A DNA stretch of 63,082 bases. Source: Rhodospirillales bacterium (GTDB lineage: Bacteria > Pseudomonadota > Alphaproteobacteria > Acetobacterales > Acetobacteraceae). The stretch's first letter is position 1. The number at the start of each line of letters is the position of its first letter. The notes under the pieces were generated by a model. The model saw only the letters and a list, made by a program, of their open reading frames with translations, was not told the DNA's origin and made no database searches. Below, in pieces: positions 1 to 63,082 of this stretch. Location: positions 1 through 63,082 of the forward strand of contig JANXSM010000075.1 in assembly GCA_025352665.1 (NCBI GenBank), written 5' to 3'. The position numbers and the translations under genes are program-made.

Positions 1-462
1 CTCTCCGCCGCCGCCGCCGTGGCCGCCGTCGCCCTGCCGGAGCGCGAGCCGCATCCGGGCGCCTTCTACGCCTTCGAGGCCCTGACGTCCGCGCTCACCC
101 TGCCCGACATCTGGCCCGCCGTGTTCGTGCGCTTCGAGGCCGGCCTGCTGCAGGACCTGGGCTTCGGTCTCGACCTCTCCAAATGCGCCGCCACCGGCCA
201 GTTGGACGACCTGATCTATGTGAGCCCCCGCACCGGCCGCGCCGTCTGCCGAGAAGCTGGCGAGCCCTACAAGGACAAGCTCCTCACCCTGCCGCCCTTC
301 CTGCTTTCGTCCCAGTCGGGCCTGTCGCCGGGGGACGTGAAGGCGGGGCTGGATCTCACAGTCCATTTCCTGGAGCTCTTCGTCTTCCACCCCATGAACC
401 GCCCGGTCCCCCCGGCGCGGCTGTGGCTGATCGACAAGCTGGGGGATGCGGGGCGGCTATAG
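1..462 (+). CDS. recO: DNA repair protein RecO, C-terminal part (5' end cut by window edge)
   Basis: RecO works with RecF and RecR to load RecA onto SSB-coated single-stranded DNA at gaps. Reading frame 1 is open from the first base to the TAG at 460-462, giving 153 codons against about 240 for the full family, so the N-terminal OB fold lies outside the window. The visible part matches the helical and zinc-like C-terminal region: a Cys in SKCAATG, the segment YVSPRTGRAVC, and the late HFLELFVFHP helix. The gene is tail to tail with the MmcQ-type gene, with no spacer. Identification is from sequence feel rather than alignment, but the C-terminal pattern is characteristic. Confidence 0.82.
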   Translation, partial: LSAAAAVAAVALPEREPHPGAFYAFEALTSALTLPDIWPAVFVRFEAGLLQDLGFGLDLSKCAATGQLDDLIYVSPRTGRAVCREAGEPYKDKLLTLPPFLLSSQSGLSPGDVKAGLDLTVHFLELFVFHPMNRPVPPARLWLIDKLGDAGRL

Positions 463-837
463 TCAGGCCGACAGCGCCCGCAGCTCCGCCTGCTGCTTGC
501 GCGTCAGCTTGGCGCAGACCAGGTCATAGGACTGGCCGATCAGCCGTTCGATCTCGTCCAGCGGCACGTCGGCGTCCAGGTCGACGCTGATCCAGAAGCG
601 CCGGTCCAGATGCGACCGGTGGCCGACTCCGGCATATTGTTCCTTCAGGATCTCGGCCAGGTGCGGGTCGCATTTCACGATGACGTTCGGCGTGCGGGTC
701 ACGGTCAGGATGGCGAACATCTTGTGCATGACCTTGTAGATCACTACGCCGGGCGGGTTGGGCAGCCGCGCGCCCAGGGCGCCCGACGTCGCCTCAAGGA
801 CGGCCTGCACGGCGGCGGTGTTTTCGCTGAGGCTCAC
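463..837 (-). CDS. MmcQ/YjbR family protein
   Basis: This is a 124-residue protein of the MmcQ/YjbR (CyaY-like fold) family, small cytoplasmic proteins of unsettled function with a putative DNA-binding fold. The typical core is present: PPGVVIYKVMHKMFAIL near the start, NVIVKCDP in the middle, and HLDRRFWISVDLDADVP followed by a LIGQSYDLV helix at the end. The frame is open for 49 more codons upstream, but I chose the GTG at 837 because an AGGGGG ribosome-binding site lies just upstream and the family starts there. Its stop abuts the recO stop. No functional partner is evident. Confidence 0.8.
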   Translation of the reverse strand: MSLSENTAAVQAVLEATSGALGARLPNPPGVVIYKVMHKMFAILTVTRTPNVIVKCDPHLAEILKEQYAGVGHRSHLDRRFWISVDLDADVPLDEIERLIGQSYDLVCAKLTRKQQAELRALSA

Positions 838-911
838 GGTCCGACCCCCTGGTGGTGACCTGAACCCTATCGATCGCGCGGCCGGATGGGCAAGCCCGGC
901 GGGGCGAAGGT

Positions 912-941
912 TTGCCCTGACGCCCGATCTGCGGCTAAGCT
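912..941 (+). promoter_or_regulatory. Putative sigma-70-type promoter of the leader/LysE unit
   Basis: A TTGCCC -35 box (912-917) and a GCTAAGCT -10 box (934-941) are 16 bases apart. The -10 resembles the Caulobacter-type housekeeping consensus GCTANAWC. Transcription would start at about 948, almost exactly at the ATG of the leader ORF (949), so the leader would be translated leaderless. Inferred from sequence only. Confidence 0.4.
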
Positions 942-948
942 CCACCCC

Positions 949-1032
949 ATGGCTCGCACCACGCAGCAACAGCAGCAGACCCAAAGTCGCACCAGCGGCG
1001 GGGCGGGACTGTGCGCGGGCGGGACCGGATGA
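949..1032 (+). CDS. Putative leaderless leader peptide with a glutamine run (attenuator uORF)
   Basis: A 27-codon ORF begins MARTTQQQQQTQSRT and ends at the TGA 1030-1032. It carries five consecutive Gln codons (964-978) and a sixth at 982-984. There is no Shine-Dalgarno sequence, but a promoter-like pair places the start of transcription at the ATG, as in the leaderless trp leader of rhizobia. Codons 997-1004 contain GGCGGGGC, identical to the 3' arm of the downstream terminator (1085-1092), so they can pair with its 5' arm (1073-1080). A ribosome halted on the Gln codons would leave 997-1004 free to form this antiterminator. The architecture is visible in the sequence; regulation by charged tRNA-Gln is inference. 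Confidence 0.4.
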   Translation: MARTTQQQQQTQSRTSGGAGLCAGGTG

Positions 1033-1071
1033 TGTTCATCCGCTGAACTGATCCAAGAGCCAGACCTCAAG

Positions 1072-1097
1072 AGCCCCGCCCCCCGGCGGGGCTTTTT
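1072..1097 (+). terminator. Rho-independent terminator (attenuator) before the LysE gene
   Basis: A 9-bp stem, AGCCCCGCC (1072-1080) with GGCGGGGCT (1085-1093), encloses a CCCC loop and is followed by TTTTT (1093-1097). It lies between the Gln-rich leader ORF and the LysE gene, 27 bases before the latter's ATG, so it would act as an attenuator rather than an end-of-operon terminator. Confidence 0.75.
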
Positions 1098-1123
1098 GCA
1101 TTTCCACACCTGGAGAAAACCTC

Positions 1124-1741
1124 ATGTCCGACCTTCCGCTGTTCCTCAAATCGTTCGGTGTCGGCCTGGCCGTCGCCGCCCCGGTGGGCCCGATGAGCCT
1201 GCTCACCATGCGCCGAACCCTGACGCGGGGCTGGCGGCCGGGCCTCGCCACCGGCCTCGGCATCGCCGCCGGCGACGCTACCTTCGCCGCCGTGGCGGCC
1301 CTGGGCCTGGCGGGGCTGTCGGCCTTCATGCTGGCCCACCAGAAGCCCCTGCACCTGGCGGCGGGCTTGTTCCTGCTCTGGCTGGGGCTGAAGAGCTTCT
1401 GGCGCCGGGCGTCGGACGAGGCGGCCCAGACGCCGGAAACCGGCTCGCTGGCGGCGACGGCCACGGGCGCCTGGCTGCTCACCCTGACCAACCCGCCGAC
1501 CATCATCATGTTCGCCGCCGTGTTCGCCGCGCTCGCCCCAGCGGGCGGCCTCACCGCGGTGGGCGCGGCCCAGACGGTCGGCGGCGTCTTCGCCGGCTCG
1601 CTGATCTGGTGGTGCGCGGTGGTTAGCGCGGTCGGCGCCGCGCGGCACGCGGTGGGGCCGCGCGCCAGGCTGTGGATCGATCGGGCCTCCGGCGCGGTCC
1701 TGGCGCTGTTCGGCGTGGCGGAAGTTCGCAGGCCCGTCTAA
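1124..1741 (+). CDS. LysE/RhtB-family amino-acid or metabolite exporter
   Basis: This is a 205-residue inner-membrane protein of the LysE/RhtB translocator family, which exports amino acids or related metabolites. It has about six hydrophobic segments. The N-terminal signature AAPVGPMSLLTMRRTLTRG is the hallmark of the family, and LTLTNPPTIIMF is the second conserved reentrant-type motif. Start: GGAGAAAA lies 8 bases upstream of the ATG. It follows a terminator-like hairpin and a Gln-rich leader ORF, which suggests that expression depends on transcription attenuation. The substrate cannot be predicted from the sequence. Confidence 0.85.
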   Translation: MSDLPLFLKSFGVGLAVAAPVGPMSLLTMRRTLTRGWRPGLATGLGIAAGDATFAAVAALGLAGLSAFMLAHQKPLHLAAGLFLLWLGLKSFWRRASDEAAQTPETGSLAATATGAWLLTLTNPPTIIMFAAVFAALAPAGGLTAVGAAQTVGGVFAGSLIWWCAVVSAVGAARHAVGPRARLWIDRASGAVLALFGVAEVRRPV

Positions 1742-1814
1742 ACGACGCCCCCGTCCGCGACGAAGGCCTCAGCGCCGTCTAGAACGGACCGTTCGTTCCC
1801 AGCTCTGATTCGAT

Positions 1815-5338
<3,524 letters not shown>

Positions 5339-5357
5339 CCGTTAGGGGGGCGAACGC

Positions 5358-7076
5358 ATGGATGTCGAAACGCCCGATCCGGCCGACGCCTGGTGGTTTG
5401 ACCCGCGCCACTATCGTGAGATCGCTGGGATGGCAGGGTTTTTCGATGTGCCCGACGAACCCAAGGGTGCGCTTGCCCATTGGCTCTCGCAGGGCAAGGC
5501 CGCGCGCCTTGTCCCGCTCGCCGATTTCGACGAAGCGTTCTACCAGGATCGGTACGCCGACGTGCGCGGCAGTGGGCTGTTCGGCTTCACCCATTTCATC
5601 CAACACGGACTTGCGGAGGGTCGCGCCCCCAATTCGTGGTTCAAGGCCGTTGCCGCACGAAACCATGAAGTTCCACCGTTTTCCGACTATGTGCGCCACG
5701 GCAGACCCGCCGGACAGGCGCCCCAGGCGCTGCAGGACAGCATGTCGCTTGGCGAATACGACCAGTTATTGGCCGCCGCCCGCGCCCTCGGTCGCACGCA
5801 GCCGGTGCCGCACCTGCAACTCTTGCTCGCTATGCTGCTGCCGGCTGCCTATGACGGCGCCGGCGAGTTGGACCGCACTGCCTCTCGGTGGAAGCGAGAG
5901 GCCCACTTCCTGGAAATCGGTCTGAAACGCGGCGATCCGATCGGACCGCTGTTCGACCGCGATTTCTACCGCCGCCAAGCTCTGCGTGCCGGATTGCCGA
6001 AAGGAGCCGATCTCGCACCGCTGTTGCATTTTGCCCATCATGGCGTAGCCGCTCGCGTCGTGCCCACCCCGATGTTCGACGCGGACTGGTATCTGCGCCA
6101 GGACCCTGGCCTTGCTGAGACCGGTCAATGGGGCTTTGCACATTACCTTATGCATGGTGTTGCAGAAGACCGAAAGCCGGGCGGCGGCACATACGGACGG
6201 CTTATGCTGGGCGGTGCGCCTGGTTCTCGGGGCCAGCTTCGGCTGATGCTCGAAGCTGGCGTGGCGCCGCTTGATGGTGCAGCCGAGCAGGGCGAACTGT
6301 TCGGGCTGCTGCGCGATACTGGACGGACCATGACGAAGCGCCTGCACTCGCCGCTGCTGGCCGACCTCGTCGCTCGCGCCAGGACGCATGAACCCGCCAT
6401 CATGGCGCCGGCCGATGTCGACCCGACAATCATCGCACCATTCAATGATCCCCTGTGGCGCGGGGCCAGAACGGTGCAGGCGAAACTCGGCAAAGACCAC
6501 TACGAATTCGTCGCCTGTATTGGCGCCTCGGCCGCAGCGACGGCGCTGGCCGGTAGGGTTTTGTCTGCTATCCGGCGCCTTCAGCCAGGCGCCGACATTC
6601 TATGGCTGAGCACCGAGGCAGGGGCGGAACTGGTCGATCCTGGTTTCGAGAGGCTTGAGTTCGCGGGCGAACTCGGTCCGTCCCAAACCGAGATGCTGCT
6701 GTGCGCCACGCTCCGGCGCAGGGCCGCGCGCCACGTGCTCAGCATTGGCAGCGATCTCGGCTGGCGCACCCTGCGCCGTTTCGGCCCTCGTCTTGCCGAT
6801 CTACGCCAGTTGCATCTGTGCCTGCCCGCGACGCGCAGCGGTTCTTGCGCGTCGCGGGAGGCGACCACCGATCCAGCCTGGCAGTACGGGGCCACCGCTG
6901 CGATCTTTACCAGCGTGCTGGTCCAGGATGCGTCGCTATGCCGCACCCTGCTCCACCGCTACCAGCCGCCGGCCGCCTTGGCGCGGCGTCTGCACCTGCT
7001 ACCGGCTGCCGACGACGATCTCGCCACAATGCTGCAGGATGTGTTTTCACCGGCATACCCGGGCAATTGCGCATGA
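5358..7076 (+). CDS. Protein with FD-Y/HY-G repeats and a glycosyltransferase-like C-terminus
   Basis: The 572-residue protein starts with four degenerate repeats of the type FDxxxY...G..HxxxHG.AEGRxP (about residues 14-49, 54-88, 198-234 and 239-277). Such repeats are commonly fused to glycosyltransferases and sulfotransferases of alphaproteobacterial surface-glycan clusters. The C-terminal third (from about residue 375) has a Rossmann-like alternation (YEFVACIGASAAATALAG) but no catalytic motif that I can name. GGGGGG lies about 10 bases before the ATG. It is 19 bases after the M20 gene and overlaps the next glycosyltransferase by ATGA, so it is cotranscribed and probably acts in the same glycan pathway. 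The precise activity is unknown. Confidence 0.6.
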   Translation: MDVETPDPADAWWFDPRHYREIAGMAGFFDVPDEPKGALAHWLSQGKAARLVPLADFDEAFYQDRYADVRGSGLFGFTHFIQHGLAEGRAPNSWFKAVAARNHEVPPFSDYVRHGRPAGQAPQALQDSMSLGEYDQLLAAARALGRTQPVPHLQLLLAMLLPAAYDGAGELDRTASRWKREAHFLEIGLKRGDPIGPLFDRDFYRRQALRAGLPKGADLAPLLHFAHHGVAARVVPTPMFDADWYLRQDPGLAETGQWGFAHYLMHGVAEDRKPGGGTYGRLMLGGAPGSRGQLRLMLEAGVAPLDGAAEQGELFGLLRDTGRTMTKRLHSPLLADLVARARTHEPAIMAPADVDPTIIAPFNDPLWRGARTVQAKLGKDHYEFVACIGASAAATALAGRVLSAIRRLQPGADILWLSTEAGAELVDPGFERLEFAGELGPSQTEMLLCATLRRRAARHVLSIGSDLGWRTLRRFGPRLADLRQLHLCLPATRSGSCASREATTDPAWQYGATAAIFTSVLVQDASLCRTLLHRYQPPAALARRLHLLPAADDDLATMLQDVFSPAYPGNCA

Positions 7077-7780
7077 TCGATGTCACCGTCGTGGTCACCG
7101 CTCATCGGGAAGGTCTGTTACTGGCCCCAGCACTGGCCGGCCTGGCCGAGGCCGTCGCGCATGCGCGTCGCCACTACCTGGCAATCGATGTAACGATCGT
7201 GCTGGACCGGGCCGACCGATTGACCCAGGAGGTCGCGAATAGATCGGACCTCGCACCGTCCACACGTCTGCTGATCGACGCCGGTGACCCCGCCAGCGCC
7301 CGCAATGCGGGGGTTGCGGTCGCGGCCGGCCGCTTTGTCAGCTTTCTCGATGGCGACGATGTATGGGGCTATAACTGGCTTACCGCTGCCTACGCTTTCT
7401 GTGTGGCGCCCGATCGCGACGATGTGGTGGCGCATTCCGAACTGAACCTGATGTTCGGCGACGAAACTGCGCTGTGGTGGCACCCCGATTCCGCCGATCC
7501 ACGCTCCGATCCGCTCGCCCAGGGCACCGCCAATCAATGGGACGCGATGTGTTTCACTGGGCGCGACCTGCTGCAGAAGTATCCATTTCGGCGCAACGAC
7601 GTGACGGCCGGCTACGGTCACGAGGACTGGGACTGGAACAATCGAACGTTGCAGGCGGGAGTGGTCCACCGTCCAGTACCCGGTACGGTTCACTTCAAAC
7701 GTGTACGTAGCGGATCACAAAGTGCCCTGTGCAGTGCAGGCGATGTTATCGTCCGTCCGAGCCGGTTGATCGCTGTCTGA
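7073..7780 (+). CDS. Family 2 (GT-A) glycosyltransferase
   Basis: This is a 235-residue GT-A fold glycosyltransferase that would transfer a sugar from a nucleotide donor during surface-polysaccharide assembly. It opens with the beta-strand VTVVVTAHREG, carries SARNAGVAVAAGRFVSFLDGDD with the metal-binding DxD (DGDD), and has the acceptor-side ED motif in GHEDWDWNNR. The upstream frame is open, but the ATG at 7073 overlaps the preceding stop by ATGA and begins exactly at the conserved fold. There is no membrane anchor. The sugar and acceptor cannot be deduced. Confidence 0.83.
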   Translation: MIDVTVVVTAHREGLLLAPALAGLAEAVAHARRHYLAIDVTIVLDRADRLTQEVANRSDLAPSTRLLIDAGDPASARNAGVAVAAGRFVSFLDGDDVWGYNWLTAAYAFCVAPDRDDVVAHSELNLMFGDETALWWHPDSADPRSDPLAQGTANQWDAMCFTGRDLLQKYPFRRNDVTAGYGHEDWDWNNRTLQAGVVHRPVPGTVHFKRVRSGSQSALCSAGDVIVRPSRLIAV

Positions 7781-7889
7781 CAGCGGCATGCAGCACATTA
7801 CGTGTGCAGGGGAATTGGATTATCGATCCTTATTAATGGTATTCATCGCTATGCTGCACATGCGATAGGGTCGTGCAGGCAGGTGCGAA

Positions 7890-10811
7890 ATGAGGCCCAC
7901 GACTATGAATTTGCAAACTGACACCTGCCAGCAACTCGCGGGCTTCATTGATGGGATTGACGCCGATCGTGTGTGGGGGTGGGTGACCGATCGCTCCCGC
8001 CCCTTCAACCCGGTCGAACTCAGCGTGCTCGTGGACGGCGAACTCCTGGCTCATGTCACTGCCGACCAGCGCCGCGCCGATGTCACCAGCACCGGAATCT
8101 CCGCCGAGCGCGTCGGCTTCAGCTTTCTGTTGCCGCGCGGGCTGATGGACGGGCAGGCGCACCGGTTGAGCTTCACCCGAGCTGACGGTGTGCCGGTGCA
8201 GCTTGATAACGCAAAGGCCCTGGGCCGCAGCGAATGGGAGTTCTGCTTCGAGCGACCCGCCGAGGCGACCGCCGAAAGCCATCGTCCCGACAGCGAGGAT
8301 GCTGGCAGCTTCGAAGGAAATCTCGACACAATCGATGCTGATTCGGTGCGAGGTTGGGCGATAATCCATGGCAGCAGCATTCCCTGCCACCTCTACCTCA
8401 TCATCGACGGTGGTCTGCCCTGTGCCAGCGTGATCTGCGACACGCCCCGACCAGATGTGTTCTCCGCCGGCTACACTCGCGAGCAGGTGGGCTTTTCCGT
8501 GGCAGTCCCAGACCGCTTCCACGACGACATGCCGCATGAGTTAGAATTCTGCACCGCCAGTGGCGCCGTGGTGCCTATGGGCGACGGCTCACACCATCTG
8601 CGGTCGCGCTGGGCCTTCCGATTCCCCCGCCGTGGCTTCCATGGCACCGTTAACGGCATGGGCCACGGCGCGATCAATGGCTGGGTGTTCGCGTTCGACC
8701 GCGTCGTCGGCATGAAAACCGGCGGGCAGGACGTGCTGGTCACCGCCGCCGGGCAACCGGTGGCCCTGCTGCGCGCCGATCAGTTTCGCCCGGACGTGGC
8801 GGAGATCTACGACTGCGAGCCCAATTGCGGCTTTTCCTTCGTGCCGCCACCAGAGACCGTCACCGGCCAGGTTGTCACCTACCGCTTCACCATCGTGCCG
8901 GCCGGGGTCGAGCTGCAGGGCAGCCCGCTCAGTGTCGAATTTCCGGATGCTGGCCTGCGCGAGCGCCTTCTCGCCATGCTGTCCACCATCGACACGGTGT
9001 TCACCCAGGCCTGGCATCTGAAGCAGCAGATCAAAAGCCTGATCCCGCTCGAAGCCTATAACCTGCACAATTACCATGCCTGGGCGACGCGCTATCAGGC
9101 GCTGATCGCCGAGGTGTTCGCACCACCGGCCGCACAGGTGCCGCTGCCGGGAGGGCCAGACCACGTGGACCTGGCCACCCTCGTCAGCGTTATCTGCCCG
9201 ACCTATCGCCCGCGGCCGAAGGATTTTATCGCAGCCGTCGAGTCGGTGCGGGCGCAGACCCATCGTAACTGGGAACTCATCATCGTGGATGACGCCAGCG
9301 GATCACCGGAGCTTGAGACGCTGATCGAGGATTTTTGCCGAACCGATCCGCGTATCCGTAAAATCATGCTCAAGAACAACGACGGCATCAGCAACGCCAC
9401 CAACAAAGGCATTGCAAAGGCGCGTGGCGCCTATGTCGCCTTCTTCGACCACGACGACCTGATGGTGAATGCCGCCCTCGAACTGATGCTGGCCCGCGCA
9501 CGCGAAACCGGTGCCGAGATGCTGTATTGCGATGAGGATAAAATCGACGACAGCGGCACATTCAGCGAACCGCATTTCAAGGCGGCCTGGAATCACCGGC
9601 TGATGCTGGCGGTGAATTACGTGTGCCACCTACTGTTCGTCCGCCGCGACAAGTTGCTTGAGGCCGGGCCGCTGCGCTCGGACTACGACGGAGCACAGGA
9701 CCACGACCTGGTGCTGCGCCTGTCCGAGGTGATCGCCTCCGAGGCGATCGTGCACGTGCCGGAGGTGCTTTACCATTGGCGCAAAACTCCCACCTCGACG
9801 GCCCAGTCCGGTGCCACCAAAACCTACGCGGTCGACGCCGGCAGCCGCGCCATTGCCGACCATCTCGCCCGCCGCGGCATCAAGGCGGTCGTCGAGGCGC
9901 CGCTACGCTCGACGCTGTACGACGTGGTCTGGCAGTTCGAGCAGCAGCCCAAGGTCTCGATCATCATCCCGTATCGCGAACAGATCGAGATGACGCAGCA
10001 CTGCATCGACCAGTTGCTGGGGCAGACCGACTACAAGAATTACGAAATCGTGCTGGTCGATAATTTCTCGACATCGCCGGAAGCCACCGCCTTCGCCCAG
10101 CGCTACGCGCACGACCAGCAGGTGCGCATTCTCAAGGTGCCCGAGAAATTCAACTACTCGCGTATCAACAACCTCGCAGTCGCTAAGACGGACAGCCCGT
10201 TCCTGCTGTTCCTCAACAACGATGTGGTGGTGGACCAGCGCGACTGGCTGACCATTCTGGTCGGCGAGGCGCTGGCTGACAGCCGCGTCGGCATCGTCGG
10301 CGCCAGGCTGCTATATCCCAACGGCTTCATCCAGCATGGCGGCGTGGTGCTCGGCGTCGGCGGCATCGCCGATCACGCGCACCACGGCCTGTCCCGCCAA
10401 GACCTGGGCTACATGGCGCTCGCCGTCAGCGCGCACGAGGTCTCGGCCGTGACGGCTGCCATGCTGCTGTGCCGCAGAGAGGCCTTCGAAGCCGTCGGCG
10501 GTTTCGACGAGGAGCATCTGCAGGTCGCGTTCAACGACGTCGACCTCTGCCTCAAGGTAGGCCAGGCTGGCTGGCGGATCATCTACGCGCCGCGCTGTGT
10601 CGCCGAACACGGCGAAAGCATGAGCCGCGGCAGCGACATGGCGCCGGAGAAGGCCGCGCGGTTCTTCGACGAGAACCAGCGGATGACGGAGCGCTGGGGC
10701 GAACTTCTGGACAACGACCCTTTCTATCCACGGGCGTTCTCGAAGCGAACTGGTTTATACAGAGATCTGGAGGCCCCGAGGCTTGCCTTCGATTCCGGCG
10801 CAAGCCGATAG
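7890..10811 (+). CDS. Large tandem family 2 glycosyltransferase with three N-terminal repeat domains
   Basis: The 973-residue protein combines three beta-rich repeats of about 85 residues (about 15-100, 142-228 and 250-340) with two GT-A domains. Each repeat has a GxIDxIDADxVxGW opening, then a DGxxxA..R.DV segment and a GF ending. The first GT-A domain (from about 430) has VSVICPTYRP, VDDAS and FFDHDDL; the second (from about 689) has VSIIIPYRE, VDNFS and LNNDV. Tandem GT2 enzymes of this kind build rhamnan or O-antigen chains. The ATG at 7905 (MNLQTD) is preceded by GAGG and may be the true start. A gap of 109 bases separates it from the upstream gene. The repeats are probably sugar-binding or scaffolding; this is inference. 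Confidence 0.82.
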   Translation: MRPTTMNLQTDTCQQLAGFIDGIDADRVWGWVTDRSRPFNPVELSVLVDGELLAHVTADQRRADVTSTGISAERVGFSFLLPRGLMDGQAHRLSFTRADGVPVQLDNAKALGRSEWEFCFERPAEATAESHRPDSEDAGSFEGNLDTIDADSVRGWAIIHGSSIPCHLYLIIDGGLPCASVICDTPRPDVFSAGYTREQVGFSVAVPDRFHDDMPHELEFCTASGAVVPMGDGSHHLRSRWAFRFPRRGFHGTVNGMGHGAINGWVFAFDRVVGMKTGGQDVLVTAAGQPVALLRADQFRPDVAEIYDCEPNCGFSFVPPPETVTGQVVTYRFTIVPAGVELQGSPLSVEFPDAGLRERLLAMLSTIDTVFTQAWHLKQQIKSLIPLEAYNLHNYHAWATRYQALIAEVFAPPAAQVPLPGGPDHVDLATLVSVICPTYRPRPKDFIAAVESVRAQTHRNWELIIVDDASGSPELETLIEDFCRTDPRIRKIMLKNNDGISNATNKGIAKARGAYVAFFDHDDLMVNAALELMLARARETGAEMLYCDEDKIDDSGTFSEPHFKAAWNHRLMLAVNYVCHLLFVRRDKLLEAGPLRSDYDGAQDHDLVLRLSEVIASEAIVHVPEVLYHWRKTPTSTAQSGATKTYAVDAGSRAIADHLARRGIKAVVEAPLRSTLYDVVWQFEQQPKVSIIIPYREQIEMTQHCIDQLLGQTDYKNYEIVLVDNFSTSPEATAFAQRYAHDQQVRILKVPEKFNYSRINNLAVAKTDSPFLLFLNNDVVVDQRDWLTILVGEALADSRVGIVGARLLYPNGFIQHGGVVLGVGGIADHAHHGLSRQDLGYMALAVSAHEVSAVTAAMLLCRREAFEAVGGFDEEHLQVAFNDVDLCLKVGQAGWRIIYAPRCVAEHGESMSRGSDMAPEKAARFFDENQRMTERWGELLDNDPFYPRAFSKRTGLYRDLEAPRLAFDSGASR

Positions 10812-10858
10812 GTCGCCCGGATCACCTTTACCAGCAACGCGACCGGAGCCGATGGCAC

Positions 10859-10964
10859 TAGAGCAATATCGCCTGAGGTTGAACGAACTGCGTGATAACA
10901 TTGTTCGTCAAAACAAAAGACTAGAGCCTGATCGCTTTGTCTATCAGAAGCGATCAGGCTCTAG
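10859..10964 (+). repeat. Two-hairpin repeat element, copy R1 (orientation B-A)
   Basis: The B half (10859-10920) opens TAGAGCAATATCGCCTGAGG. The A half (10921-10964) is a 17-bp perfect inverted repeat, CTAGAGCCTGATCGCTT with its complement, around a 10-base loop that reads CTGATAGACA on the other strand. The B half matches the B half of copy R3, near mazG, over GAGCAATATCGCCTGAGGTT. The copy lies between two glycosyltransferase genes and could terminate or attenuate transcription between them. Confidence 0.85.
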
Positions 10965-10984
10965 AAATTTACAGGGAGTCGACC

Positions 10985-11809
10985 ATGCGTGTTGCATGCG
11001 TGAATATGCAGAAAAATGAAGATCACTGCTTGGCCCCCTGGGTGCAGTATCATGGATACCTCTTTGGTTTCGAAAATATCTTTATCATTGATCACAACTC
11101 CAACTCTCCCAAGACCCTGGAGACCCTCGAACGCCTCGAACGTAGTGGAGTTAGTGTTACCCGCTTGACGGAGAACGATGATTACAAAAACAAGGGCGCT
11201 TTCGTCGCCGCGGAAATCCATAGGATCGAGGCAACGGATAAATATGATTTTGTCTTTCCTATCGATTGTGACGAATTTCTTTTTATGCGAGACGGGCAGA
11301 ACAAGCCAACCTGTTCACGAAGTGAAATATTTCGATATCTGGAAACATTCCAAGGTTATCTTGGGCGACTAATTATTAAAGAAAATTTTCTCCATATACT
11401 TGGTCACGCAGGGTACTACTGGGCGTTACCTTATCAGAAAGTTTTCTTTTCAGGCGGAAATTGTCTCTCGCTCGACCATGGGTCCCACATTGGCCAAGCA
11501 CGCCATTCGGAAGAATCACTTGTGACGAGGATGGCGTATGCCCACTTTCACTTTAAACCATATGAAATTAATCGAGAACTCAGCCGTGAAAAGCTGAGGC
11601 CATTTGTCGACGTTGACGATTTACTTGCTTTGGAGAGGTTTGACGGTCCGGGCACACATCTGAAACATCACTTATTGAATACAAGAGAGGTTTACTATTC
11701 TACATTCAGAGTTGATCATAATGCAGCCTATTTTTCTGAATTAAATAAGCTTTTTGAGCTATTGAATATTGATCCAAATTTCTCAGCATGTGATACCAGC
11801 CCACCTTGA
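10985..11809 (+). CDS. AT-rich glycosyltransferase (GT2/GT92-like, Glyco_tranf_2_4 type)
   Basis: The 274-residue protein resembles the glycosyltransferase group that opens NExxxLxxWVxYHxxxG. Here this reads NMQKNEDHCLAPWVQYHGYLFGFENIFIIDHNS, with a metal-binding acidic motif FPIDCDEFL and a KLRPF-type C-terminal part. AGGGAG lies 5 bases before the ATG, so I use 10985 although the frame is open for 16 more codons. Base composition is clearly lower in G+C than all neighbours, with many AAA, AAT and TTT codons, a sign of recent transfer. The last codons (TSPP and stop) lie in the arm of a 23-bp hairpin. Acceptor and sugar are unknown. Confidence 0.75.
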   Translation: MRVACVNMQKNEDHCLAPWVQYHGYLFGFENIFIIDHNSNSPKTLETLERLERSGVSVTRLTENDDYKNKGAFVAAEIHRIEATDKYDFVFPIDCDEFLFMRDGQNKPTCSRSEIFRYLETFQGYLGRLIIKENFLHILGHAGYYWALPYQKVFFSGGNCLSLDHGSHIGQARHSEESLVTRMAYAHFHFKPYEINRELSREKLRPFVDVDDLLALERFDGPGTHLKHHLLNTREVYYSTFRVDHNAAYFSELNKLFELLNIDPNFSACDTSPP

Positions 11810-11943
11810 TGCTGACTCTTCCAGCATCAAGGTGGGCTGGTATCGCGCGCCGGGCTGGCCGGCGGCGGCGGCGCGCAAAATATGACTGATGCCAAATCGC
11901 CGTTGACACATCCTTCATGTGTCAACCTCAAGGCGGGTTGGTA
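11792..11943 (+). repeat. Hairpin repeat cluster (second family) at the end of the AT-rich glycosyltransferase
   Basis: A perfect 23-bp inverted repeat occupies 11792-11814 and 11822-11844 with a 7-base loop. Its 5' arm contains the last codons and stop of the glycosyltransferase. A G+C hairpin follows at 11845-11876 (GCGCGCCG with CGGCGCGC). A third hairpin at 11902-11926 (GTTGACACAT with its complement) leads into 11928-11943, which repeats the arm sequence TCAAGGYGGGYTGGTAT found at 11827-11843. The structure suggests remnants of two copies of a larger palindromic element. It may also terminate transcription. Confidence 0.7.
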
Positions 11944-12401
11944 TGAGTGAGTAGAAAATATATCTGCGTAATAAATTAAATTACATTAAACTTTTCACTT
12001 ATAACCCACGGGAGCGCGGGCGACTCCATTGGACTTATGACACAAAGGTACAGCAAGTAGAAAAATGCTGGAGCGACGTCGTCAAAGATTTTTTCTATTT
12101 TACCAAAGTCCCGATGGGGATTTGATCGGCCAGTGCTTTGTCAAGAGTGTCCGACGTCACACTCGATGCAGCCGGGGCCGTCGATGGCGAGATCATAAAG
12201 GGGCGGGCTTCCATACCGATCTGGAGGCATCACCATGATTGTGTGTCGACCTAAGGACGGTCCACACCGATACGCGAAATCAGAATTCATAATCATCTCG
12301 ATGCCCCACAACGCGCCCAGTCGTCCGCGTTCATGGCATCAACGGACATGATTGATTGGAAAGCCATTTGCCAGGAGACTTCGGGAACCATTCTAGCTGA
12401 C
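11944..12401. other. 458-base stretch without a recognised gene
   Basis: The first 100 bases are AT-rich and look like the edge of a transferred segment. Two small ORFs can be seen but not assigned. A plus-strand ORF of 38 codons (12235-12351) has a good GGAGG seven bases before its ATG. A minus-strand ORF of 39 codons (12095-12214) has protein-like composition but no clear ribosome-binding site. Neither resembles a family I know, and both could be gene fragments. I see no tRNA, integrase or clear terminal repeats. Confidence 0.4.
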
Positions 12402-13163
12402 TTAGCCAGCAATCATCGTTTCCTGATTGGCTTTATCGTGAGACTCTACCAGCTCCTGCCACCGCCCGCTCACCAGCACCTCGCTCGGCCGGAACCGCGA
12501 CTTATAGGACATTTTGCGGCTCTCGCTTACCCAGTAGCCAAGATATACATGCGGCAGCCCCAGCAGCCGCGCGCGTTCGATCAGCCACAGGATGGTGAAC
12601 GTTCCGAGCGAGCGGCGTTCGAGTTCGGGCAGGAAGAAGGAATAGACGGCGGACAGCCCGTCGCCGAGACGGTCGGTCAGGCATACGCCGACCAGCATGT
12701 CGTCGGCGTCGCGAAATTCGACCAAGAAGGTCTCGATCGGGGTGTCTTCCACCATGGCGCGGTAGTCGTAGAAGCTCATCGTGGCCATATCGCCGTCGCC
12801 GTGGCGGGCCTGTTGGTAGCGTTGGAACAGCTGATACTGCTCGGCGGTGGCGCGGGCCGGCACGTCGTAGCCCTCAAGCCCTGGGTTGGCTTTCAACACG
12901 CGACGCAGACCGCGGTCTGGCCTGAAGCGGGCGACTGGGATGCGAATTGGCACGCAGGCGTTGCAGCCGGGGCAAACTGGAGCGTAGGCGATGTTGTGGC
13001 TGCGGCGAAAACCTGCGCGGGACAGGCGGTCGTGCAGCGGTTCGGCGTCCGGCCCGGTGATTTCTGTGACGACTTTTCGCTCCGTCCGTCCCGGCAGGTA
13101 CGGGCAGGGCAGGGGGGCGGTGGTGTAGAAGAACTGGGGGCGGCGCGGTGGCTTGTAGCTCAT
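12402..13163 (-). CDS. bpt: Aspartate/glutamate leucyltransferase (bacterial arginyltransferase type, N-end rule)
   Basis: Bpt adds leucine from Leu-tRNA to proteins with N-terminal Asp or Glu, marking them for ClpS/ClpAP degradation. The 253-residue protein shows the ATE family N-terminal PQFFYTTAPLPCPYLPGR with its cysteine, the CPGCNACVPIRIP cluster, the NPGLEGYDVPA segment and the C-terminal LGYWVSESRKMSYKSRFRP. I use ATG 13163 (MSYKPPRR), preceded by GGGGAG; a GTG 13 codons upstream is also open. It is 52 bases behind the RDD gene on the same strand, probably in one operon with the penicillin-acylase-type gene. Confidence 0.88.
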   Translation of the reverse strand: MSYKPPRRPQFFYTTAPLPCPYLPGRTERKVVTEITGPDAEPLHDRLSRAGFRRSHNIAYAPVCPGCNACVPIRIPVARFRPDRGLRRVLKANPGLEGYDVPARATAEQYQLFQRYQQARHGDGDMATMSFYDYRAMVEDTPIETFLVEFRDADDMLVGVCLTDRLGDGLSAVYSFFLPELERRSLGTFTILWLIERARLLGLPHVYLGYWVSESRKMSYKSRFRPSEVLVSGRWQELVESHDKANQETMIAG

Positions 13164-13215
13164 GCGGCGGGTTGGCTCCCCGGGAAATACGCGGCTGGAC
13201 ACTTGGCGCGCGTGT

Positions 13216-13731
13216 TCATTGTCTTACACCCTGCATGGTCCAGCGTGGCGCAGGATCCGTCAACAGGTCGAACAACGCGCGCTTGCGCACCACCACCAGG
13301 CCGGACAACAGGTCGTGCAGCAAACGACGGCGCTTGGTGACCAGGGCCAGCAGGACAAGGATCCACATAGCCGGCGCCGTTACGACATAGACGATGGCAC
13401 AGATCAGCGCCTGCGGCACGCTCGGCGGCATCAGCGTCTCATTGTCAGCCACCGCGAGGCCGCAGGCGGCTTGGCCCGGGGTTGCGTGCAGCGGGCTTGC
13501 CAGCGAGATGACGTAATAGACAAACGGCACCACCGGCAGCACCACCATCAGCGACCAGCCCAGGCCGAGGGTGACCACGCCGAGCGCTATAATCACCATC
13601 CATAGGGCCATCAGCAAAAACGCCTGTAATACAAGGTCGAGCAACCAAGCGAACACGCGGCGGGAGATCACGCCCCGTGTCAGCATGTCGTCCTGCAGTA
13701 CCGAATGGACAGGCGTGGCGGCGCAGCTCAT
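13216..13731 (-). CDS. RDD family membrane protein
   Basis: The 171-residue integral membrane protein has the RDD domain: SRRVFAWLLDLVLQ with the arginine and aspartates near the first membrane segment, a second hydrophobic hairpin at about 50-80, and the C-terminal RRRLLHDLLSGLVVV signature. Function is unsettled; some family members are proposed transporters or Na+/H+ antiporters. Its ATG overlaps the stop of the penicillin-acylase-type gene by ATGA, so the two are translationally coupled. Confidence 0.85.
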   Translation of the reverse strand: MSCAATPVHSVLQDDMLTRGVISRRVFAWLLDLVLQAFLLMALWMVIIALGVVTLGLGWSLMVVLPVVPFVYYVISLASPLHATPGQAACGLAVADNETLMPPSVPQALICAIVYVVTAPAMWILVLLALVTKRRRLLHDLLSGLVVVRKRALFDLLTDPAPRWTMQGVRQ

Positions 13732-16031
13732 GGGGTCAACCTTATTCTGGTAGAGATGAATGAAGGGTTAGGTCCAAGCATGATACTGCCGCCATCGCGC
13801 CACGGACGCACGAAATTCCGTGCCAGCGGGCTTGCGATATCGCCGGATTGTCCGGGTGCGATCATGAACAGGCTTCGATCGAGGTCGGCGAGGTCGTAGA
13901 CGCCGCGAAACGACGCACCATGCACGCTCTCGAAGGTGGCAAGACGCAGGCCACCACGCCCGACTGTGGAGTCAGATCCGTTCTGTTCGATCCGCACCGT
14001 GGTGAGCGGACCGAGCAGCGGGATCTGGCCAAACAGCGGGTGCGCGAACACAGCCTGGTGGGCGTCGCCCCAGCGCCAATGGCTGCGATCGGCGCCGAAG
14101 CGGGTGGTGAGCTCCGCCATTGCCTCGGCATAGGCGCTGGTCAGCAGCGGCGTACAGTCGCTACCGCACAGGGTCTGACCGGAGTCTATGGCCGCGCGGA
14201 CAAAATCAGGCCAGGGTGCCACCGCCGCCCGCGCACTCGGGGGAACGCCAAGCTTTTGCAGCACATCCTCGTAGAAGCGGATCATCCAGGCATTGAAGAC
14301 CAGCGGCTCGGCCCGATCAACGGTCATGCGGCCGTCCCAATCGGCGAACACCGGGTTGAGCCTGGCTGCCGCCAGCGCTTCGCGCAGCCGGGGCAGCAGG
14401 TCCACGGCGGCGAGGTCCATTGCGTCGGATTGCATACCGGCGAAATCGGTGGCGGTTGGATGCTTGGTGGCGTCCAGCATGGCGCGAATGCGTCGCGCCC
14501 GGGTGTCGCTGAACCAGGTTGTGCCGAGGGGAGACGGGAAATCGGCCGGGGCGATGCGCTCGTTGGCGTTGACGAGCCGGCCGCTGGCAGGCGCCACCAG
14601 ATGCGGCAATGCCTCGCCTTGCGCCCAGCCGATCCAGTCCTGGCTGCCGTCGTCGCCACGCGCAACGGTGGCGCCGTCGCCGGAACGACGCAACGGCACG
14701 CGGCCGGTGACGAAGGATCCGATGGTCGAAGCGTCGGCCACCAGCAGGTTCTGCACCGGCGAGGTGATGCGCGCCGCGGCAGCCCCGGCCTCGGCGACGT
14801 TGCTGGCCCGGTTGAGCGCCAGAAGACCGTCGGCAGCGGTGTCGCCGGGCGCGAGATTGGCCATGGCGAGCGACAACATTGGGCCGTCGCGCCCGGTGAG
14901 ATCGCTGATCAAAGGCCCATGATGTGTCTCACGTACCGTCATAGTCTCGTCGGCATGTCCACGAACGTGGATTGTCTCGATGCGTGAGGCGAACAGACGC
15001 GGGCCTTGCTCGGTCAGATAACCATCGGCGGCAGGGGTTTCTCGGAACAGGTCCTGCACGTCGGCGCCGGTGGTGGTGAAAGTCCAGGCGATCTTCTCGT
15101 TGTGGCCGATCACCAGGAACGGCACGCCCGGCGCGGTGGCACCCGCTCGTACGCCGTTCGGCAGATCGATGCGGGCCAGGTACCACACGCCCGGCAGGCC
15201 GAAGGCCAGGTGCGGATCGCCGGCCAACAGCGGTTTTCCGGTGGCGCTATGGGCGCCGTCGACCGCCCATTCGTTGCTGGCACTGGCGGGCAGGGTGAAC
15301 GGCTCGGGAAAGCGGGGCAGGGCCTCGGCCAACCGGGCGAGGGCTGCGGCCTCGCCCGGATGCAGCCTCGCATCCACTCGAGCCATGGGCTGAGCAGGCC
15401 AAAGTGCGTCGATCTGCGCAGGGCTGAGATGGGCGGACAGTTGCAATCGGGCCAGTTCCTGCTGCCAGTTGCCAGAGAGATACAGCCCCATGGTCTTCGC
15501 CCACAGCAGGCAGTCGGCCGCCTGCCAGGGCCGCGGCGCGCCGAGCACTACGAATTCCAGGGCGGAAAGCCGGCCGTGCGCCGAAAGCCAAGCGTTCACG
15601 CCGGTGGCGTAGCTTTCCAGCATGGCGCGGGTGTCGGGGTCGAGGGCGGCCAAATCGGCCTCGGCCCGCTGGCGCACGCCGAGCAGGCGCGCCATGCGGT
15701 CGAGCCGCAAGGTGGCGGGACCGACGATTTCGCTCAGCTCGCCGCGGGCGGCGCGGCGCATCAGGTCCATCTGAAAGAGCCGCTCGCGCGCATGCAAGAA
15801 GCCGAGCGCTGCTGCGGCATCGCGCTCGGTCTGGGCGTGAATGCGCGGCACGCCGTCGCCGTCAAGACTGATGTCGACGGGAGCCGACAGGCCCGCGATC
15901 TGCAGGTTCGTATCACCGCCCGGCAGCGTCAGCCACACCACGCCCCCGACCACGGCGATGGCCGCCAGCACGAGAACGCCGAGCAGGCCGACCAGCCAGC
16001 GCAGGAGACGAAAGAATGATCGCATGGTCAC
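13728..16031 (-). CDS. Penicillin acylase family protein (S45 N-terminal-nucleophile hydrolase)
   Basis: The 767-residue enzyme belongs to the penicillin G acylase/PvdQ/homoserine-lactone acylase family, which hydrolyses amide bonds of acylated substrates in the periplasm. It has an N-terminal membrane segment (about 8-36), an alpha subunit region up to about 250, and the nucleophile Ser252 in PASASNEWAVDG, where autocleavage would occur. The downstream GDPHLAFGLPGVWY is typical. A beta-subunit Asn is expected in the NANERI region near residue 490. It heads the operon penicillin acylase-RDD-bpt. Whether the substrate is an acyl-homoserine lactone, a beta-lactam or another amide is not visible. 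Confidence 0.88.
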   Translation of the reverse strand: MTMRSFFRLLRWLVGLLGVLVLAAIAVVGGVVWLTLPGGDTNLQIAGLSAPVDISLDGDGVPRIHAQTERDAAAALGFLHARERLFQMDLMRRAARGELSEIVGPATLRLDRMARLLGVRQRAEADLAALDPDTRAMLESYATGVNAWLSAHGRLSALEFVVLGAPRPWQAADCLLWAKTMGLYLSGNWQQELARLQLSAHLSPAQIDALWPAQPMARVDARLHPGEAAALARLAEALPRFPEPFTLPASASNEWAVDGAHSATGKPLLAGDPHLAFGLPGVWYLARIDLPNGVRAGATAPGVPFLVIGHNEKIAWTFTTTGADVQDLFRETPAADGYLTEQGPRLFASRIETIHVRGHADETMTVRETHHGPLISDLTGRDGPMLSLAMANLAPGDTAADGLLALNRASNVAEAGAAAARITSPVQNLLVADASTIGSFVTGRVPLRRSGDGATVARGDDGSQDWIGWAQGEALPHLVAPASGRLVNANERIAPADFPSPLGTTWFSDTRARRIRAMLDATKHPTATDFAGMQSDAMDLAAVDLLPRLREALAAARLNPVFADWDGRMTVDRAEPLVFNAWMIRFYEDVLQKLGVPPSARAAVAPWPDFVRAAIDSGQTLCGSDCTPLLTSAYAEAMAELTTRFGADRSHWRWGDAHQAVFAHPLFGQIPLLGPLTTVRIEQNGSDSTVGRGGLRLATFESVHGASFRGVYDLADLDRSLFMIAPGQSGDIASPLARNFVRPWRDGGSIMLGPNPSFISTRIRLTP

Positions 16032-16130
16032 CAGATGGTCTGAACCGGGCCGGAAGGAAAGGGCCGTCTTGTGGCGGTTTCGCGGCCCTGTCTAACGTTG
16101 CGCGAGGTTCACCATCATCAGGAGGCGGGT

Positions 16131-16529
16131 ATGGCACAGCGACCGGAGTTCAGTGGCGCGTTGTTCGAACAGGGCCTGGCCAAGCGCCGTGCCGTGGCGG
16201 GCGACCCTTATGTGGACGCAGCACTCGACCGTGCCGACGACTTCACCGCCGATTTGCAAAAGCTGGTGACGGAGGCGGCCTGGGGCCTGGTCTGGACCCG
16301 CCCGGGCCTTGCGGCATCGCAGCGCTCGATCGTCACCGTGTCGATCCTGATCGCGCTGGGGCGCTCGCATGAGCTGAAAACCCATCTGCGCGGGGCGCTC
16401 AACAACGGACTCAGCCGCGACGAGATCAAGGAGGTCCTGCTGCACGCCTGCATCTATGCCGGGTTCCCGGCGGGGCTCGAAGCCTTTCGCGTTGCCTCCG
16501 AGCTGTTCGGCGAAATCGATGGTGGCTGA
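16131..16529 (+). CDS. Carboxymuconolactone decarboxylase (CMD) family protein
   Basis: The 132-residue protein of the AhpD/CMD fold resembles 4-carboxymuconolactone decarboxylase (PcaC): SQRSIVTVSILIALGRSHELKTHLRGALNNGLSRDEIKEVLLHACIYAGFP. An AGGAGG six bases upstream fixes the ATG at 16131. PcaC decarboxylates 4-carboxymuconolactone in the protocatechuate branch of the beta-ketoadipate pathway. No other pca gene is adjacent, although a pcaF-type thiolase lies 35 kb away, so the specific role is unproven. It overlaps the GHKL ATPase gene by 11 bases. Confidence 0.8.
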   Translation: MAQRPEFSGALFEQGLAKRRAVAGDPYVDAALDRADDFTADLQKLVTEAAWGLVWTRPGLAASQRSIVTVSILIALGRSHELKTHLRGALNNGLSRDEIKEVLLHACIYAGFPAGLEAFRVASELFGEIDGG

Positions 16530-18258
16530 GCCTTCGCTCTCGGAGCTGCGGGTGGCCGACGAGGGTTTCCTCGTTGCCTCCATGATCGAGCGCTGTCCCA
16601 AGACGATGATGGTGCGCGAGCTGGTGCGCAACGCCATCGAGGCCGCCGGCTCCGCCGCACCAGGCGGGCGGCGGGTGGAGATCGGCACGGCCTTGATCGA
16701 CGGCATCGCCAAGCTGCGTATCTGGAACACCGGCACCGGGCTGACGGCGGCCGAGCTGCACCGAATGTGCGACATCGCCAGCTCGATCGGTAAGCCGCAT
16801 GGGTTGGACGGCAATTTCGGCATGGGCGCCAAGGTCGCCTCGCTGCCCTCCAACCAACGCGGCATGCACTACCGCTCGTGCCGTCAGGGTGTGGTGCATG
16901 AGGTGGTGCTGGCCAAGCAGGGCGGGGTCTATGGAAGGCTGATCCGCAACGGTCGCGACGTGGCTGACGTGACGGCGCTGGCCTTGCGCGAGGGGCGCGA
17001 CCTCCGCTGCGACTGGACCGAGGTCGTGCTGATGGGCAACCACGAGATCCAGGACACTGCGGCCGACCCCTACTGCGGCGATCCGCATTCGCCGGCCGAC
17101 TGGCTGCAGCGCGCCTTGTCTGCCCGCTTCTTCCGCCTGCCCGAAGGTATTGAGCTGATCCTGTTGGATGGATCGGCCTTCGTGCCGGTGGCCCCAGCTT
17201 GACCGGGGTTTGCGCGACACAGCGTGGTGCCGCTGCCGGACGGCACTAGGCTGCACTACCTGCATGACCCGAGCGGACGAAACGGAGCCGCCGGCGTCGT
17301 TCACCGCGACGAGATCTACGACATGCGCGAGGACGGAGCCTGGGTGTTCCACGCCCCGCAATTCGGCATTCCCTTCGGCGCCCGCCAGATCAGCGTGTTC
17401 GTCGAACTGGCGGACACGCACCCGGTGCGCCCCGATGGCTACCGCCAGTTCTTGCGTTGGCGCGACAGCCACCAGCATCATGTCGAGGCGCCGCAATTCG
17501 CAAAGGCGGTGGCGACGCACCGGCCGGACTGGCTGCTCACCTTGGTCGAGAGCCTGTCGCCAGATGCCCGCCAGACCGACGCGGTGCGCGACGAACTCGC
17601 CGATCTGTTGCAGCGCTTGCGCATTCGCCGAACCCGCCCGCGCCCGACGACGCCGATCACCGTCATCGTGCCGGCACCCGCGCAGATCATCCTCGGCCCG
17701 CCGCCGCCGCCGGTCTTCGATGCCGAGCCGCCGCCCGAGATCGTGCCGCTGCGCGACCTCGATGATATCGCCGAGCGCGGGCTTGCCGGTCGCGGCGGTC
17801 GGTTTTACCTCCAGACGCACCAGTTGTTCGTCAACATGCGTCACCTTGCGGCATCAGCCATGGCCCAGGCGCTGGTGCACCATTTCGCCACACAACCCGA
17901 CCAAGAACGCGTTCGCAGCTTAGCGACCGAATTCGCCGACGCGGCCCTGGTGCGCCGGATCGGCCGCAGCCTGGTGCATGCCATGGCCTGGCGCGACGAA
18001 GGCCACGCGGCGCCGTTCGCGGGCTGGGAGATCGAACAGGCGGTGAATGTGCCAGCACTTTCCCTCGCAGCCGAGGATTACGCGGGCTCGATGCCGGCCG
18101 CGGTTTCCGCTATGGAAAAGGCGCTTGCTGTACCGCCCCTCCGCCGCCGCCGCCACGTCCTGCCGCGCATGGCCCAACCGGGCGAGGTGTCGCGTCCGCC
18201 GCCGCGGACCAATCGGGCGCTGGTCGCCCTGCTGACTCTGCGTGCCACACGGCGCTGA
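16519..18258 (+). pseudogene. GHKL-type ATP-binding protein interrupted by an in-frame TGA
   Basis: One frame runs 16519-18258 (580 codons) and is broken only by TGA at 17200-17202. The N-terminal part has GHKL ATPase boxes: ELVRNAIEAAG (N box), IWNTGTGL (in place of DxGxG) and GNFGMGAKVASLPSN. Beyond the stop the same frame continues with FARHSVVPLPDGTRLHY and a proline-rich linker (GPPPPPVFDAEPPPEI). Homologues as I remember them read FVPxxxxFDRFxRxxxVxLPDGTR without a break. The stop sits between a CCCC and a GGGG run. Dropping one C and two G would give QLDRFARH in frame, so paired homopolymer indels (real or from sequencing) are plausible. If genuine, two polypeptides would be made. Confidence 0.65.
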
Positions 18259-18277
18259 CCCGCTATGGCTTCGGTTT

Positions 18278-18291
18278 TTGATGTAAATCAA
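18278..18291 (+). promoter_or_regulatory. FNR/Anr/FixK-type binding site upstream of ompW
   Basis: TTGATGTAAATCAA is a perfect match to the FNR-family consensus TTGATNNNNATCAA, centred about 78 bases before the ompW ATG. In enterobacteria ompW is under FNR control, so oxygen-responsive expression is a reasonable inference. Confidence 0.75.
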
Positions 18292-18362
18292 AGCGGTGCG
18301 GCCGAACAGATGGTTGTTTGCCGGCATCGGATAACGAACCGATGTCGGAAGGACCCCCCTCT

Positions 18363-19040
18363 ATGAATTCCCAGTTTCGGCTTTTCGTTGCGGCAGTATT
18401 GACGCTCGGCAGCGTCGGCACGGCCGTCGCCCAGGCACCGCCGGCTCCCGTTCCTGACGGTAAAGCCCCCGTTGGCAAGCAGGCGGGTACCGTGATGGTG
18501 CGGGTGCGCATGATCGATGTTGTGCCGCTGGTCAGCTCCAGTTCGATTTCCGCCATCGGGGGCAAGGTCGCGGTGGGCGATGCGTTGGCCCCCGAGGTCG
18601 ACCTCTCCTATTTCTTCACCGACAACATCGCCGCCGAGCTGATCGCCGCGACCACTCGCCATACTGTCTCGGCGCATGACACGGCGATCGGCAGCGCTAC
18701 GCTGGGCCAGACCTGGGTGCTGCCACCGACGCTCACGGTGCAGTATCACTTCAACCCGCACGGTGCGATCAGCCCCTACTTCGGTGCGGGCCTCAATGTC
18801 ACCTTCTTCTATAGCGGCACGTCGTCGAGCCCGCTGGTGAACCGGCTGACGTTGGAGAACAGCGTGGGTCCTGTGCTGCAGGCTGGTGTCGACTGGAACA
18901 TGACAGGCCACTGGTTCGCCAACGTCGACGTGAAGCAGATCTTCCTGAGCACCACAGCCCATATCAACAGCGGGGCGATCAAGGCGAAGGTGGCGCTGGA
19001 TCCGACGGTGATTGGTTTTGGCGTCGGTTATCGCTTCTAA
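18363..19040 (+). CDS. ompW: OmpW family outer-membrane protein
   Basis: The 225-residue protein has a signal peptide (MNSQFRLFVAAVLTLGSVGTAVAQ) and an eight-stranded OmpW barrel. Recognisable parts are KVAVGDALAPEVDLSYFFTDNIAAELIAA, the PPTLTVQYHF strand, ISPYFGAGLNVTFFYS and the terminal GVGYRF with aromatic last residue for BAM recognition. OmpW-type porins pass small hydrophobic molecules and respond to stress and oxygen. GGAAGGA precedes the ATG at 18363, and an FNR-type box lies upstream. Confidence 0.9.
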   Translation: MNSQFRLFVAAVLTLGSVGTAVAQAPPAPVPDGKAPVGKQAGTVMVRVRMIDVVPLVSSSSISAIGGKVAVGDALAPEVDLSYFFTDNIAAELIAATTRHTVSAHDTAIGSATLGQTWVLPPTLTVQYHFNPHGAISPYFGAGLNVTFFYSGTSSSPLVNRLTLENSVGPVLQAGVDWNMTGHWFANVDVKQIFLSTTAHINSGAIKAKVALDPTVIGFGVGYRF

Positions 19041-19526
19041 TATTCTCACTCATAAAGTCCGAAGGCTCAGGGGCAATTTCGAAATACTGCTGCACACAAC
19101 CGATCTGCCGCACCTCGCCGTCGCCATGCTGGAGCGCGCGCTGACCAGTGCCGAGAAGGGCGGACGCCTGACCCACCAATTGCCGGTCTTCGCCCGGTAT
19201 GACGTGACGCAGCTGCGGCGGGTCGATCAGAACGCGTTTCTCGAGAGCATCGTCGAGATCAGCACCCAGGCGCATCGCAAAGCTGGACTGAACTATACGT
19301 TGATCTCCGTCATCGATAACGACGTCGGCATGACCCCCGAGGTGGCCGCGGAGACCTTGGAGCCGTTTTTTACCACCCGCAACATGGCTGTCGCATCAGG
19401 GCTCGGGCTGTCGCAGGTCTATGGTTTGGCCACAAGCGCCGGGGCCTCGCGCGCATCCGCAGCACGCGAGGCGACGGAACGGTGGTGGAAGCCCTGCTGC
19501 CGGTCGCCGCTGCAAAAACGGAGTAA
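19041..19526 (+). pseudogene. Relic of a hybrid-type sensor histidine kinase
   Basis: Fragments of a PAS/hybrid histidine kinase remain. FEILLHTTDLPHLAVAMLERALTSAEKGGRLTHQL corresponds to the DHp helices after the phosphoacceptor His, and DNDVGMTPEVAAETLEPFFTT with GLGLSQVYG represents the ATPase G boxes. The stretch between them, including the N box, is missing. Near 19440 the frame shifts: the end reads ARIRSTRGDGTVVEALLP in another frame and stops at TAA 19524-19526. No start or intact kinase core is present. It lies directly behind ompW, so it is probably a decayed gene rather than a functional domain. Confidence 0.75.
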
Positions 19527-19605
19527 CCAATAACCTATGTTGGATCCGCTCGCAGCCGTTGAAGTTTATAAGTCAGAGGCGGTAATTAGGGCGAGGCGAT
19601 CGTTC

Positions 19606-20775
19606 ATGCGGTTTCGTGAACTGGACGGATTGCGCGGCATCGCCTGCCTCGTCGTGCTTTTCGACCATGTCATCGTGTCAAGCATCCCGGTGGCGGATTT
19701 CCAGTTCCGCGGCGCCTGGCGGTTAAGCCAGTGGTTGGTCGGCGGTGTCGATCTGTTTTTTGTGCTGTCGGGCTTCCTGATCGGCGGCATCCTGCTCGAC
19801 CACAGGAATGCCGCCAACTACTTCCGCGTATTCTGGATCCGCCGCATCGGCCGCATCATGCCGGTTTACTATCTGCTGTTTGCCAGTTTCTGCATCATGC
19901 TGCTGATCCGCCCCTGGTTCGCGGCACCCTGGCTTGAGGATTACCTGCTGAAAAATCCGATGCCCGTCTGGACCTATGGGCTATTTGTGCAGAATTTTGC
20001 GCAGTCGATCGACGGTGGCGACGGCGGTGCGCGCTGGGTTGCCAGTACCTGGTCGCTGGGGATCGAGGAGCAGTTCTACCTGTTGCTGCCTGTGCTGGTG
20101 TATCTGCTCAATCGTCGACGGCTGTTGCTGCTGGCAATTGCCTGCATTTTCGCAGCACCGGTGGTGCGCGGATATCTCTGGCAGGCTAGCGGCTCGTTGT
20201 TTACCGGTTATTTTCTGCTGCCCGGGCGGATGGATTCTCTGATGTTCGGCTTCCTGGCAGCGCTCGTCCTGCGTCATGCGCCGACGCTGGCCTGGTGCCG
20301 GCGATTTCGCGTCGGGCTCGACCTCGCGAGCCTCGCGGTGTTCGCAGCGCTGAACACGACGCTGATCGGAGGCAGTTCGCCCTCCGCATCCTTTGTAATC
20401 CGCAGTATGGATTTCAGCTTTCGCGCGGCCTTCTTCGCCTATCTGGTGCTACGGGTGTTCCTGGTGGATGAGACAGCGATCTATAGGCAGCTGCTCGGCA
20501 GCCGGGTGCTGGTGTTCTTCGGGCTCATATCCTACGCGCTATACATGTATCACCCGGCTATCAACGGGCTGTTGTTTGGCATGATACTGGGCACCGCCCC
20601 GGTCATCGCGACACCGGTCGAGGCGGTGGTCGCTGGTGCCATTGTTGTCGTTTCGATCGCCCTCGCGTGGCTTTCCACGCGGTATTTTGAAATGCCCATC
20701 CGCCGGCTGGCCGCACGGGCCGCCTACAGCGAAAAGCGGCCTGCAAGACATGTGCAGGCCGCCGCGTTTCAGTAG
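19606..20775 (+). CDS. Acyltransferase 3 family membrane protein
   Basis: The 389-residue polytopic membrane protein is of the acyltransferase-3 (OafA/NodX) family, which O-acetylates or otherwise acylates surface glycans. The diagnostic start RFRELDGLRGIACLVVLFDHV has the catalytic His, followed by DLFFVLSGFLIGGIL, RRIGRIMPVYYL and the mid-protein STWSLGIEEQFYLLLPVL. About ten membrane segments are visible. I use the ATG at 19606, with GAGGCGA upstream, though the frame is open from 19537. The 3' end overlaps the convergent cupin pseudogene by seven bases. Confidence 0.87.
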   Translation: MRFRELDGLRGIACLVVLFDHVIVSSIPVADFQFRGAWRLSQWLVGGVDLFFVLSGFLIGGILLDHRNAANYFRVFWIRRIGRIMPVYYLLFASFCIMLLIRPWFAAPWLEDYLLKNPMPVWTYGLFVQNFAQSIDGGDGGARWVASTWSLGIEEQFYLLLPVLVYLLNRRRLLLLAIACIFAAPVVRGYLWQASGSLFTGYFLLPGRMDSLMFGFLAALVLRHAPTLAWCRRFRVGLDLASLAVFAALNTTLIGGSSPSASFVIRSMDFSFRAAFFAYLVLRVFLVDETAIYRQLLGSRVLVFFGLISYALYMYHPAINGLLFGMILGTAPVIATPVEAVVAGAIVVVSIALAWLSTRYFEMPIRRLAARAAYSEKRPARHVQAAAFQ

Positions 20776-21326
20776 TCGCAGTTTTCGAGCTGTTCCCACC
20801 AATCGAACCCCATCGCCTTCACGATGCGGCTGTTGATGACCATGATGCGCGCCTCGCCGTCACTGGTGCTGGAATGCTGGTGGGCTTAGTACGGTGGGAT
20901 GTAGACGAAATCGCCCACGGTCCATTCGAACTTCTTCGGCTCGGCCTCTCATTCGAATTCGATCGTTTCGGTACAATCGAACTTCACGTCCCATTGCAGA
21001 TCGTAGCCGCTGCCCTCGATGACGTAGAACACCTCCTCCGACAAATGGCGGTGCTTGCCGCTCTTTTTACCTGGTGGAATGAAATGCATGTAGATGTCGA
21101 GGTACATCTCCTTGGTGTTCATCTGCTCGTTGATCACGTGCTTGATGAGGCCGTCGGGCGAGCGTTCCAGCGGCATCTGGCTGGATTTTACCACGTTCAG
21201 AAATCCGTCGTAATCCTGCCGGAACTTGGCCGACTGTTTCAGCGCTTCGGAGTAGAAATCGACATATTCGACGTCCGCATGCGCGCGATCGCGCTCGGCT
21301 TTGTCGATGATACGTTCAAGACCCAT
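20769..21326 (-). pseudogene. Cupin protein gene with two in-frame stop codons
   Basis: The minus-strand frame encodes a cupin (PPGKKSGKHRHLSEEVFYVIEGSGYDLQW, with metal-ligand His and Glu). It is interrupted by TGA (20949-20951) and TAA (about 20886-20888), after which the same frame resumes as EAEPKKFEWTVGDFVYIPPY and AHQHSSTSDGEARIMVINSRIVKAMGFDWW before the final stop. Restored, it would be about 185 residues, similar to small aromatic ring-cleavage or sensor cupins. It sits downstream of a second broken cupin gene and broken tct genes, so the whole operon seems to have lost function. Confidence 0.8.
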
Positions 21327-21368
21327 GGTTGTTCTCTCTATTGGTCAGAAGGTGGATGCGCGCCTGTC

Positions 21369-21943
21369 TCAGAGCTCGGGCGGAGGGGTGTAGTTCTCCT
21401 GGCCCGGTGTTGGGGTCTTGGGCGGGTAGGCCACCACCTTCTGGAAAACCATATGCATGAACAGGAACAGCGGCTTCGCCTTCATGATCAGCACGATGCC
21501 CTCATTGTCGGGTCGTCGTTGAAATGCTGGTGCACGCAGCCATTCTCGACGATCAGCGCGTCGCCCGCTTCCCAGTCATGCCGCTTGGTGTCGTGAATGT
21601 CGTGACCGCGGCCTTTCAGCACGAAGAACACAGCGGAGTTCATGTGGCCGTGTTTCTGGCCATAACCGCCTGGTGCATAAACATCCAGGTGGCATTCAAT
21701 CGACTGTGCGATCTTGACGGCCTGGGGGTTGACGATCTTCTTGCCGAAGTTCTGCGGCCCGCCTTTCCACTTCCAATCACCCGAGTGGTAGACGCGGGGC
21801 TGGCTGGACAGCTCCTCCTTCATCTGCCCGTAGGTACCTTCGAGGGCGCGCACGAACACGCGTTTCTTGGTCCAGCGCTCCCACTCCACTTCCTCCGCGG
21901 GTTCGCTGTTATGGCCGATTGGGGCTGCTTTGTTTTCGTCCAT
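21369..21943 (-). pseudogene. Cupin protein gene with a frameshift
   Basis: The first 145 codons encode a cupin (HLDVYAPGGYGQKHGHMNSAVFFVLKGRGHDIHD, with DWEAGDALIVENGCVHQHFNDDP). Near 21508 the frame shifts in a short C run. The continuation in the next frame reads DNEGIVLIMKAKPLFLFMHMVFQKVV and stops at TGA (21369-21371), giving a full-length protein of about 191 residues. Unshifted, the protein ends with TMRASC. Loss of a single base explains it. It is probably cotranscribed with the tct genes and the second cupin. Confidence 0.75.
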
Positions 21944-21980
21944 TGCCTGTCATGGCCTCCTTGGTTGGATTTTTATCGAA

Positions 21981-22832
21981 CTACTGGTCCGTCTTCACCG
22001 CCCGAGCCAGCATCGCGATGGTCTCCGGTGTCTGCGCGAGCGCGTCGGCGATTACTTGGCGGGTCTTTTCGCCGCCAGCGGGCACGATCGGCAAATCCAT
22101 TTTCTTGGCCTCGCTTTGCAACCGGGGGTCGGCCAGTGCGTCTAGATAAACCTGGCGCAGCAGGGCCAGCCGATCCGCGGGAATATTGGGTGGCCCCGCG
22201 GTCAGGCGCGCGATATCCGATTCCGCCGCTATCATCTTGAGCAGCCGGCGGCTGAGGTCATCCTTGGCGTATTGATCGGCGAGCGGGATCTTGTTGTCAC
22301 CGGATCCGCCGGCGAGCTTGGTGTCGACATAGGCTGCCGACCCGACTCCTGCCGCGTACAACTTGATCTTTGGCTTCGATGGATCAAGCAGCTGGTCCAC
22401 GCTGGTATTGCCCGAGCTTTTGCTCAGCACCAGCACACGGGTGTCGTCGGCGGCCTTGCCGATCCAGCTCATCTTGGTGAGGTCGAAGCGGATAGCGGGA
22501 TCCTTCAGCAGCTGCTGGTAGATCAGCCCGGTGTTGAAGGTGCCGATGGTCAGCCCGTCCGGCCGTGCAATATAGATCGTGTTGGCGCCGACGATGTGGC
22601 CGGCGCCGGGAAGGTTGCGGATGATCACCTTGGTGTCTGGCATCAGCCGGGCCATGGTGCGCACCAGCAGCCGGCCGTAGGTGTCGTAGCCGCCACCGGG
22701 GTCCGTTGCGACGATGTAGGTGATCGTCTTGCCCTTGTAGAATTCTTCCGCGGTCTGCGCGGCACGCGCGGCTGGGGCTAGCAGGATGGCCGAGGCGATC
22801 AGGAGGAACCGGAACATGGCGACACCTTTCAT
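21981..22832 (-). pseudogene. tctC: Tripartite tricarboxylate transporter substrate-binding protein (TctC/Bug type) with an internal deletion
   Basis: Bug-family periplasmic binding protein: signal peptide, then TITYIVATDPGGGYDTYGRLLVRTMARLMP and NLPGAGHIVGANTIY. The frame is open for 283 codons, but about 50-60 residues expected between AYVDTKLA and GGSGDNKIP are missing, with the remainder (MIAAESDIARLTAGPPNIPADRL) normal. The family is usually about 325 residues. The ATG at 22832 overlaps the tctB stop (ATGA). A second ATG at 22817 (MFRFLL) has AAAGGTG upstream. With the deletion the ligand-binding lobes are unlikely to fold properly, so I call it a probable pseudogene. Confidence 0.6.
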
Positions 22833-23299
22833 GCGGGAGCCAGAAAGTCGGATAGCCTCGGCGGGATGAGGCGTTCGAACAGCTCCACGCCCAGCAGTTA
22901 GTGGAACAATCCGTAGAGCAGCACGAACACGCCGAGCGAAATGCCGATGCTGAGCCACCATCATTCGCGCACGCGAAGTCGCAGGTTGATCAGCAGCATC
23001 GGCGCCGCGGCGTGCAGAAAACCGAAGGCGACGATGGCAATGATGAAAGCCCAAACCCAGAGATAGATCGGCACGTCGCGGGCGAGGTCGATCGGCTCCT
23101 CCGGGTCGTCGCGGCTGGCCCGCAGGTCACCTACCAGTCGCAGCAGGCAGAGTGCTGCGCCGATACCACCGACCAGCAGCGGCATGGTGGCAGCCGTCGG
23201 GGGGTAGCTGAGGCCGGCGATGGCGGCAGCGCCTGAGAAGATCACCAGGAACACCGCCGACAGGCTTGCACTGCTGATCAGGCGAACCCGCCCGCTCAT
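22829..23299 (-). pseudogene. tctB: Tripartite tricarboxylate transporter small subunit (TctB) with two in-frame stops
   Basis: TctB is the four-helix small membrane subunit of the TctABC transporter. The frame starts at ATG 23299 (MSGRVRLISS) and shows hydrophobic helices around 10-60 and 85-115. It is cut by TGA (22961-22963) just before WWLSIGISLGVFVLLYGLFH and by TAA before LLGVELFERLIP, ending at TGA 22829-22831. The two stops occupy positions where Arg and Tyr would be expected. It overlaps tctA and tctC by ATGA junctions, the normal operon layout. Confidence 0.75.
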
Positions 23300-23757
23300 G
23301 GTGCCCCTCCGCTGACGATGTTGAGCCTGGTATGGCGGGGTCGTCGGGTCCGGTAGGATTTGCGCAGGTTCCACGCCACCGCGCCTCCGATCACGCCGCC
23401 GATTGCGGCAGCGCCGAGCGCTGCGCCCAAGGCCCGCCCGGCCTGGCCGTTGCGGGCAATCGGCGTGCCGTCGACCAGCAAAGGTGCCTCCGGTCCGTTG
23501 GTTGGCACGCCGAACAGAATGCTCGGCACGATCCCGCCAGTATGAAGACTGACATGCATGAACAGGAAAAAAACAGCACCTGGCAACGGGTCCATGCCGT
23601 AGATAAACGGGATCAGCAACACGATGCCGAGCTTGTCGCCAAGCCCGGGCACGCAGCCAAAAAAGATTCCGATCGGCAGGGCCAGCAACATCAGTCCAAG
23701 CAGCTGCGGCGTTGTCGGCAGTTGGATCAGTGGGGCGAAAATGACATGCGCGTCCAT
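23296..23757 (-). pseudogene. tctA: Truncated large membrane subunit of a tripartite tricarboxylate transporter (TctA)
   Basis: Only 153 residues remain of a subunit normally about 500 long. The first part is typical TctA: LALPIGIFFGCVPGLGDKLGIVLLIPFIYGMDPLPGAVFFLF, then HTGGIVPSILFGVPTNGPEAP. After GGVIGGAVAWNLRKS the frame jumps to a short basic tail and stops at the ATGA junction with tctB, implying an internal deletion of about 350 codons. It heads the decayed operon tctA-tctB-tctC-cupin-cupin, which presumably once imported and degraded an aromatic or carboxylic acid. Confidence 0.75.
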
Positions 23758-24015
23758 CTCAGCAGGTCGGCGCCATCAGCGGACACCGTTGCTATATGGA
23801 TCCTTCGCGCAAGCGCAGGGTTCATCTCGTCCCCTGATGTTTCAGGCATTTTCGCCTGCGTTGGGACCAGCATAACGCAACCCATGGGTCAGGCGAGACC
23901 GAAACGCACTTTCTGTCGATTTTGATATCGTTTGTGCGCAGTGTGAACATGCGGCAGTGCAGCAACCCCAACGCCGCGGGCACGTTGGTTATCCGTCACT
24001 CCAGGAGTTTACCCC

Positions 24016-24582
24016 ATGCGTCTTCCCCTCATCCCGCCGGCCGAACTCACCGCCGAGCAGAAGCAGCTCTATGACAAAATGCGAAAAGGCATCGCCAGCA
24101 ACTTCAACGCCTTCAAGGTGGAGCGTGAGGATGGGGCTCTGATGGGGCCGTGGAACCCGTGGCTGCACGAGCCGGTGATCGGCAAGGCGATCTGGGATCT
24201 AACGCTGGCGATGACCGCCAAGGCGGTTCTGCCCGACAACGTGCGCCAGATCGCCATTCTCGTCGTCGGTGCCAGATATAATGCGGCGTATGAGATCTAC
24301 GCTCATATCGCGGTGGCAGAGAAAGACGGCATGTCGGAGGAGAGGCTGTCCACGCTGGTGGCCGATCTGAAGCCGACCGATCTTTCCAAGGAAGAAGGTG
24401 TCGCCTACGACCTTGCCTATTCCCTCAGCCGTGGCGGCACATTGCCGGAGCCGCTGTATCGGATGGCGGTCGCGACCTTCGGGCAGCACGGGACCAACGA
24501 GCTGATCTATCTCGTTGGTCTCTATGCCTTGGTTTCCACCACGCTCAATGGCTTCAATGTTCCGGTTCCCGAGCGCGATTAG
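24016..24582 (+). CDS. Carboxymuconolactone decarboxylase family protein
   Basis: This 188-residue AhpD/CMD-fold protein has MRLPLIPPAELTAEQKQLYD at the start (a common opening in this subgroup), MGPWNPWLHEPVIGKAIWDL, then VRQIAILVVGARYNAAYEIYAHIAVAEKDGMSEERL. The usual CxxxH-type redox pair is absent; the His in YEIYAHIAVAE is kept. CCAGGAG precedes the ATG. It is convergent with an aldehyde dehydrogenase, three bases apart. The substrate is unknown; the family includes lactone decarboxylases and peroxide-reducing proteins. Confidence 0.82.
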   Translation: MRLPLIPPAELTAEQKQLYDKMRKGIASNFNAFKVEREDGALMGPWNPWLHEPVIGKAIWDLTLAMTAKAVLPDNVRQIAILVVGARYNAAYEIYAHIAVAEKDGMSEERLSTLVADLKPTDLSKEEGVAYDLAYSLSRGGTLPEPLYRMAVATFGQHGTNELIYLVGLYALVSTTLNGFNVPVPERD

Positions 24583-24585
24583 GCT

Positions 24586-26103
24586 CTACGCGTAGTTCAT
24601 CATGATGGTCTTCTTGTGCGTGAAGTGCTCGAGCATGCTCTCCAGGCTCGCTTCCTTGCCGAGGCCCGAGCTCTTCACGCCGCCGTAGGAAAGATTTGCC
24701 TGCACCACCAGGTTCTGGTTGATCTGCACCAGCCCCGCTTCTAAACGATGGGCGAATTCCAGGCCGATCTTGAGGTTGTTGGTCCAAACGCTGGCGGCCA
24801 GGCCGTATTCGCTGTCATTGGCCGCTGACAGCACCGCCTCCGCCTCGTCGAACGGAAAGATGCAGGTGACCGGGCCAAAGATCTCCTCGCGCACCAGCCG
24901 ACTGTCGGCTGGCAGGTTGGTGAAGATATGCGGCTGGATAAACTTGCCCTTCGCGAGCCGGGGATCGGTCGGCATGGCCGAGCAGGCCCGTGCGGTCGCC
25001 CCCGGCGTTGCTTTGCCTTCTTCGAGGAAGCCTTTCACCCGGGCCATCTGGTCGTCGCTGATGATGGTGCCGATGTCGGTTCTCTCATCCAGCGGATCGC
25101 CCATCACCATGGCATCGACGCCCTCGGCCATGGCGGCCACGAAGCGCTCGTAGATGGGCCGCTCTACATAGATGCGGCTGGCGGCCGTGCAGCTCTGGCC
25201 CTGGCGAGTGAAGCGCATCGAGGTAAGAGCGCCGGCGACGGTCTTCTCAAAGTCGCAATCAGCGAAAATGATCATCGGCGATTTGCCGCCGAGCTCCAAC
25301 GTGACAGGGATCAGTTTTTCGGCCGCGGCCTTGGCGACGATGCGGCCGACAGGCACAGAGCCAGTGAACGTCACTTTCTTGACCTCGGGGTGGGCGACCA
25401 GCGGGCCGCCACATTCCGGGCCAAAGCCGGACAGCATGTTGAAGCAGCCCGGCGGCAGGATACGATTCATCAGCTCGCAGATGCGCAGCACCGCCAGTGG
25501 CGCCTCCTCGGCCGATTTCACCACCACCGTGTTTCCTGCCACCAGAGCCGGAGCGATCTTGAGGCTCATCAGCAGCAGCGGCACGTTCCACGGAATGATC
25601 GCGCCGACAACGCCCAGCGGTTCGCGTACCGTCACTGAAAGCACATTGGGGGCGAAGGGCACCGACTCGCCTTTGATCTCGCTGCCGAGACCGCCGAAGA
25701 ACTCCAGCACGTCGGCCACCGTGTTGGCCTCCACGCGGCTTTCAGTACGTAGTGCCTTGCCGGTCTCGAGCGCGATCAGGCGGGCGATCTCCTCGACATG
25801 CGTGCGGATCAGGCCGGCACATTGCGCCACCAACGCGCCGCGCTTGCGCGATGGCATTCTCGCCCATTCCTTCTGGGCGCGGGCCGCATCCAGCACGGCT
25901 GTGTCGACATCGGCCGCATCGCCTTCGGCCGCGCGGGCGACTTCCTCGCCGGTGGCGGGATTGACGACCGCGAAGGTCTTGCCGGAGCGGGCAGGGGTCA
26001 GACGCCCGCCAATCAGATGCTGGCCGGAAAGGGCGCGCGCGAGGGCGCGTTCATCCAGGGTCGGCTCGTGTGGCGTGGTTGCCGCGTTCGGCGTATCGAG
26101 CAT
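24586..26103 (-). CDS. NAD(P)-dependent aldehyde dehydrogenase
   Basis: This 505-residue aldehyde dehydrogenase has all catalytic elements: IPWNVP (Asn173), LELGGKSP (Glu270, general base), QGQSCTAASR (nucleophilic Cys305), and the C-terminal EEIFGPVTCIFPF motif. It oxidises an aldehyde to the carboxylate using NAD(P)+ in the cytoplasm. It is divergent from the CaiB-type CoA-transferase gene, 76 bases away, suggesting a shared control region and a common pathway. The specific aldehyde cannot be told; benzaldehyde, vanillin and succinate-semialdehyde type enzymes all look similar here. Confidence 0.88.
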   Translation of the reverse strand: MLDTPNAATTPHEPTLDERALARALSGQHLIGGRLTPARSGKTFAVVNPATGEEVARAAEGDAADVDTAVLDAARAQKEWARMPSRKRGALVAQCAGLIRTHVEEIARLIALETGKALRTESRVEANTVADVLEFFGGLGSEIKGESVPFAPNVLSVTVREPLGVVGAIIPWNVPLLLMSLKIAPALVAGNTVVVKSAEEAPLAVLRICELMNRILPPGCFNMLSGFGPECGGPLVAHPEVKKVTFTGSVPVGRIVAKAAAEKLIPVTLELGGKSPMIIFADCDFEKTVAGALTSMRFTRQGQSCTAASRIYVERPIYERFVAAMAEGVDAMVMGDPLDERTDIGTIISDDQMARVKGFLEEGKATPGATARACSAMPTDPRLAKGKFIQPHIFTNLPADSRLVREEIFGPVTCIFPFDEAEAVLSAANDSEYGLAASVWTNNLKIGLEFAHRLEAGLVQINQNLVVQANLSYGGVKSSGLGKEASLESMLEHFTHKKTIMMNYA

Positions 26104-26179
26104 CGGGTTTTCCTCCGGTTATCCTGGTCCTATAGACATAGGCATGCGCCACTCGGATGGAACGGACAAGATCAGCACA

Positions 26180-27397
26180 ATGACAACAGCCACTCCCACT
26201 GGCCCGCTTGCGGGCTTGCGTGTGCTCGATCTCACCCGCGTTCTCGCCGGCCCGACTTGCACGCAGATGCTGGGCGATCTGGGCGCCGAGGTGATCAAGA
26301 TCGAAAAACCCGGCTCGGGTGACGACACCCGCGGTTTTGCCCCGCCCTACATGCCGGGCACACAGGAAAGCGCCTATTTCGTTGGCGTGAACCGCAACAA
26401 GCAGTCCGTCACGGTGGATATTTCCAAACCAGAGGGTCAGGCGATCATCAAACGCCTGCTCGCCACATGCGATATTCTGGCCGAGAATTTTAAAGTGGGC
26501 GCACTCGCCAAATACGGATTGGGCTACGAGCAAGTGCACGCCGAATTTCCCAGTATCGTTTATTGCTCGATCACCGGTTTCGGCCAGACCGGCCCTTACG
26601 CGCCACGGCCAGGCTATGACAGCCTGATCCAGGCGATGGGCGGGGTGATGAGCCTGACCGGCGAGCCCGACGGGCTGCCACAGAAAGTGGGCGTGCCGGT
26701 GGCGGATCTGTTCGCGGGACTGTACGGCTGTATCGGCATTCTGGCAGCTCTACGCCACCGCGAGCGCACCGGCATCGGCCAGCAAGTCGATATCGGCATG
26801 CTCGACACCCATGTCGCCTGGCTCGCCAACCAGGGGATGAACTACCTGGCCACGGGCAAGAACCCTGAGCGGCTCGGCAACCAGCATCCCAACATCGTGC
26901 CCTATCAGGTGTTTCCGACGTCAGACGGCTACCTTGTCCTGTCGGTCGGCAATGACCCTACGTTTAAGCGCTTTTGCGATAACATTGGTCTGTCGCATCT
27001 GTTGGAAGACCCGCGCTTTGCCACCAATGCTGCCCGCGTCGCCAACCGTCAGTTGGTCACCGACACGCTGACCCCGGTGATGCTCACCCGCGGCACCACA
27101 GAATGGGTCGACTTGCTAGAAACTCTGAAGATCGGCTGCGGCCCGATCAACACGCTGGAGCAGGTGTTTGCCGACCCACAGGTGCAAGCGCGCGGCACCG
27201 TGGTGAACATGGCGCACGCCCAGGCTGAGGGTGGTTCGGTGATGGTGATCGCCAACCCGGTTCGCCTGTCTGAAACACCGGCTGACTATCGCATCACGGC
27301 ACCCACGCTGGGCGAGCACACGGATGCGGTGCTGGCGGGATTGTTGGGCATGGACGCGGACGAGATCGCGGCTTTGCATACAAAGGGGATCATTTGA
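26180..27397 (+). CDS. CaiB/BaiF family CoA-transferase (class III)
   Basis: The 405-residue CoA-transferase of family III starts with the typical PLAGLRVLDLTRVLAGPTCTQMLGDLGAEVIKIE. The catalytic Asp lies in KVGVPVADLFAGLYG, and GYDSLIQAMGGVMSLTGEPDG is also conserved. It would move CoA between organic acids. I use the ATG at 26180, where homology begins; an in-frame ATG at 26144 is possible. It overlaps the alpha/beta-hydrolase gene by TGATG, so the two are coupled. Confidence 0.88.
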   Translation: MTTATPTGPLAGLRVLDLTRVLAGPTCTQMLGDLGAEVIKIEKPGSGDDTRGFAPPYMPGTQESAYFVGVNRNKQSVTVDISKPEGQAIIKRLLATCDILAENFKVGALAKYGLGYEQVHAEFPSIVYCSITGFGQTGPYAPRPGYDSLIQAMGGVMSLTGEPDGLPQKVGVPVADLFAGLYGCIGILAALRHRERTGIGQQVDIGMLDTHVAWLANQGMNYLATGKNPERLGNQHPNIVPYQVFPTSDGYLVLSVGNDPTFKRFCDNIGLSHLLEDPRFATNAARVANRQLVTDTLTPVMLTRGTTEWVDLLETLKIGCGPINTLEQVFADPQVQARGTVVNMAHAQAEGGSVMVIANPVRLSETPADYRITAPTLGEHTDAVLAGLLGMDADEIAALHTKGII

Positions 27398-28227
27398 TGC
27401 GGCCCGGGTCGGTTCGCTATCTGCTGGGCCAGCGCTTTGCTTCGATGGCCTGGACCGAGTGGGGGGATCCGTTGGCCCCGGTGGTGATCTGTCTGCACGG
27501 CCTGACCCGCAACGGGCGCGACTTCGACACGCTGGCCCAAGTTCTGGCGCAGGATTTTCGGGTGATCTGCCCAGATCTGCCAGGACGCGGAGCTTCGGAT
27601 TGGCTGGCCGACCCGATGTTGTATCAGCCGCCCAGCTACGTCGTGGCACTGTCGCATCTTCTGGCCACGCTTCCAGGTCCGGTTGACTGGGTCGGCACCT
27701 CGCTCGGCGGCATCGTTGGCATGCTGATCGCAGCGACCGAGGGGCAGCCAATCCGCCGCCTGGTGCTGAACGACATTGGCGCAAAAATCCCGCGAGCGGC
27801 CCTGGCGCGGATCAAGGACTACATCGACAAACCCCAGGAATTCACCGATATCGCGGCGCTTACGAACCATCTGCGCATCATCCATCGTCCGTTCGGTGAT
27901 CTCACAGCCGCGCAATGGACGCATCTGGCCGAGCACTCCGCCCGCATTCTGCCCAACGGCCGCATCGGTTTGCATTACGATCCGGCGATTTCAGCCCCGA
28001 TCATGGCCAACGAGCCCGCCGATGTGGACATGACGGCGATCTGGCAGCGAATCGCTATTCCCCGGCTCACCATTCGCGGTGCCGAGAGCGACCTGTTGCT
28101 CGCCGACACGTTGGCGCAGATGGCTCGAGATGGATCCGAGACCCATGAGGTGCCGCACGCCGGTCACGCCCCGGCGCTGATGGATCAGCCCACGATCAGC
28201 GTTATCCGCGAGTTCCTGCGGGGCTAG
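27397..28227 (+). CDS. Alpha/beta hydrolase
   Basis: The 276-residue hydrolase has the oxyanion motif CLHGLTRNGRDFD, the nucleophile elbow VGTSLGG (Ser102), a probable acid in GAESDLLLAD and the catalytic His in PHAGHAPAL. DLPGRGASDW after the second strand is typical of esterases and C-C bond hydrolases. The ATG at 27397 overlaps the CoA-transferase stop, and AAAGGGG lies upstream. It probably hydrolyses an ester or thioester in the same pathway, which is inference from coupling only. Confidence 0.85.
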   Translation: MRPGSVRYLLGQRFASMAWTEWGDPLAPVVICLHGLTRNGRDFDTLAQVLAQDFRVICPDLPGRGASDWLADPMLYQPPSYVVALSHLLATLPGPVDWVGTSLGGIVGMLIAATEGQPIRRLVLNDIGAKIPRAALARIKDYIDKPQEFTDIAALTNHLRIIHRPFGDLTAAQWTHLAEHSARILPNGRIGLHYDPAISAPIMANEPADVDMTAIWQRIAIPRLTIRGAESDLLLADTLAQMARDGSETHEVPHAGHAPALMDQPTISVIREFLRG

Positions 28228-28279
28228 CCTTGCTTCCGTTACACTGTCATATTAATTTCCGTTCCACCGGTGTGATGAA

Positions 28280-28867
28280 ATGCGCAATTTCCTTATCCTT
28301 CCTATGATCCTTACCCTCGGTGCCTGCAGCCACACGGCGGCGAGCCTGCATTACGAGCCGAGCGTTCCAATTGTAGCCGTTGCCAGTCCGACAATCGCAT
28401 CGGTCTCGGCCCAGGACCAACGGAAGGAAAGGCCGACCCAGCTGGCCACCATCATGGGCGGTTATGGCAACCCGTTGAAGACGCTGGATACCATCATGCC
28501 GGTCAAGGATGAGGTGGCCGCGGCGTTCAGTCAGGGTCTGCGGGTTCGCGCGATGCTGGCGCCGGATGCGGCGTATCGCCTGCAGCTCCTGGTCACCAAA
28601 TTCGACTCCGACATGTATATCAACCGCGGCGCGCGCATCGATGTCACACTGTCCGTTGTCGATGCGGCCGGCAGGACGATTTACCAGGACCATATCGAGG
28701 ACAAGATGTCTGAGTTGAAGTTCTTCGAAACCGGGATATTCGCCGATATCCACGACCTGCAGGTGATGTCGGAGCAATTGTTGAGTCGAACCGTCGATCG
28801 CATGCTGGACAACCCCGGCTTTCGTGCAGCCGTCGCCGGTGCGCGGGTCGCGATGTCGGGCAGTTGA
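28280..28867 (+). CDS. Putative lipoprotein of unknown function
   Basis: The 195-residue protein has a lipoprotein signal peptide (MRNFLILPMILTLGAC, lipobox LGAC). The mature part has an alpha/beta pattern like YajG or other small periplasmic assembly lipoproteins, such as YRLQLLVTKFDSDMYINRGARIDVTLSVVDAAGRTIYQDHIEDKM. I do not recognise a named family. It stands alone on the plus strand and is convergent with mntR across repeat copy R2. Confidence 0.7.
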   Translation: MRNFLILPMILTLGACSHTAASLHYEPSVPIVAVASPTIASVSAQDQRKERPTQLATIMGGYGNPLKTLDTIMPVKDEVAAAFSQGLRVRAMLAPDAAYRLQLLVTKFDSDMYINRGARIDVTLSVVDAAGRTIYQDHIEDKMSELKFFETGIFADIHDLQVMSEQLLSRTVDRMLDNPGFRAAVAGARVAMSGS

Positions 28868-28888
28868 TGCTGTATCGTGCGTCCTAAG

Positions 28889-28995
28889 CTAGCGCGTGGT
28901 GACGTCTGATAGGCGCCGTAATTCCAGTCTAGCTCTTTGTTTTATCGCGAGATTCCGACCTTTCGATGATTCCACCTTCGGTCATCACGCTCGAG
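28889..28995 (+). repeat. Two-hairpin repeat element, copy R2 (orientation A-B')
   Basis: The A half (28889-28932) is an imperfect palindrome between CTAGCGCGTGG and CCAGTCTAG, with the conserved CTGATAGGC loop. The B half (28933-28995) is close to the B halves of R4 and R5. Read on the minus strand it encodes the last 20 or so residues of MntR, including VMTEGGIIERSESRDKTKS, and the TAG stop at the A/B junction. It lies between convergent genes, so it may also serve as a two-way terminator. Confidence 0.88.
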
Positions 28996-29402
28996 CCGCC
29001 TAGGAAAGTGGCGAAAGCGCGCAGCGTCGCCTCGGAGACATGATGCTCGATACCCTCGGCGTCCTGCTCCGCAGCTTCGCTTGGAACACCGACGGCACGC
29101 AGCAAATCCACCACCAACCGATGGCGTAATTTCACCCGGGCTGCCAGTGCCTCGCCGTCCGGTGTGAGAAACACGCCGCGGTACGGGCGTGAGGTCGCCA
29201 GGCCTTCGCGCTTGAGGCGGGCGATCGTCTTAATGACGCTGGCATGAGACACTCCCAGCCGTCGCGCGATATCGGTCGCGCGGGCTTCGCCGCCGGTGGC
29301 CAGCAGATCGGCGATCAGTTCGGCGTAGTCCTCCAGCAACGCGGTTGATTGCGCAGTGCGCGTTTTGCCGAATCGGCGCGCCTGGGTCGGCTCCGCTGGC
29401 AT
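28929..29402 (-). CDS. mntR: Manganese-responsive transcriptional regulator (DtxR/MntR family) with a repeat-derived tail
   Basis: MntR binds Mn2+ and represses manganese-uptake genes. The 157-residue protein shows the winged helix (DYAELIADLLATGGEARATDIARRLGVSHASVIKTIARLKREGLA), the RGVFLTPDGEALA turn and the metal-binding dimerisation part with EQDAEGIEHHVSEATLRAF. It is divergent from the Nramp transporter, which supports the name. I use ATG 29402, although the frame opens at 29486. The final 20 or so residues and the stop are encoded by repeat copy R2, so the normal C-terminus ends near FLGG. Confidence 0.87.
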   Translation of the reverse strand: MPAEPTQARRFGKTRTAQSTALLEDYAELIADLLATGGEARATDIARRLGVSHASVIKTIARLKREGLATSRPYRGVFLTPDGEALAARVKLRHRLVVDLLRAVGVPSEAAEQDAEGIEHHVSEATLRAFATFLGGSSVMTEGGIIERSESRDKTKS

Positions 29403-29580
29403 GGCAGTTTCGCCGTCGGCCAAGGTCGGCTGCGGATGGCTCGGCTCCACTGAGACACTCCTGGGGCTGCTGTGGGAGCGGACCATGGCAAAGCGTCACC
29501 CAAACTTCAACAACCGATCGCGCAACGGCCACGCGTAAACTCTTGACCACGCGTTATCTGGCCTTACATCCCAGTCAAGA

Positions 29581-29603
29581 AAGTGTAACCTAGGCTACAA
29601 CTT
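29581..29603 (+). promoter_or_regulatory. Palindromic operator, probable MntR box upstream of mntH
   Basis: A 23-bp dyad has outer arms AAGTGTA and ACAACTT around a CCTAGG centre; the arms are complementary apart from one or two positions. Its size and AAnnTA-type arms resemble proteobacterial MntR boxes. A TTGACC -35 element lies at 29543-29548 with a weak -10 about 16 bases on, so a bound repressor would sit at or just after the transcription start. It ends right at an ATG (29604), favouring the later mntH start at 29643. Confidence 0.65.
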
Positions 29604-29642
29604 ATGGCGCAGGGTAAAAATGATAAAGGTCTCCCTCACGAC

Positions 29643-30950
29643 ATGAGCGACATCACCGTCACCGACGACCGCTTGTCCGACCGCACGCGCATCGCGGGGC
29701 GGGCGGCGTTGGACGGGCACACCAAGGGCCTGCGGGCGCTGTTGCCGTTTGTCGGGCCGGCGGTGATCGCCTCAATCGCCTATGTCGACCCAGGTAATTT
29801 TGCGACCAACATCCAGGCCGGAGCCCAATACGGTTATTCGCTGCTATGGGTGGTGGTGATCGCCAACATCATTGCAATGCTGTTCCAGGCGTTGTCGGCG
29901 CGATTGGGTGTCATCACCGGTCGTAGCTTGGCGGCTCACTGCCGTGATCGGTTTCCCCGGCCCGTGGTGTGGGGCATGTGGGTGGTCAGCGAAGTGGCGG
30001 CGATGGCGACCGATCTGGCGGAGTTCCTGGGCGGCGCCATTGGGCTGTCGTTGCTGTTCGACTTGCCACTTTTGGTCTCGCTGGGTGTCACCGCGGTGGT
30101 CACCTATGGGTTGATGGTCCTGGGCGGCCGGGGCTTTCGTCGCATGGAGTTGATCATTGGCGGCTTCGTCGCGGTGATCGGCATCAGCTATTTGCTCGAA
30201 CTGTTCATCGCACCGCCGGCCTGGGGTGCCTTTGCCCGTGGCGCGCTGATCCCCTCTCTGCCGGATGGCCCGAGCATTTCGCTGTCCGTGGCAATTGTCG
30301 GCGCCACCGTCATGCCGCATGCGATTTATTTGCATTCGTGGCTGACCAGCGGTCGCATGGCGGCGCGCGATATCGCGGACCAACGCAAGATCCTGGCCTA
30401 TTCAAATCGCGAAGTGCTGATCGCGCTTGGGTTTGCCGGGTTGGTGAATATGGCAATGATCGCCATGGCGGCGGCGGCGTTTCATGCCGGTCACACCGAT
30501 GTTGCTGAAATCGAGACGGCCTATCATACCCTGATCCCTCTGCTGGGGCGCGGTGCGGCCGGTGTGTTCATGGTTTCGTTGCTGGCATCTGGCTTCTCCA
30601 GTTCCGTGGTGGGCACGATGGCAGGGCAAGTCATCATGCAGGATTTCCTGCATGTCAGCGTGCCGCTTTGGCTGCGGCGGACGGTCACGATGTTGCCGGC
30701 TTTCGGCGTGGTCGCATTGGGGGTGAACGCCACCCAAAGCCTGGTCGCAAGCCAGATCGTGCTCAGCATCGCATTGCCCGTGCCGATGATTGCGCTCGTG
30801 GTGCTGACCGGGCGAGCCGAGGTGATGGGCGAGTTCGTGAACACGGCGCGCGTGCGCGCGGCCGCCATCACCGCGACCGTCGTGGTGCTTCTGCTCAACG
30901 CGTTGTTGCTGGTTCAGACCGTCGGAGTGACCGTTCCCGGCCTTGACTGA
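29643..30950 (+). CDS. mntH: Nramp-family Mn2+/divalent metal transporter
   Basis: MntH is a proton-coupled inner-membrane importer of Mn2+. The 435-residue protein has 11 predicted membrane helices, with the TM1 metal site DPGN (residues 49-52, IAYVDPGNFATNIQAGAQ) and the TM6 site MPHA (about residue 223, VMPHAIYLHSWL). I chose ATG 29643 because the alternative ATG at 29604 abuts a palindromic operator, leaving no ribosome-binding site, whereas AAAGG precedes 29643. It is divergent from mntR and presumably repressed by it when Mn is plentiful. Confidence 0.92.
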   Translation: MSDITVTDDRLSDRTRIAGRAALDGHTKGLRALLPFVGPAVIASIAYVDPGNFATNIQAGAQYGYSLLWVVVIANIIAMLFQALSARLGVITGRSLAAHCRDRFPRPVVWGMWVVSEVAAMATDLAEFLGGAIGLSLLFDLPLLVSLGVTAVVTYGLMVLGGRGFRRMELIIGGFVAVIGISYLLELFIAPPAWGAFARGALIPSLPDGPSISLSVAIVGATVMPHAIYLHSWLTSGRMAARDIADQRKILAYSNREVLIALGFAGLVNMAMIAMAAAAFHAGHTDVAEIETAYHTLIPLLGRGAAGVFMVSLLASGFSSSVVGTMAGQVIMQDFLHVSVPLWLRRTVTMLPAFGVVALGVNATQSLVASQIVLSIALPVPMIALVVLTGRAEVMGEFVNTARVRAAAITATVVVLLLNALLLVQTVGVTVPGLD

Positions 30951-31165
30951 CTTGGTTTTTCCGGGCGACGAGATGTCGATGGCGGCGTCGCGGAGGCATA
31001 CCTCTTGCCTTAAAGCCTTGCTTTCGGCGTATCCTGCCAGAAGTCTGCGTTTGATCGTGCGACGGGCCTTGCCGCGAACCGATGTTGCAGTGCACCATAA
31101 CTGCTCAAGGACTCGCTCAGGCCCGCCCTCCGGTGGGACTAGGCTAAATTTAAAGGATTTGACCC

Positions 31166-31474
31166 GTGGCCACTGAAAAGTCGCAGAACGTCCAGGAAGT
31201 GTTCCTGAACCACTTGCGCAAGAACAAGACCGCCGTGACGGTTTTTCTCGTCAACGGCGTAAAGCTACAGGGTATCATTACGTGGTTCGACAATTTTTCG
31301 GTGCTGCTGCGCCGCGATGGGCATACCCAGCTTGTCTACAAACACGCAATCAGCACGGTCATGCCCGGCGCGCCGATCCAGCTGTTCGACGGCCCCAAGG
31401 TGGAGCCTGGTGCAACGGCACCGCTCGGCACAAATACGCTGACCATTGCCCGGCGGGAGAGCGAGATTGATTGA
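31166..31474 (+). CDS. hfq: RNA chaperone Hfq
   Basis: Hfq is a hexameric Sm-like protein that pairs small RNAs with mRNAs. The 102-residue protein starts at GTG ([19 protein letters not shown]), preceded by AAAGGA. Sm1 is [40 protein letters not shown], and Sm2 contains the conserved VYKHAIS. The C-terminal tail is longer than the minimal core. It precedes hflX with 44 bases between, the classic order. A weak promoter may lie in the 215-base gap behind mntH. Confidence 0.96.
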
Positions 31475-31518
31475 CACCGGTTCGTCCATCCGGCGAGGCC
31501 GGCCGTTCCAGGAATAGT

Positions 31519-32832
31519 ATGAAGACCGTCGCGCAAGCGGCTGCCAACGGAAAAAATCCATCTGCTGGCAGCGGCCCGGCTCTGGCTGCCGTGGTGCTGC
31601 CTTGGAACAAATCCGATCACCTGGATGGCGGTCGCGCAGCAGATGCGCGGCTGGCGGAAGCCGTCGGCCTTGCCGCCTCGATCGGCCTGGTGGTGGTTCA
31701 TACCGCCATCGTACCGTTGCGCGGGCGACGCTCGGCAACCTTCCTAGGTTCCGGCCAAGTGGAGATGCAAGGCCACGAAATCACAGCGCAACACGTGACT
31801 GTTGCGGTGGTGGATTGCCAACTGAGCCCGGTGCAACAGCGCAACCTGGAAAAGGCGTGGGGCTGCAAGGTGATCGACCGCACCGGCCTCATTCTCGATA
31901 TTTTCGGCGAGCGCGCCACCACCCGCGAGGGCGCATTGCAGGTGGAACTCGCCCATCTCGACTATCAGCGATCACGCCTGGTTCGGTCCTGGACCCATCT
32001 GGAGCGGCAGCGGGGTGGCTTTGGCTTCCTCGGTGGTCCCGGCGAGACGCAGATCGAGGCGGACCGTCGGCTGATCGGCGATCGCATCGTGCGTCTGAAG
32101 CGCGAGTTGGAGCAGGTGCGTCGCACCCGCGGGCTACATCGCGATGCCCGCAAGCGCACGCCGTTTCCCACGGTGGCGCTGGTCGGTTACACCAACGCCG
32201 GCAAGTCGACGCTGTTTAATGCCATCACCGGTGCCGAGGTGGCGGCGAAGGACCAGCTTTTCGCAACGCTGGATCCGACCATGCGCGGCCTTGCGTTGCC
32301 CTCTGGCAGGCGCGCCATCCTGTCCGATACGGTGGGTTTCATCTCGGAACTGCCGACTGAACTCGTGGCGGCCTTTCGCGCGACGTTGGAGGAGGTCTCG
32401 CAAGCCGACATAATACTGCATGTCCGCGATGCGTCCCACGTTGACACCGATGCCCAACGTGCGGATGTCGAGGCGGTGCTGCAGGGGCTGGTGATTGATG
32501 GAACCCTGGATCCCGACTGGAGGCTGCGCACGGTCGAGGTGCTCAACAAAGCCGACCTGCTCGGCGGGGTCACTCAACTCCCGCTGAAATCCGGCATGAT
32601 CGGCGTATCGGCGCTGACCGGGGAAGGGCTTGCTGCCCTGCTGGCAAGCATCGACCTGCGCATCGCAGCCGCCATGCAGGTGGAGGACTACAGCGTCCCG
32701 CCTACCGACGGTGCGCGTCTCGCCTGGTTGTATCAGCATGGAGAGGTAATCACCCGAAGCGACACGGACGACATGGTTCTCATCAAGGTGCGCATGCTCC
32801 CGGCGGACCACGCGCGATTCAGCGAAGTTTGA
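31519..32832 (+). CDS. hflX: GTPase HflX, ribosome-splitting factor
   Basis: HflX binds 50S subunits, splits stalled ribosomes under heat stress and hydrolyses GTP. The 437-residue protein has the N-terminal HflX domain (FLGSGQVEMQ, then VDCQLSPVQQRNLEKAWGCKVIDRTGLILDIFGERATTREG), the linker GGPGETQIEADRR, and the G domain: G1 GYTNAGKST near residue 222, G3 DTVGF, G4 NKAD. I choose ATG 31519, with AGGAA upstream. A TTG overlapping the hfq stop (31471) is also in frame. It is in an operon with hfq. Confidence 0.94.
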   Translation: MKTVAQAAANGKNPSAGSGPALAAVVLPWNKSDHLDGGRAADARLAEAVGLAASIGLVVVHTAIVPLRGRRSATFLGSGQVEMQGHEITAQHVTVAVVDCQLSPVQQRNLEKAWGCKVIDRTGLILDIFGERATTREGALQVELAHLDYQRSRLVRSWTHLERQRGGFGFLGGPGETQIEADRRLIGDRIVRLKRELEQVRRTRGLHRDARKRTPFPTVALVGYTNAGKSTLFNAITGAEVAAKDQLFATLDPTMRGLALPSGRRAILSDTVGFISELPTELVAAFRATLEEVSQADIILHVRDASHVDTDAQRADVEAVLQGLVIDGTLDPDWRLRTVEVLNKADLLGGVTQLPLKSGMIGVSALTGEGLAALLASIDLRIAAAMQVEDYSVPPTDGARLAWLYQHGEVITRSDTDDMVLIKVRMLPADHARFSEV

Positions 32833-32844
32833 GAAATTGTTGCA

Positions 32845-32950
32845 CTCGGGAGCTTGACCGCTTCGGGTAGGCGGAGCGATTAGGCTCTAGCCGTTGGTTA
32901 GAAAAGAAAATTGACTGCGCAGTTGCTGCAACCTCGGGCGATATTGTTTC
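32845..32950 (+). repeat. Two-hairpin repeat element, diverged copy R6 (orientation A-B')
   Basis: The A half (about 32845-32890) ends GCGATTAGGCTCTAG and retains a GTAGGCGG loop. The B half (32891-32950) still shows AACCTC.GGCGATATTG, matching the type found in R1 and R3. It is more mutated than the other five copies. It begins about 12 bases after the hflX stop. Confidence 0.6.
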
Positions 32951-33328
32951 AATTGTGTCAAATTTTTTCCTGTCTGATTGGTGAACAAAATACAACCAGA
33001 CAGTCGTGCATCTTTAGGGCGTCATTCTTCGTATTACATGTAACGCTCGCGAGGCTGAGGAGACGTCTCGATGCGCACTGAGGAGACAGGAACGACGACC
33101 GGCCATTCGGCCAGGGTGAAATGGGAGGGGAGGGCGATCATCTCTGCCAATAAGCTGTCAAACCTGGCGAACTAACCTCTAACCAAACGACCGCGGATCG
33201 GGCACTCTGCATTTACAAGTGTTGTGTTACATCCAACGGCGAGACTCAACCTACCGTCACCACTAGGCGCAGCGTTAAAAAGCGCGGCCGGCTAAAATGA
33301 TCACACCAATAGATACGAGGACATGACG
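32951..33328. other. 378-base intergenic region before the secreted repeat-protein gene
   Basis: No protein gene is supported. The stretch must hold the promoter of the repeat-protein gene. TCTTTAGGGCGT at about 33010 also occurs upstream of the response-regulator gene (about 38871), and it may be a shared promoter element, though this is only two occurrences. A short GGCCATTCGGCC hairpin lies near 33100. No known small RNA is recognised. Confidence 0.4.
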
Positions 33329-33919
33329 ATGAACTATATCAAATTTGGCGCCGCTTTGTTGATGGCGACTTCGCTTTCGGTTTCCGCGTTTGCCCAGGTC
33401 CCGGGCTGTGTGAAGCCGGGCACCGTGGCCGAAGGCGATCGCGCCGGTCAGAATGGCAAGAACGCCACGCAACTCGCCGAGGGCGATCGCGCCGGCCAGA
33501 ACGGCAAGAACACCACGCAGCTTGCTGAGGGCGACAATGCCGGCAAGACAAAGCTCGCCGAGGGTGACCGTGCTGGCCAGAATGGCAAGAATTCCACGCA
33601 GCTTGCCGAGGGCGACAATGCCGGCAAGACCAAGCTTGCTGAGGGCGATCGCACCGGCCAGAACGGCAAGAACGCCACGCAGCTCGCCGAGGGCGATAAT
33701 GCCGGCAAGACAAAGCTTGCGGAGGGTGATCGCGCCGGCCAGAACGGCAAGAACGCCACGCAGCTCGCCGAGGGTGACAACGCCGGCAAGACAAAGCTCG
33801 CGGAAGGTGACCGTGCTGGCCAGAATGGTAAGAATTCTACGCAGCTCGCCGAGGGCGATAATGCTGGCCGCGTGAACTTGGCCTCCGGCGCCCCGGCTGG
33901 CAGCGTTACCTGTAAGTAA
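33329..33919 (+). CDS. Secreted tandem-repeat protein, AEGDxAGxNGKN type
   Basis: The 196-residue protein has a signal peptide (MNYIKFGAALLMATSLSVSAFAQ). Then come six 16-residue units, AEGDRAGQNGKN(A/S/T)TQL, and five 11-residue units, AEGDNAGKTKL, mostly alternating, with an AEGD register throughout. Single cysteines near the start (VPGC) and at the end (VTCK) bracket the repeats and could form a disulfide. Alternation of Gly, Asp and Asn every few residues suggests a beta-solenoid or calcium-binding surface, which is inference. GAGG lies eight bases before the ATG at 33329; an ATG at 33323 is in frame. The gene ends in a strong terminator. I know no named family. Confidence 0.7.
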   Translation: MNYIKFGAALLMATSLSVSAFAQVPGCVKPGTVAEGDRAGQNGKNATQLAEGDRAGQNGKNTTQLAEGDNAGKTKLAEGDRAGQNGKNSTQLAEGDNAGKTKLAEGDRTGQNGKNATQLAEGDNAGKTKLAEGDRAGQNGKNATQLAEGDNAGKTKLAEGDRAGQNGKNSTQLAEGDNAGRVNLASGAPAGSVTCK

Positions 33920-33963
33920 GCGTTAACCATATCAGGGGCACCCTCGGGTGATCCTGTGACGGT

Positions 33964-34003
33964 CGGGCCGCGGCGACACGACATGTCACCGCGGCCCGTT
34001 TTT
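33964..34003 (+). terminator. Rho-independent terminator after the repeat-protein gene
   Basis: A 15-base 5' arm (33964-33978) pairs with 33984-33998, with one mismatch, around a CGACA-type loop, and five T follow. It isolates the repeat-protein gene from the protease gene downstream. Confidence 0.85.
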
Positions 34004-34049
34004 GTGCAGGCGCCGCTGTTGCGGTAGGACTGAGCCAAGGGGCGTGACA

Positions 34050-35531
34050 ATGAGGAAGGGTGTCGATTTCGGATATTGGGCGCCTAGCCGGTTGGCCGGG
34101 CCCTTATTCGCTTTCGCGTTGCTGCTAACGCCGATCCAGGGCATGGCCGCCGGTCTGCCTCCCATGCCGCTCGCTGATCTGGTCTCCTCGCTGATGCCGT
34201 CGGTGGTCAACGTCACCACCCGCAGGCTGGTGAAACCACCGAGCAGCCCGCTCAACGCGTCAAGCTCGGTAGACAATTCCGACCATAACGCTAGCGCCAC
34301 CACCTCCAGCACCACCGTGGGCTCCGGCTTCGTGGTCGACCCAGACGGCGTGATCGTCACCAACAACCACGTGGTTGAAGGTGCCTATTCGATTACCGCG
34401 ACCTTCCAGGACGGCACCGTGCTGAGTGCCGAGGTGATGGCCACCAGCAAGCTCGGCGATCTCGCCCTGCTCAAGGTCAATGCCAGCCATCGCCTGCCAC
34501 CGGTGCATTTTGGCGACAGCTCGACGGTTCACGTCGGCGACACCGTTATCACCATCGGCAACCCGCTCGGTTTCGGCGGCTCGGTCAGCGGCGGCATTGT
34601 GAGTGCTTTGAACCGCGACATCATGTTGAGCCCGTTTGACGACTTCATCCAGACCGACGCGGCGCTCAATCACGGCAATTCCGGTGGTCCGCTGTTCAAC
34701 ATGCACGGCGAGGTGGTTGGTGTAACCACGGCGCTGTACACGCCGATCGACGCGGGCGGTTCGATCGGCATCGGTTTCGCGATCCCCGCCTACTGCGCCG
34801 AGTTCGTGGTCAACCAGTTGATGAAATACGGTGTGGTTCGGGCGGGTGAGGTGGGCGTGCAGCTGCAGGACGTGTCTGCGGAGATCGCCCAGGCAGCAGC
34901 CTTGCCGCCGACCTCGCGCACGACCGGCATTCTGCCGGGCAGCGCCGGCTGGGGCGTGATCGTAACCCACGTGCATCCGGATGGGCCGTCCGCGAAAGCC
35001 GGCATCCAGGATGGCGATATCCTGCTCAAGATCGATGGTCAGCCAATTGGCGACATGCGCGCCTTTGCCCGCACCATCGCCGTTCATGAACTGAATGCGC
35101 CGGTCACCCTGTTGCTCTGGCGCGATGGAGCTCCGGTCTCCGCAACGCCGATCGTGCACGAATGGCTATCCGGCGAGACGGTGGATCGCGCGGCGTTGGA
35201 ACGCAGCCGGCCGATCCGTTCATCGACGGCCGATCTCGGCCTGCGTCTCGCACCGTTGACCGATGTCGCGCGCACCGCGCGCGAACTGCCGGCCGACCAG
35301 AGTGGCGTGCTAATCCAACAGGTCGTTGCCGGCAGCATCGCCGGCGACCGCGGCCTTGACGCAGGCGATGTCATCTTGAAGGTGATGAACACCCCGGTAA
35401 CGACCCCCGACCAGGTGCTGGCCAATCTCAAGGAAATGTGGACCGAACACCGCTCGATGGTGCTGTTGCTCGTGCGTGCCCAGAACGGGTTGCGGTGGGT
35501 GCCTCTGCCAATGCCCAAGAACGATACCTAG
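34050..35531 (+). CDS. DegP/HtrA-type periplasmic serine protease
   Basis: The 493-residue S1C protease has an N-terminal signal sequence (LAGPLFAFALLLTPIQGMAAG) and a catalytic triad: His (NNHVVEG, near 105), Asp (LGDLALLK, near 136) and Ser (HGNSGGPLF, near 211). Two PDZ domains are visible, with GVIVTHVHPDGPSAKAGIQDGDILLKIDG marking the first and GVLIQQVVAGSIAGDRGLDAGDVILKV the second. It degrades or holds misfolded periplasmic proteins. An AAGGGG lies upstream of ATG 34050. It is convergent with mazG, with repeat copy R3 between. Confidence 0.9.
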   Translation: MRKGVDFGYWAPSRLAGPLFAFALLLTPIQGMAAGLPPMPLADLVSSLMPSVVNVTTRRLVKPPSSPLNASSSVDNSDHNASATTSSTTVGSGFVVDPDGVIVTNNHVVEGAYSITATFQDGTVLSAEVMATSKLGDLALLKVNASHRLPPVHFGDSSTVHVGDTVITIGNPLGFGGSVSGGIVSALNRDIMLSPFDDFIQTDAALNHGNSGGPLFNMHGEVVGVTTALYTPIDAGGSIGIGFAIPAYCAEFVVNQLMKYGVVRAGEVGVQLQDVSAEIAQAAALPPTSRTTGILPGSAGWGVIVTHVHPDGPSAKAGIQDGDILLKIDGQPIGDMRAFARTIAVHELNAPVTLLLWRDGAPVSATPIVHEWLSGETVDRAALERSRPIRSSTADLGLRLAPLTDVARTARELPADQSGVLIQQVVAGSIAGDRGLDAGDVILKVMNTPVTTPDQVLANLKEMWTEHRSMVLLLVRAQNGLRWVPLPMPKNDT

Positions 35532-35535
35532 ACCA

Positions 35536-35671
35536 GGATGATTTCTGATAGGCAAAATCACCGCGATTTAGAGTGGGATGACGTCTGATAGGCGACGTCA
35601 TCCCACTCTAGCCTTTTGTTTCAACGAGTAATTTTATCGCATGGTTGGTTCAACCTCAGGCGATATTGCTC
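35536..35671 (+). repeat. Two-hairpin repeat element, copy R3 with an additional A-type hairpin
   Basis: The main A half (35569-35610) is a near-perfect palindrome from TAGAGTGGGATGACGT to its complement, with loop CTGATAGGCG. Ahead of it (35537-35562) is a second A-like hairpin, GGATGATTT with AAAATCACC, around the same CTGATAGGC loop. The B half (35611-35671) matches R1 in reverse. On the minus strand the B half encodes the last 11-12 residues and stop of MazG. The copy lies between the convergent protease gene and mazG. Confidence 0.88.
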
Positions 35672-36479
35672 CGCTGTCCGTCGTCACGCGCTCCTCGCGC
35701 TTTACCGCCTGCCAATGCGCTTCCATCTCGGCTAGGCTAGCCTCCGCGGGAGTTCGTCCTTCGGAGGCGAGCATGTCTTCGACGGCTGCAAACCGCCGGG
35801 CGAACTTCGCGGTCGCCTTGCGCAGGCAGGCTTCGGGGTCGAGTCCCAGCTTGCGGCCGAGATTGGCGATGACAAACAGGACATCGCCGAACTCGTCGGC
35901 CAGGCGCTCGGGGTCCGCACCCGCCAATTCCGCCCGCAACTCAGCAATTTCCTCCTCGAGCTTTTCGATCACCGCGTCCGCATCAGGCCAGTCGAACCCG
36001 ACCCGGCCGGCGCGAGCGGTAATTTTGGCGGCGCGGGTGAGGGCGGGCAGGGCCTTGGGAATTCCCGCGAGCGTGCCGACCTCGGCCCGGGCGGCGCGTT
36101 CAGCGCTTTTCTGCTCCTCCCACGCCTCCATTTGCATGCCTGCATCGCGCGCCGCTGCCGCGCCGAACACATGGGGATGGCGGCGGATCATCTTGTCGGA
36201 AATGGCCCGCGCCACGTCGGCAAAGGCGAAATGCCCGGCCTCCTCGGCCATGCGCGCGTGATAGACGACCTGAAACAGCAGGTCGCCCAGCTCATCCGGC
36301 AACGCCGCGAAATCCCGTTCGGCGATGGCCTCGGCAACCTCATAGGCTTCCTCGATCGTGTAGACTGCGATCGTGTCGAAGCTCTGGACGATGTCCCAGG
36401 GGCAACCGTCGCGCGGGTGACGCAGGGCTTCCATGATTTCCAACAGGCGTGTGAGCTGGCGGGCGGCTTCCGTCGGCAC
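35634..36479 (-). CDS. mazG: Nucleoside triphosphate pyrophosphohydrolase MazG, with a repeat-derived C-terminus
   Basis: MazG cleaves NTPs and dNTPs to the monophosphate and pyrophosphate and tempers aberrant nucleotides. The 281-residue protein has two MazG domains: LRHPRDGCPWDIVQSFDTIAVYTIEEAYEVAEAI with EELGDLLFQVVYHA-type metal motif (DELGDLLFQ), and a second with EKLEEEIAELRAEL and DEFGDVLFVIANLGRKLG. Start is GTG 36479, with AAGGAG six bases upstream. The last residues, AISPEVEPTMR, and the TAA stop come from repeat copy R3. It is divergent from serA, with 61 bases between. Confidence 0.9.
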   Translation of the reverse strand: MPTEAARQLTRLLEIMEALRHPRDGCPWDIVQSFDTIAVYTIEEAYEVAEAIAERDFAALPDELGDLLFQVVYHARMAEEAGHFAFADVARAISDKMIRRHPHVFGAAAARDAGMQMEAWEEQKSAERAARAEVGTLAGIPKALPALTRAAKITARAGRVGFDWPDADAVIEKLEEEIAELRAELAGADPERLADEFGDVLFVIANLGRKLGLDPEACLRKATAKFARRFAAVEDMLASEGRTPAEASLAEMEAHWQAVKREERVTTDSGAISPEVEPTMR

Positions 36480-36540
36480 GATTTTCTCCTTAAGCACTGC
36501 ACCACGCCATAGCGCGCGCTTTGCTGTCATACGAGGTCCA

Positions 36541-37785
36541 ATGTCCCACTCCGCCGACCGCCTGTCCCTGTCCAAGGACCGGATCAAGATCCTGTTGCTG
36601 GAGGGCGTGCACGACACGGCCGTCGCACTCTTCGAACAGGCCGGCTACGCCAGCATCACCCGCATGCCAAAGGCGCTCGAAGGCGAGGCGCTGCGTGATG
36701 CGGTTCAAGGCGTGCATGTGCTGGGTATTCGCAGCCGCACCCAGCTGACCGCGGACATCTTTGCAGCAGGGGACCGCCTCATGGCCGTCGGCTGCTTCTG
36801 CATCGGGACCAACCAGGTGGACCTGCCGGCGGCCCAGGCGCTGGGCATTCCGGTGTTCAACGCCCCATTCAGCAACACCCGCTCGGTGGCGGAGCTCGTG
36901 ATCGGTGAAATTGTCATGCTGCTGCGGGGTATTCCCGGCAAAAGTGAAGCGGCGCATCGCGGCGTGTGGGACAAGTCCAGCACGGGGAGCACCGAAGTGC
37001 GCGGCAAGACGCTGGGCATCGTCGGTTACGGCAACATCGGCAGCCAGCTCAGCGTGCTGGCCGAGGCGATGGGCATGCGGGTGATCTATCACGACACGCA
37101 GGCCAAGCTTCCGCACGGCAACGCGCAGAAGATGCCGAGCTTGGAGGCGCTGTTGATGGAGGCAGATGTCGTGAGCCTGCATGTGCCGGAGACGGTACAG
37201 ACCGAGAATATGATCGATGTAACCGCGCTGGCGCATATGAAACCTGGGGCGGTGTTGATCAACAACGCCCGCGGAACGGTGGTCGATATCGACGCCTTGG
37301 CCGAGGCTATCCGCGGCAATCGTTTGCTGGGCGCCGCCATCGACGTGTTCCCCTATGAACCGGGTTCGAACAACGAGCGTTTTGTGACGCCACTGCAGAA
37401 CCTGCCCAATGTCATTCTCACCCCTCACGTCGGGGGTTCCACCGCCGAGGCGCAGGCGCGTATCGGCGAGGAAGTGGCGCGTAAGCTGATTGAATACTCC
37501 GACACCGGCACCACTGTGGGTGCAGTGAACTTTCCCGAGGTGCAGCTTCCCAAGCATCCTTCCGGCACCCGCTACATGCACGTGCATCGCAACGTTCCCG
37601 GCATACTGTTCCGGGTGAACGACGTGTTTGGCAGGCGCGGCCAGAACATCGCTGCCGAGTATCTGCAGACGGCCGGCGACATCGGCTATGTCGTGGTGGA
37701 CGCAGACGGACCGGCGGAGGACGAGAGCGTGCTGGAGGATCTTCGCCAGATCGAAGGGACGATCCGGGCGCGGCTGCTGTACTAA
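36541..37785 (+). CDS. serA: D-3-phosphoglycerate dehydrogenase
   Basis: SerA oxidises 3-phosphoglycerate to 3-phosphohydroxypyruvate, the first step of serine biosynthesis. The 414-residue protein is the E. coli-like form with a single C-terminal ACT domain: KILLLEGVHDTAVALFEQAGY at the start, the NAD fold LGIVGYGNIGSQLSVLAEAMGM, catalytic Arg in INNARGTVVD, Glu in AIDVFPYEP and His in TPHVGGST, then an ACT domain (VPGILFRVNDVFGRRGQNIAAEYLQT). Serine feedback is likely. ATG 36541 is where homology begins. Confidence 0.94.
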   Translation: MSHSADRLSLSKDRIKILLLEGVHDTAVALFEQAGYASITRMPKALEGEALRDAVQGVHVLGIRSRTQLTADIFAAGDRLMAVGCFCIGTNQVDLPAAQALGIPVFNAPFSNTRSVAELVIGEIVMLLRGIPGKSEAAHRGVWDKSSTGSTEVRGKTLGIVGYGNIGSQLSVLAEAMGMRVIYHDTQAKLPHGNAQKMPSLEALLMEADVVSLHVPETVQTENMIDVTALAHMKPGAVLINNARGTVVDIDALAEAIRGNRLLGAAIDVFPYEPGSNNERFVTPLQNLPNVILTPHVGGSTAEAQARIGEEVARKLIEYSDTGTTVGAVNFPEVQLPKHPSGTRYMHVHRNVPGILFRVNDVFGRRGQNIAAEYLQTAGDIGYVVVDADGPAEDESVLEDLRQIEGTIRARLLY

Positions 37786-38150
37786 GCGATCTGCGTTCGT
37801 GTGGGTCATGGCGTCGGATTTTACCCGGCGTTAAGTCTTTGACTCCAGTCTGCACGGATCGCCCGGGGTGACTTCTTGCCGGGGGCTGGGGGACATCGGT
37901 CCTCCTCTGGCCTTTCTGTGTTACGGATCTGTCTGCGGCAACGCGCCGAGCCAGTCGGGAACGAGGTTTTTTCGTGAAGTTCCGCACCGCATTGCCGAGG
38001 AAGTCCGCACGACGGACACGCCTGCTCCGAACGGCCGGCACCGAACATCGCATCCATATCCGACCGGATGCATGCCTGAGCGCTGCTTTGCACTAACTGG
38101 AGCCGCCCAATCATCCCTACGCTTAGGTGCCACGCACGGGGGACGCGACC
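37786..38150. other. 365-base intergenic region
   Basis: No gene or known RNA is recognised. On the minus strand a 21-codon ORF (37831-37896, MSPSPRQEV...) has AGGAGG four bases before its ATG; it could be a small protein but may be chance. There is no convincing rho-independent terminator for serA. Confidence 0.35.
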
Positions 38151-38768
38151 ATGACTGATGCCAGGATTTTCGCCCCAAGCGCCTCGCGCAACCGCGAGCC
38201 CATCCTTGAGGTGTTGCGCGACCATTTGCCGGCCCATGGCGTGGTGCTGGAAGTGGCGAGCGGCACCGGAGAGCATGTGGTGCATTTCGCCGCAGGCCTG
38301 CCGGGCCTCATATTTCAGCCAAGTGACATCGACACCGATCGACGCCATAGCGTGGACGCGTGGGCGAGGGCGGAGGGACTCGAAAATATCCGCCGAGCTA
38401 TTGGGCTGGACGCCACTCAACCCTGGTCGTCGATCGAACTGGGCGGCCCGTTCGACGCGGTAATTTGTATAAACATGGTGCATATCGCGCCGTGGGGTGC
38501 TTCACAGGGATTGATCGAGGGGGCTTCACGGGTGCTCGAACCCGACGGATCCCTGATCCTCTATGGTCCATATCGGCGAGATGGCGAACATACTTCGCCT
38601 AGCAACGAAATGTTCGACGCGGATTTGCGCGCATGCAACGAGACGTGGGGCATTCGTGACCTCGAAACCGTGACAGAAGCCGCAACGGGGGCAGGTTTTG
38701 CCGAACCTCACGTGATCGGCATGCCGGCCAATAATCTCTGTCTGGTGTTTCGCAAGCGGTCGGGTTGA
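38151..38768 (+). CDS. DUF938 family class I SAM-dependent methyltransferase
   Basis: The 205-residue protein has the DUF938 opening FAPSASRNREPILEVLRDHLP, the SAM-binding loop VLEVASGTGEHVVHFA, and the late LYGPYRRDGEHTSPSNEMFDADLRA segment. The fold is a methyltransferase; the substrate is unknown in this family. GGGGGA precedes the ATG at 38151. It stands alone between serA and a response regulator. Confidence 0.85.
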   Translation: MTDARIFAPSASRNREPILEVLRDHLPAHGVVLEVASGTGEHVVHFAAGLPGLIFQPSDIDTDRRHSVDAWARAEGLENIRRAIGLDATQPWSSIELGGPFDAVICINMVHIAPWGASQGLIEGASRVLEPDGSLILYGPYRRDGEHTSPSNEMFDADLRACNETWGIRDLETVTEAATGAGFAEPHVIGMPANNLCLVFRKRSG

Positions 38769-38947
38769 GCTTGGAGCGGCCCGTGGAGCCACAGTTCACA
38801 TCTTGGGGTGATGGGTCGACTGGGCAGGTTCACGCGATCTCGTGAATTGCAAAAATGTTATCTTTAGGGCGTTCTTGTACTTCAGGAATGTTCCGGGAGG
38901 TTTTCGGAACGGTACTAGACAATAAAAAACTCGCCGGAGCACGCCGA

Positions 38948-39493
38948 ATGAATGAAACCCGCAGCCGCGGTCGTAAAACCGGTCGCTTGTTGCTGGCCGA
39001 GGATGACTTGCTGCTTGCGGCGACCCTTGTTGAGTTCCTGCGTGCCGACGGACATATCGTCACCGCAGCACCCGACGGTGCGGCGGCGCTGGCTGCATCC
39101 GAAGGTCTTGAGTTTGACGTGCTCCTTACCGATCTGCGTATGCCGGTCATGGACGGGATGGCGCTGATCCGTGCTTTACGGGCGCGAAGGCCGGATCTGC
39201 CTGTGGTTGTCATGAGCGGAGACGTGCCGGTGGATTGGCGCAGCGCCATCGGAATCGACAACAACAACGCAGGCAAAATCGAGCTTGTGCGAAAACCCAT
39301 GAGCCTTGCGCAGTTGCGCAATGCATTGGCTTCGGTATGGTCGGGCGGGGTTTTACCGGAGTTGCTTCTGCCGATCGCGGTCGAATTGCCCGTGGCCCGG
39401 GCAGGGGGCGTTGCTTCGACCGCCGCAGGCAGTGTCAGTGCCGATGCGCTGAGCAGTGAGCCGAGTTATGAGGCTTTGCGCGTCTTACCCTGA
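38948..39493 (+). CDS. Single-domain response regulator with a C-terminal extension
   Basis: The 181-residue protein has a receiver domain: acidic pocket LLAEDDLLL, phosphoacceptor Asp62 in LLTDLRMPVMDG, Ser/Thr in VVMSGD, and Lys in VRKPMS. It lacks a DNA-binding or output domain; about 55 residues after the receiver are low in motif content. The frame is open upstream, but GGAG precedes the ATG at 38948. No kinase is adjacent, so it probably serves an unlinked kinase. A TCTTTAGGGCGT motif lies upstream (about 38871). Confidence 0.83.
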   Translation: MNETRSRGRKTGRLLLAEDDLLLAATLVEFLRADGHIVTAAPDGAAALAASEGLEFDVLLTDLRMPVMDGMALIRALRARRPDLPVVVMSGDVPVDWRSAIGIDNNNAGKIELVRKPMSLAQLRNALASVWSGGVLPELLLPIAVELPVARAGGVASTAAGSVSADALSSEPSYEALRVLP

Positions 39494-39655
39494 TCCCCGC
39501 AACGGGCTCCTTCGTAGCGCCTTAAATTACCCGAGCATCACACTTGAGAGGCGGTTGCCAAGCGCCCCCGCGGTGCGTTGGTGGGGTCGCGTTGTGATTG
39601 ACATTCTTGGCCATGACGGGCTTAGGGCTCCGCGCGCTAAAATTCGTACAGTAAA

Positions 39656-39683
39656 GTGTCGCATAAGATATATTATGGAACCT
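39656..39683 (+). other. dif: Putative dif site (XerCD chromosome-dimer resolution site)
   Basis: The layout is 11+6+11: XerC arm GTGTCGCATAA, centre GATATA, XerD arm TTATGGAACCT. It shares CGCATAA, the TATA centre and TTATG with E. coli dif. The site lies between a plus-strand response regulator and a minus-strand MBL hydrolase, where gene orientation bias and GGGNAGGG octamer polarity reverse. This supports its being the terminus dif, which XerC/XerD and FtsK would use. Confidence 0.7.
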
Positions 39684-39706
39684 CAAGGAGTGATTAATTG
39701 CTTGAT

Positions 39707-40504
39707 TTATTCGTTGACGTCGATTTCCTGGCCGTCGAACCCTGGCTCGATTCCTGGTGGCAGATTGGCGGAAAGCCAGGCGTAATCCATGTCCATGCCC
39801 ATATGCGTCAGGATTGTGCGGCGCGGTCGCAGACGTTGGGTCCATTCATAGATGCGGTCCAACCAGGCATGCGTGCGATGTGGCGCGTCGCGCTGGAAGC
39901 AGCCTACGACCCAGGTGTCGAGGCCAGCCAACGCTGCAAAGGCCGCTTCGTCGAGTTCCACCACGTCGGTGGAGTATCCAAAGCCGCCGATCCGAAGGCC
40001 CAGTGTGTGGACGAAGCCGTGATCCTGGTCGAACAGGCGGACGTCCATGCCGGCGATTGAAACCGTCTCTCCCGATGAGACGCGGTGCGGCTCGATGACC
40101 GGGCGGAAGAAATGCGGTGGCTGCCATGGACGAAACGCGTAGTCGAAGCGGCGCTGCAGTTCGTCGAGCGTGGCCTGACTGGCGAAAGCTTCAAGCGGGC
40201 GGCCGGCAATGCGGTTGAGAATGCGCACGTCGTCGATACCGGTGACGTGGTCGGCGTGGGCGTGGGTGTAGAGGATGGCGTCCGCACCGCGGACCCGGCA
40301 GGCGAGCAGCTGCGTGCGCATGTCTGGCGAGGTATCGACCAGCATCGTGCCACTGTCCGCGCTGATGAGAATGGAGCTGCGGCTGCGGCGATTGCGGGGC
40401 TCCGAGGGGTCGCACGCGCCCCACTCCCCTTCCCCGTTGGCGCCACCGATCAGCGGCACACCGGCGGAACCGCCGGTGCCGAGCAGCGTGATGTGCAACT
40501 TCAT
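39707..40504 (-). CDS. MBL-fold metallo-hydrolase (PhnP-like)
   Basis: The 265-residue metallo-beta-lactamase-fold phosphodiesterase-like protein opens MKLHITLLGTGGSAGVP, with CDPSEPRNRRSRSSILI, the zinc motif THAHADHVTGIDD (His81, His83, Asp85, His86), DQDHGFVHTLGLRIGGFGYSTDV and a late ILTHMGMDMDY. PhnP-like enzymes hydrolyse cyclic phosphodiesters. It is the last gene of the minus-strand operon and overlaps tatD by four bases. Confidence 0.87.
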   Translation of the reverse strand: MKLHITLLGTGGSAGVPLIGGANGEGEWGACDPSEPRNRRSRSSILISADSGTMLVDTSPDMRTQLLACRVRGADAILYTHAHADHVTGIDDVRILNRIAGRPLEAFASQATLDELQRRFDYAFRPWQPPHFFRPVIEPHRVSSGETVSIAGMDVRLFDQDHGFVHTLGLRIGGFGYSTDVVELDEAAFAALAGLDTWVVGCFQRDAPHRTHAWLDRIYEWTQRLRPRRTILTHMGMDMDYAWLSANLPPGIEPGFDGQEIDVNE

Positions 40505-41274
40505 ACCGTGCGGGCGAACAAACGGTGGAAATTGGCAGTTGTCACCTCAGCCATCGTTGTCGGCGAGAGGTTTTGAACCTGCGCCAGCATATTTGCGGTA
40601 TGCGCCACGTACGACGGCTCGTTGCGCTTGCCGCGGAAGGGCACCGGCGCGAGATAGGGACTATCGGTCTCTACCAGAAGTCGTTCGCGAGGCACATCCC
40701 GGGCTATGTCGCGCAGCTCCTGGGATTTCGGGAATGTGATGATACCCGAGAAACTTATATAGCCACCGAGGTCGATCGCGGTCTCGGCCAGCGCCCGGCC
40801 GGAGCTGAAGCAATGCAGCAGGAAGCTGAACGGGCCTTCAGCGTACTCCTCCTGCAGAATCATGGCCACATCATCGTCGGCCGAGCGGGCGTGGATGCAG
40901 ACCGGCAGGCCCGTCAGCCGAGCGGCGCGGATGTGGGCGCGAAACCCGGCCTGCTGCACCTCCCGCGGTGCCTTCGTGTGAAAGTAGTCCAGGCCAGACT
41001 CGCCGATCCCGATGACCTTGGGGAATTCGGTCTCGGCTGCGATCGCATCGGGGGTCGGCACTGGTTCCTCGCCGGCATTGTCCGGGTGGATGCCAACTGT
41101 GCACCATACGTTGGCGTGCGCGTCTGCGATTCGGCGCACCGTGCTGGATTGGCCGAGCCTGGTGCCGATCGTCACCATCTCGCCGATCCCTGCCGTTTTT
41201 GCCCGGGCCAGGATGTCCTCGATTTCAGCATCGGTGAAATAGTCGAGATGGCAGTGACTATCGACGAGATGCAT
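40501..41274 (-). CDS. tatD: TatD family metal-dependent deoxyribonuclease
   Basis: The 257-residue TIM-barrel hydrolase of the TatD/YcfH group has metal ligands in VDSHCHLDYF, catalytic GIGESGLDYF, PVCIHARSADDD, FLLHCFSSG and the late LLVETDSPYLAPVPFRGKRNEPSYV. YcfH-type neighbours (tmk, holB, metG) are the usual order. It is a 3'-5' DNase in E. coli. It shares a base with the metG end. Confidence 0.9.
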   Translation of the reverse strand: MHLVDSHCHLDYFTDAEIEDILARAKTAGIGEMVTIGTRLGQSSTVRRIADAHANVWCTVGIHPDNAGEEPVPTPDAIAAETEFPKVIGIGESGLDYFHTKAPREVQQAGFRAHIRAARLTGLPVCIHARSADDDVAMILQEEYAEGPFSFLLHCFSSGRALAETAIDLGGYISFSGIITFPKSQELRDIARDVPRERLLVETDSPYLAPVPFRGKRNEPSYVAHTANMLAQVQNLSPTTMAEVTTANFHRLFARTV

Positions 41275-42809
41275 CAGGCGGCACCGTCAACGTGGCGCGG
41301 GAAGATGCCCTCGGGCGCGGGCAGCGGCGTGCCATCCGGCAACGGCGAGCGCAGTTGGGCGAAATCACGCAGGTCGGTGGGTACCCCAAGCTGATCCAAC
41401 ATACGTGACATCGAAGTAGGCATGAACGGCTGCAGCACGGTGGCGACATGACGGAGCAGATCCGCCAGCACGCGCAGCACCACCGCCATGCGCGGCGGAT
41501 CGGTGCGGCGCAGCGCCCAGGGTGCCTGCCGATCGATATAGCCGTTGCCGGCCCGGATCACTTTCCACACCTCTTCCAACGCTTCGCCAAAGGCCTGGCG
41601 GTCGAGCTTCTCACGCAGCACCACGGGTAACGCCTCGGCGGCGGCGATCAGCGTCGTATCATCGTCGCTGAGCACCCCCCTGCCCGGCAGCCGCCCCTCC
41701 AGATTTTTGGCAATCAGGCTCAGCGAACGCTGCGCGAGATTGCCGAGGTCGTTGGCAAGTTCGGTGTTGAGCCGGCCGACGATGGCCTTGCGACTGTAGT
41801 CCCCGTCGCTACCGAAGGTGACTTCGCGCAGCAGGAAGAACCGCAGTGGATCGAGCCCGTAGGCCTGCACGAGTTCACGGGGATCGATGACGTTGCCAAG
41901 CGACTTGCTGATCTTCTCGCCTTCGATCGTCCACCAGCCATGGGCATAGAGGCGCTTGGGAAGCGGAAGGCCGGCTGCCATAAGCAGCGTGGGCCAGATC
42001 ACTGCGTGAAAACGTAGGATGTCCTTGCCCACGATCTGCAGATCGGCCGGCCAGAACCGCCAAAGTTCTGCGTTTTCATTGGGGTAGCCGAGGGCCGTGA
42101 TATAATTGGTCAGCGCGTCCAGCCACACGTACATGACGTGCGCTTCGTCGCCAGGCACCGGAATGCCCCAACGGAAGCCGGTGCGGCTGATTGAAAGATC
42201 CTTCAGCCCGCCACGCAGGAAACCCAGCACCTCGTTACGCCGCGCCGTAGGACCGATAAACTCCGGGTGTGCCTCGATATGGGCGAGCAGACGCTCCTGG
42301 AAGGCAGACATGCGGAAGAAATAGCTCGGCTCGGTGACGAATTCGACCGGAGCTCCAGTGGGCGCCACCTTGATGCCATCAGGCCGGGTGACAAGCTCGC
42401 CTTCATCGTAAAACGCTTCATCGCGGATAGCATACCAGCCTTCGTAGCCACCGAGGTAAATGTGCCCGGCGTCCTGCAAGCGCGTCCAGAGTGCCTGGCT
42501 CGCGAGGTGGTGGCGGGGGTCGGTGGTGCGGATGAAGTCGTCGTTTGACAGGCCCATGGCGGCCGCGATGTCACGGAAACTGGCCGAGATCTGGTCAGTG
42601 AAGGCCTGCGGCGTCATGCCCGCATCGATGGCCGCTTTTTCCACCTTCTGGCCATGCTCGTCAGTGCCGGTCAGGAAATGCACGTCGTACCCGTCCAACC
42701 GCTTGAAACGGGCCAGCACGTCCGCGGCGATCATGGTGTAGGCGTGTCCGATATGTGGCGCGCCGTTGACATAGAAGATCGGCGTCGTGACGTAATATGT
42801 TGGTTTCAT
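41274..42809 (-). CDS. metG: Methionine-tRNA ligase
   Basis: The 511-residue class I aminoacyl-tRNA synthetase charges tRNA-Met. The HIGH-type motif is APHIGHAYTMIAAD (residues 18-24), and the KMSKS-type motif is EGEKISKSLGNVIDP. There is no four-Cys zinc insertion and no C-terminal dimerisation domain, which is the short form common in alphaproteobacteria. It has the anticodon-binding domain with ERLSLIA-type helices. Next to holB, tmk and tatD, a conserved operon. Confidence 0.95.
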   Translation of the reverse strand: MKPTYYVTTPIFYVNGAPHIGHAYTMIAADVLARFKRLDGYDVHFLTGTDEHGQKVEKAAIDAGMTPQAFTDQISASFRDIAAAMGLSNDDFIRTTDPRHHLASQALWTRLQDAGHIYLGGYEGWYAIRDEAFYDEGELVTRPDGIKVAPTGAPVEFVTEPSYFFRMSAFQERLLAHIEAHPEFIGPTARRNEVLGFLRGGLKDLSISRTGFRWGIPVPGDEAHVMYVWLDALTNYITALGYPNENAELWRFWPADLQIVGKDILRFHAVIWPTLLMAAGLPLPKRLYAHGWWTIEGEKISKSLGNVIDPRELVQAYGLDPLRFFLLREVTFGSDGDYSRKAIVGRLNTELANDLGNLAQRSLSLIAKNLEGRLPGRGVLSDDDTTLIAAAEALPVVLREKLDRQAFGEALEEVWKVIRAGNGYIDRQAPWALRRTDPPRMAVVLRVLADLLRHVATVLQPFMPTSMSRMLDQLGVPTDLRDFAQLRSPLPDGTPLPAPEGIFPRHVDGAA

Positions 42810-42816
42810 GGCTCTC

Positions 42817-43830
42817 TCAGTTCTGCGAGGCCAGCATGGCGAGACTGCTGACGATCGCTTGGCGCTTTTCGAGGTAGAGATCTTCGGTTTCGGCCTGCAT
42901 GCTTCCTAGCGACTGCCAGATCTCCACCCAGGCATCAAGCGGTCTTGGGCCGAGCAGCCGCGCCTGGTCGGGATCGAACCGCCCGCGCGCGACATCGCGC
43001 ACGGCGGCCGCCACAGCGCTGCGCAGCAAATCCATAAAGGTGGAGAACGCGTCTTCGCCGCGGCCAAGCGCGTCGGCGATGTCCTGGCCGAGGTTGGCCG
43101 GCAGGTTTGGAAGGTTCGCGAGAACCCGCTCGACGAGTTGGGCGGCGGGGATGCCGTCACTGTCGGACAGCCTCAGAGCTCGGCCGATGGAGCCCTCTGC
43201 CAGGCTGGTCAGCCGGTCGCGTGTGGCAGGATCGGCTTCCGCAAGATAGCGCTGCAGCAGCGTGTCCACCGTGGGATCGGTGAGGGTCGCCAGGCGCAGC
43301 CTTCGGCAGCGGCTGCGGATAGTGGGCAGCAGGCGCCCGGCGGCGGAGCACACAAGAATGAGCACCGCGCGCGGCGGCGGTTCTTCAAGAACCTTCAGCA
43401 AGGCGTTGGCAGCGTTGCGGTTGATGTCCTCGGCACCATCGATGATCACTACCCGCCAGCCGCCCTCGGCCGGGGTCAGGCGGAGGAAGCCTGCCACCGA
43501 GCGCACCGTCTCGATGACGATCTCACCGCGCAGCTTCTTGCGTTTCTCGTCCCATTCCCGCTCGACGGTAAGCAGGTCTGCATGCGTCCCGGCGGCAACC
43601 CGGCGGAAGGTCGGGTGGGCGGAGTCGAGGTGCAACGAACCGGTGCGCGGCAGCCCCGAAAGCAGATGGCGGGCGAAGCGGTAGGCAAGTGTCGCCTTGC
43701 CGATCCCGGAGGGGCCAGTGAGCAGCCAGGCGTGGTGCATTCGCCCGGATTCCATAGCCGCCGACAGCATCATCTCGGCTGCATCCTGGCCGAGCAGAAG
43801 CGGATTTTCGCGTGGCGTCGGCGCGGTCAC
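42817..43830 (-). CDS. holB: DNA polymerase III subunit delta' (clamp loader)
   Basis: The 337-residue AAA+ protein belongs to the sliding-clamp loader. Start is GTG 43830, overlapping the tmk stop (GTGA). The Walker A-like GPSGIGKATLA, the sensor-type VVIIDGAEDINRNAANALLKVLEEPPP and the SRC motif TIRSRCRRLRL are present. The frame is open further upstream only inside tmk. It works with DnaX and HolA. Confidence 0.9.
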   Translation of the reverse strand: MTAPTPRENPLLLGQDAAEMMLSAAMESGRMHHAWLLTGPSGIGKATLAYRFARHLLSGLPRTGSLHLDSAHPTFRRVAAGTHADLLTVEREWDEKRKKLRGEIVIETVRSVAGFLRLTPAEGGWRVVIIDGAEDINRNAANALLKVLEEPPPRAVLILVCSAAGRLLPTIRSRCRRLRLATLTDPTVDTLLQRYLAEADPATRDRLTSLAEGSIGRALRLSDSDGIPAAQLVERVLANLPNLPANLGQDIADALGRGEDAFSTFMDLLRSAVAAAVRDVARGRFDPDQARLLGPRPLDAWVEIWQSLGSMQAETEDLYLEKRQAIVSSLAMLASQN

Positions 43831-44453
43831 GCAGCCAAGCCCAGCCGGCTCGTCACACAGGTCCAGATCGCTTCGGCGACTGCGTCTGGCGTGCCTTCGC
43901 CGGACAGCAGGGCACATCGTTCGGGTGCGCTGGCGGCGATGTCCCGGAAGCCATCGCGCACCCGACCGAAGAATGCGGCACCGAGGCTTTCGTACCTGTC
44001 GGCCTGGGTGCCGCGACTGGCCAGGCGTGCCTGCGTGGTCGTGACGGGAACGTCGAGCACGAGGGTAAGCTCCGGCGTGAGGCCGATCAGGCGTGTCAGC
44101 TCCGCAATGGCGGCGCGGTCGGCACCCAGGCCGAAGCCCTGGTAGACCATGGTGCTGTCGGCAAACCGGTCGCAAACGACCCAGGTGCCAGCCGCCAGCG
44201 CCGGCTCGATCACCCGCGCGACATGCTCGGCCCGCGAAGCGAAATGCAGCATCACCTCGGCCAGCGGTGCCCAGTTATGGCGCCCGGACAACAGCAGCTC
44301 GCGCAGCATGTCGGCCCCTGGCGACCCGCCAGGCTCGCGGGTGCGCAAAACGGCGATGCCGGCTTCGGCCAGGCGCTCGGCCAAGCGGCCGGCCTGGGTC
44401 GATTTTCCGGCTCCCTCCCCGCCCTCGAGTGTCAGGAAACGGCCTCGGGACAC
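43827..44453 (-). CDS. tmk: Thymidylate kinase
   Basis: The 208-residue P-loop kinase makes dTDP from dTMP and ATP. It has FLTLEGGEGAGKSTQ at the start, the TREPGGSPGADMLRELLL dTMP region, DRFADSTMVYQG and the lid arginine area around ASRGTQADRYE. Its start follows the dacF stop directly. Nucleotide supply and clamp loading are coupled in this operon. Confidence 0.94.
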   Translation of the reverse strand: MSRGRFLTLEGGEGAGKSTQAGRLAERLAEAGIAVLRTREPGGSPGADMLRELLLSGRHNWAPLAEVMLHFASRAEHVARVIEPALAAGTWVVCDRFADSTMVYQGFGLGADRAAIAELTRLIGLTPELTLVLDVPVTTTQARLASRGTQADRYESLGAAFFGRVRDGFRDIAASAPERCALLSGEGTPDAVAEAIWTCVTSRLGLAA

Positions 44454-45740
44454 TCAGGCTCCGGTCAGATAATGCGACACAACCGCCATCGCGCGGCCGG
44501 GCAGGCCCAGGCGCGCCACGTCGGCGCCGGCCAGCAGCGGCACGTTCAGTTCCGGCACGCCATCACCGCGCACGGTCAGCTGGCCGAGCTTGGTGCCACG
44601 CTGCACGGGGGCGCGAATCGGGGTCTCGTAGTCGACGGCGATCTTGGCACGGCTTTTCCAGTTGCGCGGCAGGGTCACGATGAGGTCTCGCCCGCCGACC
44701 AGCGGCACGGTGGCAGACGTGCCGAGCCAAACCGGCGCTTGTTCCACCACGTCCCCCGCCGTGAACAGATTGACATTCTCAAACTCGCGGAACGACCATT
44801 CCATCAGCCGCTCGCCCTCCTCGGCCCGCGCGCGCATCGTCGGCAACCCGTTCACCACAACGATCACGCGCCGTCCCTGGCGCAGGCTACTGGCGACAAG
44901 ACCATAGCCGCCGTCCTCGGTATGGCCTGTCTTGAGTCCGTCGGCAGTGCCCTTCTGCACCAGCGGATTACGATTCTGCTGGTCGATATTGTTGTATTTG
45001 AACGATTTCTCGGCGTCATATTTATAATACTCGGGAAAGTCCGTAATCAGCCGCCGCGCCACGATCGCGATGTCGCGGACCGACATGCGGTGCTCCGGGT
45101 CCGGCCAGCCCGTCGTGTTGCGGAAATTGGTCTTGTCAAGGCCGAACTCCCGCGCCTTGGCGTTCATAAGCTCCACGAACCCGTCCTCGGACCCTGCAAT
45201 CCCCTCGGCCAGCACGATGCAGGCGTCGTTGCCCGACTGGATGATCATCCCGCGAATGAGATCCTCCACCTTCACCGAGGTGTTGATCTGCACGAACATC
45301 TTGGAGCCGCCCATGCGCCAGGCCTTCTCGCTGACCGGCAGTTCCTGCGTCAGCGTCAGCCGGCCTGCCTTGAGCCGCTCATAGACCAGGTAGGCCGTCA
45401 TCAGCTTGGTCATGGACGAAGGCGTCATCGAGGCATCGGCATCCTTGTCAAGCAAGGTGGCGCCGGTCGAGAAATCGATGACGACGGCGAAGCGCGCGGC
45501 GGTGTCGAGCGGGCCGATCGGGGTCTGCGCCGGGCTTCCGTTGGCGACCAGCTCGTACGGCTTCTTGGCCGCCGGGTGGGGACCCATCGCCGGTTTGGCG
45601 GGCGGATGTCCACTCGGGCTGGCGAGCTTGCGCGGGGCCTGGGCCCACGCGGGCGCCAGCGGCAGTGCCACGGCTCCGAGCAACAGGGCCCGGCGACCCA
45701 AACGGCTGGTTAAACCACTACTCGACGGTGATGGCGGCAT
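44454..45740 (-). CDS. dacF: D-alanyl-D-alanine carboxypeptidase (PBP5/DacF type, S11)
   Basis: The 428-residue penicillin-binding protein trims the terminal D-Ala of peptidoglycan. It has a signal peptide (RRALLLGAVALPLAPAWAQ), the nucleophile SMTK (Ser109 to Lys112), SGN in IIQSGNDACIVL, and KTG in GLKTGHTEDGGYG. The C-terminal part is a PBP5 domain. It overlaps the rlpA-type gene by 23 bases and abuts tmk. Naming as dacF is by similarity to DacF/DacC. Confidence 0.88.
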   Translation of the reverse strand: MPPSPSSSGLTSRLGRRALLLGAVALPLAPAWAQAPRKLASPSGHPPAKPAMGPHPAAKKPYELVANGSPAQTPIGPLDTAARFAVVIDFSTGATLLDKDADASMTPSSMTKLMTAYLVYERLKAGRLTLTQELPVSEKAWRMGGSKMFVQINTSVKVEDLIRGMIIQSGNDACIVLAEGIAGSEDGFVELMNAKAREFGLDKTNFRNTTGWPDPEHRMSVRDIAIVARRLITDFPEYYKYDAEKSFKYNNIDQQNRNPLVQKGTADGLKTGHTEDGGYGLVASSLRQGRRVIVVVNGLPTMRARAEEGERLMEWSFREFENVNLFTAGDVVEQAPVWLGTSATVPLVGGRDLIVTLPRNWKSRAKIAVDYETPIRAPVQRGTKLGQLTVRGDGVPELNVPLLAGADVARLGLPGRAMAVVSHYLTGA

Positions 45741-46632
45741 CAGGAACTCCTGCGCTCAGCGCGCGCTGCAAGGTCGCATCGGCAGTGGCCAGGTCGCGCA
45801 ACGGGCCAATGCGCACACGATAGGCCTTATCGCGGGGTGCGGTGAAGCTGGTGATGATCTGGGCGCCAAGAAACGCCAGGCGGTTGGACAGCATCGAGGC
45901 GGCGTCCGCCCGGCTGAAGGTCCCAAGGTCGAGATAAAGACCGCCAGGCTCAGGCGCACCCTGCAGAATCGCCTCGGGCAGCCGCCGCGGAACACTCTGC
46001 GCCGGCGCATCGCGGGGCGGCGCCACGGGCAAGGCGCGGGCCGCTGCGATGCGGCCACGCACCGACGACACGGCGCCATCGGGGGGTGCCAGGCTCTCGC
46101 TGGCAACAGTCCCGCGCGGGGCCGCCGCCACCTGCAACACCGCGCCGGACCCCTGCAGCGAAAGCGCCAGCAACCGGCTCTGGTCTTCCACCACCTGTAG
46201 GCGCACGCGGGTGACCGGGCTCTGCACGGCCAGCAACTCGGCGGCGCGCCGCGTCAGGCTCAGCAGACGGCCAGGGTTCTCCGGGCCACGATCGTTCAAC
46301 CGCACCACGATCTCGCGACCATTCTCAAGGTTGGTCACCCGCACGATCGCAGGCAGCTGCAACGTGCGGTGGCCGGCCGCGAGTGCCGTCTGGTCGAACA
46401 CCTCGCCATCCGCCGTCAGCCCCACGCGGTCAGCCGCCACTACCGCGAGCCCTGTATAGGTCGCGGTGAATTCGGCGCGCGGATATTGCCACACCCCGCC
46501 GGCCTGATAGGCGCCGCCCACCGTGAATTTCACATCTGCCTGAGGAGGCGGCGATTTCGTTGCGTTGAACAGGCTGCAGCCGGCCAGGAAAAGCAACAGC
46601 GCACCGGCGAGGGTCCGTGACGTCAGGCTCAC
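45718..46632 (-). CDS. rlpA: RlpA-type septal ring lytic transglycosylase/lipoprotein with SPOR domain
   Basis: The 304-residue lipoprotein (lipobox LAGC) has an RlpA double-psi beta-barrel (AEFTATYTGLAVVAADRVGLTADGEVFD, then LQLPAIVRVTNLENGREIVVRLNDRGP) and a C-terminal SPOR domain (YLDLGTFSRADAASMLSNRLAFLGAQI, RVRIGPLRDLATAD). RlpA cuts denuded glycan strands at the division site. It overlaps the MltB-type gene by ATGA. The operon thus joins cell-wall hydrolases to replication genes. Confidence 0.87.
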   Translation of the reverse strand: MSLTSRTLAGALLLFLAGCSLFNATKSPPPQADVKFTVGGAYQAGGVWQYPRAEFTATYTGLAVVAADRVGLTADGEVFDQTALAAGHRTLQLPAIVRVTNLENGREIVVRLNDRGPENPGRLLSLTRRAAELLAVQSPVTRVRLQVVEDQSRLLALSLQGSGAVLQVAAAPRGTVASESLAPPDGAVSSVRGRIAAARALPVAPPRDAPAQSVPRRLPEAILQGAPEPGGLYLDLGTFSRADAASMLSNRLAFLGAQIITSFTAPRDKAYRVRIGPLRDLATADATLQRALSAGVPDAAITVE

Positions 46633-47606
46633 GCCGTGATCGCGTCGCCGAGCAGGCCGACGCTGAGGCAGTATTTATCGGGCGGGTTGTACTGACGGAT
46701 GGCTCGGTAGCTCGGGTAATACGCCAGGAACGCCTCGTCGCCTGGCCCACCGGGCATCAGCACCGCCACCTTGGTCGCCTCCGGCAGGTTCGGCATCGCC
46801 ACCCCGATCTGGCGCCACTCGCCGACCAAGCGACGCTTGTCGTGGCCGGCATTGGCCGGGTTGAAGTTCGCCGGCAGCTGCACCTGCTGGCCCCAGGGAA
46901 TGTCGCGCGCCCAGCCTTCCCGCGCCAAATAGTTGGCGGTGGAAGCAAAGATGTCGCCCATGTTGTGAAACAGGTCGCGCTTGCCATTGCCGTTCCAGTC
47001 CACGGCGTAGCGCAGGATGTGCTCAGGCTCGAACTGCGTCTGGCCCATGGCGCCCGTGTAGCTGCCAACCATCTCCGCGGGCGTCATGTCGCCGCGTTCG
47101 ATCACCCGCAGGGCATCCAGCATCTGGGTTTCGAAGAAAGGCCGCCGCCGACCTTCCCACGCCAGGGTGGCGAGGCAGTTCAGCACGTTGAACCCACCAG
47201 AATCGCCGCCATAATTCGATTCCAACGCCCAGATGCCCATCAATACCCCGGCGGGCACCCCATAGCGCGCCGTCACCTGCGCCAGCAAAGTGCGGTGCTG
47301 AAGGTAAAGCGGCCGTCCCTGCGCGATGCGCCGGTCGCTGACGATCCGGCTGCGATACTGCGCCCAGGTCAGCACGCTTTCCGGCTGGTTGCGGTCGAGC
47401 TCGATGGCGCGCTGCACCACCACCACATGATCGAGCGCACGGCTGACAGTGGCCGGGGAGATCCCCGCCTTGCGCGCCTTTTCCCGCAACGTGACCATGT
47501 AGGCGGGAAAGCTCGTGGTATCGACCGGCGTGTAGGGCGTCGCAGCCTCAGCGCGGGCAGCGAGCAGAACGGCGGGAAGGGCGAGCAGGGTGCGGCGTGT
47601 TTGCAT
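46629..47606 (-). CDS. Lytic murein transglycosylase (MltB type)
   Basis: The 325-residue periplasmic enzyme has a signal peptide (MQTRRTLLALPAVLLAARAEA). The catalytic Glu is in GIWALESNYGGDSGGFNVLNCLATLA, followed by GSYTGAMGQTQFEPEHILRYAVDWNGNGKRDLF. It cleaves the MurNAc-GlcNAc bond to give an anhydro sugar. ATG 47606 begins the signal peptide. It is the first gene of the long minus-strand operon. Confidence 0.9.
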   Translation of the reverse strand: MQTRRTLLALPAVLLAARAEAATPYTPVDTTSFPAYMVTLREKARKAGISPATVSRALDHVVVVQRAIELDRNQPESVLTWAQYRSRIVSDRRIAQGRPLYLQHRTLLAQVTARYGVPAGVLMGIWALESNYGGDSGGFNVLNCLATLAWEGRRRPFFETQMLDALRVIERGDMTPAEMVGSYTGAMGQTQFEPEHILRYAVDWNGNGKRDLFHNMGDIFASTANYLAREGWARDIPWGQQVQLPANFNPANAGHDKRRLVGEWRQIGVAMPNLPEATKVAVLMPGGPGDEAFLAYYPSYRAIRQYNPPDKYCLSVGLLGDAITA

Positions 47607-47719
47607 GGCCTCATGTGCCACACTGCGTCCGTGCCGGGCAATGTTCCTGCGTACGGAAGCGATTGGCAGAACAATAAAATCGCTCCAAGCTGCCCCCGAC
47701 AATTAAGGGGGCGCGTGCC

Positions 47720-49114
47720 ATGGGCGTGACGACAGATCTGGTAACCTACTGCGCCGGCGCTCTCCTGCAGGATTTGCCACCCGATGTCGTGGCCCGCGCG
47801 CGGTTCCTGCTGCTCGATCTCGTGGGCAACATCGTGCGCGCCCGCCATGATGCGGAAAGCACGCCTGCCCTGCTCGCCGCCACCCGCGCACTGGGTCTTG
47901 CCTCCGGCAACGCCGGCGTGTTCGGCGACACCGCCCGCTACACCCCGGCTGGGGCCGCCTTCCTCAACGGCGCCTTGGCCCATTCCCTGGATTTCGACGA
48001 CACCCATGCAGCCGGCTCGCTGCACCCCGGCGCCCCCGTGATCCCCGCAGCCCTTGCCGCCGGCGAGATGGTCGGTGCCTCCGGGGCCACCGTGCTGGCC
48101 GCAATCGTGGCTGGCTACGAGGTCACCTGCCGCACGGCACTCGCCTTGCCCGCCGGGGCGCATTACGACCGCGGCTTCCATCCAACCGCCACCTGCGGCG
48201 TGTTCGGAGCGGCAGTCGCGGCCGCGAGGGTGTTCGGCCTCGACGCCTGCCGCACCGAGGCTGCTATCGGCATCGCCCTGTCGCAATCCTCTGGCAGCCT
48301 GCAGTTCCTGTCCAACGGCGCCTGGACCAAGCGCTTCCAGGTCGGCTGGGCCGCGATGGCTGGGCTTACCGCGGCAACCCTTGCGCGTGAGGGTTTCACC
48401 GGTCCGGCCGAGGCGCTGGAGGGGCAGCTCGGCTTTCTCCACGCCTACGCCCCCTCCCCCGATCCGGCGCGCGTCACGCAGAACCTCGGCACCGTGTTCG
48501 AACTGATGGCCACCGCCGTGAAGCCCTATCCGTCCTGCCGCTATGGCCACGCCGGCATCGACGCGATGCTCGCGCTGCGGGCGGAGCACGCGCTGAAACC
48601 TGACGAGATCGAAAGCATCACCTACGGAGTTTCCCGCGCCGGCCTGCTGCTGGTTGGCCTGCCCGCCGAGAAGCGTGCCAATCCGCAGAATGTGGTGGAC
48701 GCGCAGTTCAGCGGTCCGTTCGTGCTGGCCTGCGCGCTGGTGACGGGCGGCATGGGCTGGGACAGCTACCGCGAGCTGCACAATCCGGCCATCCGCGCGC
48801 TGCTGCCGAAGGTCGCCTGTGTGCACGACGCGGCGATCCAGGCGGAGTATCCGGCCAACATGTCTGGCCGGATCACCATCGTGGCCCGTGGCGAGAGCTT
48901 CACCCGAACGGTGATCGTGCCCAAGGGTGAGCCTGGCAACTTCCTGAGCGAGGCTGAACTGCGGGCGAAGTTCGCCGGACTGACCGAAAGCGTGCTAGGC
49001 GCCGAGCGCAGCGAGCGGCTGGCGCGGGCGGTGCTCGGGATCGACGGGATGGCGGATGTCGCGGGGCTGATCCGGCTGGCTGCGCCGATACTGTCGGCGA
49101 AGTTGGCAGGGTGA
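47720..49114 (+). CDS. MmgE/PrpD family protein
   Basis: The 464-residue protein is of the 2-methylcitrate dehydratase (PrpD)/MmgE fold: YCAGALLQDLPPDVVARARFLLLDLVGNIVRA, NGALAHSLDFDDTH, GYEVTCRTALAL, HPTATCGVFGAA and KPYPSCRYGHAGIDAMLAL. PrpD dehydrates 2-methylcitrate, but the family also contains itaconate and aconitate decarboxylases. No prpB or prpC is near, so the substrate is open. The ATG at 47720 follows a 113-base divergent gap. Confidence 0.87.
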   Translation: MGVTTDLVTYCAGALLQDLPPDVVARARFLLLDLVGNIVRARHDAESTPALLAATRALGLASGNAGVFGDTARYTPAGAAFLNGALAHSLDFDDTHAAGSLHPGAPVIPAALAAGEMVGASGATVLAAIVAGYEVTCRTALALPAGAHYDRGFHPTATCGVFGAAVAAARVFGLDACRTEAAIGIALSQSSGSLQFLSNGAWTKRFQVGWAAMAGLTAATLAREGFTGPAEALEGQLGFLHAYAPSPDPARVTQNLGTVFELMATAVKPYPSCRYGHAGIDAMLALRAEHALKPDEIESITYGVSRAGLLLVGLPAEKRANPQNVVDAQFSGPFVLACALVTGGMGWDSYRELHNPAIRALLPKVACVHDAAIQAEYPANMSGRITIVARGESFTRTVIVPKGEPGNFLSEAELRAKFAGLTESVLGAERSERLARAVLGIDGMADVAGLIRLAAPILSAKLAG

Positions 49115-49121
49115 GGAAATA

Positions 49122-49196
49122 CTTCTTTTTTGAAAAAAAGAAGCAAAAAACTTTAATAATTTGAAAGTTTTTTGGTCCTTTTTTTCAAAAAAGGAC
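49122..49196 (+). repeat. Three tandem AT-rich hairpins after the MmgE/PrpD gene
   Basis: Hairpins at 49122-49143 (CTTCTTTTTT with its complement), 49145-49173 (AAAAAACTTT arms) and 49175-49196 (GTCCTTTTTTT arms) follow each other almost without gaps. The high A+T contrasts with the G+C-rich surroundings. T- and A-tracts would give terminator function on both strands; the gene on the other side is convergent. Confidence 0.75.
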
Positions 49197-49263
49197 TGCT
49201 TTACCAACAGCACCGCGAGAAGATACGATATCGTAACAAAATATGCCAGCCAAAACTCCAGCC

Positions 49264-49845
49264 TCAGGCCGGCCTAAAAAATCGAAGATTCCAGTAAGGC
49301 ATTGGCCCCATCCCCGCAGGTGCCGGCGCACTCGGCGTCACGCAATCTCCACCCCGCGCCGCGCGTGGCTCGCCCACCACCGCGATCGCCGGGGCCGGCG
49401 TCACCAGAGAGGTCTCAACCGCCAGCATCCGGCACAGCGGGTGCAGCATCCGGCCCAACCGCGGCGTCGCGGCGAGCAGTGCCACCATCTCAGGGTCCTC
49501 GAGCAGCACACGCAACCACCCACCCAGGGCCGCAGCCTTGTTGGGCACCGCCCGCACCAGCCAGGCATAACCTTGCGGCAATTTTGGTCCGGTCGGCGCC
49601 GCCGTGGCGGTTTCCCTCGGTCCGCTGCGACCTCCGCGACCGTGTCCCACCCGCAGCGTTCCGGCGCGGATATCCGCCATCAGCGCCAGCACTCGCCGCT
49701 CGATCCGCCGCAAATGACCGCAGATCAGCACGATCATCGCAACCGAAAGCACAGGGCCCCGATACTGCGCGGCCACCAATGCATGCAGCGCATCGATCAC
49801 CTGCGAGAAACGGCCGGTCAAGGAAAGGGGCTGGGCGATTGTCAT
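49264..49845 (-). CDS. Conserved hypothetical protein
   Basis: The 193-residue protein has an N-terminal hydrophobic stretch (residues about 30-45, GPVLSVAMIVLICGHLRRIERRV), followed by a basic linker and a helical part (GYAWLVRAVPNKAAALGGWLRVLLEDPEMVALLAATPRLGRMLHPLCRML). I recognise no catalytic motif. It looks like a protein found widely in Acetobacteraceae, possibly membrane-associated, with the C-terminus PMPYWNLRFFR. I use ATG 49845 rather than the open ATG 49863. Repeat R4 lies upstream. Confidence 0.6.
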   Translation of the reverse strand: MTIAQPLSLTGRFSQVIDALHALVAAQYRGPVLSVAMIVLICGHLRRIERRVLALMADIRAGTLRVGHGRGGRSGPRETATAAPTGPKLPQGYAWLVRAVPNKAAALGGWLRVLLEDPEMVALLAATPRLGRMLHPLCRMLAVETSLVTPAPAIAVVGEPRAARGGDCVTPSAPAPAGMGPMPYWNLRFFRPA

Positions 49846-49912
49846 GGAACATAATAAGAACATACCCAGCCGCCCGACACAATACGTGGTGCCCCTTACT
49901 GCGTTGAATGCG

Positions 49913-50019
49913 CTAGAGTGTGATGACCGAAGGTGGAATCACCGAAAGGTCTGAATCACGCGATAAAACAAAGAGCTAGAGTGGGATTACGTCGCCTATC
50001 AGACGTCATCCCGCTCTAG
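49913..50019 (+). repeat. Two-hairpin repeat element, copy R4 (orientation B-A)
   Basis: B half 49913-49975, A half 49976-50019 (CTAGAGTGGGATTACGT paired with its partner, loop CTGATAGGC on the minus strand). The B half reads VMTEGGITERSESRDKTKS followed by TAG in one frame, though no gene uses it here. It stands between a binding-protein gene and the hypothetical gene, both on the minus strand. Confidence 0.9.
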
Positions 50020-50041
50020 CCCGGCGTCGTGCGCCAGAATT

Positions 50042-50815
50042 TCAAGACCCTGGTTCGAACCCATTGAGCCGAAAGATCTCCGCCATCACGGGCCCACGGA
50101 GCAGGTCCAGCAGGGCCTGTGCCCGCGCAGGGTCGGTCGATTTCGTGGCCAGCCCCGCCGCATAGACCGTGCGCAGCTGCAGCCCGGCCGGTATCGGCCC
50201 GATCAGGTTCATCCCCGCAACCGGGGTGATTTCGCTGATCTGGCCAAGACCGAGCGCAATCTCACCGCGGGCTCCTGCCTCCATGGCGGTCTGGCCTTCG
50301 GGATACAGCCGCAGTTTCGGCTTCACGGCGTCGGCCACGCCCAGGCGTTCGAACAGCCGCGCCAGATAAATGCCGGACGTCGCACCGGTCGCGGGGTCGG
50401 CCATGCCGATGGTCGCCGCATCCAGCAGCGACTGGCGGAATTCCGCCTCGGTTGCGATCTTGGGCATGTTGAACGTGCCGCTGCGCACGGCCGCCCCCAG
50501 CAGCACAGCACCCAGATTGTGGCGGCTCGCATCCACAACCAGGCCGCGCTTGACCAGATCCGCCAAGGGCGCCGGCGGCAGGATGGCGAGGTCGAACGCA
50601 ACTCCCGCCACCGCCTGGTCATGTATCACGCCTGCGGTGCCGAACACGAAGCGCACCGAGGCGCCGTTGCTGGCCGTGAAGCGTTGCGGCACCTCGGCCA
50701 TCACGGTCTTCACCGCGGCGGCCGAAAGCACCACCAGATCCTGTGCCCGCGCGGGCATCGCCATGGCGACCAGCGCCCCCACCAGCGCCCCGAGCGCCAT
50801 GAAAACCCGTCTCAT
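50042..50815 (-). CDS. Molybdate/ModA-like periplasmic substrate-binding protein
   Basis: The 257-residue type 2 periplasmic binding protein has a signal peptide (ALGALVGALVAMAMPARAQ), then LVVLSAAAVKTVMAEVPQRF, FVFGTAGVIHDQ and FDLAILPPAPLADLVKRGLV. The pattern is that of ModA-type binding proteins. Permease and ATPase partners are absent. Its ATG overlaps the thiolase stop by ATGA, an odd pairing for a transporter gene. It may be a stand-alone sensor of an oxyanion or organic ligand; this is inference. Confidence 0.72.
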   Translation of the reverse strand: MRRVFMALGALVGALVAMAMPARAQDLVVLSAAAVKTVMAEVPQRFTASNGASVRFVFGTAGVIHDQAVAGVAFDLAILPPAPLADLVKRGLVVDASRHNLGAVLLGAAVRSGTFNMPKIATEAEFRQSLLDAATIGMADPATGATSGIYLARLFERLGVADAVKPKLRLYPEGQTAMEAGARGEIALGLGQISEITPVAGMNLIGPIPAGLQLRTVYAAGLATKSTDPARAQALLDLLRGPVMAEIFRLNGFEPGS

Positions 50816-52014
50816 ACCCGTTCGATCATAAGCGCGATCCCCTGCCCTACCCCGATGCACATCGTCGCAATCGCCCGCTTGCCGCCGCCCGTCTCCAGGG
50901 CGTTGAGCGCCGTCATGGCGAGCCTGGCGCCCGAGGCACCCAGCGGATGGCCCAGCGCGATGGCGCCGCCTTGCGGGTTCACCCGCTCGTCCGTCTCCGA
51001 CAGCCCAAGCTGGCGCAGCACAGCGATCCCCTGGCTGGCGAAGGCCTCGTTGAGCTCGATGATGTCGATGTCGGAAAGGCTGAGCCCGGTCTTGGCGAGC
51101 AGCTTCTGCACCGCAGGCGCCGGCCCGATGCCCATGATGCGCGGCGCCACACCGGCCGTGGCCATCGAAACGATCCGCGCCCGCGGGGTCAGGCCGTGCC
51201 GACGCGCGGCGGCTTCGCTTGCCACCAGCAGCGCCGCCGCCCCGTCGTTCACGCCCGAGGCGTTGCCGGCGGTAACGGTGCCGGGGTTGCGAAAGGGGGT
51301 TTTGAGCTTGGCCAGCATCTCCATCGTGGTGTCGCCGCGCGGGTGCTCGTCGCGGTCCACCACCACGTCGCCCTTGCGGCCCTTGATGGTCACCGGCGCG
51401 ATTTCGCGGGTAAAGAACCCGCTGTCCTGCGCCGCCTTGCATTTCTGCTGGCTGCGAAAGGCGAAGGCATCCTGGTCGGCACGCGAGATCTGAAACGCCT
51501 CGGCCACGTTCTCGCCGGTCTCGGGCATGGAATCCACGCCGTACATGGTCTTCATCAACCCGTTGACGAAGCGCCAGCCGATCGTGGTGTCATAGATCTC
51601 GGCAGCCCGGCTGAACGCCTCAGGGGCCTTGCCCTGCACGAAGGGCGCCCGGGTCATGCTCTCCACGCCGCCGGCCAGCATCAACTCGGCCTCCCCGGCG
51701 CGAATGGCCCGCGCCGCGGTGCCAAGCGCATCGAGCCCCGACCCGCACAGCCGATTGAGGGTCGCGCCGGGCACATCGACGGGGTAGCCGGCCAACAAGG
51801 TCGCCATGCGGGCGACGTTGCGATTGTCCTCGCCCGCCTGGTTGGCGCAACCCATGTAGCAATCGTCCAGCGCCGCCCAGTCAACCGAGGCGTTGCGCTC
51901 GCGCAGCACCCGCAGCGGGTGAGCGGCCAGGTCGTCGGTGCGAACATCCCTCAACGCGCCGGCGTAGCGGCCGATCGGCGTGCGGGCATAATCGCAGATG
52001 AAGGCGTCCGGCAT
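50812..52014 (-). CDS. pcaF: Acetyl-CoA acyltransferase, 3-oxoadipyl-CoA thiolase type
   Basis: The 400-residue thiolase would split 3-oxoadipyl-CoA to succinyl-CoA and acetyl-CoA, ending the beta-ketoadipate pathway. The N-terminal segment DDCYMGCANQAGEDNRNVARMATLLAG is the PcaF-like variant. Active-site Cys in NRLCGSGLDAL, His in GGAIALGHPLGASGARL and Cys in ATMCIGVGQG are present. The pathway genes around it are missing, so I give the symbol with moderate certainty. It is coupled to the binding-protein gene. Confidence 0.8.
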   Translation of the reverse strand: MPDAFICDYARTPIGRYAGALRDVRTDDLAAHPLRVLRERNASVDWAALDDCYMGCANQAGEDNRNVARMATLLAGYPVDVPGATLNRLCGSGLDALGTAARAIRAGEAELMLAGGVESMTRAPFVQGKAPEAFSRAAEIYDTTIGWRFVNGLMKTMYGVDSMPETGENVAEAFQISRADQDAFAFRSQQKCKAAQDSGFFTREIAPVTIKGRKGDVVVDRDEHPRGDTTMEMLAKLKTPFRNPGTVTAGNASGVNDGAAALLVASEAAARRHGLTPRARIVSMATAGVAPRIMGIGPAPAVQKLLAKTGLSLSDIDIIELNEAFASQGIAVLRQLGLSETDERVNPQGGAIALGHPLGASGARLAMTALNALETGGGKRAIATMCIGVGQGIALMIERV

Positions 52015-52125
52015 GGCGGCGTTCCCTGGGTCGTGAGTGTTGCCGGGAAGCTAGACTGCATTGTCTCCAACACAAAGCGGGTGCGTTGAGACATGCGTGA
52101 GGAAACCCAGTCTCGGCGGAAGCCG

Positions 52126-52162
52126 ATCATTCAGCCGCACCGGCACGATGTGGCTGAATGAT
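52126..52162 (+). terminator. Hairpin between the pcaF and bdhA genes
   Basis: ATCATTCAGCC (52126-) and GGCTGAATGAT (-52162) pair perfectly, with one extra base in the continuing stem (CAC/GTG). There is no T-tract. It could end bdhA-operon transcripts or be a single repeat unit. Confidence 0.4.
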
Positions 52163-52223
52163 GGATCAACTCTGGCCGGACACGCAGTTGTCGGGGACGC
52201 GCTTTACCCGGCAATCAGGCTGG

Positions 52224-53006
52224 TCAATCCATGCACCAGCCATGGCTCACATTGAGCGATTGGCCGGTCATGACGTTGGACTTGGCGGAGGCAAAGAACA
52301 GCACGGCGTCGGCCACGTCATCGGTGGTGGTGAATTCGCCGTCCACGGTTTCCTTCAGCATGACGTTCTTGATCACCTCGTCCTCGGTGATCCCCAAGGC
52401 CTTGGCTTGCTCCGGGATCTGCTTCTCAACCAACGGCGTGCGCACGAAGCCGGGGCAGATGACATTGGCGCGCACATTGTGCTTGGCGCCCTCTTTGGCC
52501 ACCACCCGCGCCAGGCCGAGCAGCCCGTGCTTGGCGGTGACATAGGCGGACTTCAGCACCGAGGCCTCCTTCGAATGCACCGAACCGATGTAGACTATCG
52601 AGCCGCCGCCATTGGCATACATCGACTTGATGCAGGCCTTGGTGGTGAGAAACGCCCCATCCAGGTGAATGGCCAGCATCTTCTTCCAGTCGGCGAACGG
52701 AAAATCCTCGATCGGATGCACGATCTGGATACCGGCGTTGCTGACCAGCACGTCGATCCTGCCCCATTTCGCGATCACCGCGGCAACCCCGGCCTCCACC
52801 GCCGCCTCGTCGCTCACATCCATCGCGACGGCCATGGCGGTGATGCCGTCCTTCGCGAACGCATCCACTGTGGCCTGCGCCGCATCGAGCTTGAGGTCGG
52901 CGATGACCACCTTCGCGCCCTCGGCGCCAAACCGATGGGCGATCTCGCGCCCGATGCCGCTGGCAGCACCGGTGATGATGGCGATCTTGTCCTGCAACTG
53001 AGCCAT
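52224..53006 (-). CDS. bdhA: 3-hydroxybutyrate dehydrogenase
   Basis: The 260-residue short-chain dehydrogenase interconverts D-3-hydroxybutyrate and acetoacetate. [12 protein letters not shown] (NAD fold), NAG in [15 protein letters not shown], the catalytic Ser in [22 protein letters not shown] with Tyr and Lys (YVTAK), and [22 protein letters not shown] are typical of BdhA. A patatin-like protein gene follows upstream on the same strand, as in PHB-utilisation clusters. Start ATG 53006. Confidence 0.9.
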
Positions 53007-53062
53007 GTCGAGAAATCCCTCTGTCAGATCATCAAAACCACGCGGCTCGGCATCAAACGGCG

Positions 53063-54217
53063 TCAGACCGGCTGCGCGGCGGCTTGCTTTTTATAGACGT
53101 CGTGCAGCACGTCGAACACCCGCGCGCCCAGCTCGCGCGGGTGCGGTACCAGCCAGGGAGCGGCGCGCAGGTTCACCTCGGCGTCCGATTTCCCCTGCTC
53201 CCACCGGTCCAGCATGGTGATGCGGCTGAACTCGAAATCCTTGGTGGAGCCTTGCGGCGCGAACGGCCGGTAGATCAGCTGCACGATGTCCATCTCGGTC
53301 ACGCAGGCGAGCTCCTCGAGGAACCGCGCCTGTGCCAGTGACCGCACTTCCGCCGGCAGCACGGCGAGCAGGTCATGCACCTGGGAGCGGATGTTGTGCA
53401 GCACCTCGAACGCCTCTGTGGCGGTGCGCGTGCGGCTCGCGTAGCGGATGTCCTTGTCCCGTTCAGCCACTTCCTCAAGCGTTGCCGGCAGCTTGCCATA
53501 GGACTGGAACAGATCCACCTGAAAGGCTATCTGGCTGATCCGGGGCTCGGTCTCCAGCACGTATTGCAAAGGGGTGTTGGAGATCAGCCCGCCATCCCAG
53601 AAGAACTCGCCGTCGATCTCGACGGCGGGAAACCCCGGCGGCAACGCCCCGCTGGCCATCACATGCTCAGGGCGGATCTTCATGTGATGGTTGTCGAAAG
53701 GGGTCAGCCGCCCGTTCACCACGTTGACGGCGCCCACCGAAAACCGGATCTCGCGCGCATTGATCCGGTCGAAATCGACCAGCCGCTCCAACGTGTCGCG
53801 CAGCGCCGCGGTATTGTAGAAGCTCACAGCACCTGCGCCAGGCAGAAAATCCACCGGCGAACGCGGCGCATAGAAACCGGGCAGCCCGCACAACACGGCG
53901 CCCATCGCCCCCATGTGCCGCTGCGCATCGGTCATCGCCTGGAACCAGGTCGGCCAGCCCGAGGTGGGCGCGGTGATCGCCTCCCAGAACGCGCGCAACT
54001 GCGCCACGCGGGTCTGTGGCGGGTTACCCGCGATGATGGCGGCATTGATCGCCCCGATCGACGTGCCGGCGACCCACTGCGGCAGATAATCCGCCGCCGC
54101 CAGCGCCTCGTACACCCCGGCCTGATAACTTCCCAACGCGCCGCCACCTTGAAGAACAAGGGCCACCCGCTTGTCAAAGGTGGCGGGGCGCCGGTGCGAT
54201 TTCGCGGTCTGGGGCAA
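53063..54217 (-). CDS. Patatin-like phospholipase family protein
   Basis: The 384-residue protein has the patatin Ser-Asp dyad: [18 protein letters not shown] (oxyanion loop), [10 protein letters not shown] (nucleophile elbow) and [14 protein letters not shown] (Asp). The C-terminal part matches DUF3734. Together with bdhA, this class is linked to storage polyester or lipid turnover in several bacteria; the link is known, its action here is inferred. It is 56 bases upstream of bdhA. Confidence 0.88.
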
Positions 54218-54309
54218 AACATGTCTCCTGCAGCGCAGGGACCATGTGCCCCAGCACCGCCAGTGTCACATGACCATTGCGTAAATCGAAGCGGTTCGAG
54301 GCCGCTCCT

Positions 54310-55434
54310 TCAATCCGCCAACGCAGCGCACACCTGCTCCACCTGCGCGTCCTCAAGCTGCGGATACATCGGCAGGCTCACCACCTCGCCCGCCGCAAGC
54401 GCGGTCGCGCCGCAACTGGAGGGTCCCATCGCGACCCGTCCGCGGTAGGCCGGCTGCAGATGCACCGGCACGGGATAATGAATGCCGGTGGCAATCCCGC
54501 TCGCCCGCAGGCGCGCCTGAAACGCGTCGCGCTCCGGATGGCGCAGCACATACTGGTGGAACACATGGGTGGTGCCCTCACGGCGCGCCGGTGCCAGTCC
54601 GCTTTCGCCAAGTGCTGCATCATAGCGTGCGGCAATTGCTCGCCGCCGGGCGTTCTGCGCGTCCAGATGCGAAAGCTTCACCCGCAGGATCGCCGCCTGA
54701 ATCTCATCCAGCCGCGAATTCACGCCCACGAAGTCACTGATATAATGGGTCTTCCAACCATACTGGCGCAACGCGCCAAGCCGGTCGGCGAGGGCTGCAT
54801 CATGCGTCGCCAACACCCCGCCATCGCCCAATGCGCCCAGGTTCTTGGTCGGGTACAGGCTGAAACAGCTCACCTCCGTGAGCCCGCCAACCCGCCGTTC
54901 GCCGATCATGGCGCCATGCGCCTGACTGCAGTCCTCGATCACCGGGATGCCGAAGTGCGCGGCCATCGCCTGGATCGACTCGAGATCGGCCGGCTGGCCA
55001 TACAGATGCACCACGATGATGGCCGAAATCCTCGGCAACCCCTTGGGCGGATGTGCCAACACGGCCATCAGCTCGCCCGGGTCCATCGTGTAATGCAGCG
55101 GGTCAATGTCGATCAGCACCGGCGTGGCGCCGGCCATCTCGATGGCGGCGACCGTGGCCACTGCGGTATGCGAAACGGTCGCCACCGCCTGCCCCGGGCC
55201 AATCCCCAGGCCGCGCAGCGCCAGCGCCAGCGCATCCGTGCCATTGGCGCATCCCACCGCACACGTGGTGCCCGTCCAGGCGGCAAACTCCGCCTCGAAC
55301 GCCCGCCCCTCGGCCCCCAGAATATACCAGCCGGAGGCCAACGCGCGCGCCACCGCCGCATCGATCTCAGGTTTCAGCGCCAGATATCCGGCACCCGGAT
55401 TGGCCTGCGGAACGGTGATGATCGGAACATTCAT
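54310..55434 (-). CDS. DegT/DnrJ/EryC1/StrS family aminotransferase
   Basis: The 374-residue PLP enzyme of sugar aminotransferase type makes amino sugars for surface glycans. PGAGYLALKPEIDAAVARALASGWYILG at the N-terminus, GCANGTDALALALRGLGIGPG, IEDCSQAHGA and the PLP lysine in SLYPTKNLGALGDGG are characteristic. It is downstream of the epimerase gene and probably cotranscribed. Start ATG 55434. The donor sugar, and whether it acts at C3 or C4, is unknown. Confidence 0.88.
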   Translation of the reverse strand: MNVPIITVPQANPGAGYLALKPEIDAAVARALASGWYILGAEGRAFEAEFAAWTGTTCAVGCANGTDALALALRGLGIGPGQAVATVSHTAVATVAAIEMAGATPVLIDIDPLHYTMDPGELMAVLAHPPKGLPRISAIIVVHLYGQPADLESIQAMAAHFGIPVIEDCSQAHGAMIGERRVGGLTEVSCFSLYPTKNLGALGDGGVLATHDAALADRLGALRQYGWKTHYISDFVGVNSRLDEIQAAILRVKLSHLDAQNARRRAIAARYDAALGESGLAPARREGTTHVFHQYVLRHPERDAFQARLRASGIATGIHYPVPVHLQPAYRGRVAMGPSSCGATALAAGEVVSLPMYPQLEDAQVEQVCAALAD

Positions 55435-55444
55435 GACATGATCC

Positions 55445-56416
55445 TCAAAGGTAGGCGGCCAGGCGCGGCCGATACCAGTCCAGCGAACGCGCGATCCCCT
55501 GCTCCAGCGCCACCTGCGGCGCCCAGCCGGTGGCCGCCCGGAACGCGCTGTCATCGGCATGGTAGCTGCCGATATCGATGCTCGCCCGGTCGCTGGGAAA
55601 TTCCCGCGTGGTAAACGATGCCCCGGCCCCTGCCATCTTCACCGTCAACTCGGCGATCTCGCGAAGCGATGCCGGCGGTGCGCCACCGAGATTGAATACC
55701 TGCCCATGCGCTGCCGGCGTGCTCGCAGCGAGCAAAAACGCCTCGGTGACATCGTCGACATAGGCCATGTCGCGCAACTGGTCGCCGCCCCACACCTCGA
55801 ATGGCCGACCCTCCAGCACGCAGCGGATCCAGATTCCCAGGAAGGTCTGCCGCGCATCGCGAATCCGCAGTCGCGGCCCATAACAGTTGGTCAGCCGCAA
55901 CGACACCACGGGACGGCCGGCGGTGCGATGCTCGATCATCCAATACTGTTCGCCGGCGAATTTCGAAACACCGTTGGCATCGGGCGGTGCCACCGGATGC
56001 GTCTCATCCACCGGCAGATAGCGCGGACGCCCATAGAACTGCCGCGTCGAGGCATGCACCACCACCGCCTCCGGCGCCGCCTCCCGCGCCGCCTGGATCA
56101 GCCGCACCTGTGCCACGGCGTTCACAGCGATATCGGCCAGCGGATCGCGCTGCCCGCCCATATGGCTGGTCTGGGCGGCCAGGTTGAAGATGACATCGGC
56201 CCCCTCGCACAACGGCCGCAAATCCGCCTCACGAATATCGGCACGCACCAGCTGCACATCGACCCCGTCCAGATTGGCCGGATTGGCGCCGCCACCGAAC
56301 AAAAACCCGTCCAGCGCCGTGACCCGCGCGCCGCGACGCACCAGCGCCTCGCACAGATTGGCGCCAAGGAACCCCGCGCCCCCCGTCACCAGCACCTTCG
56401 CCCTCGCCCAATCCAT
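55445..56416 (-). CDS. NAD-dependent epimerase/dehydratase (extended SDR)
   Basis: The 323-residue nucleotide-sugar modifying enzyme has the GGAGFLGANL cofactor loop, NLAAQTSHMG, and ASTRQFYGRPRYLPVDETHPV. The catalytic YxxxK, expected in the next segment, reads NGVSKFAGEQ, so Tyr is replaced by Asn. A few extended SDRs show similar changes. The usual activity is 4,6-dehydration or epimerisation. Ten bases upstream of the DegT gene on the same strand, so probably one operon. Confidence 0.82.
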   Translation of the reverse strand: MDWARAKVLVTGGAGFLGANLCEALVRRGARVTALDGFLFGGGANPANLDGVDVQLVRADIREADLRPLCEGADVIFNLAAQTSHMGGQRDPLADIAVNAVAQVRLIQAAREAAPEAVVVHASTRQFYGRPRYLPVDETHPVAPPDANGVSKFAGEQYWMIEHRTAGRPVVSLRLTNCYGPRLRIRDARQTFLGIWIRCVLEGRPFEVWGGDQLRDMAYVDDVTEAFLLAASTPAAHGQVFNLGGAPPASLREIAELTVKMAGAGASFTTREFPSDRASIDIGSYHADDSAFRAATGWAPQVALEQGIARSLDWYRPRLAAYL

Positions 56417-56494
56417 CACGCTCTCCCGATCCACTGCAGGGTCATGCCGGTTTATCGTGGCAAAACCGCGCCGCAATCAAGGCAGGGGATGTCC

Positions 56495-57280
56495 TTACAC
56501 CGATGCGCCCGAGCTCTCCGCCCGCAGCCGCGCCGGCGTCATCATCACCGTGTTGAGCCCTGTCCCCGGCGCCACCACCGCGAGCCTGCCCTGTCGCACA
56601 GCCACCGTCTCATAGCCAAGCCCGCCCAGCAGCTCCGAAACCTTGGTGCTGTCCCAGAACTGCTCGATCAGGATGGCGGGCTCGGTGCGCCGCAGCGTTT
56701 CGATCGCTCCCGACAGCATCTCGAACTCGAACCCCTCGATGTCGATCTTAAGAAAGCTCGGCGTCAGTTCCAGGCTGTCCAACGTCACGATCGGGCACAC
56801 ATATTCGCTGGCGGTCACCTTCGCCGGATCGAAAAAATACAGCGTCTTGGCGCTGAAATAACCGAACGCCGCCTCCCGCGAGAAGGTCGCGACGCCGTCA
56901 TAGACGAAGCCGTTATAGGCCGGCACGAACAGCGTCATCTCGCCAGGCCGCGGCCCCAGACCGTGGTTGCGCAGCTCCACGCCGGCAACCGCTGCGAAAC
57001 GCTGCTTCAGCTCGGCGAAGATCACCGGATTGGGCTCGAACGAGACAATGCGCGCATCCGGCCGATACTTGCGGATCGACAGGATCGACTGCCCGCGGTT
57101 TGCCCCGATGTCGAGAAACAGATCGTCCGGTTTCGCCCGCATGGCCGCGATCACGGCAAACTCGCCCTCATGCGACAGGCCGAGGTAACGCCGGCTGTAA
57201 TAATAAGCATCGTTCTTCAAGCCGCGGAGACCGGGGAAATAATTCTGCAGCGTGCGCAACGGTTTCTTGAGATCGGCCAT
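56495..57280 (-). CDS. FkbM family methyltransferase
   Basis: The 261-residue SAM methyltransferase has the FkbM pattern: LFLDIGANRGQSILSIRKYRPDARIVSFEPNP, ITL-type acidic strand VTLDSLELTPSFLKIDIEGFEFEMLSGA. FkbM enzymes O-methylate sugars or polyketides. ATG 57280 is chosen where the conserved part begins. It precedes the epimerase gene, so a role in methylating a surface sugar is likely but inferred. Confidence 0.85.
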   Translation of the reverse strand: MADLKKPLRTLQNYFPGLRGLKNDAYYYSRRYLGLSHEGEFAVIAAMRAKPDDLFLDIGANRGQSILSIRKYRPDARIVSFEPNPVIFAELKQRFAAVAGVELRNHGLGPRPGEMTLFVPAYNGFVYDGVATFSREAAFGYFSAKTLYFFDPAKVTASEYVCPIVTLDSLELTPSFLKIDIEGFEFEMLSGAIETLRRTEPAILIEQFWDSTKVSELLGGLGYETVAVRQGRLAVVAPGTGLNTVMMTPARLRAESSGASV

Positions 57281-57374
57281 GAGTTGCTCCGCACCACGGT
57301 CGACTCTCGTAGAGGAGGTGGCGGCCTGACACCAGCCCGCTTGATGCTCACGCGTCGCATGATATGCAGGCACC

Positions 57375-58643
57375 ATGATCCCAGATCCCGACGCCCAAGC
57401 CCGGCGCAGCCTCGCCCAGCACCGCGCCTTCGCCAGCGGCCTGCTCGTGCTCATGGCCGCCCTCACCCTGCTCGCCTACGCGCTGCCGCCTGGCTGGCCG
57501 ACCGAGCTGCTGCAGGCCGCCGCCAAAGCCGGCTTCGTCGGCGGGATCGCCGACTGGTTCGCCGTCACCGCCCTGTTCCGACACCCGCTCGGCCTGCCCA
57601 TCCCGCACACCGCCATCATCCCACGCCAGAAGATCCGCCTCGGCCGCGCCCTCGGCCGCTTTGTGGCAGGCCATGTGTTCACCCAGGCCGAGCTGTCAAT
57701 CACGCTGGCCCGGCTCGACATCGCCCAGATCGTCGAACGCTTCCTGGCCGATCCGAAGGCCACCCGCCCCGCCGCCGAGGCGCTGGCGGCCATGCTGCCA
57801 CGGGTGCTGGCGAGCATCGAGGACGGCCGCGCCCGCAGCGTCGCCCGGCGCATCCTGCCGCGCATCCTCGGCGGCGTCGGCGCCGGCCGCGTCGTTGCCC
57901 GCGCCCTGCGTGCCATGCTGGAAGGCGGGCGGCACCAGGAGGTGTTCAGCTTCATTCTCGCCGAACTCAAGAAGGTGCTGTCCGAACGCGAGGATGCCAT
58001 GCGCATCGCCATCGAGGAGCGGGTGCGCGAGCAGGGCGGCCGCCTGGTCGGCTGGGCGGTCGGCGCCACCATCGCCAAGCGTGCGGTCTCGCTCATCAAT
58101 GCCGAGCTCACCAAAATGGAATCGAGCGGCTCCGACCTGCGCGACGCGTTCGACGAATGGGTACGCCGCGAAATCACCCGCATGGAGGAGGACCCAGAAC
58201 GTGCCGCCGAAATCGGCAAGGCGCTGCGCCGGGTGGTGATGCACGAGACGGTGCAGGCCTGGGTGATGGACATCTGGTCGCGCTTCCGCCTGGCCATCGA
58301 GATCGACGCCGCCCGCCCGAACGGCCACACTGTCGGCCTGATCGAAGCCGCCCTGGCCAATTTCGGCGTGCTGCTGTCGACCGACCCCGCCGCCCGCACC
58401 CGCCTGCAACACGCCGTCGAAGGCGTGGTTTCGCCCCTGCTGCCGGCCGCCCAGGCGCGGCTTGAAACCTTCATCGCCGAAGTCGTCGGCGGCTGGGACG
58501 CCCAGACCATCACCGACCGCCTGGAACTGCGGGTCGGCCCAGACCTGCAATACGTGCGCATTAACGGCACACTGGTCGGCTTTCTTGTCGGCGGCCTGGT
58601 GTGGGCGGTGCTGACGGCCATTTTCGGTCATGTGGCTTTTTGA
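57375..58643 (+). CDS. DUF445 family membrane protein
   Basis: The 422-residue protein has an N-terminal membrane hairpin (LLVLMAALTLLAYALPPGWP), the DUF445 signature AAAKAGFVGGIADWFAVTALFRHPLGLPIPHTAIIPRQKIRLG, a long helical region and a C-terminal membrane segment (VGFLVGGLVWAVLTAIFGHVAF). Function is unknown. It is divergent from the FkbM gene and 12 bases ahead of the LLM oxidoreductase gene. Confidence 0.9.
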   Translation: MIPDPDAQARRSLAQHRAFASGLLVLMAALTLLAYALPPGWPTELLQAAAKAGFVGGIADWFAVTALFRHPLGLPIPHTAIIPRQKIRLGRALGRFVAGHVFTQAELSITLARLDIAQIVERFLADPKATRPAAEALAAMLPRVLASIEDGRARSVARRILPRILGGVGAGRVVARALRAMLEGGRHQEVFSFILAELKKVLSEREDAMRIAIEERVREQGGRLVGWAVGATIAKRAVSLINAELTKMESSGSDLRDAFDEWVRREITRMEEDPERAAEIGKALRRVVMHETVQAWVMDIWSRFRLAIEIDAARPNGHTVGLIEAALANFGVLLSTDPAARTRLQHAVEGVVSPLLPAAQARLETFIAEVVGGWDAQTITDRLELRVGPDLQYVRINGTLVGFLVGGLVWAVLTAIFGHVAF

Positions 58644-58655
58644 TAGGTGAGCGAG

Positions 58656-59672
58656 ATGCGTCTCTCGGTGTTGGACCAGTCTACCGTGGTGACCGGACGC
58701 TCACCGGATACATCAATTCGCGAAAGCATTGCACTCGCTCAGGTTTGTGAGACAGTCGGCTATCACCGCTACTGGTGTGCCGAGCACCACGGTTCGGCGA
58801 GCCAGGCCGGCACTGCCCCGGAAATCCTGATCGCGGCCATCGCCGCCACCACAACCCGCATCCGCGTCGGCAGCGCCGGCGTGATGCTGCCGCATTATTC
58901 CGCCTTGAAGATCGCCGAACAGTTCCGCGTCCTCGAAGCCATCGCCCCTGGCCGGATCGACATGGGGCTCGGCCGCGCGCCCGGCTCCGACGGGCTGACG
59001 GCCCAGGCGCTCAACCCCAATGCCGCCCGCGCGGCAGACCTGTTCCCCGCCAGCGTGCGCGACCTGCTGGCCTGGGTGTCCGGCGAGGCCCTGCTGGAAA
59101 ACCATCCGTTCCGCGACATCAAGGCGCAACCGACCGGCCCGAGCACGCCGGAACCCTGGATTCTCGGCAGCAGCGACTACGGTGCCCAGGTGGCTGCGCA
59201 TTTCGGCCTGCCCTACTGCTTCGCCCATTTCATCACGGACGGACGCGGCGGTGCCGAGGCGATCGAGCTCTACAAAACCAGCTACCGCCCCAGCGAGCGC
59301 TTCCCGCAGCCGATCGCAGCCGTCACCGTCTGGGCGATGGCGGCGGAAACGCAGCAGGAAGCCGACGAATTGTTTCTCTCCCGTGCCATCTGGCGGCTGG
59401 GCCGCGACCGCGGAATCTACGCCCCCCTGCCCTCGCCCGCCGAAGCCGCGGCAACGTCGTTGACGGAAGCGGAAACCGCGCGGATCGCCACGTTGAAATC
59501 ACGCGCGCTCTACGGCACGCCGGATCATGTGGCGGAACGCCTGCGCGATCTCGCCGCGGCATTCGGGGTCGATGAAATCGCAATCCTCACCACCGTGCAC
59601 GACCCGGCGGCGCGGGCCCGCAGCTACCGGCTGCTGGCTCGTGCTTTTGATCTAGAGCGGGATGACGTCTGA
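58656..59672 (+). CDS. LLM class flavin-dependent oxidoreductase (luciferase-like)
   Basis: The 338-residue FMN-dependent TIM-barrel enzyme has the LLM group 'SDQ' opening MRLSVLDQSTVVTGRSPDTSIRESIALAQ, then YHRYWCAEHHGSASQAGTAPEILIAAIAATTTRIRVGSAGVMLPHYSALKIAEQF. AGGTGA precedes ATG 58656; a GTG three codons upstream is possible. The natural protein ends about RAFD; the last residues LERDDV and the TGA come from repeat copy R5. Substrate unknown. Confidence 0.88.
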   Translation: MRLSVLDQSTVVTGRSPDTSIRESIALAQVCETVGYHRYWCAEHHGSASQAGTAPEILIAAIAATTTRIRVGSAGVMLPHYSALKIAEQFRVLEAIAPGRIDMGLGRAPGSDGLTAQALNPNAARAADLFPASVRDLLAWVSGEALLENHPFRDIKAQPTGPSTPEPWILGSSDYGAQVAAHFGLPYCFAHFITDGRGGAEAIELYKTSYRPSERFPQPIAAVTVWAMAAETQQEADELFLSRAIWRLGRDRGIYAPLPSPAEAAATSLTEAETARIATLKSRALYGTPDHVAERLRDLAAAFGVDEIAILTTVHDPAARARSYRLLARAFDLERDDV

Positions 59673-59757
59673 TAAGCGACGTAATCCCGCTCTAGCTCTT
59701 TGTTTTCTCGCGTGATTCAGACCTTTCGGTGATTCCACCTTCGGTCATCACGCTCTA
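59652..59757 (+). repeat. Two-hairpin repeat element, copy R5 (orientation A-B')
   Basis: A half 59652-59695 (CTAGAGCGGGATGACGT, loop CTGATAAGC, partner ACGTAATCCCGCTCTAG). B half 59696-59757, nearly identical to R4 in reverse. The A half encodes the last codons and stop of the LLM oxidoreductase; the far end of the B half supplies the TAG stop of the convergent 59755-60066 gene. Confidence 0.9.
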
Positions 59758-60066
59758 ACGCCAGGGCTTGCCGCCGAAGGGGCCAGCGACCGGGCCGCGG
59801 CCTGAACGGCCACGCCGCCACATCTGAAACCGCAGCACCGCATAGCCGACCACGCCGAGGCCGATGGCAATCGGGATCATCGCCAGCGCCACCCAAAGCG
59901 TCAGCGCGACCAACGCCACAACAGTCGCCATCACGCCAAGGAGGATCGCCGAGCGCAGCAGCCGGCTGGCCACAGGCGCCGCGGCGCCGCGTTGCGGCTG
60001 GGCGAACCCGCCATCCACGGTCATGTCGATCTCGGTCACCACGGGTCGCTTGTGTGTGTTGTCCAT
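59755..60066 (-). CDS. Small membrane protein
   Basis: The 103-residue protein has a hydrophilic, acidic N-terminus (MDNTHKRPVVTEIDMTVDGGF), two close hydrophobic segments (about 38-62 and 64-82: ILLGVMATVVALVALTLWVALAMIPIAIGLGVVGYAVL) and a basic, glycine-rich tail. No family recognised; I see no enzyme motif. Its TAG stop is the end of repeat R5. It follows the NfeD gene on the same strand with 47 bases between. Confidence 0.6.
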   Translation of the reverse strand: MDNTHKRPVVTEIDMTVDGGFAQPQRGAAAPVASRLLRSAILLGVMATVVALVALTLWVALAMIPIAIGLGVVGYAVLRFQMWRRGRSGRGPVAGPFGGKPWR

Positions 60067-60113
60067 GGCACGCACGTGGTCCGATTCAACCTGGGGTTCA
60101 AGCCGCGCGACGA

Positions 60114-60566
60114 TTACGCTTCGCTCATTTCGGGGCGCACCACGAGCACGGTGCCCTCGACATCGACGACCCTGAGCCGGTCGAGGTCGGCCGGCTGGGG
60201 TGCCCCTTCGACCAGCCGCGCCGCCCAGTCGCTGTCACCCAGCCGCACCCGCCCCTCCCGGCCAAGGAAGTTCAACGCCAGCGCGGTACGGCCGATCAGC
60301 CCCGAACCCGGTGCGTTCACCGACGAGACACGCCTGCGCCGGCGCCGGGACACACCGACAACCAGCGCTGCCGCCACCAGCAAGGCAAATTCAGCCACCT
60401 GCCAGGCAAACCCCACCGCGAGTGCCAGCCCGAGCAGACCCGTGCCGATCGCGGCCAGCCCGAGCCAGATCAGATAGGCGCCCGGCAACACCAACTCGGC
60501 CACCATCAGAACCAGCCCCGCCAGCAGCCAGGCGAGCGGCGGGTCCTCGGACAGCAGCGACATCAC
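60114..60566 (-). CDS. NfeD family protein
   Basis: The 150-residue protein has hydrophobic N-terminal helices (about 10-75) and a C-terminal OB-fold (LIGRTALALNFLGREGRVRLGDSDWAARLV). It overlaps the SPFH gene by ATGA, the usual NfeD/stomatin pairing. The pair is thought to organise membrane microdomains and protein quality control. Confidence 0.88.
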   Translation of the reverse strand: MMSLLSEDPPLAWLLAGLVLMVAELVLPGAYLIWLGLAAIGTGLLGLALAVGFAWQVAEFALLVAAALVVGVSRRRRRRVSSVNAPGSGLIGRTALALNFLGREGRVRLGDSDWAARLVEGAPQPADLDRLRVVDVEGTVLVVRPEMSEA

Positions 60567-61516
60567 ACCCCGCTCCTCGGCACCGAGGCCGTGGCCGCAA
60601 CTGCCCCATCCACCCGCAGCAGTTGCAACGCCTGGGTGATGCCGCCGGCCAGTGCCGTCGCCTCCATCGGCACCACCACCATCTTGCTGTTGGGCGAGCC
60701 CGCCAGCACCTTGAACGCCTCCACATAGCGGTCTGCAATGAAGTAGCGCAGCGCCGCCTCACCGCCGTCGCGCGCGGCTTCGGCTACCGAACGGGTGGCC
60801 GTGGCCTCGGCCGCCGCCAGCCGCTCGCGCGCCTGGGCATCGCGGTTCGCCGCCTCCTGGCGCCCTTCGGCAGCCAGGATCAGGCTCTGCTTGTTGCCCT
60901 CCGCCCGCGCGATCGCCGCCTCTCGCTCGCCCTGCGCCTTGGCAACCGTGGCCCGCCTTTCGCGCTCGGCGGTCATCTGCATGTTCATCGCCAGAATCAG
61001 GTTGGCCGGCGGCTCGATCTTGCGGATCTCGACCCGGCTGACCTTGACCCCCCAGGGGTGGGTGGCGCCATCCAGGATGGTCAGCAGTTGCGTGTTGATC
61101 CGCTCGCGTGAGGACAGCGCCGCGTCCAGTTGCATTTCGCCGATCACGGCGCGGATGTTGGTCATCGCCAGCGTGGTCAGCGCCATGGGCAGGTTCTGCA
61201 CCTGGTAGGCGGCCTTCTCGGCCTCCATCACCCGGAAGTAGATCACCCCGTCGGCTGCCACCGTCGCGTTGTCGCCGGTGATGACGGTCTGCTCCGGAAT
61301 ATCCAGAACCTGCTCCTGCACGTTGAGCCTGCGGCCGATCCGGTCGACATACGGCATCACGAAGTTCAGCCCCGGCTGCAGCGAGCGCGTGTAGGCGCCG
61401 AACCGCTCCACCGTCCAAATATTGCCCTGCGGCACCGATTTCGCCCCGGCGAAGATGGTGGTGACGACGAGGATCAGGATAAGAATCCAGATCAGATTGT
61501 ACGGATTGACCGTCAT
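60563..61516 (-). CDS. SPFH/Band 7 (stomatin, QmcA-like) membrane protein
   Basis: The 317-residue protein has an N-terminal membrane anchor (LIWILILILVVTTIFAGAKSVPQG), the SPFH domain (WTVERFGAYTRSLQPGLNFVMPYVDRIGRRLNVQEQVLDIPEQTVITGDNATVAADG) and a coiled-coil part with RERRATVAKAQGEREAAIARAEGNKQSLILAAEG. It pairs with NfeD. In E. coli, QmcA is its likely equivalent. Confidence 0.9.
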   Translation of the reverse strand: MTVNPYNLIWILILILVVTTIFAGAKSVPQGNIWTVERFGAYTRSLQPGLNFVMPYVDRIGRRLNVQEQVLDIPEQTVITGDNATVAADGVIYFRVMEAEKAAYQVQNLPMALTTLAMTNIRAVIGEMQLDAALSSRERINTQLLTILDGATHPWGVKVSRVEIRKIEPPANLILAMNMQMTAERERRATVAKAQGEREAAIARAEGNKQSLILAAEGRQEAANRDAQARERLAAAEATATRSVAEAARDGGEAALRYFIADRYVEAFKVLAGSPNSKMVVVPMEATALAGGITQALQLLRVDGAVAATASVPRSGV

Positions 61517-61582
61517 GCCGCTGCTTCTCCCTCACATGCAGGTGAGCCTAGCATGCGGCGATACCATTCGGAGGAAACAACC

Positions 61583-62368
61583 GTGATTTCAGGTGCGAAC
61601 ACCCATCTTCCCGTCGATCTCAGCGGACTGCGGGTCGCCATCACCGGCGCTGCCGGCGGCATCGGCCTGGTCATGGCCGACAGCTTCGCCGCCTGCGGGG
61701 CCCAACTGTTCATTTCGGACGTCGACACAGACGCCCTCGCCGCCAGCGCCCACCCCGGTATGATCGCCAACGCCGGCAGTGCCGCCGACATGGAGGCCTT
61801 CGTCGACACCGCGATCGAACAACTCGGCGGGCTCGACGTGCTGATCAACAACGCCGGCATCGCCGGGCCCACCAAACGGGTGGAGGACATCACTCCCGAG
61901 GAACTCGACGCCACCCTGCAGATCGACCTCGCCGCGCTGTTCCACACGTCCCGCCGCGCCATTCCCGTCCTGCGCGCGGCCGGCGGCGGCTGCATCATCA
62001 ACCTGTCCTCGGCCGCCGGTCGCTTCGGCTTTCCGCTGCGCAGCCCCTATGCCGCGGCGAAATGGGGCGTGATCGGCTTCACCAAGACACTCGCCATCGA
62101 ACTCGGCCCGCAGAGCATCCGCGTTAACGCCATCCTGCCCGGACTGGTCGACGGCCCGCGCATCCGCCGCGTCCTCAAGGCCAAGGCAGACGCCGCGGGG
62201 ATCGGCGAGAACGCCCAGACCGACGCAGCCCTGGCCACCGCGTCACTGCGCTGCTTCGTCACCCAACACGACATCGCCAACATGGCGCTCTATCTGGCAA
62301 GCCCGTTCGGCCGCACCATCAGCGGCCAGGCGCTGAGCGTGGACGGCGACCTGCAGGTGCTCATCTGA
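61583..62368 (+). CDS. SDR family oxidoreductase
   Basis: The 261-residue classical SDR has TGAAGGIGLVMADSFAA, NNAG in DVLINNAGIAGPTKRVEDITPEEL, Ser in INLSSAAGRFGFPLRSPYAAAKWG (catalytic Tyr and Lys in YAAAK) and the late PGLVDGPRIRRV. GTG 61583 is chosen because GGAGGAAACAACC lies directly upstream. The frame is open much further upstream but runs antisense to the SPFH gene. Substrate unknown. Confidence 0.85.
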   Translation: MISGANTHLPVDLSGLRVAITGAAGGIGLVMADSFAACGAQLFISDVDTDALAASAHPGMIANAGSAADMEAFVDTAIEQLGGLDVLINNAGIAGPTKRVEDITPEELDATLQIDLAALFHTSRRAIPVLRAAGGGCIINLSSAAGRFGFPLRSPYAAAKWGVIGFTKTLAIELGPQSIRVNAILPGLVDGPRIRRVLKAKADAAGIGENAQTDAALATASLRCFVTQHDIANMALYLASPFGRTISGQALSVDGDLQVLI

Positions 62369-62436
62369 CCGGCCTCGCTTGCCGGTGACAGGCTCCGGCT
62401 TTAGGTTGCGCGGCACCATCCACCACCGGAACGCGC

Positions 62437-63082
62437 ATGAACCCTGAGCCGGTACGCCTGGTGATCTGGGACCTGGACGAAACCTTCTGGCGCGGAACCG
62501 TCACCGAGGGCGGCATCCGCGAATACGTCCAGGCGCATCATGACATCGTCATCGCGCTCGCCCGCCGCGGCATCATGAGCAGCATCTGCTCGAAGAACGA
62601 CCTGGCGAACATCGCGGCGATCCTGCGCGACCACGGCATCTGGGACTACTTCATCTTCCCCAGCATCGACTGGACCCCCAAGGGCGCCCGCATCGCCGAA
62701 CTCGTCGAACGCGTCGGGCTGCGTCCGCCCACGGTGCTGTTCGTCGACGACAATCCGGGCAACCGTGCCGAAGCCGCGGCGGCCCTGCCCGGATTGCAAA
62801 TCGCCGATGAAACCCTGCTGGCCGAGCTCCTGGCCGACCCGCGTCTCATCGGCAAATCCGACCCGGAGCTGACCCGCCTCAAGCAATACAAACTCCTGGA
62901 ACAAAAGCAGCAGGACGAACGCGCAGCCGGCGGCGACAACACCCAGTTCCTGCGCGACTGCCACATCCGCGTCACCTTCGAATACGACGTGGAAACCCAT
63001 ATCGACCGCGCCATCGAGCTGATCAACCGCACCAACCAGCTGAACTTCATCAAGCAGCGCCTGCCGGAAACCACGCCCGAGG
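62437..63082 (+). CDS. HAD-IIIC/FkbH-like phosphatase domain protein (3' end cut by window edge)
   Basis: Open from ATG 62437 to the window edge, 215 codons. The first part is a HAD phosphatase of type IIIC: VIWDLDETFWRGTVTEGG (nucleophile Asp), SSICSKND, and VLFVDDNPGNRAEA (acidic motif). It continues with ELINRTNQLNFIKQRLPE, the FkbH/HAD-IIIC pattern that leads into a GNAT-like acyltransferase region beyond the window. Such proteins act in glyceryl-ACP or polysaccharide pathways. Together with DegT, epimerase and FkbM nearby, a surface-glycan role is plausible. Confidence 0.82.
   Translation, partial: MNPEPVRLVIWDLDETFWRGTVTEGGIREYVQAHHDIVIALARRGIMSSICSKNDLANIAAILRDHGIWDYFIFPSIDWTPKGARIAELVERVGLRPPTVLFVDDNPGNRAEAAAALPGLQIADETLLAELLADPRLIGKSDPELTRLKQYKLLEQKQQDERAAGGDNTQFLRDCHIRVTFEYDVETHIDRAIELINRTNQLNFIKQRLPETTPE

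Follow-up and report, generated by a model that had tools for sequence, protein, structure and literature searches.

Two-hairpin repeats in an Acetobacteraceae genome are probably miniature IS630-type elements, and their ends serve as stop codons of neighbouring genes

The window analysed here, a stretch of 63,082 nucleotides from a Rhodospirillales bacterium (Acetobacteraceae), carries a dispersed repeat of 106 letters built of two hairpins, and it raises the question of what such a repeat is, what moves it and why its copies lie where they do. Six copies, each with an A hairpin and a B half, had been reported in a first-pass annotation of the same DNA, and all six were found in place, both by direct reading and by profile search. 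The profile search gave 7 matches within the window rather than 6, because R3 has an additional A hairpin fused to its A-B unit and thus an A-A-B architecture. The copies and the genes that they touch are as follows.

10858-10964, minus strand: R1, with an A hairpin (10921-10964) of CCTGATCGCTT type, linker and B2 half
28889-28995, plus strand: R2, A hairpin (28889-28932) and B1 half, right end decayed (CGAG)
32845-32950, plus strand: R6, decayed A (right CTAG at 32887-32890) and B2 half; left end decayed, directly 3' of an hflX-like gene
35528-35571, plus strand: first A hairpin of R3, GGATGATTT type, its final TTAG common to the following unit
35529-35531, plus strand: TAG stop of a trypsin/PDZ (degP-like) gene (ORF 34002-35531), supplied by the terminal CTAG of R3
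35568-35671, plus strand: A-B unit of R3, made of an A hairpin of GGGATGACGT type and a B2 half; decayed on the right
49913-50019, minus strand: R4, A hairpin (49976-50019) and B1 half
58647-59672, plus strand: luciferase-like monooxygenase gene, final codons and stop within R5
59652-59757, plus strand: R5, TA-GAGC...GCTC-TA, A (59652-59695) and B1, terminal TAs at 59653-59654 and 59756-59757
59755-59757, minus strand: TAG stop of a minus-strand gene, supplied by the B end of R5

A search for further genomic copies, proposed with the first description, revealed many beyond the six: a sample of 863 kb from the 5.27 Mb genome holds 51, from which we estimate ~310 genome-wide. Counting opposite-strand single-arm matches as places and scoring 40 candidates each, R2 as query found 45 genomic places including itself (best E 1.5e-60) and R1 found 64, far more than chance would give. 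The two stem-loop arms fold independently and are joined by a linker (~110 bp in total); the termini are TA, the ends are inverted repeats (TAGAGC/GCTCTA and further bases), and this short element contains no transposase gene. Tandem units, as in R3 and at locus L096, have one TA in common. Both of the B types originally distinguished are present, together with a third (L062, L102, L013), and A types mix with B types, A_G being joined to B1 in 19/83 copy windows and to B2 in 4/83. The loop described as nearly constant has two forms, CTGATAGGC or CTGGTAGGC. The linker is conserved, which an explanation as an IS630 MITE does not account for. The density of GANTC is 9.6 per kb within copies and 1.1 per kb overall; one or more sites are present in 17/21 long B1 copies and in 1/9 copies of B2 or other type.

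The absence of a transposase or RAYT gene from the window, as first claimed, was borne out for DDE_3 and Y1_Tnp, the two families tested on the contig. The genome as a whole has 21 matches to DDE_3 (IS630-type), many of them fragments and two below the curated cut-off. One IS630-type IS of 1048 bp (locus L052, C21) begins TAGAGCGTGATGACGTTTGA, and the A variant TAGAGCGTGATGACGTCTGA agrees with this end at 13/14 places beyond TAGAGC, where the best of 130 control TAGAGC sites reaches 8; one A variant and a resident IS630-type IS thus have 19/20 end bases identical. The same IS end is matched by A_G at 12/14, and B1 matches an IS end at 9/14 (control maximum 8), so that A_G, A_GT and B1 all find an IS630 end match within this genome, whereas the partner of A_C (11/14; control maximum 9) is an IS630 end in a congener (G003:C35). 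For B2 and ATGATCCGCG A-type ends, none of the IS ends beats the controls (8/14, equalled by 4 and 5 of 130 controls). These comparisons cover 15 IS ends picked for their TAGAG start. A search for inverted repeats at loci of four other genomes (G011, G017, G021 and G022; best three pairs per locus) revealed no TAGAG ends, and the end match is therefore not extended to other genera; three draft genomes (G005, G014 and G023) have copies and no DDE_3 match. Because the transposase of the L052 IS is split over two overlapping frames, its activity is putative.

The insertion sites are consistent with this class of transposase. A YTAR target is seen in 15/18 copies that have both ends, and a pyrimidine precedes TA at 53/57 ends. 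Comparison of orthologous loci with and without the element, also proposed earlier, resolved one empty site to the base: at the R5 site a diverged congener (G004) reads GGG-CTA-ACG where this genome (G000) reads GAT-C-TA[element]TA-ACG, a single site that fits duplication of TA. The minus-strand gene there ends CGT TAG in both genomes, and in G004 the stop lies at the same TA, without an element, while in this genome the insertion has altered the C-terminal tail of the luciferase-like monooxygenase. Ten of the 22 relatives examined, including G004, have CTA or TTA at this position, which would be minus-strand TAG or TAA; G004 alone was translated. In G007, a different element starts ~10 bases beyond the gene's stop, not at this site. 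A second presence/absence pair (G003 versus G000) is too diverged for TA to show. For R3 and R6, orthologous genes were found and their intergenic parts had no match; further empty-site searches returned no full orthologous site and one homologous gene of similar C-terminal length.

We therefore consider it probable (about 0.8) that the repeats are non-autonomous miniature IS630 (Tc1/mariner) elements, with a two-arm build like that of the Caulobacter CcrM-associated intergenic repeats (CIR), that accumulate at gene ends and stops. They would be transposed in trans: an IS630-type transposase would bind the GAGC... end, excise the element and paste it into a YTAR (CTAG-like) site with TA duplication, as the anatomy of the copies and the one empty site suggest. 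An A hairpin would be roughly a pair of element ends set face to face, so that the stem would change from family to family as the source adapts to another transposase, and copies would decay freely after insertion. With termini that read TA-purine, an element that enters a TAA or TAG stop at its TA would leave the gene with an in-frame stop; such insertions would do little harm, and copies would therefore build up at gene ends, chiefly between convergent genes.

Element termini do serve as stop codons of neighbouring genes. In the sample, with this genome's stop-codon counts resting on a home-made gene caller, the terminal TA-G is an in-frame gene stop in 18 of the 39 copies with an intact end, against 16.5% expected from the available YTAR sites (a 2.8-fold excess; P 1e-5). 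After removal of duplicates and of ends <200 bases from a locus edge (125 to 123 ends), 34 of the 39 ends entered by a coding frame are in frame 0, with P 5e-12 if ends are independent, although a few copies contribute two ends. Elements supply 24 of the 142 TAG stops in the sample. At loci of other genomes, all six ends entered by a coding frame form its stop (35 ends examined, 29 without a frame). Of the 12 independent loci on rhizobial plasmids for which annotation is public, 8 have an element-formed stop. The plasmid loci were 14 in all (H1 and H2 from 8 records, 12 from 60 listed of 193 records), the latter 12 chosen among full-length matches with features already visible (6 with, 6 without); independent loci number 12 because H21 and H28 duplicate others. 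Copies lie at gene 3' ends (41/46) and between convergent neighbours (22/46, against 66/336). Their position at gene ends is thus observed, and selection presumably retains them there; the use of the stop codon may explain why so many copies are tolerated.

A pattern of this kind invites the interpretation that these are RNA elements under selection, either terminators or 3'-end stabilisers, whose mobility is ancient or incidental. Their hairpins are indeed strong (z -5.0 to -7.5 in three window copies, -4.0 to -7.5 in five copies), the linker 3' of the A hairpin is U-rich and gene 3' ends are favoured. No Rfam family reached its gathering score within the window. The compensatory changes that had been taken as a sign of structure are real across families, where 14/18 pairs are altered on both sides (18 sequences; 0/500 shuffles as many), but within the two large A families pairing barely exceeds that of shuffled arms (0.795 versus 0.787, 71/500 shuffles as high; 0.857 versus 0.838, 1/500 as high; 3/86 A windows left out before counting). 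Stem mismatches are G.T in 71 and A.C in 72 of 1494 cells, and with so little within-family gain we rejected selection on the RNA pairing of single copies; the copies apparently decay with no RNA stem being kept up. Neither arm is preferred at gene ends (17 A and 17 B ends in frame 0), 13/21 copies between co-directional genes are on the same strand, positions 49800-60000 contain 5 terminator-like sites against 5.0 expected, with none at R4 or R5, and the orthologous site lacks the element in the congeners compared, all of which makes the RNA interpretation unlikely. The difference between between-family and within-family comparisons illustrates that palindromic repeats can show compensatory change without selection on RNA.

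The first-pass suggestion of REP-like elements moved by a RAYT agrees with copies that are numerous, imperfectly palindromic and mainly extragenic, but PF01797 (Y1_Tnp) has no match in this genome (a 177-contig draft, estimated 100% complete), while 5/14 control genomes were positive, and the terminal inverted repeats with their TA ends, like the empty site at a TA, are what a DDE cut-and-paste element would show; we regard it as very improbable, a resident RAYT having room only in sequence that the draft lacks. Where that annotation had offered structure selection or a mobilising enzyme, an enzyme that reads the ends is thus the better option, without the RAYT and without RNA pairing. The same mobile elements might instead target stops actively, through translation termination or a host factor, rather than fall on YTAR sites with subsequent purging. 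The observed excess at stops favours active targeting, but it may shrink, and can arise without targeting, if promoter-proximal insertions are purged as well; we know of no mechanism for stop-codon targeting and consider it improbable.

The stop-codon result would account for the clustering of such repeats 3' of genes and between convergent neighbours, and it means that annotated stops in these bacteria can belong to a mobile element. The repeats occur across Alphaproteobacteria: a model based on copies from Acetobacteraceae and rhizobia matched 29/289 genomes of the class and 25/219 genera, this genome counted. The rhizobial plasmid copies (Rhizobium, Bradyrhizobium, Sinorhizobium and others), which we take to be the published Rhizobium-specific intergenic mosaic elements (RIME), resemble one another; those aligned have the arm-linker-arm order, a CTTTGTTT-like linker and TA ends in common with the window copies. 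They differ in having TAAAGC rather than TAGAGC ends and in arm sequence, and R5 as a query against plasmids found no match.

Other families were likened from their published descriptions. Bru-RS1 and Bru-RS2 of Brucella, related palindromic elements of 103 and 106 bp (PMC10800456), are similar in size and palindromes. RUP of Streptococcus pneumoniae (107 bp, TA target), a proposed IS630-Spn1 MITE (PMC2229807, PMC3049150), is like the window repeats in its TA target and in ends resembling a resident IS630; it belongs to a different phylum, and two arms with a linker are a peculiarity of CIR according to PMC2229807. BOX, a separate element family in S. pneumoniae, encodes the stop codon of 36 CDSs, and its description in PMC3049150 mentions no stop rebuilt from a TA target. 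There is a close likeness in description with CIR (Chen and Shapiro 2003, via PMC2229807), compared here by that account rather than by the CIR1-CIR4 sequences: both are ~110 bp, intergenic and alphaproteobacterial, with two independently folding arms, a linker and TA termini. GANTC in or at the loop of an arm is described for CIR; here most long B1 copies contain GANTC and B2 copies mostly lack it. CIR are tabulated there without a terminal inverted repeat, whereas the ends here are inverted repeats. At slightly less than even odds, all CIR and RIME would be IS630-driven, with TA-purine termini kept to rebuild stops, ends swapped according to the local transposase around a constant TTTGTTTT linker, and a sizeable share of host TAG stops owned by elements. 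The account in PMC2229807 gives the CIR target duplication as '?' and leaves the mechanism of mobility open; we add to its description the duplication of TA, ends that match those of IS630 elements and the placement at stop codons, and with an IS of matching ends, an empty site and hundreds of copies, the question of CIR mobility becomes directly testable.

All six copies (R1-R6) of the two-hairpin repeat located by the first-pass annotation were recovered at its coordinates by sequence inspection and profile search. The repeat unit totals 106 bases. Its A hairpin spans 44 bases and runs CTAGAGC, stem, loop (CTGATAGGC or CTGGTAGGC), opposite stem, GCTCTAG; the linker CTCTTTGTTTTATCG then leads into a B hairpin that terminates in GCTCTAG. 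R3 is composed as A-A-B, and tandem units, in R3 and at locus L096, have a single TA in common, as expected if a new unit had inserted into an older one at its CTAG end; at locus L066 the left arm of A has given way to the B1 end in reverse complement, and L062 carries a solo B1 hairpin. RNA folds of three window copies gave z values of -5.0 to -7.5, and an Rfam search of the window returned no family at its threshold. Other repeats in the window are:

33428-33877: 81-base tandem repeats, inside the ORF 33323-33919
11792-11844: inverted repeat with perfectly matching 23-base arms and a loop of 7 bases
49122-49201: hairpin rich in A/T (CTTTTTTGAAAAAAAGAAGCAAAAAACTTT...) that represents another dispersed repeat; congeners G002, G005 and G007 contain dozens of matches of 32-48 bases to this sequence type

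Profile search of 863,082 bases, made up of the window and 40 stretches of 20 kb each, yielded 51 non-overlapping copies, or roughly 310 when extrapolated to the 5.27 Mb genome from contigs already known to carry copies. CTAG is scarce (307 seen vs 2792 expected from base composition). Identity to the nearest neighbour among 26 full copies spans 0.64-0.96 and another place in the genome matches R5 at 99%; thus, some copies are young. R5 is matched in three of the seven other genomes of the genus (20 matches in G005, 5 in G003 and 1 in G007) and in 10 of 40 genomes searched, the genome under study included. A model built from Acetobacteraceae and rhizobial copies matches 29 of 289 genomes of the class, a figure that probably understates the spread, since just 13 candidates per genome were scored and the filters were strict. 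Named relatives of the gene adjoining R5, the best 79% identical, suggest a host lineage in the Acetobacteraceae near Rhodopila and Limobrevibacterium. At locus L032 of G017, a genome of another genus, a B1-A-B2 composite shares 94% identity with R5 across 106 bases, which may reflect horizontal transfer.

The A windows of this genome (83 analysed, from 86 minus three dropped) fall into stem families GGGATGACGT, CCTGATCGCTT and ATGATCCGCG plus a GGATGATTT group, and A families are joined to halves of type B1, B2 or B3 in various combinations. The compensatory stem change proposed at first pass stands across families: among 18 sequences from the class, both sides changed in 14 of 18 A pairs and the covariation score was 0.421, vs 0.140 shuffled (0/500 shuffles as high). 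Most invariant columns of this alignment fall in the linker, and the arms vary. Paired cells made up 82.6% in 76 distinct A sequences, vs 69.2% with shuffled arms. Structural upkeep within families is not supported, since pairing there was near that of shuffled arms (79.5% vs 78.7% for the G family alone, 71/500 shuffles as high; 85.7% vs 83.8% for the C family alone, 1/500) and G.T mismatches (71 among 1494 cells) were about as frequent as A.C (72), which argues that compensation was mostly fixed in source elements. So copies, once made, decay as DNA, with no sign of RNA stem upkeep.

As to the mobiliser, the RAYT transposase envisaged earlier is disfavoured, because a search for its domain (PF01797) found no match in the genome and matched 5 of 14 control genomes. 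The IS630-type domain PF13358 gave 21 matches in the genome, many of them fragments. An IS in stretch L052 (1048 bp, TA on both flanks) starts TAGAGCGTGATGACGTTTGA, and beyond TAGAGC its end is identical to the A variant of loci L083 and L096 at 13/14 places, to the A_G stem family at 12/14 and to B1 at 9/14; among 130 further TAGAGC sites in the sample, none exceeded 8. For the A_C family, 11/14 places agree with an IS630 end from congener G003 (control maximum 9), and agreement for B2 and the ATGATCCGCG A type was not above controls, so that the match to IS ends is confined to some types. An IS630 transposase is probably what moves the repeats in trans, but G005, G014 and G023 carry copies yet show no DDE_3 (PF13358) match, which counts against such mobilisation. 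The L052 transposase (1071-2013) occupies two frames, which overlap around a run of A as in frameshifting IS630 members. At L104 (1543-1602) and L113 (1564-1603), IS630-type ends adjoin A hairpins of the element or CTAGAGC hairpins resembling them, an arrangement that would arise if the repeat had served the IS as a target.

The R5 site is without the element in congeners G004 and G001; it reads GGG-CTA-ACG in G004 vs GAT-C-TA(element)TA-ACG here, and this one empty site fits TA duplication; the joint of a second pair (G003 with, the present genome without) is too diverged to reveal the target. Of 18 copies in which both ends are present, 15 point to YTAR as the target, and CTA or TTA occupies the R5 site in 10 of 22 relatives inspected. 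The minus-strand gene there terminates in CGT TAG with the element and, in G004, without it, and the plus-strand gene was deprived of its tail. In G007 (L208, about 4025-4128), a repeat of the same architecture with different arms begins ~10 bases past the stop codon of the gene interrupted by R5 in the present genome.

Element ends show a frame bias towards supplying stop codons. Among 123 ends examined in this genome's loci, 84 lacked a clear coding frame and 39 had one reading in; at 34 of these 39 the terminal TA-G (once TA-A) is an in-frame stop, the remaining frames taking 3 and 2 (P = 5e-12 if ends are independent). In the sample only, the end provides an in-frame stop in 18 of the 39 copies with an intact end (51 copies overall). 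For comparison, 85 of 516 YTAR sites outside coding interiors (16.5%) are at stop codons, and 24 of 142 TAG stops lie inside copies. All six ends with a coding frame in other genomes' loci (35 ends examined) were in the stop frame, and IS630 ends met a coding frame at just three of 15, two of them in frame 0. On rhizobial plasmids, by public annotation, the element end forms a CDS stop at 8 of 12 independent loci, picked non-blind (14 fetched; exceptions H14/H21, H18, H20 and H31). With 822 genes called by a purpose-made simple hexamer gene caller, the nearest gene end was a 3' end for 41 of 46 largely non-coding copies, 22/46 were in a convergent-gene position (vs 66/336 intergenic stretches) and the median distance to the gene 3' end was -3, the element's first triplet being the stop codon. 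Copies may be retained because such insertions would do little harm. Within the open-licence literature, we found no title or abstract stating this effect in this class.

By published description, the repeats resemble the CIR repeats of alphaproteobacteria (PMC2229807) in arms, linker, TA ends, class-wide occurrence and, mainly for B1 copies, GANTC (here 39 sites in 4083 element bases vs 936 in 863,082 bases; one or more sites in 17 of 21 long B1 copies vs 1 of 9 B2 or other copies). Membership of that class is likely but not settled, because the excerpted description enters the TSD as '?', lists no terminal inverted repeat and leaves the mobility mechanism open. The known IS630-type counterpart is RUP of pneumococcus, a species in which 36 CDSs take their stop codon from a BOX element (both in PMC3049150).
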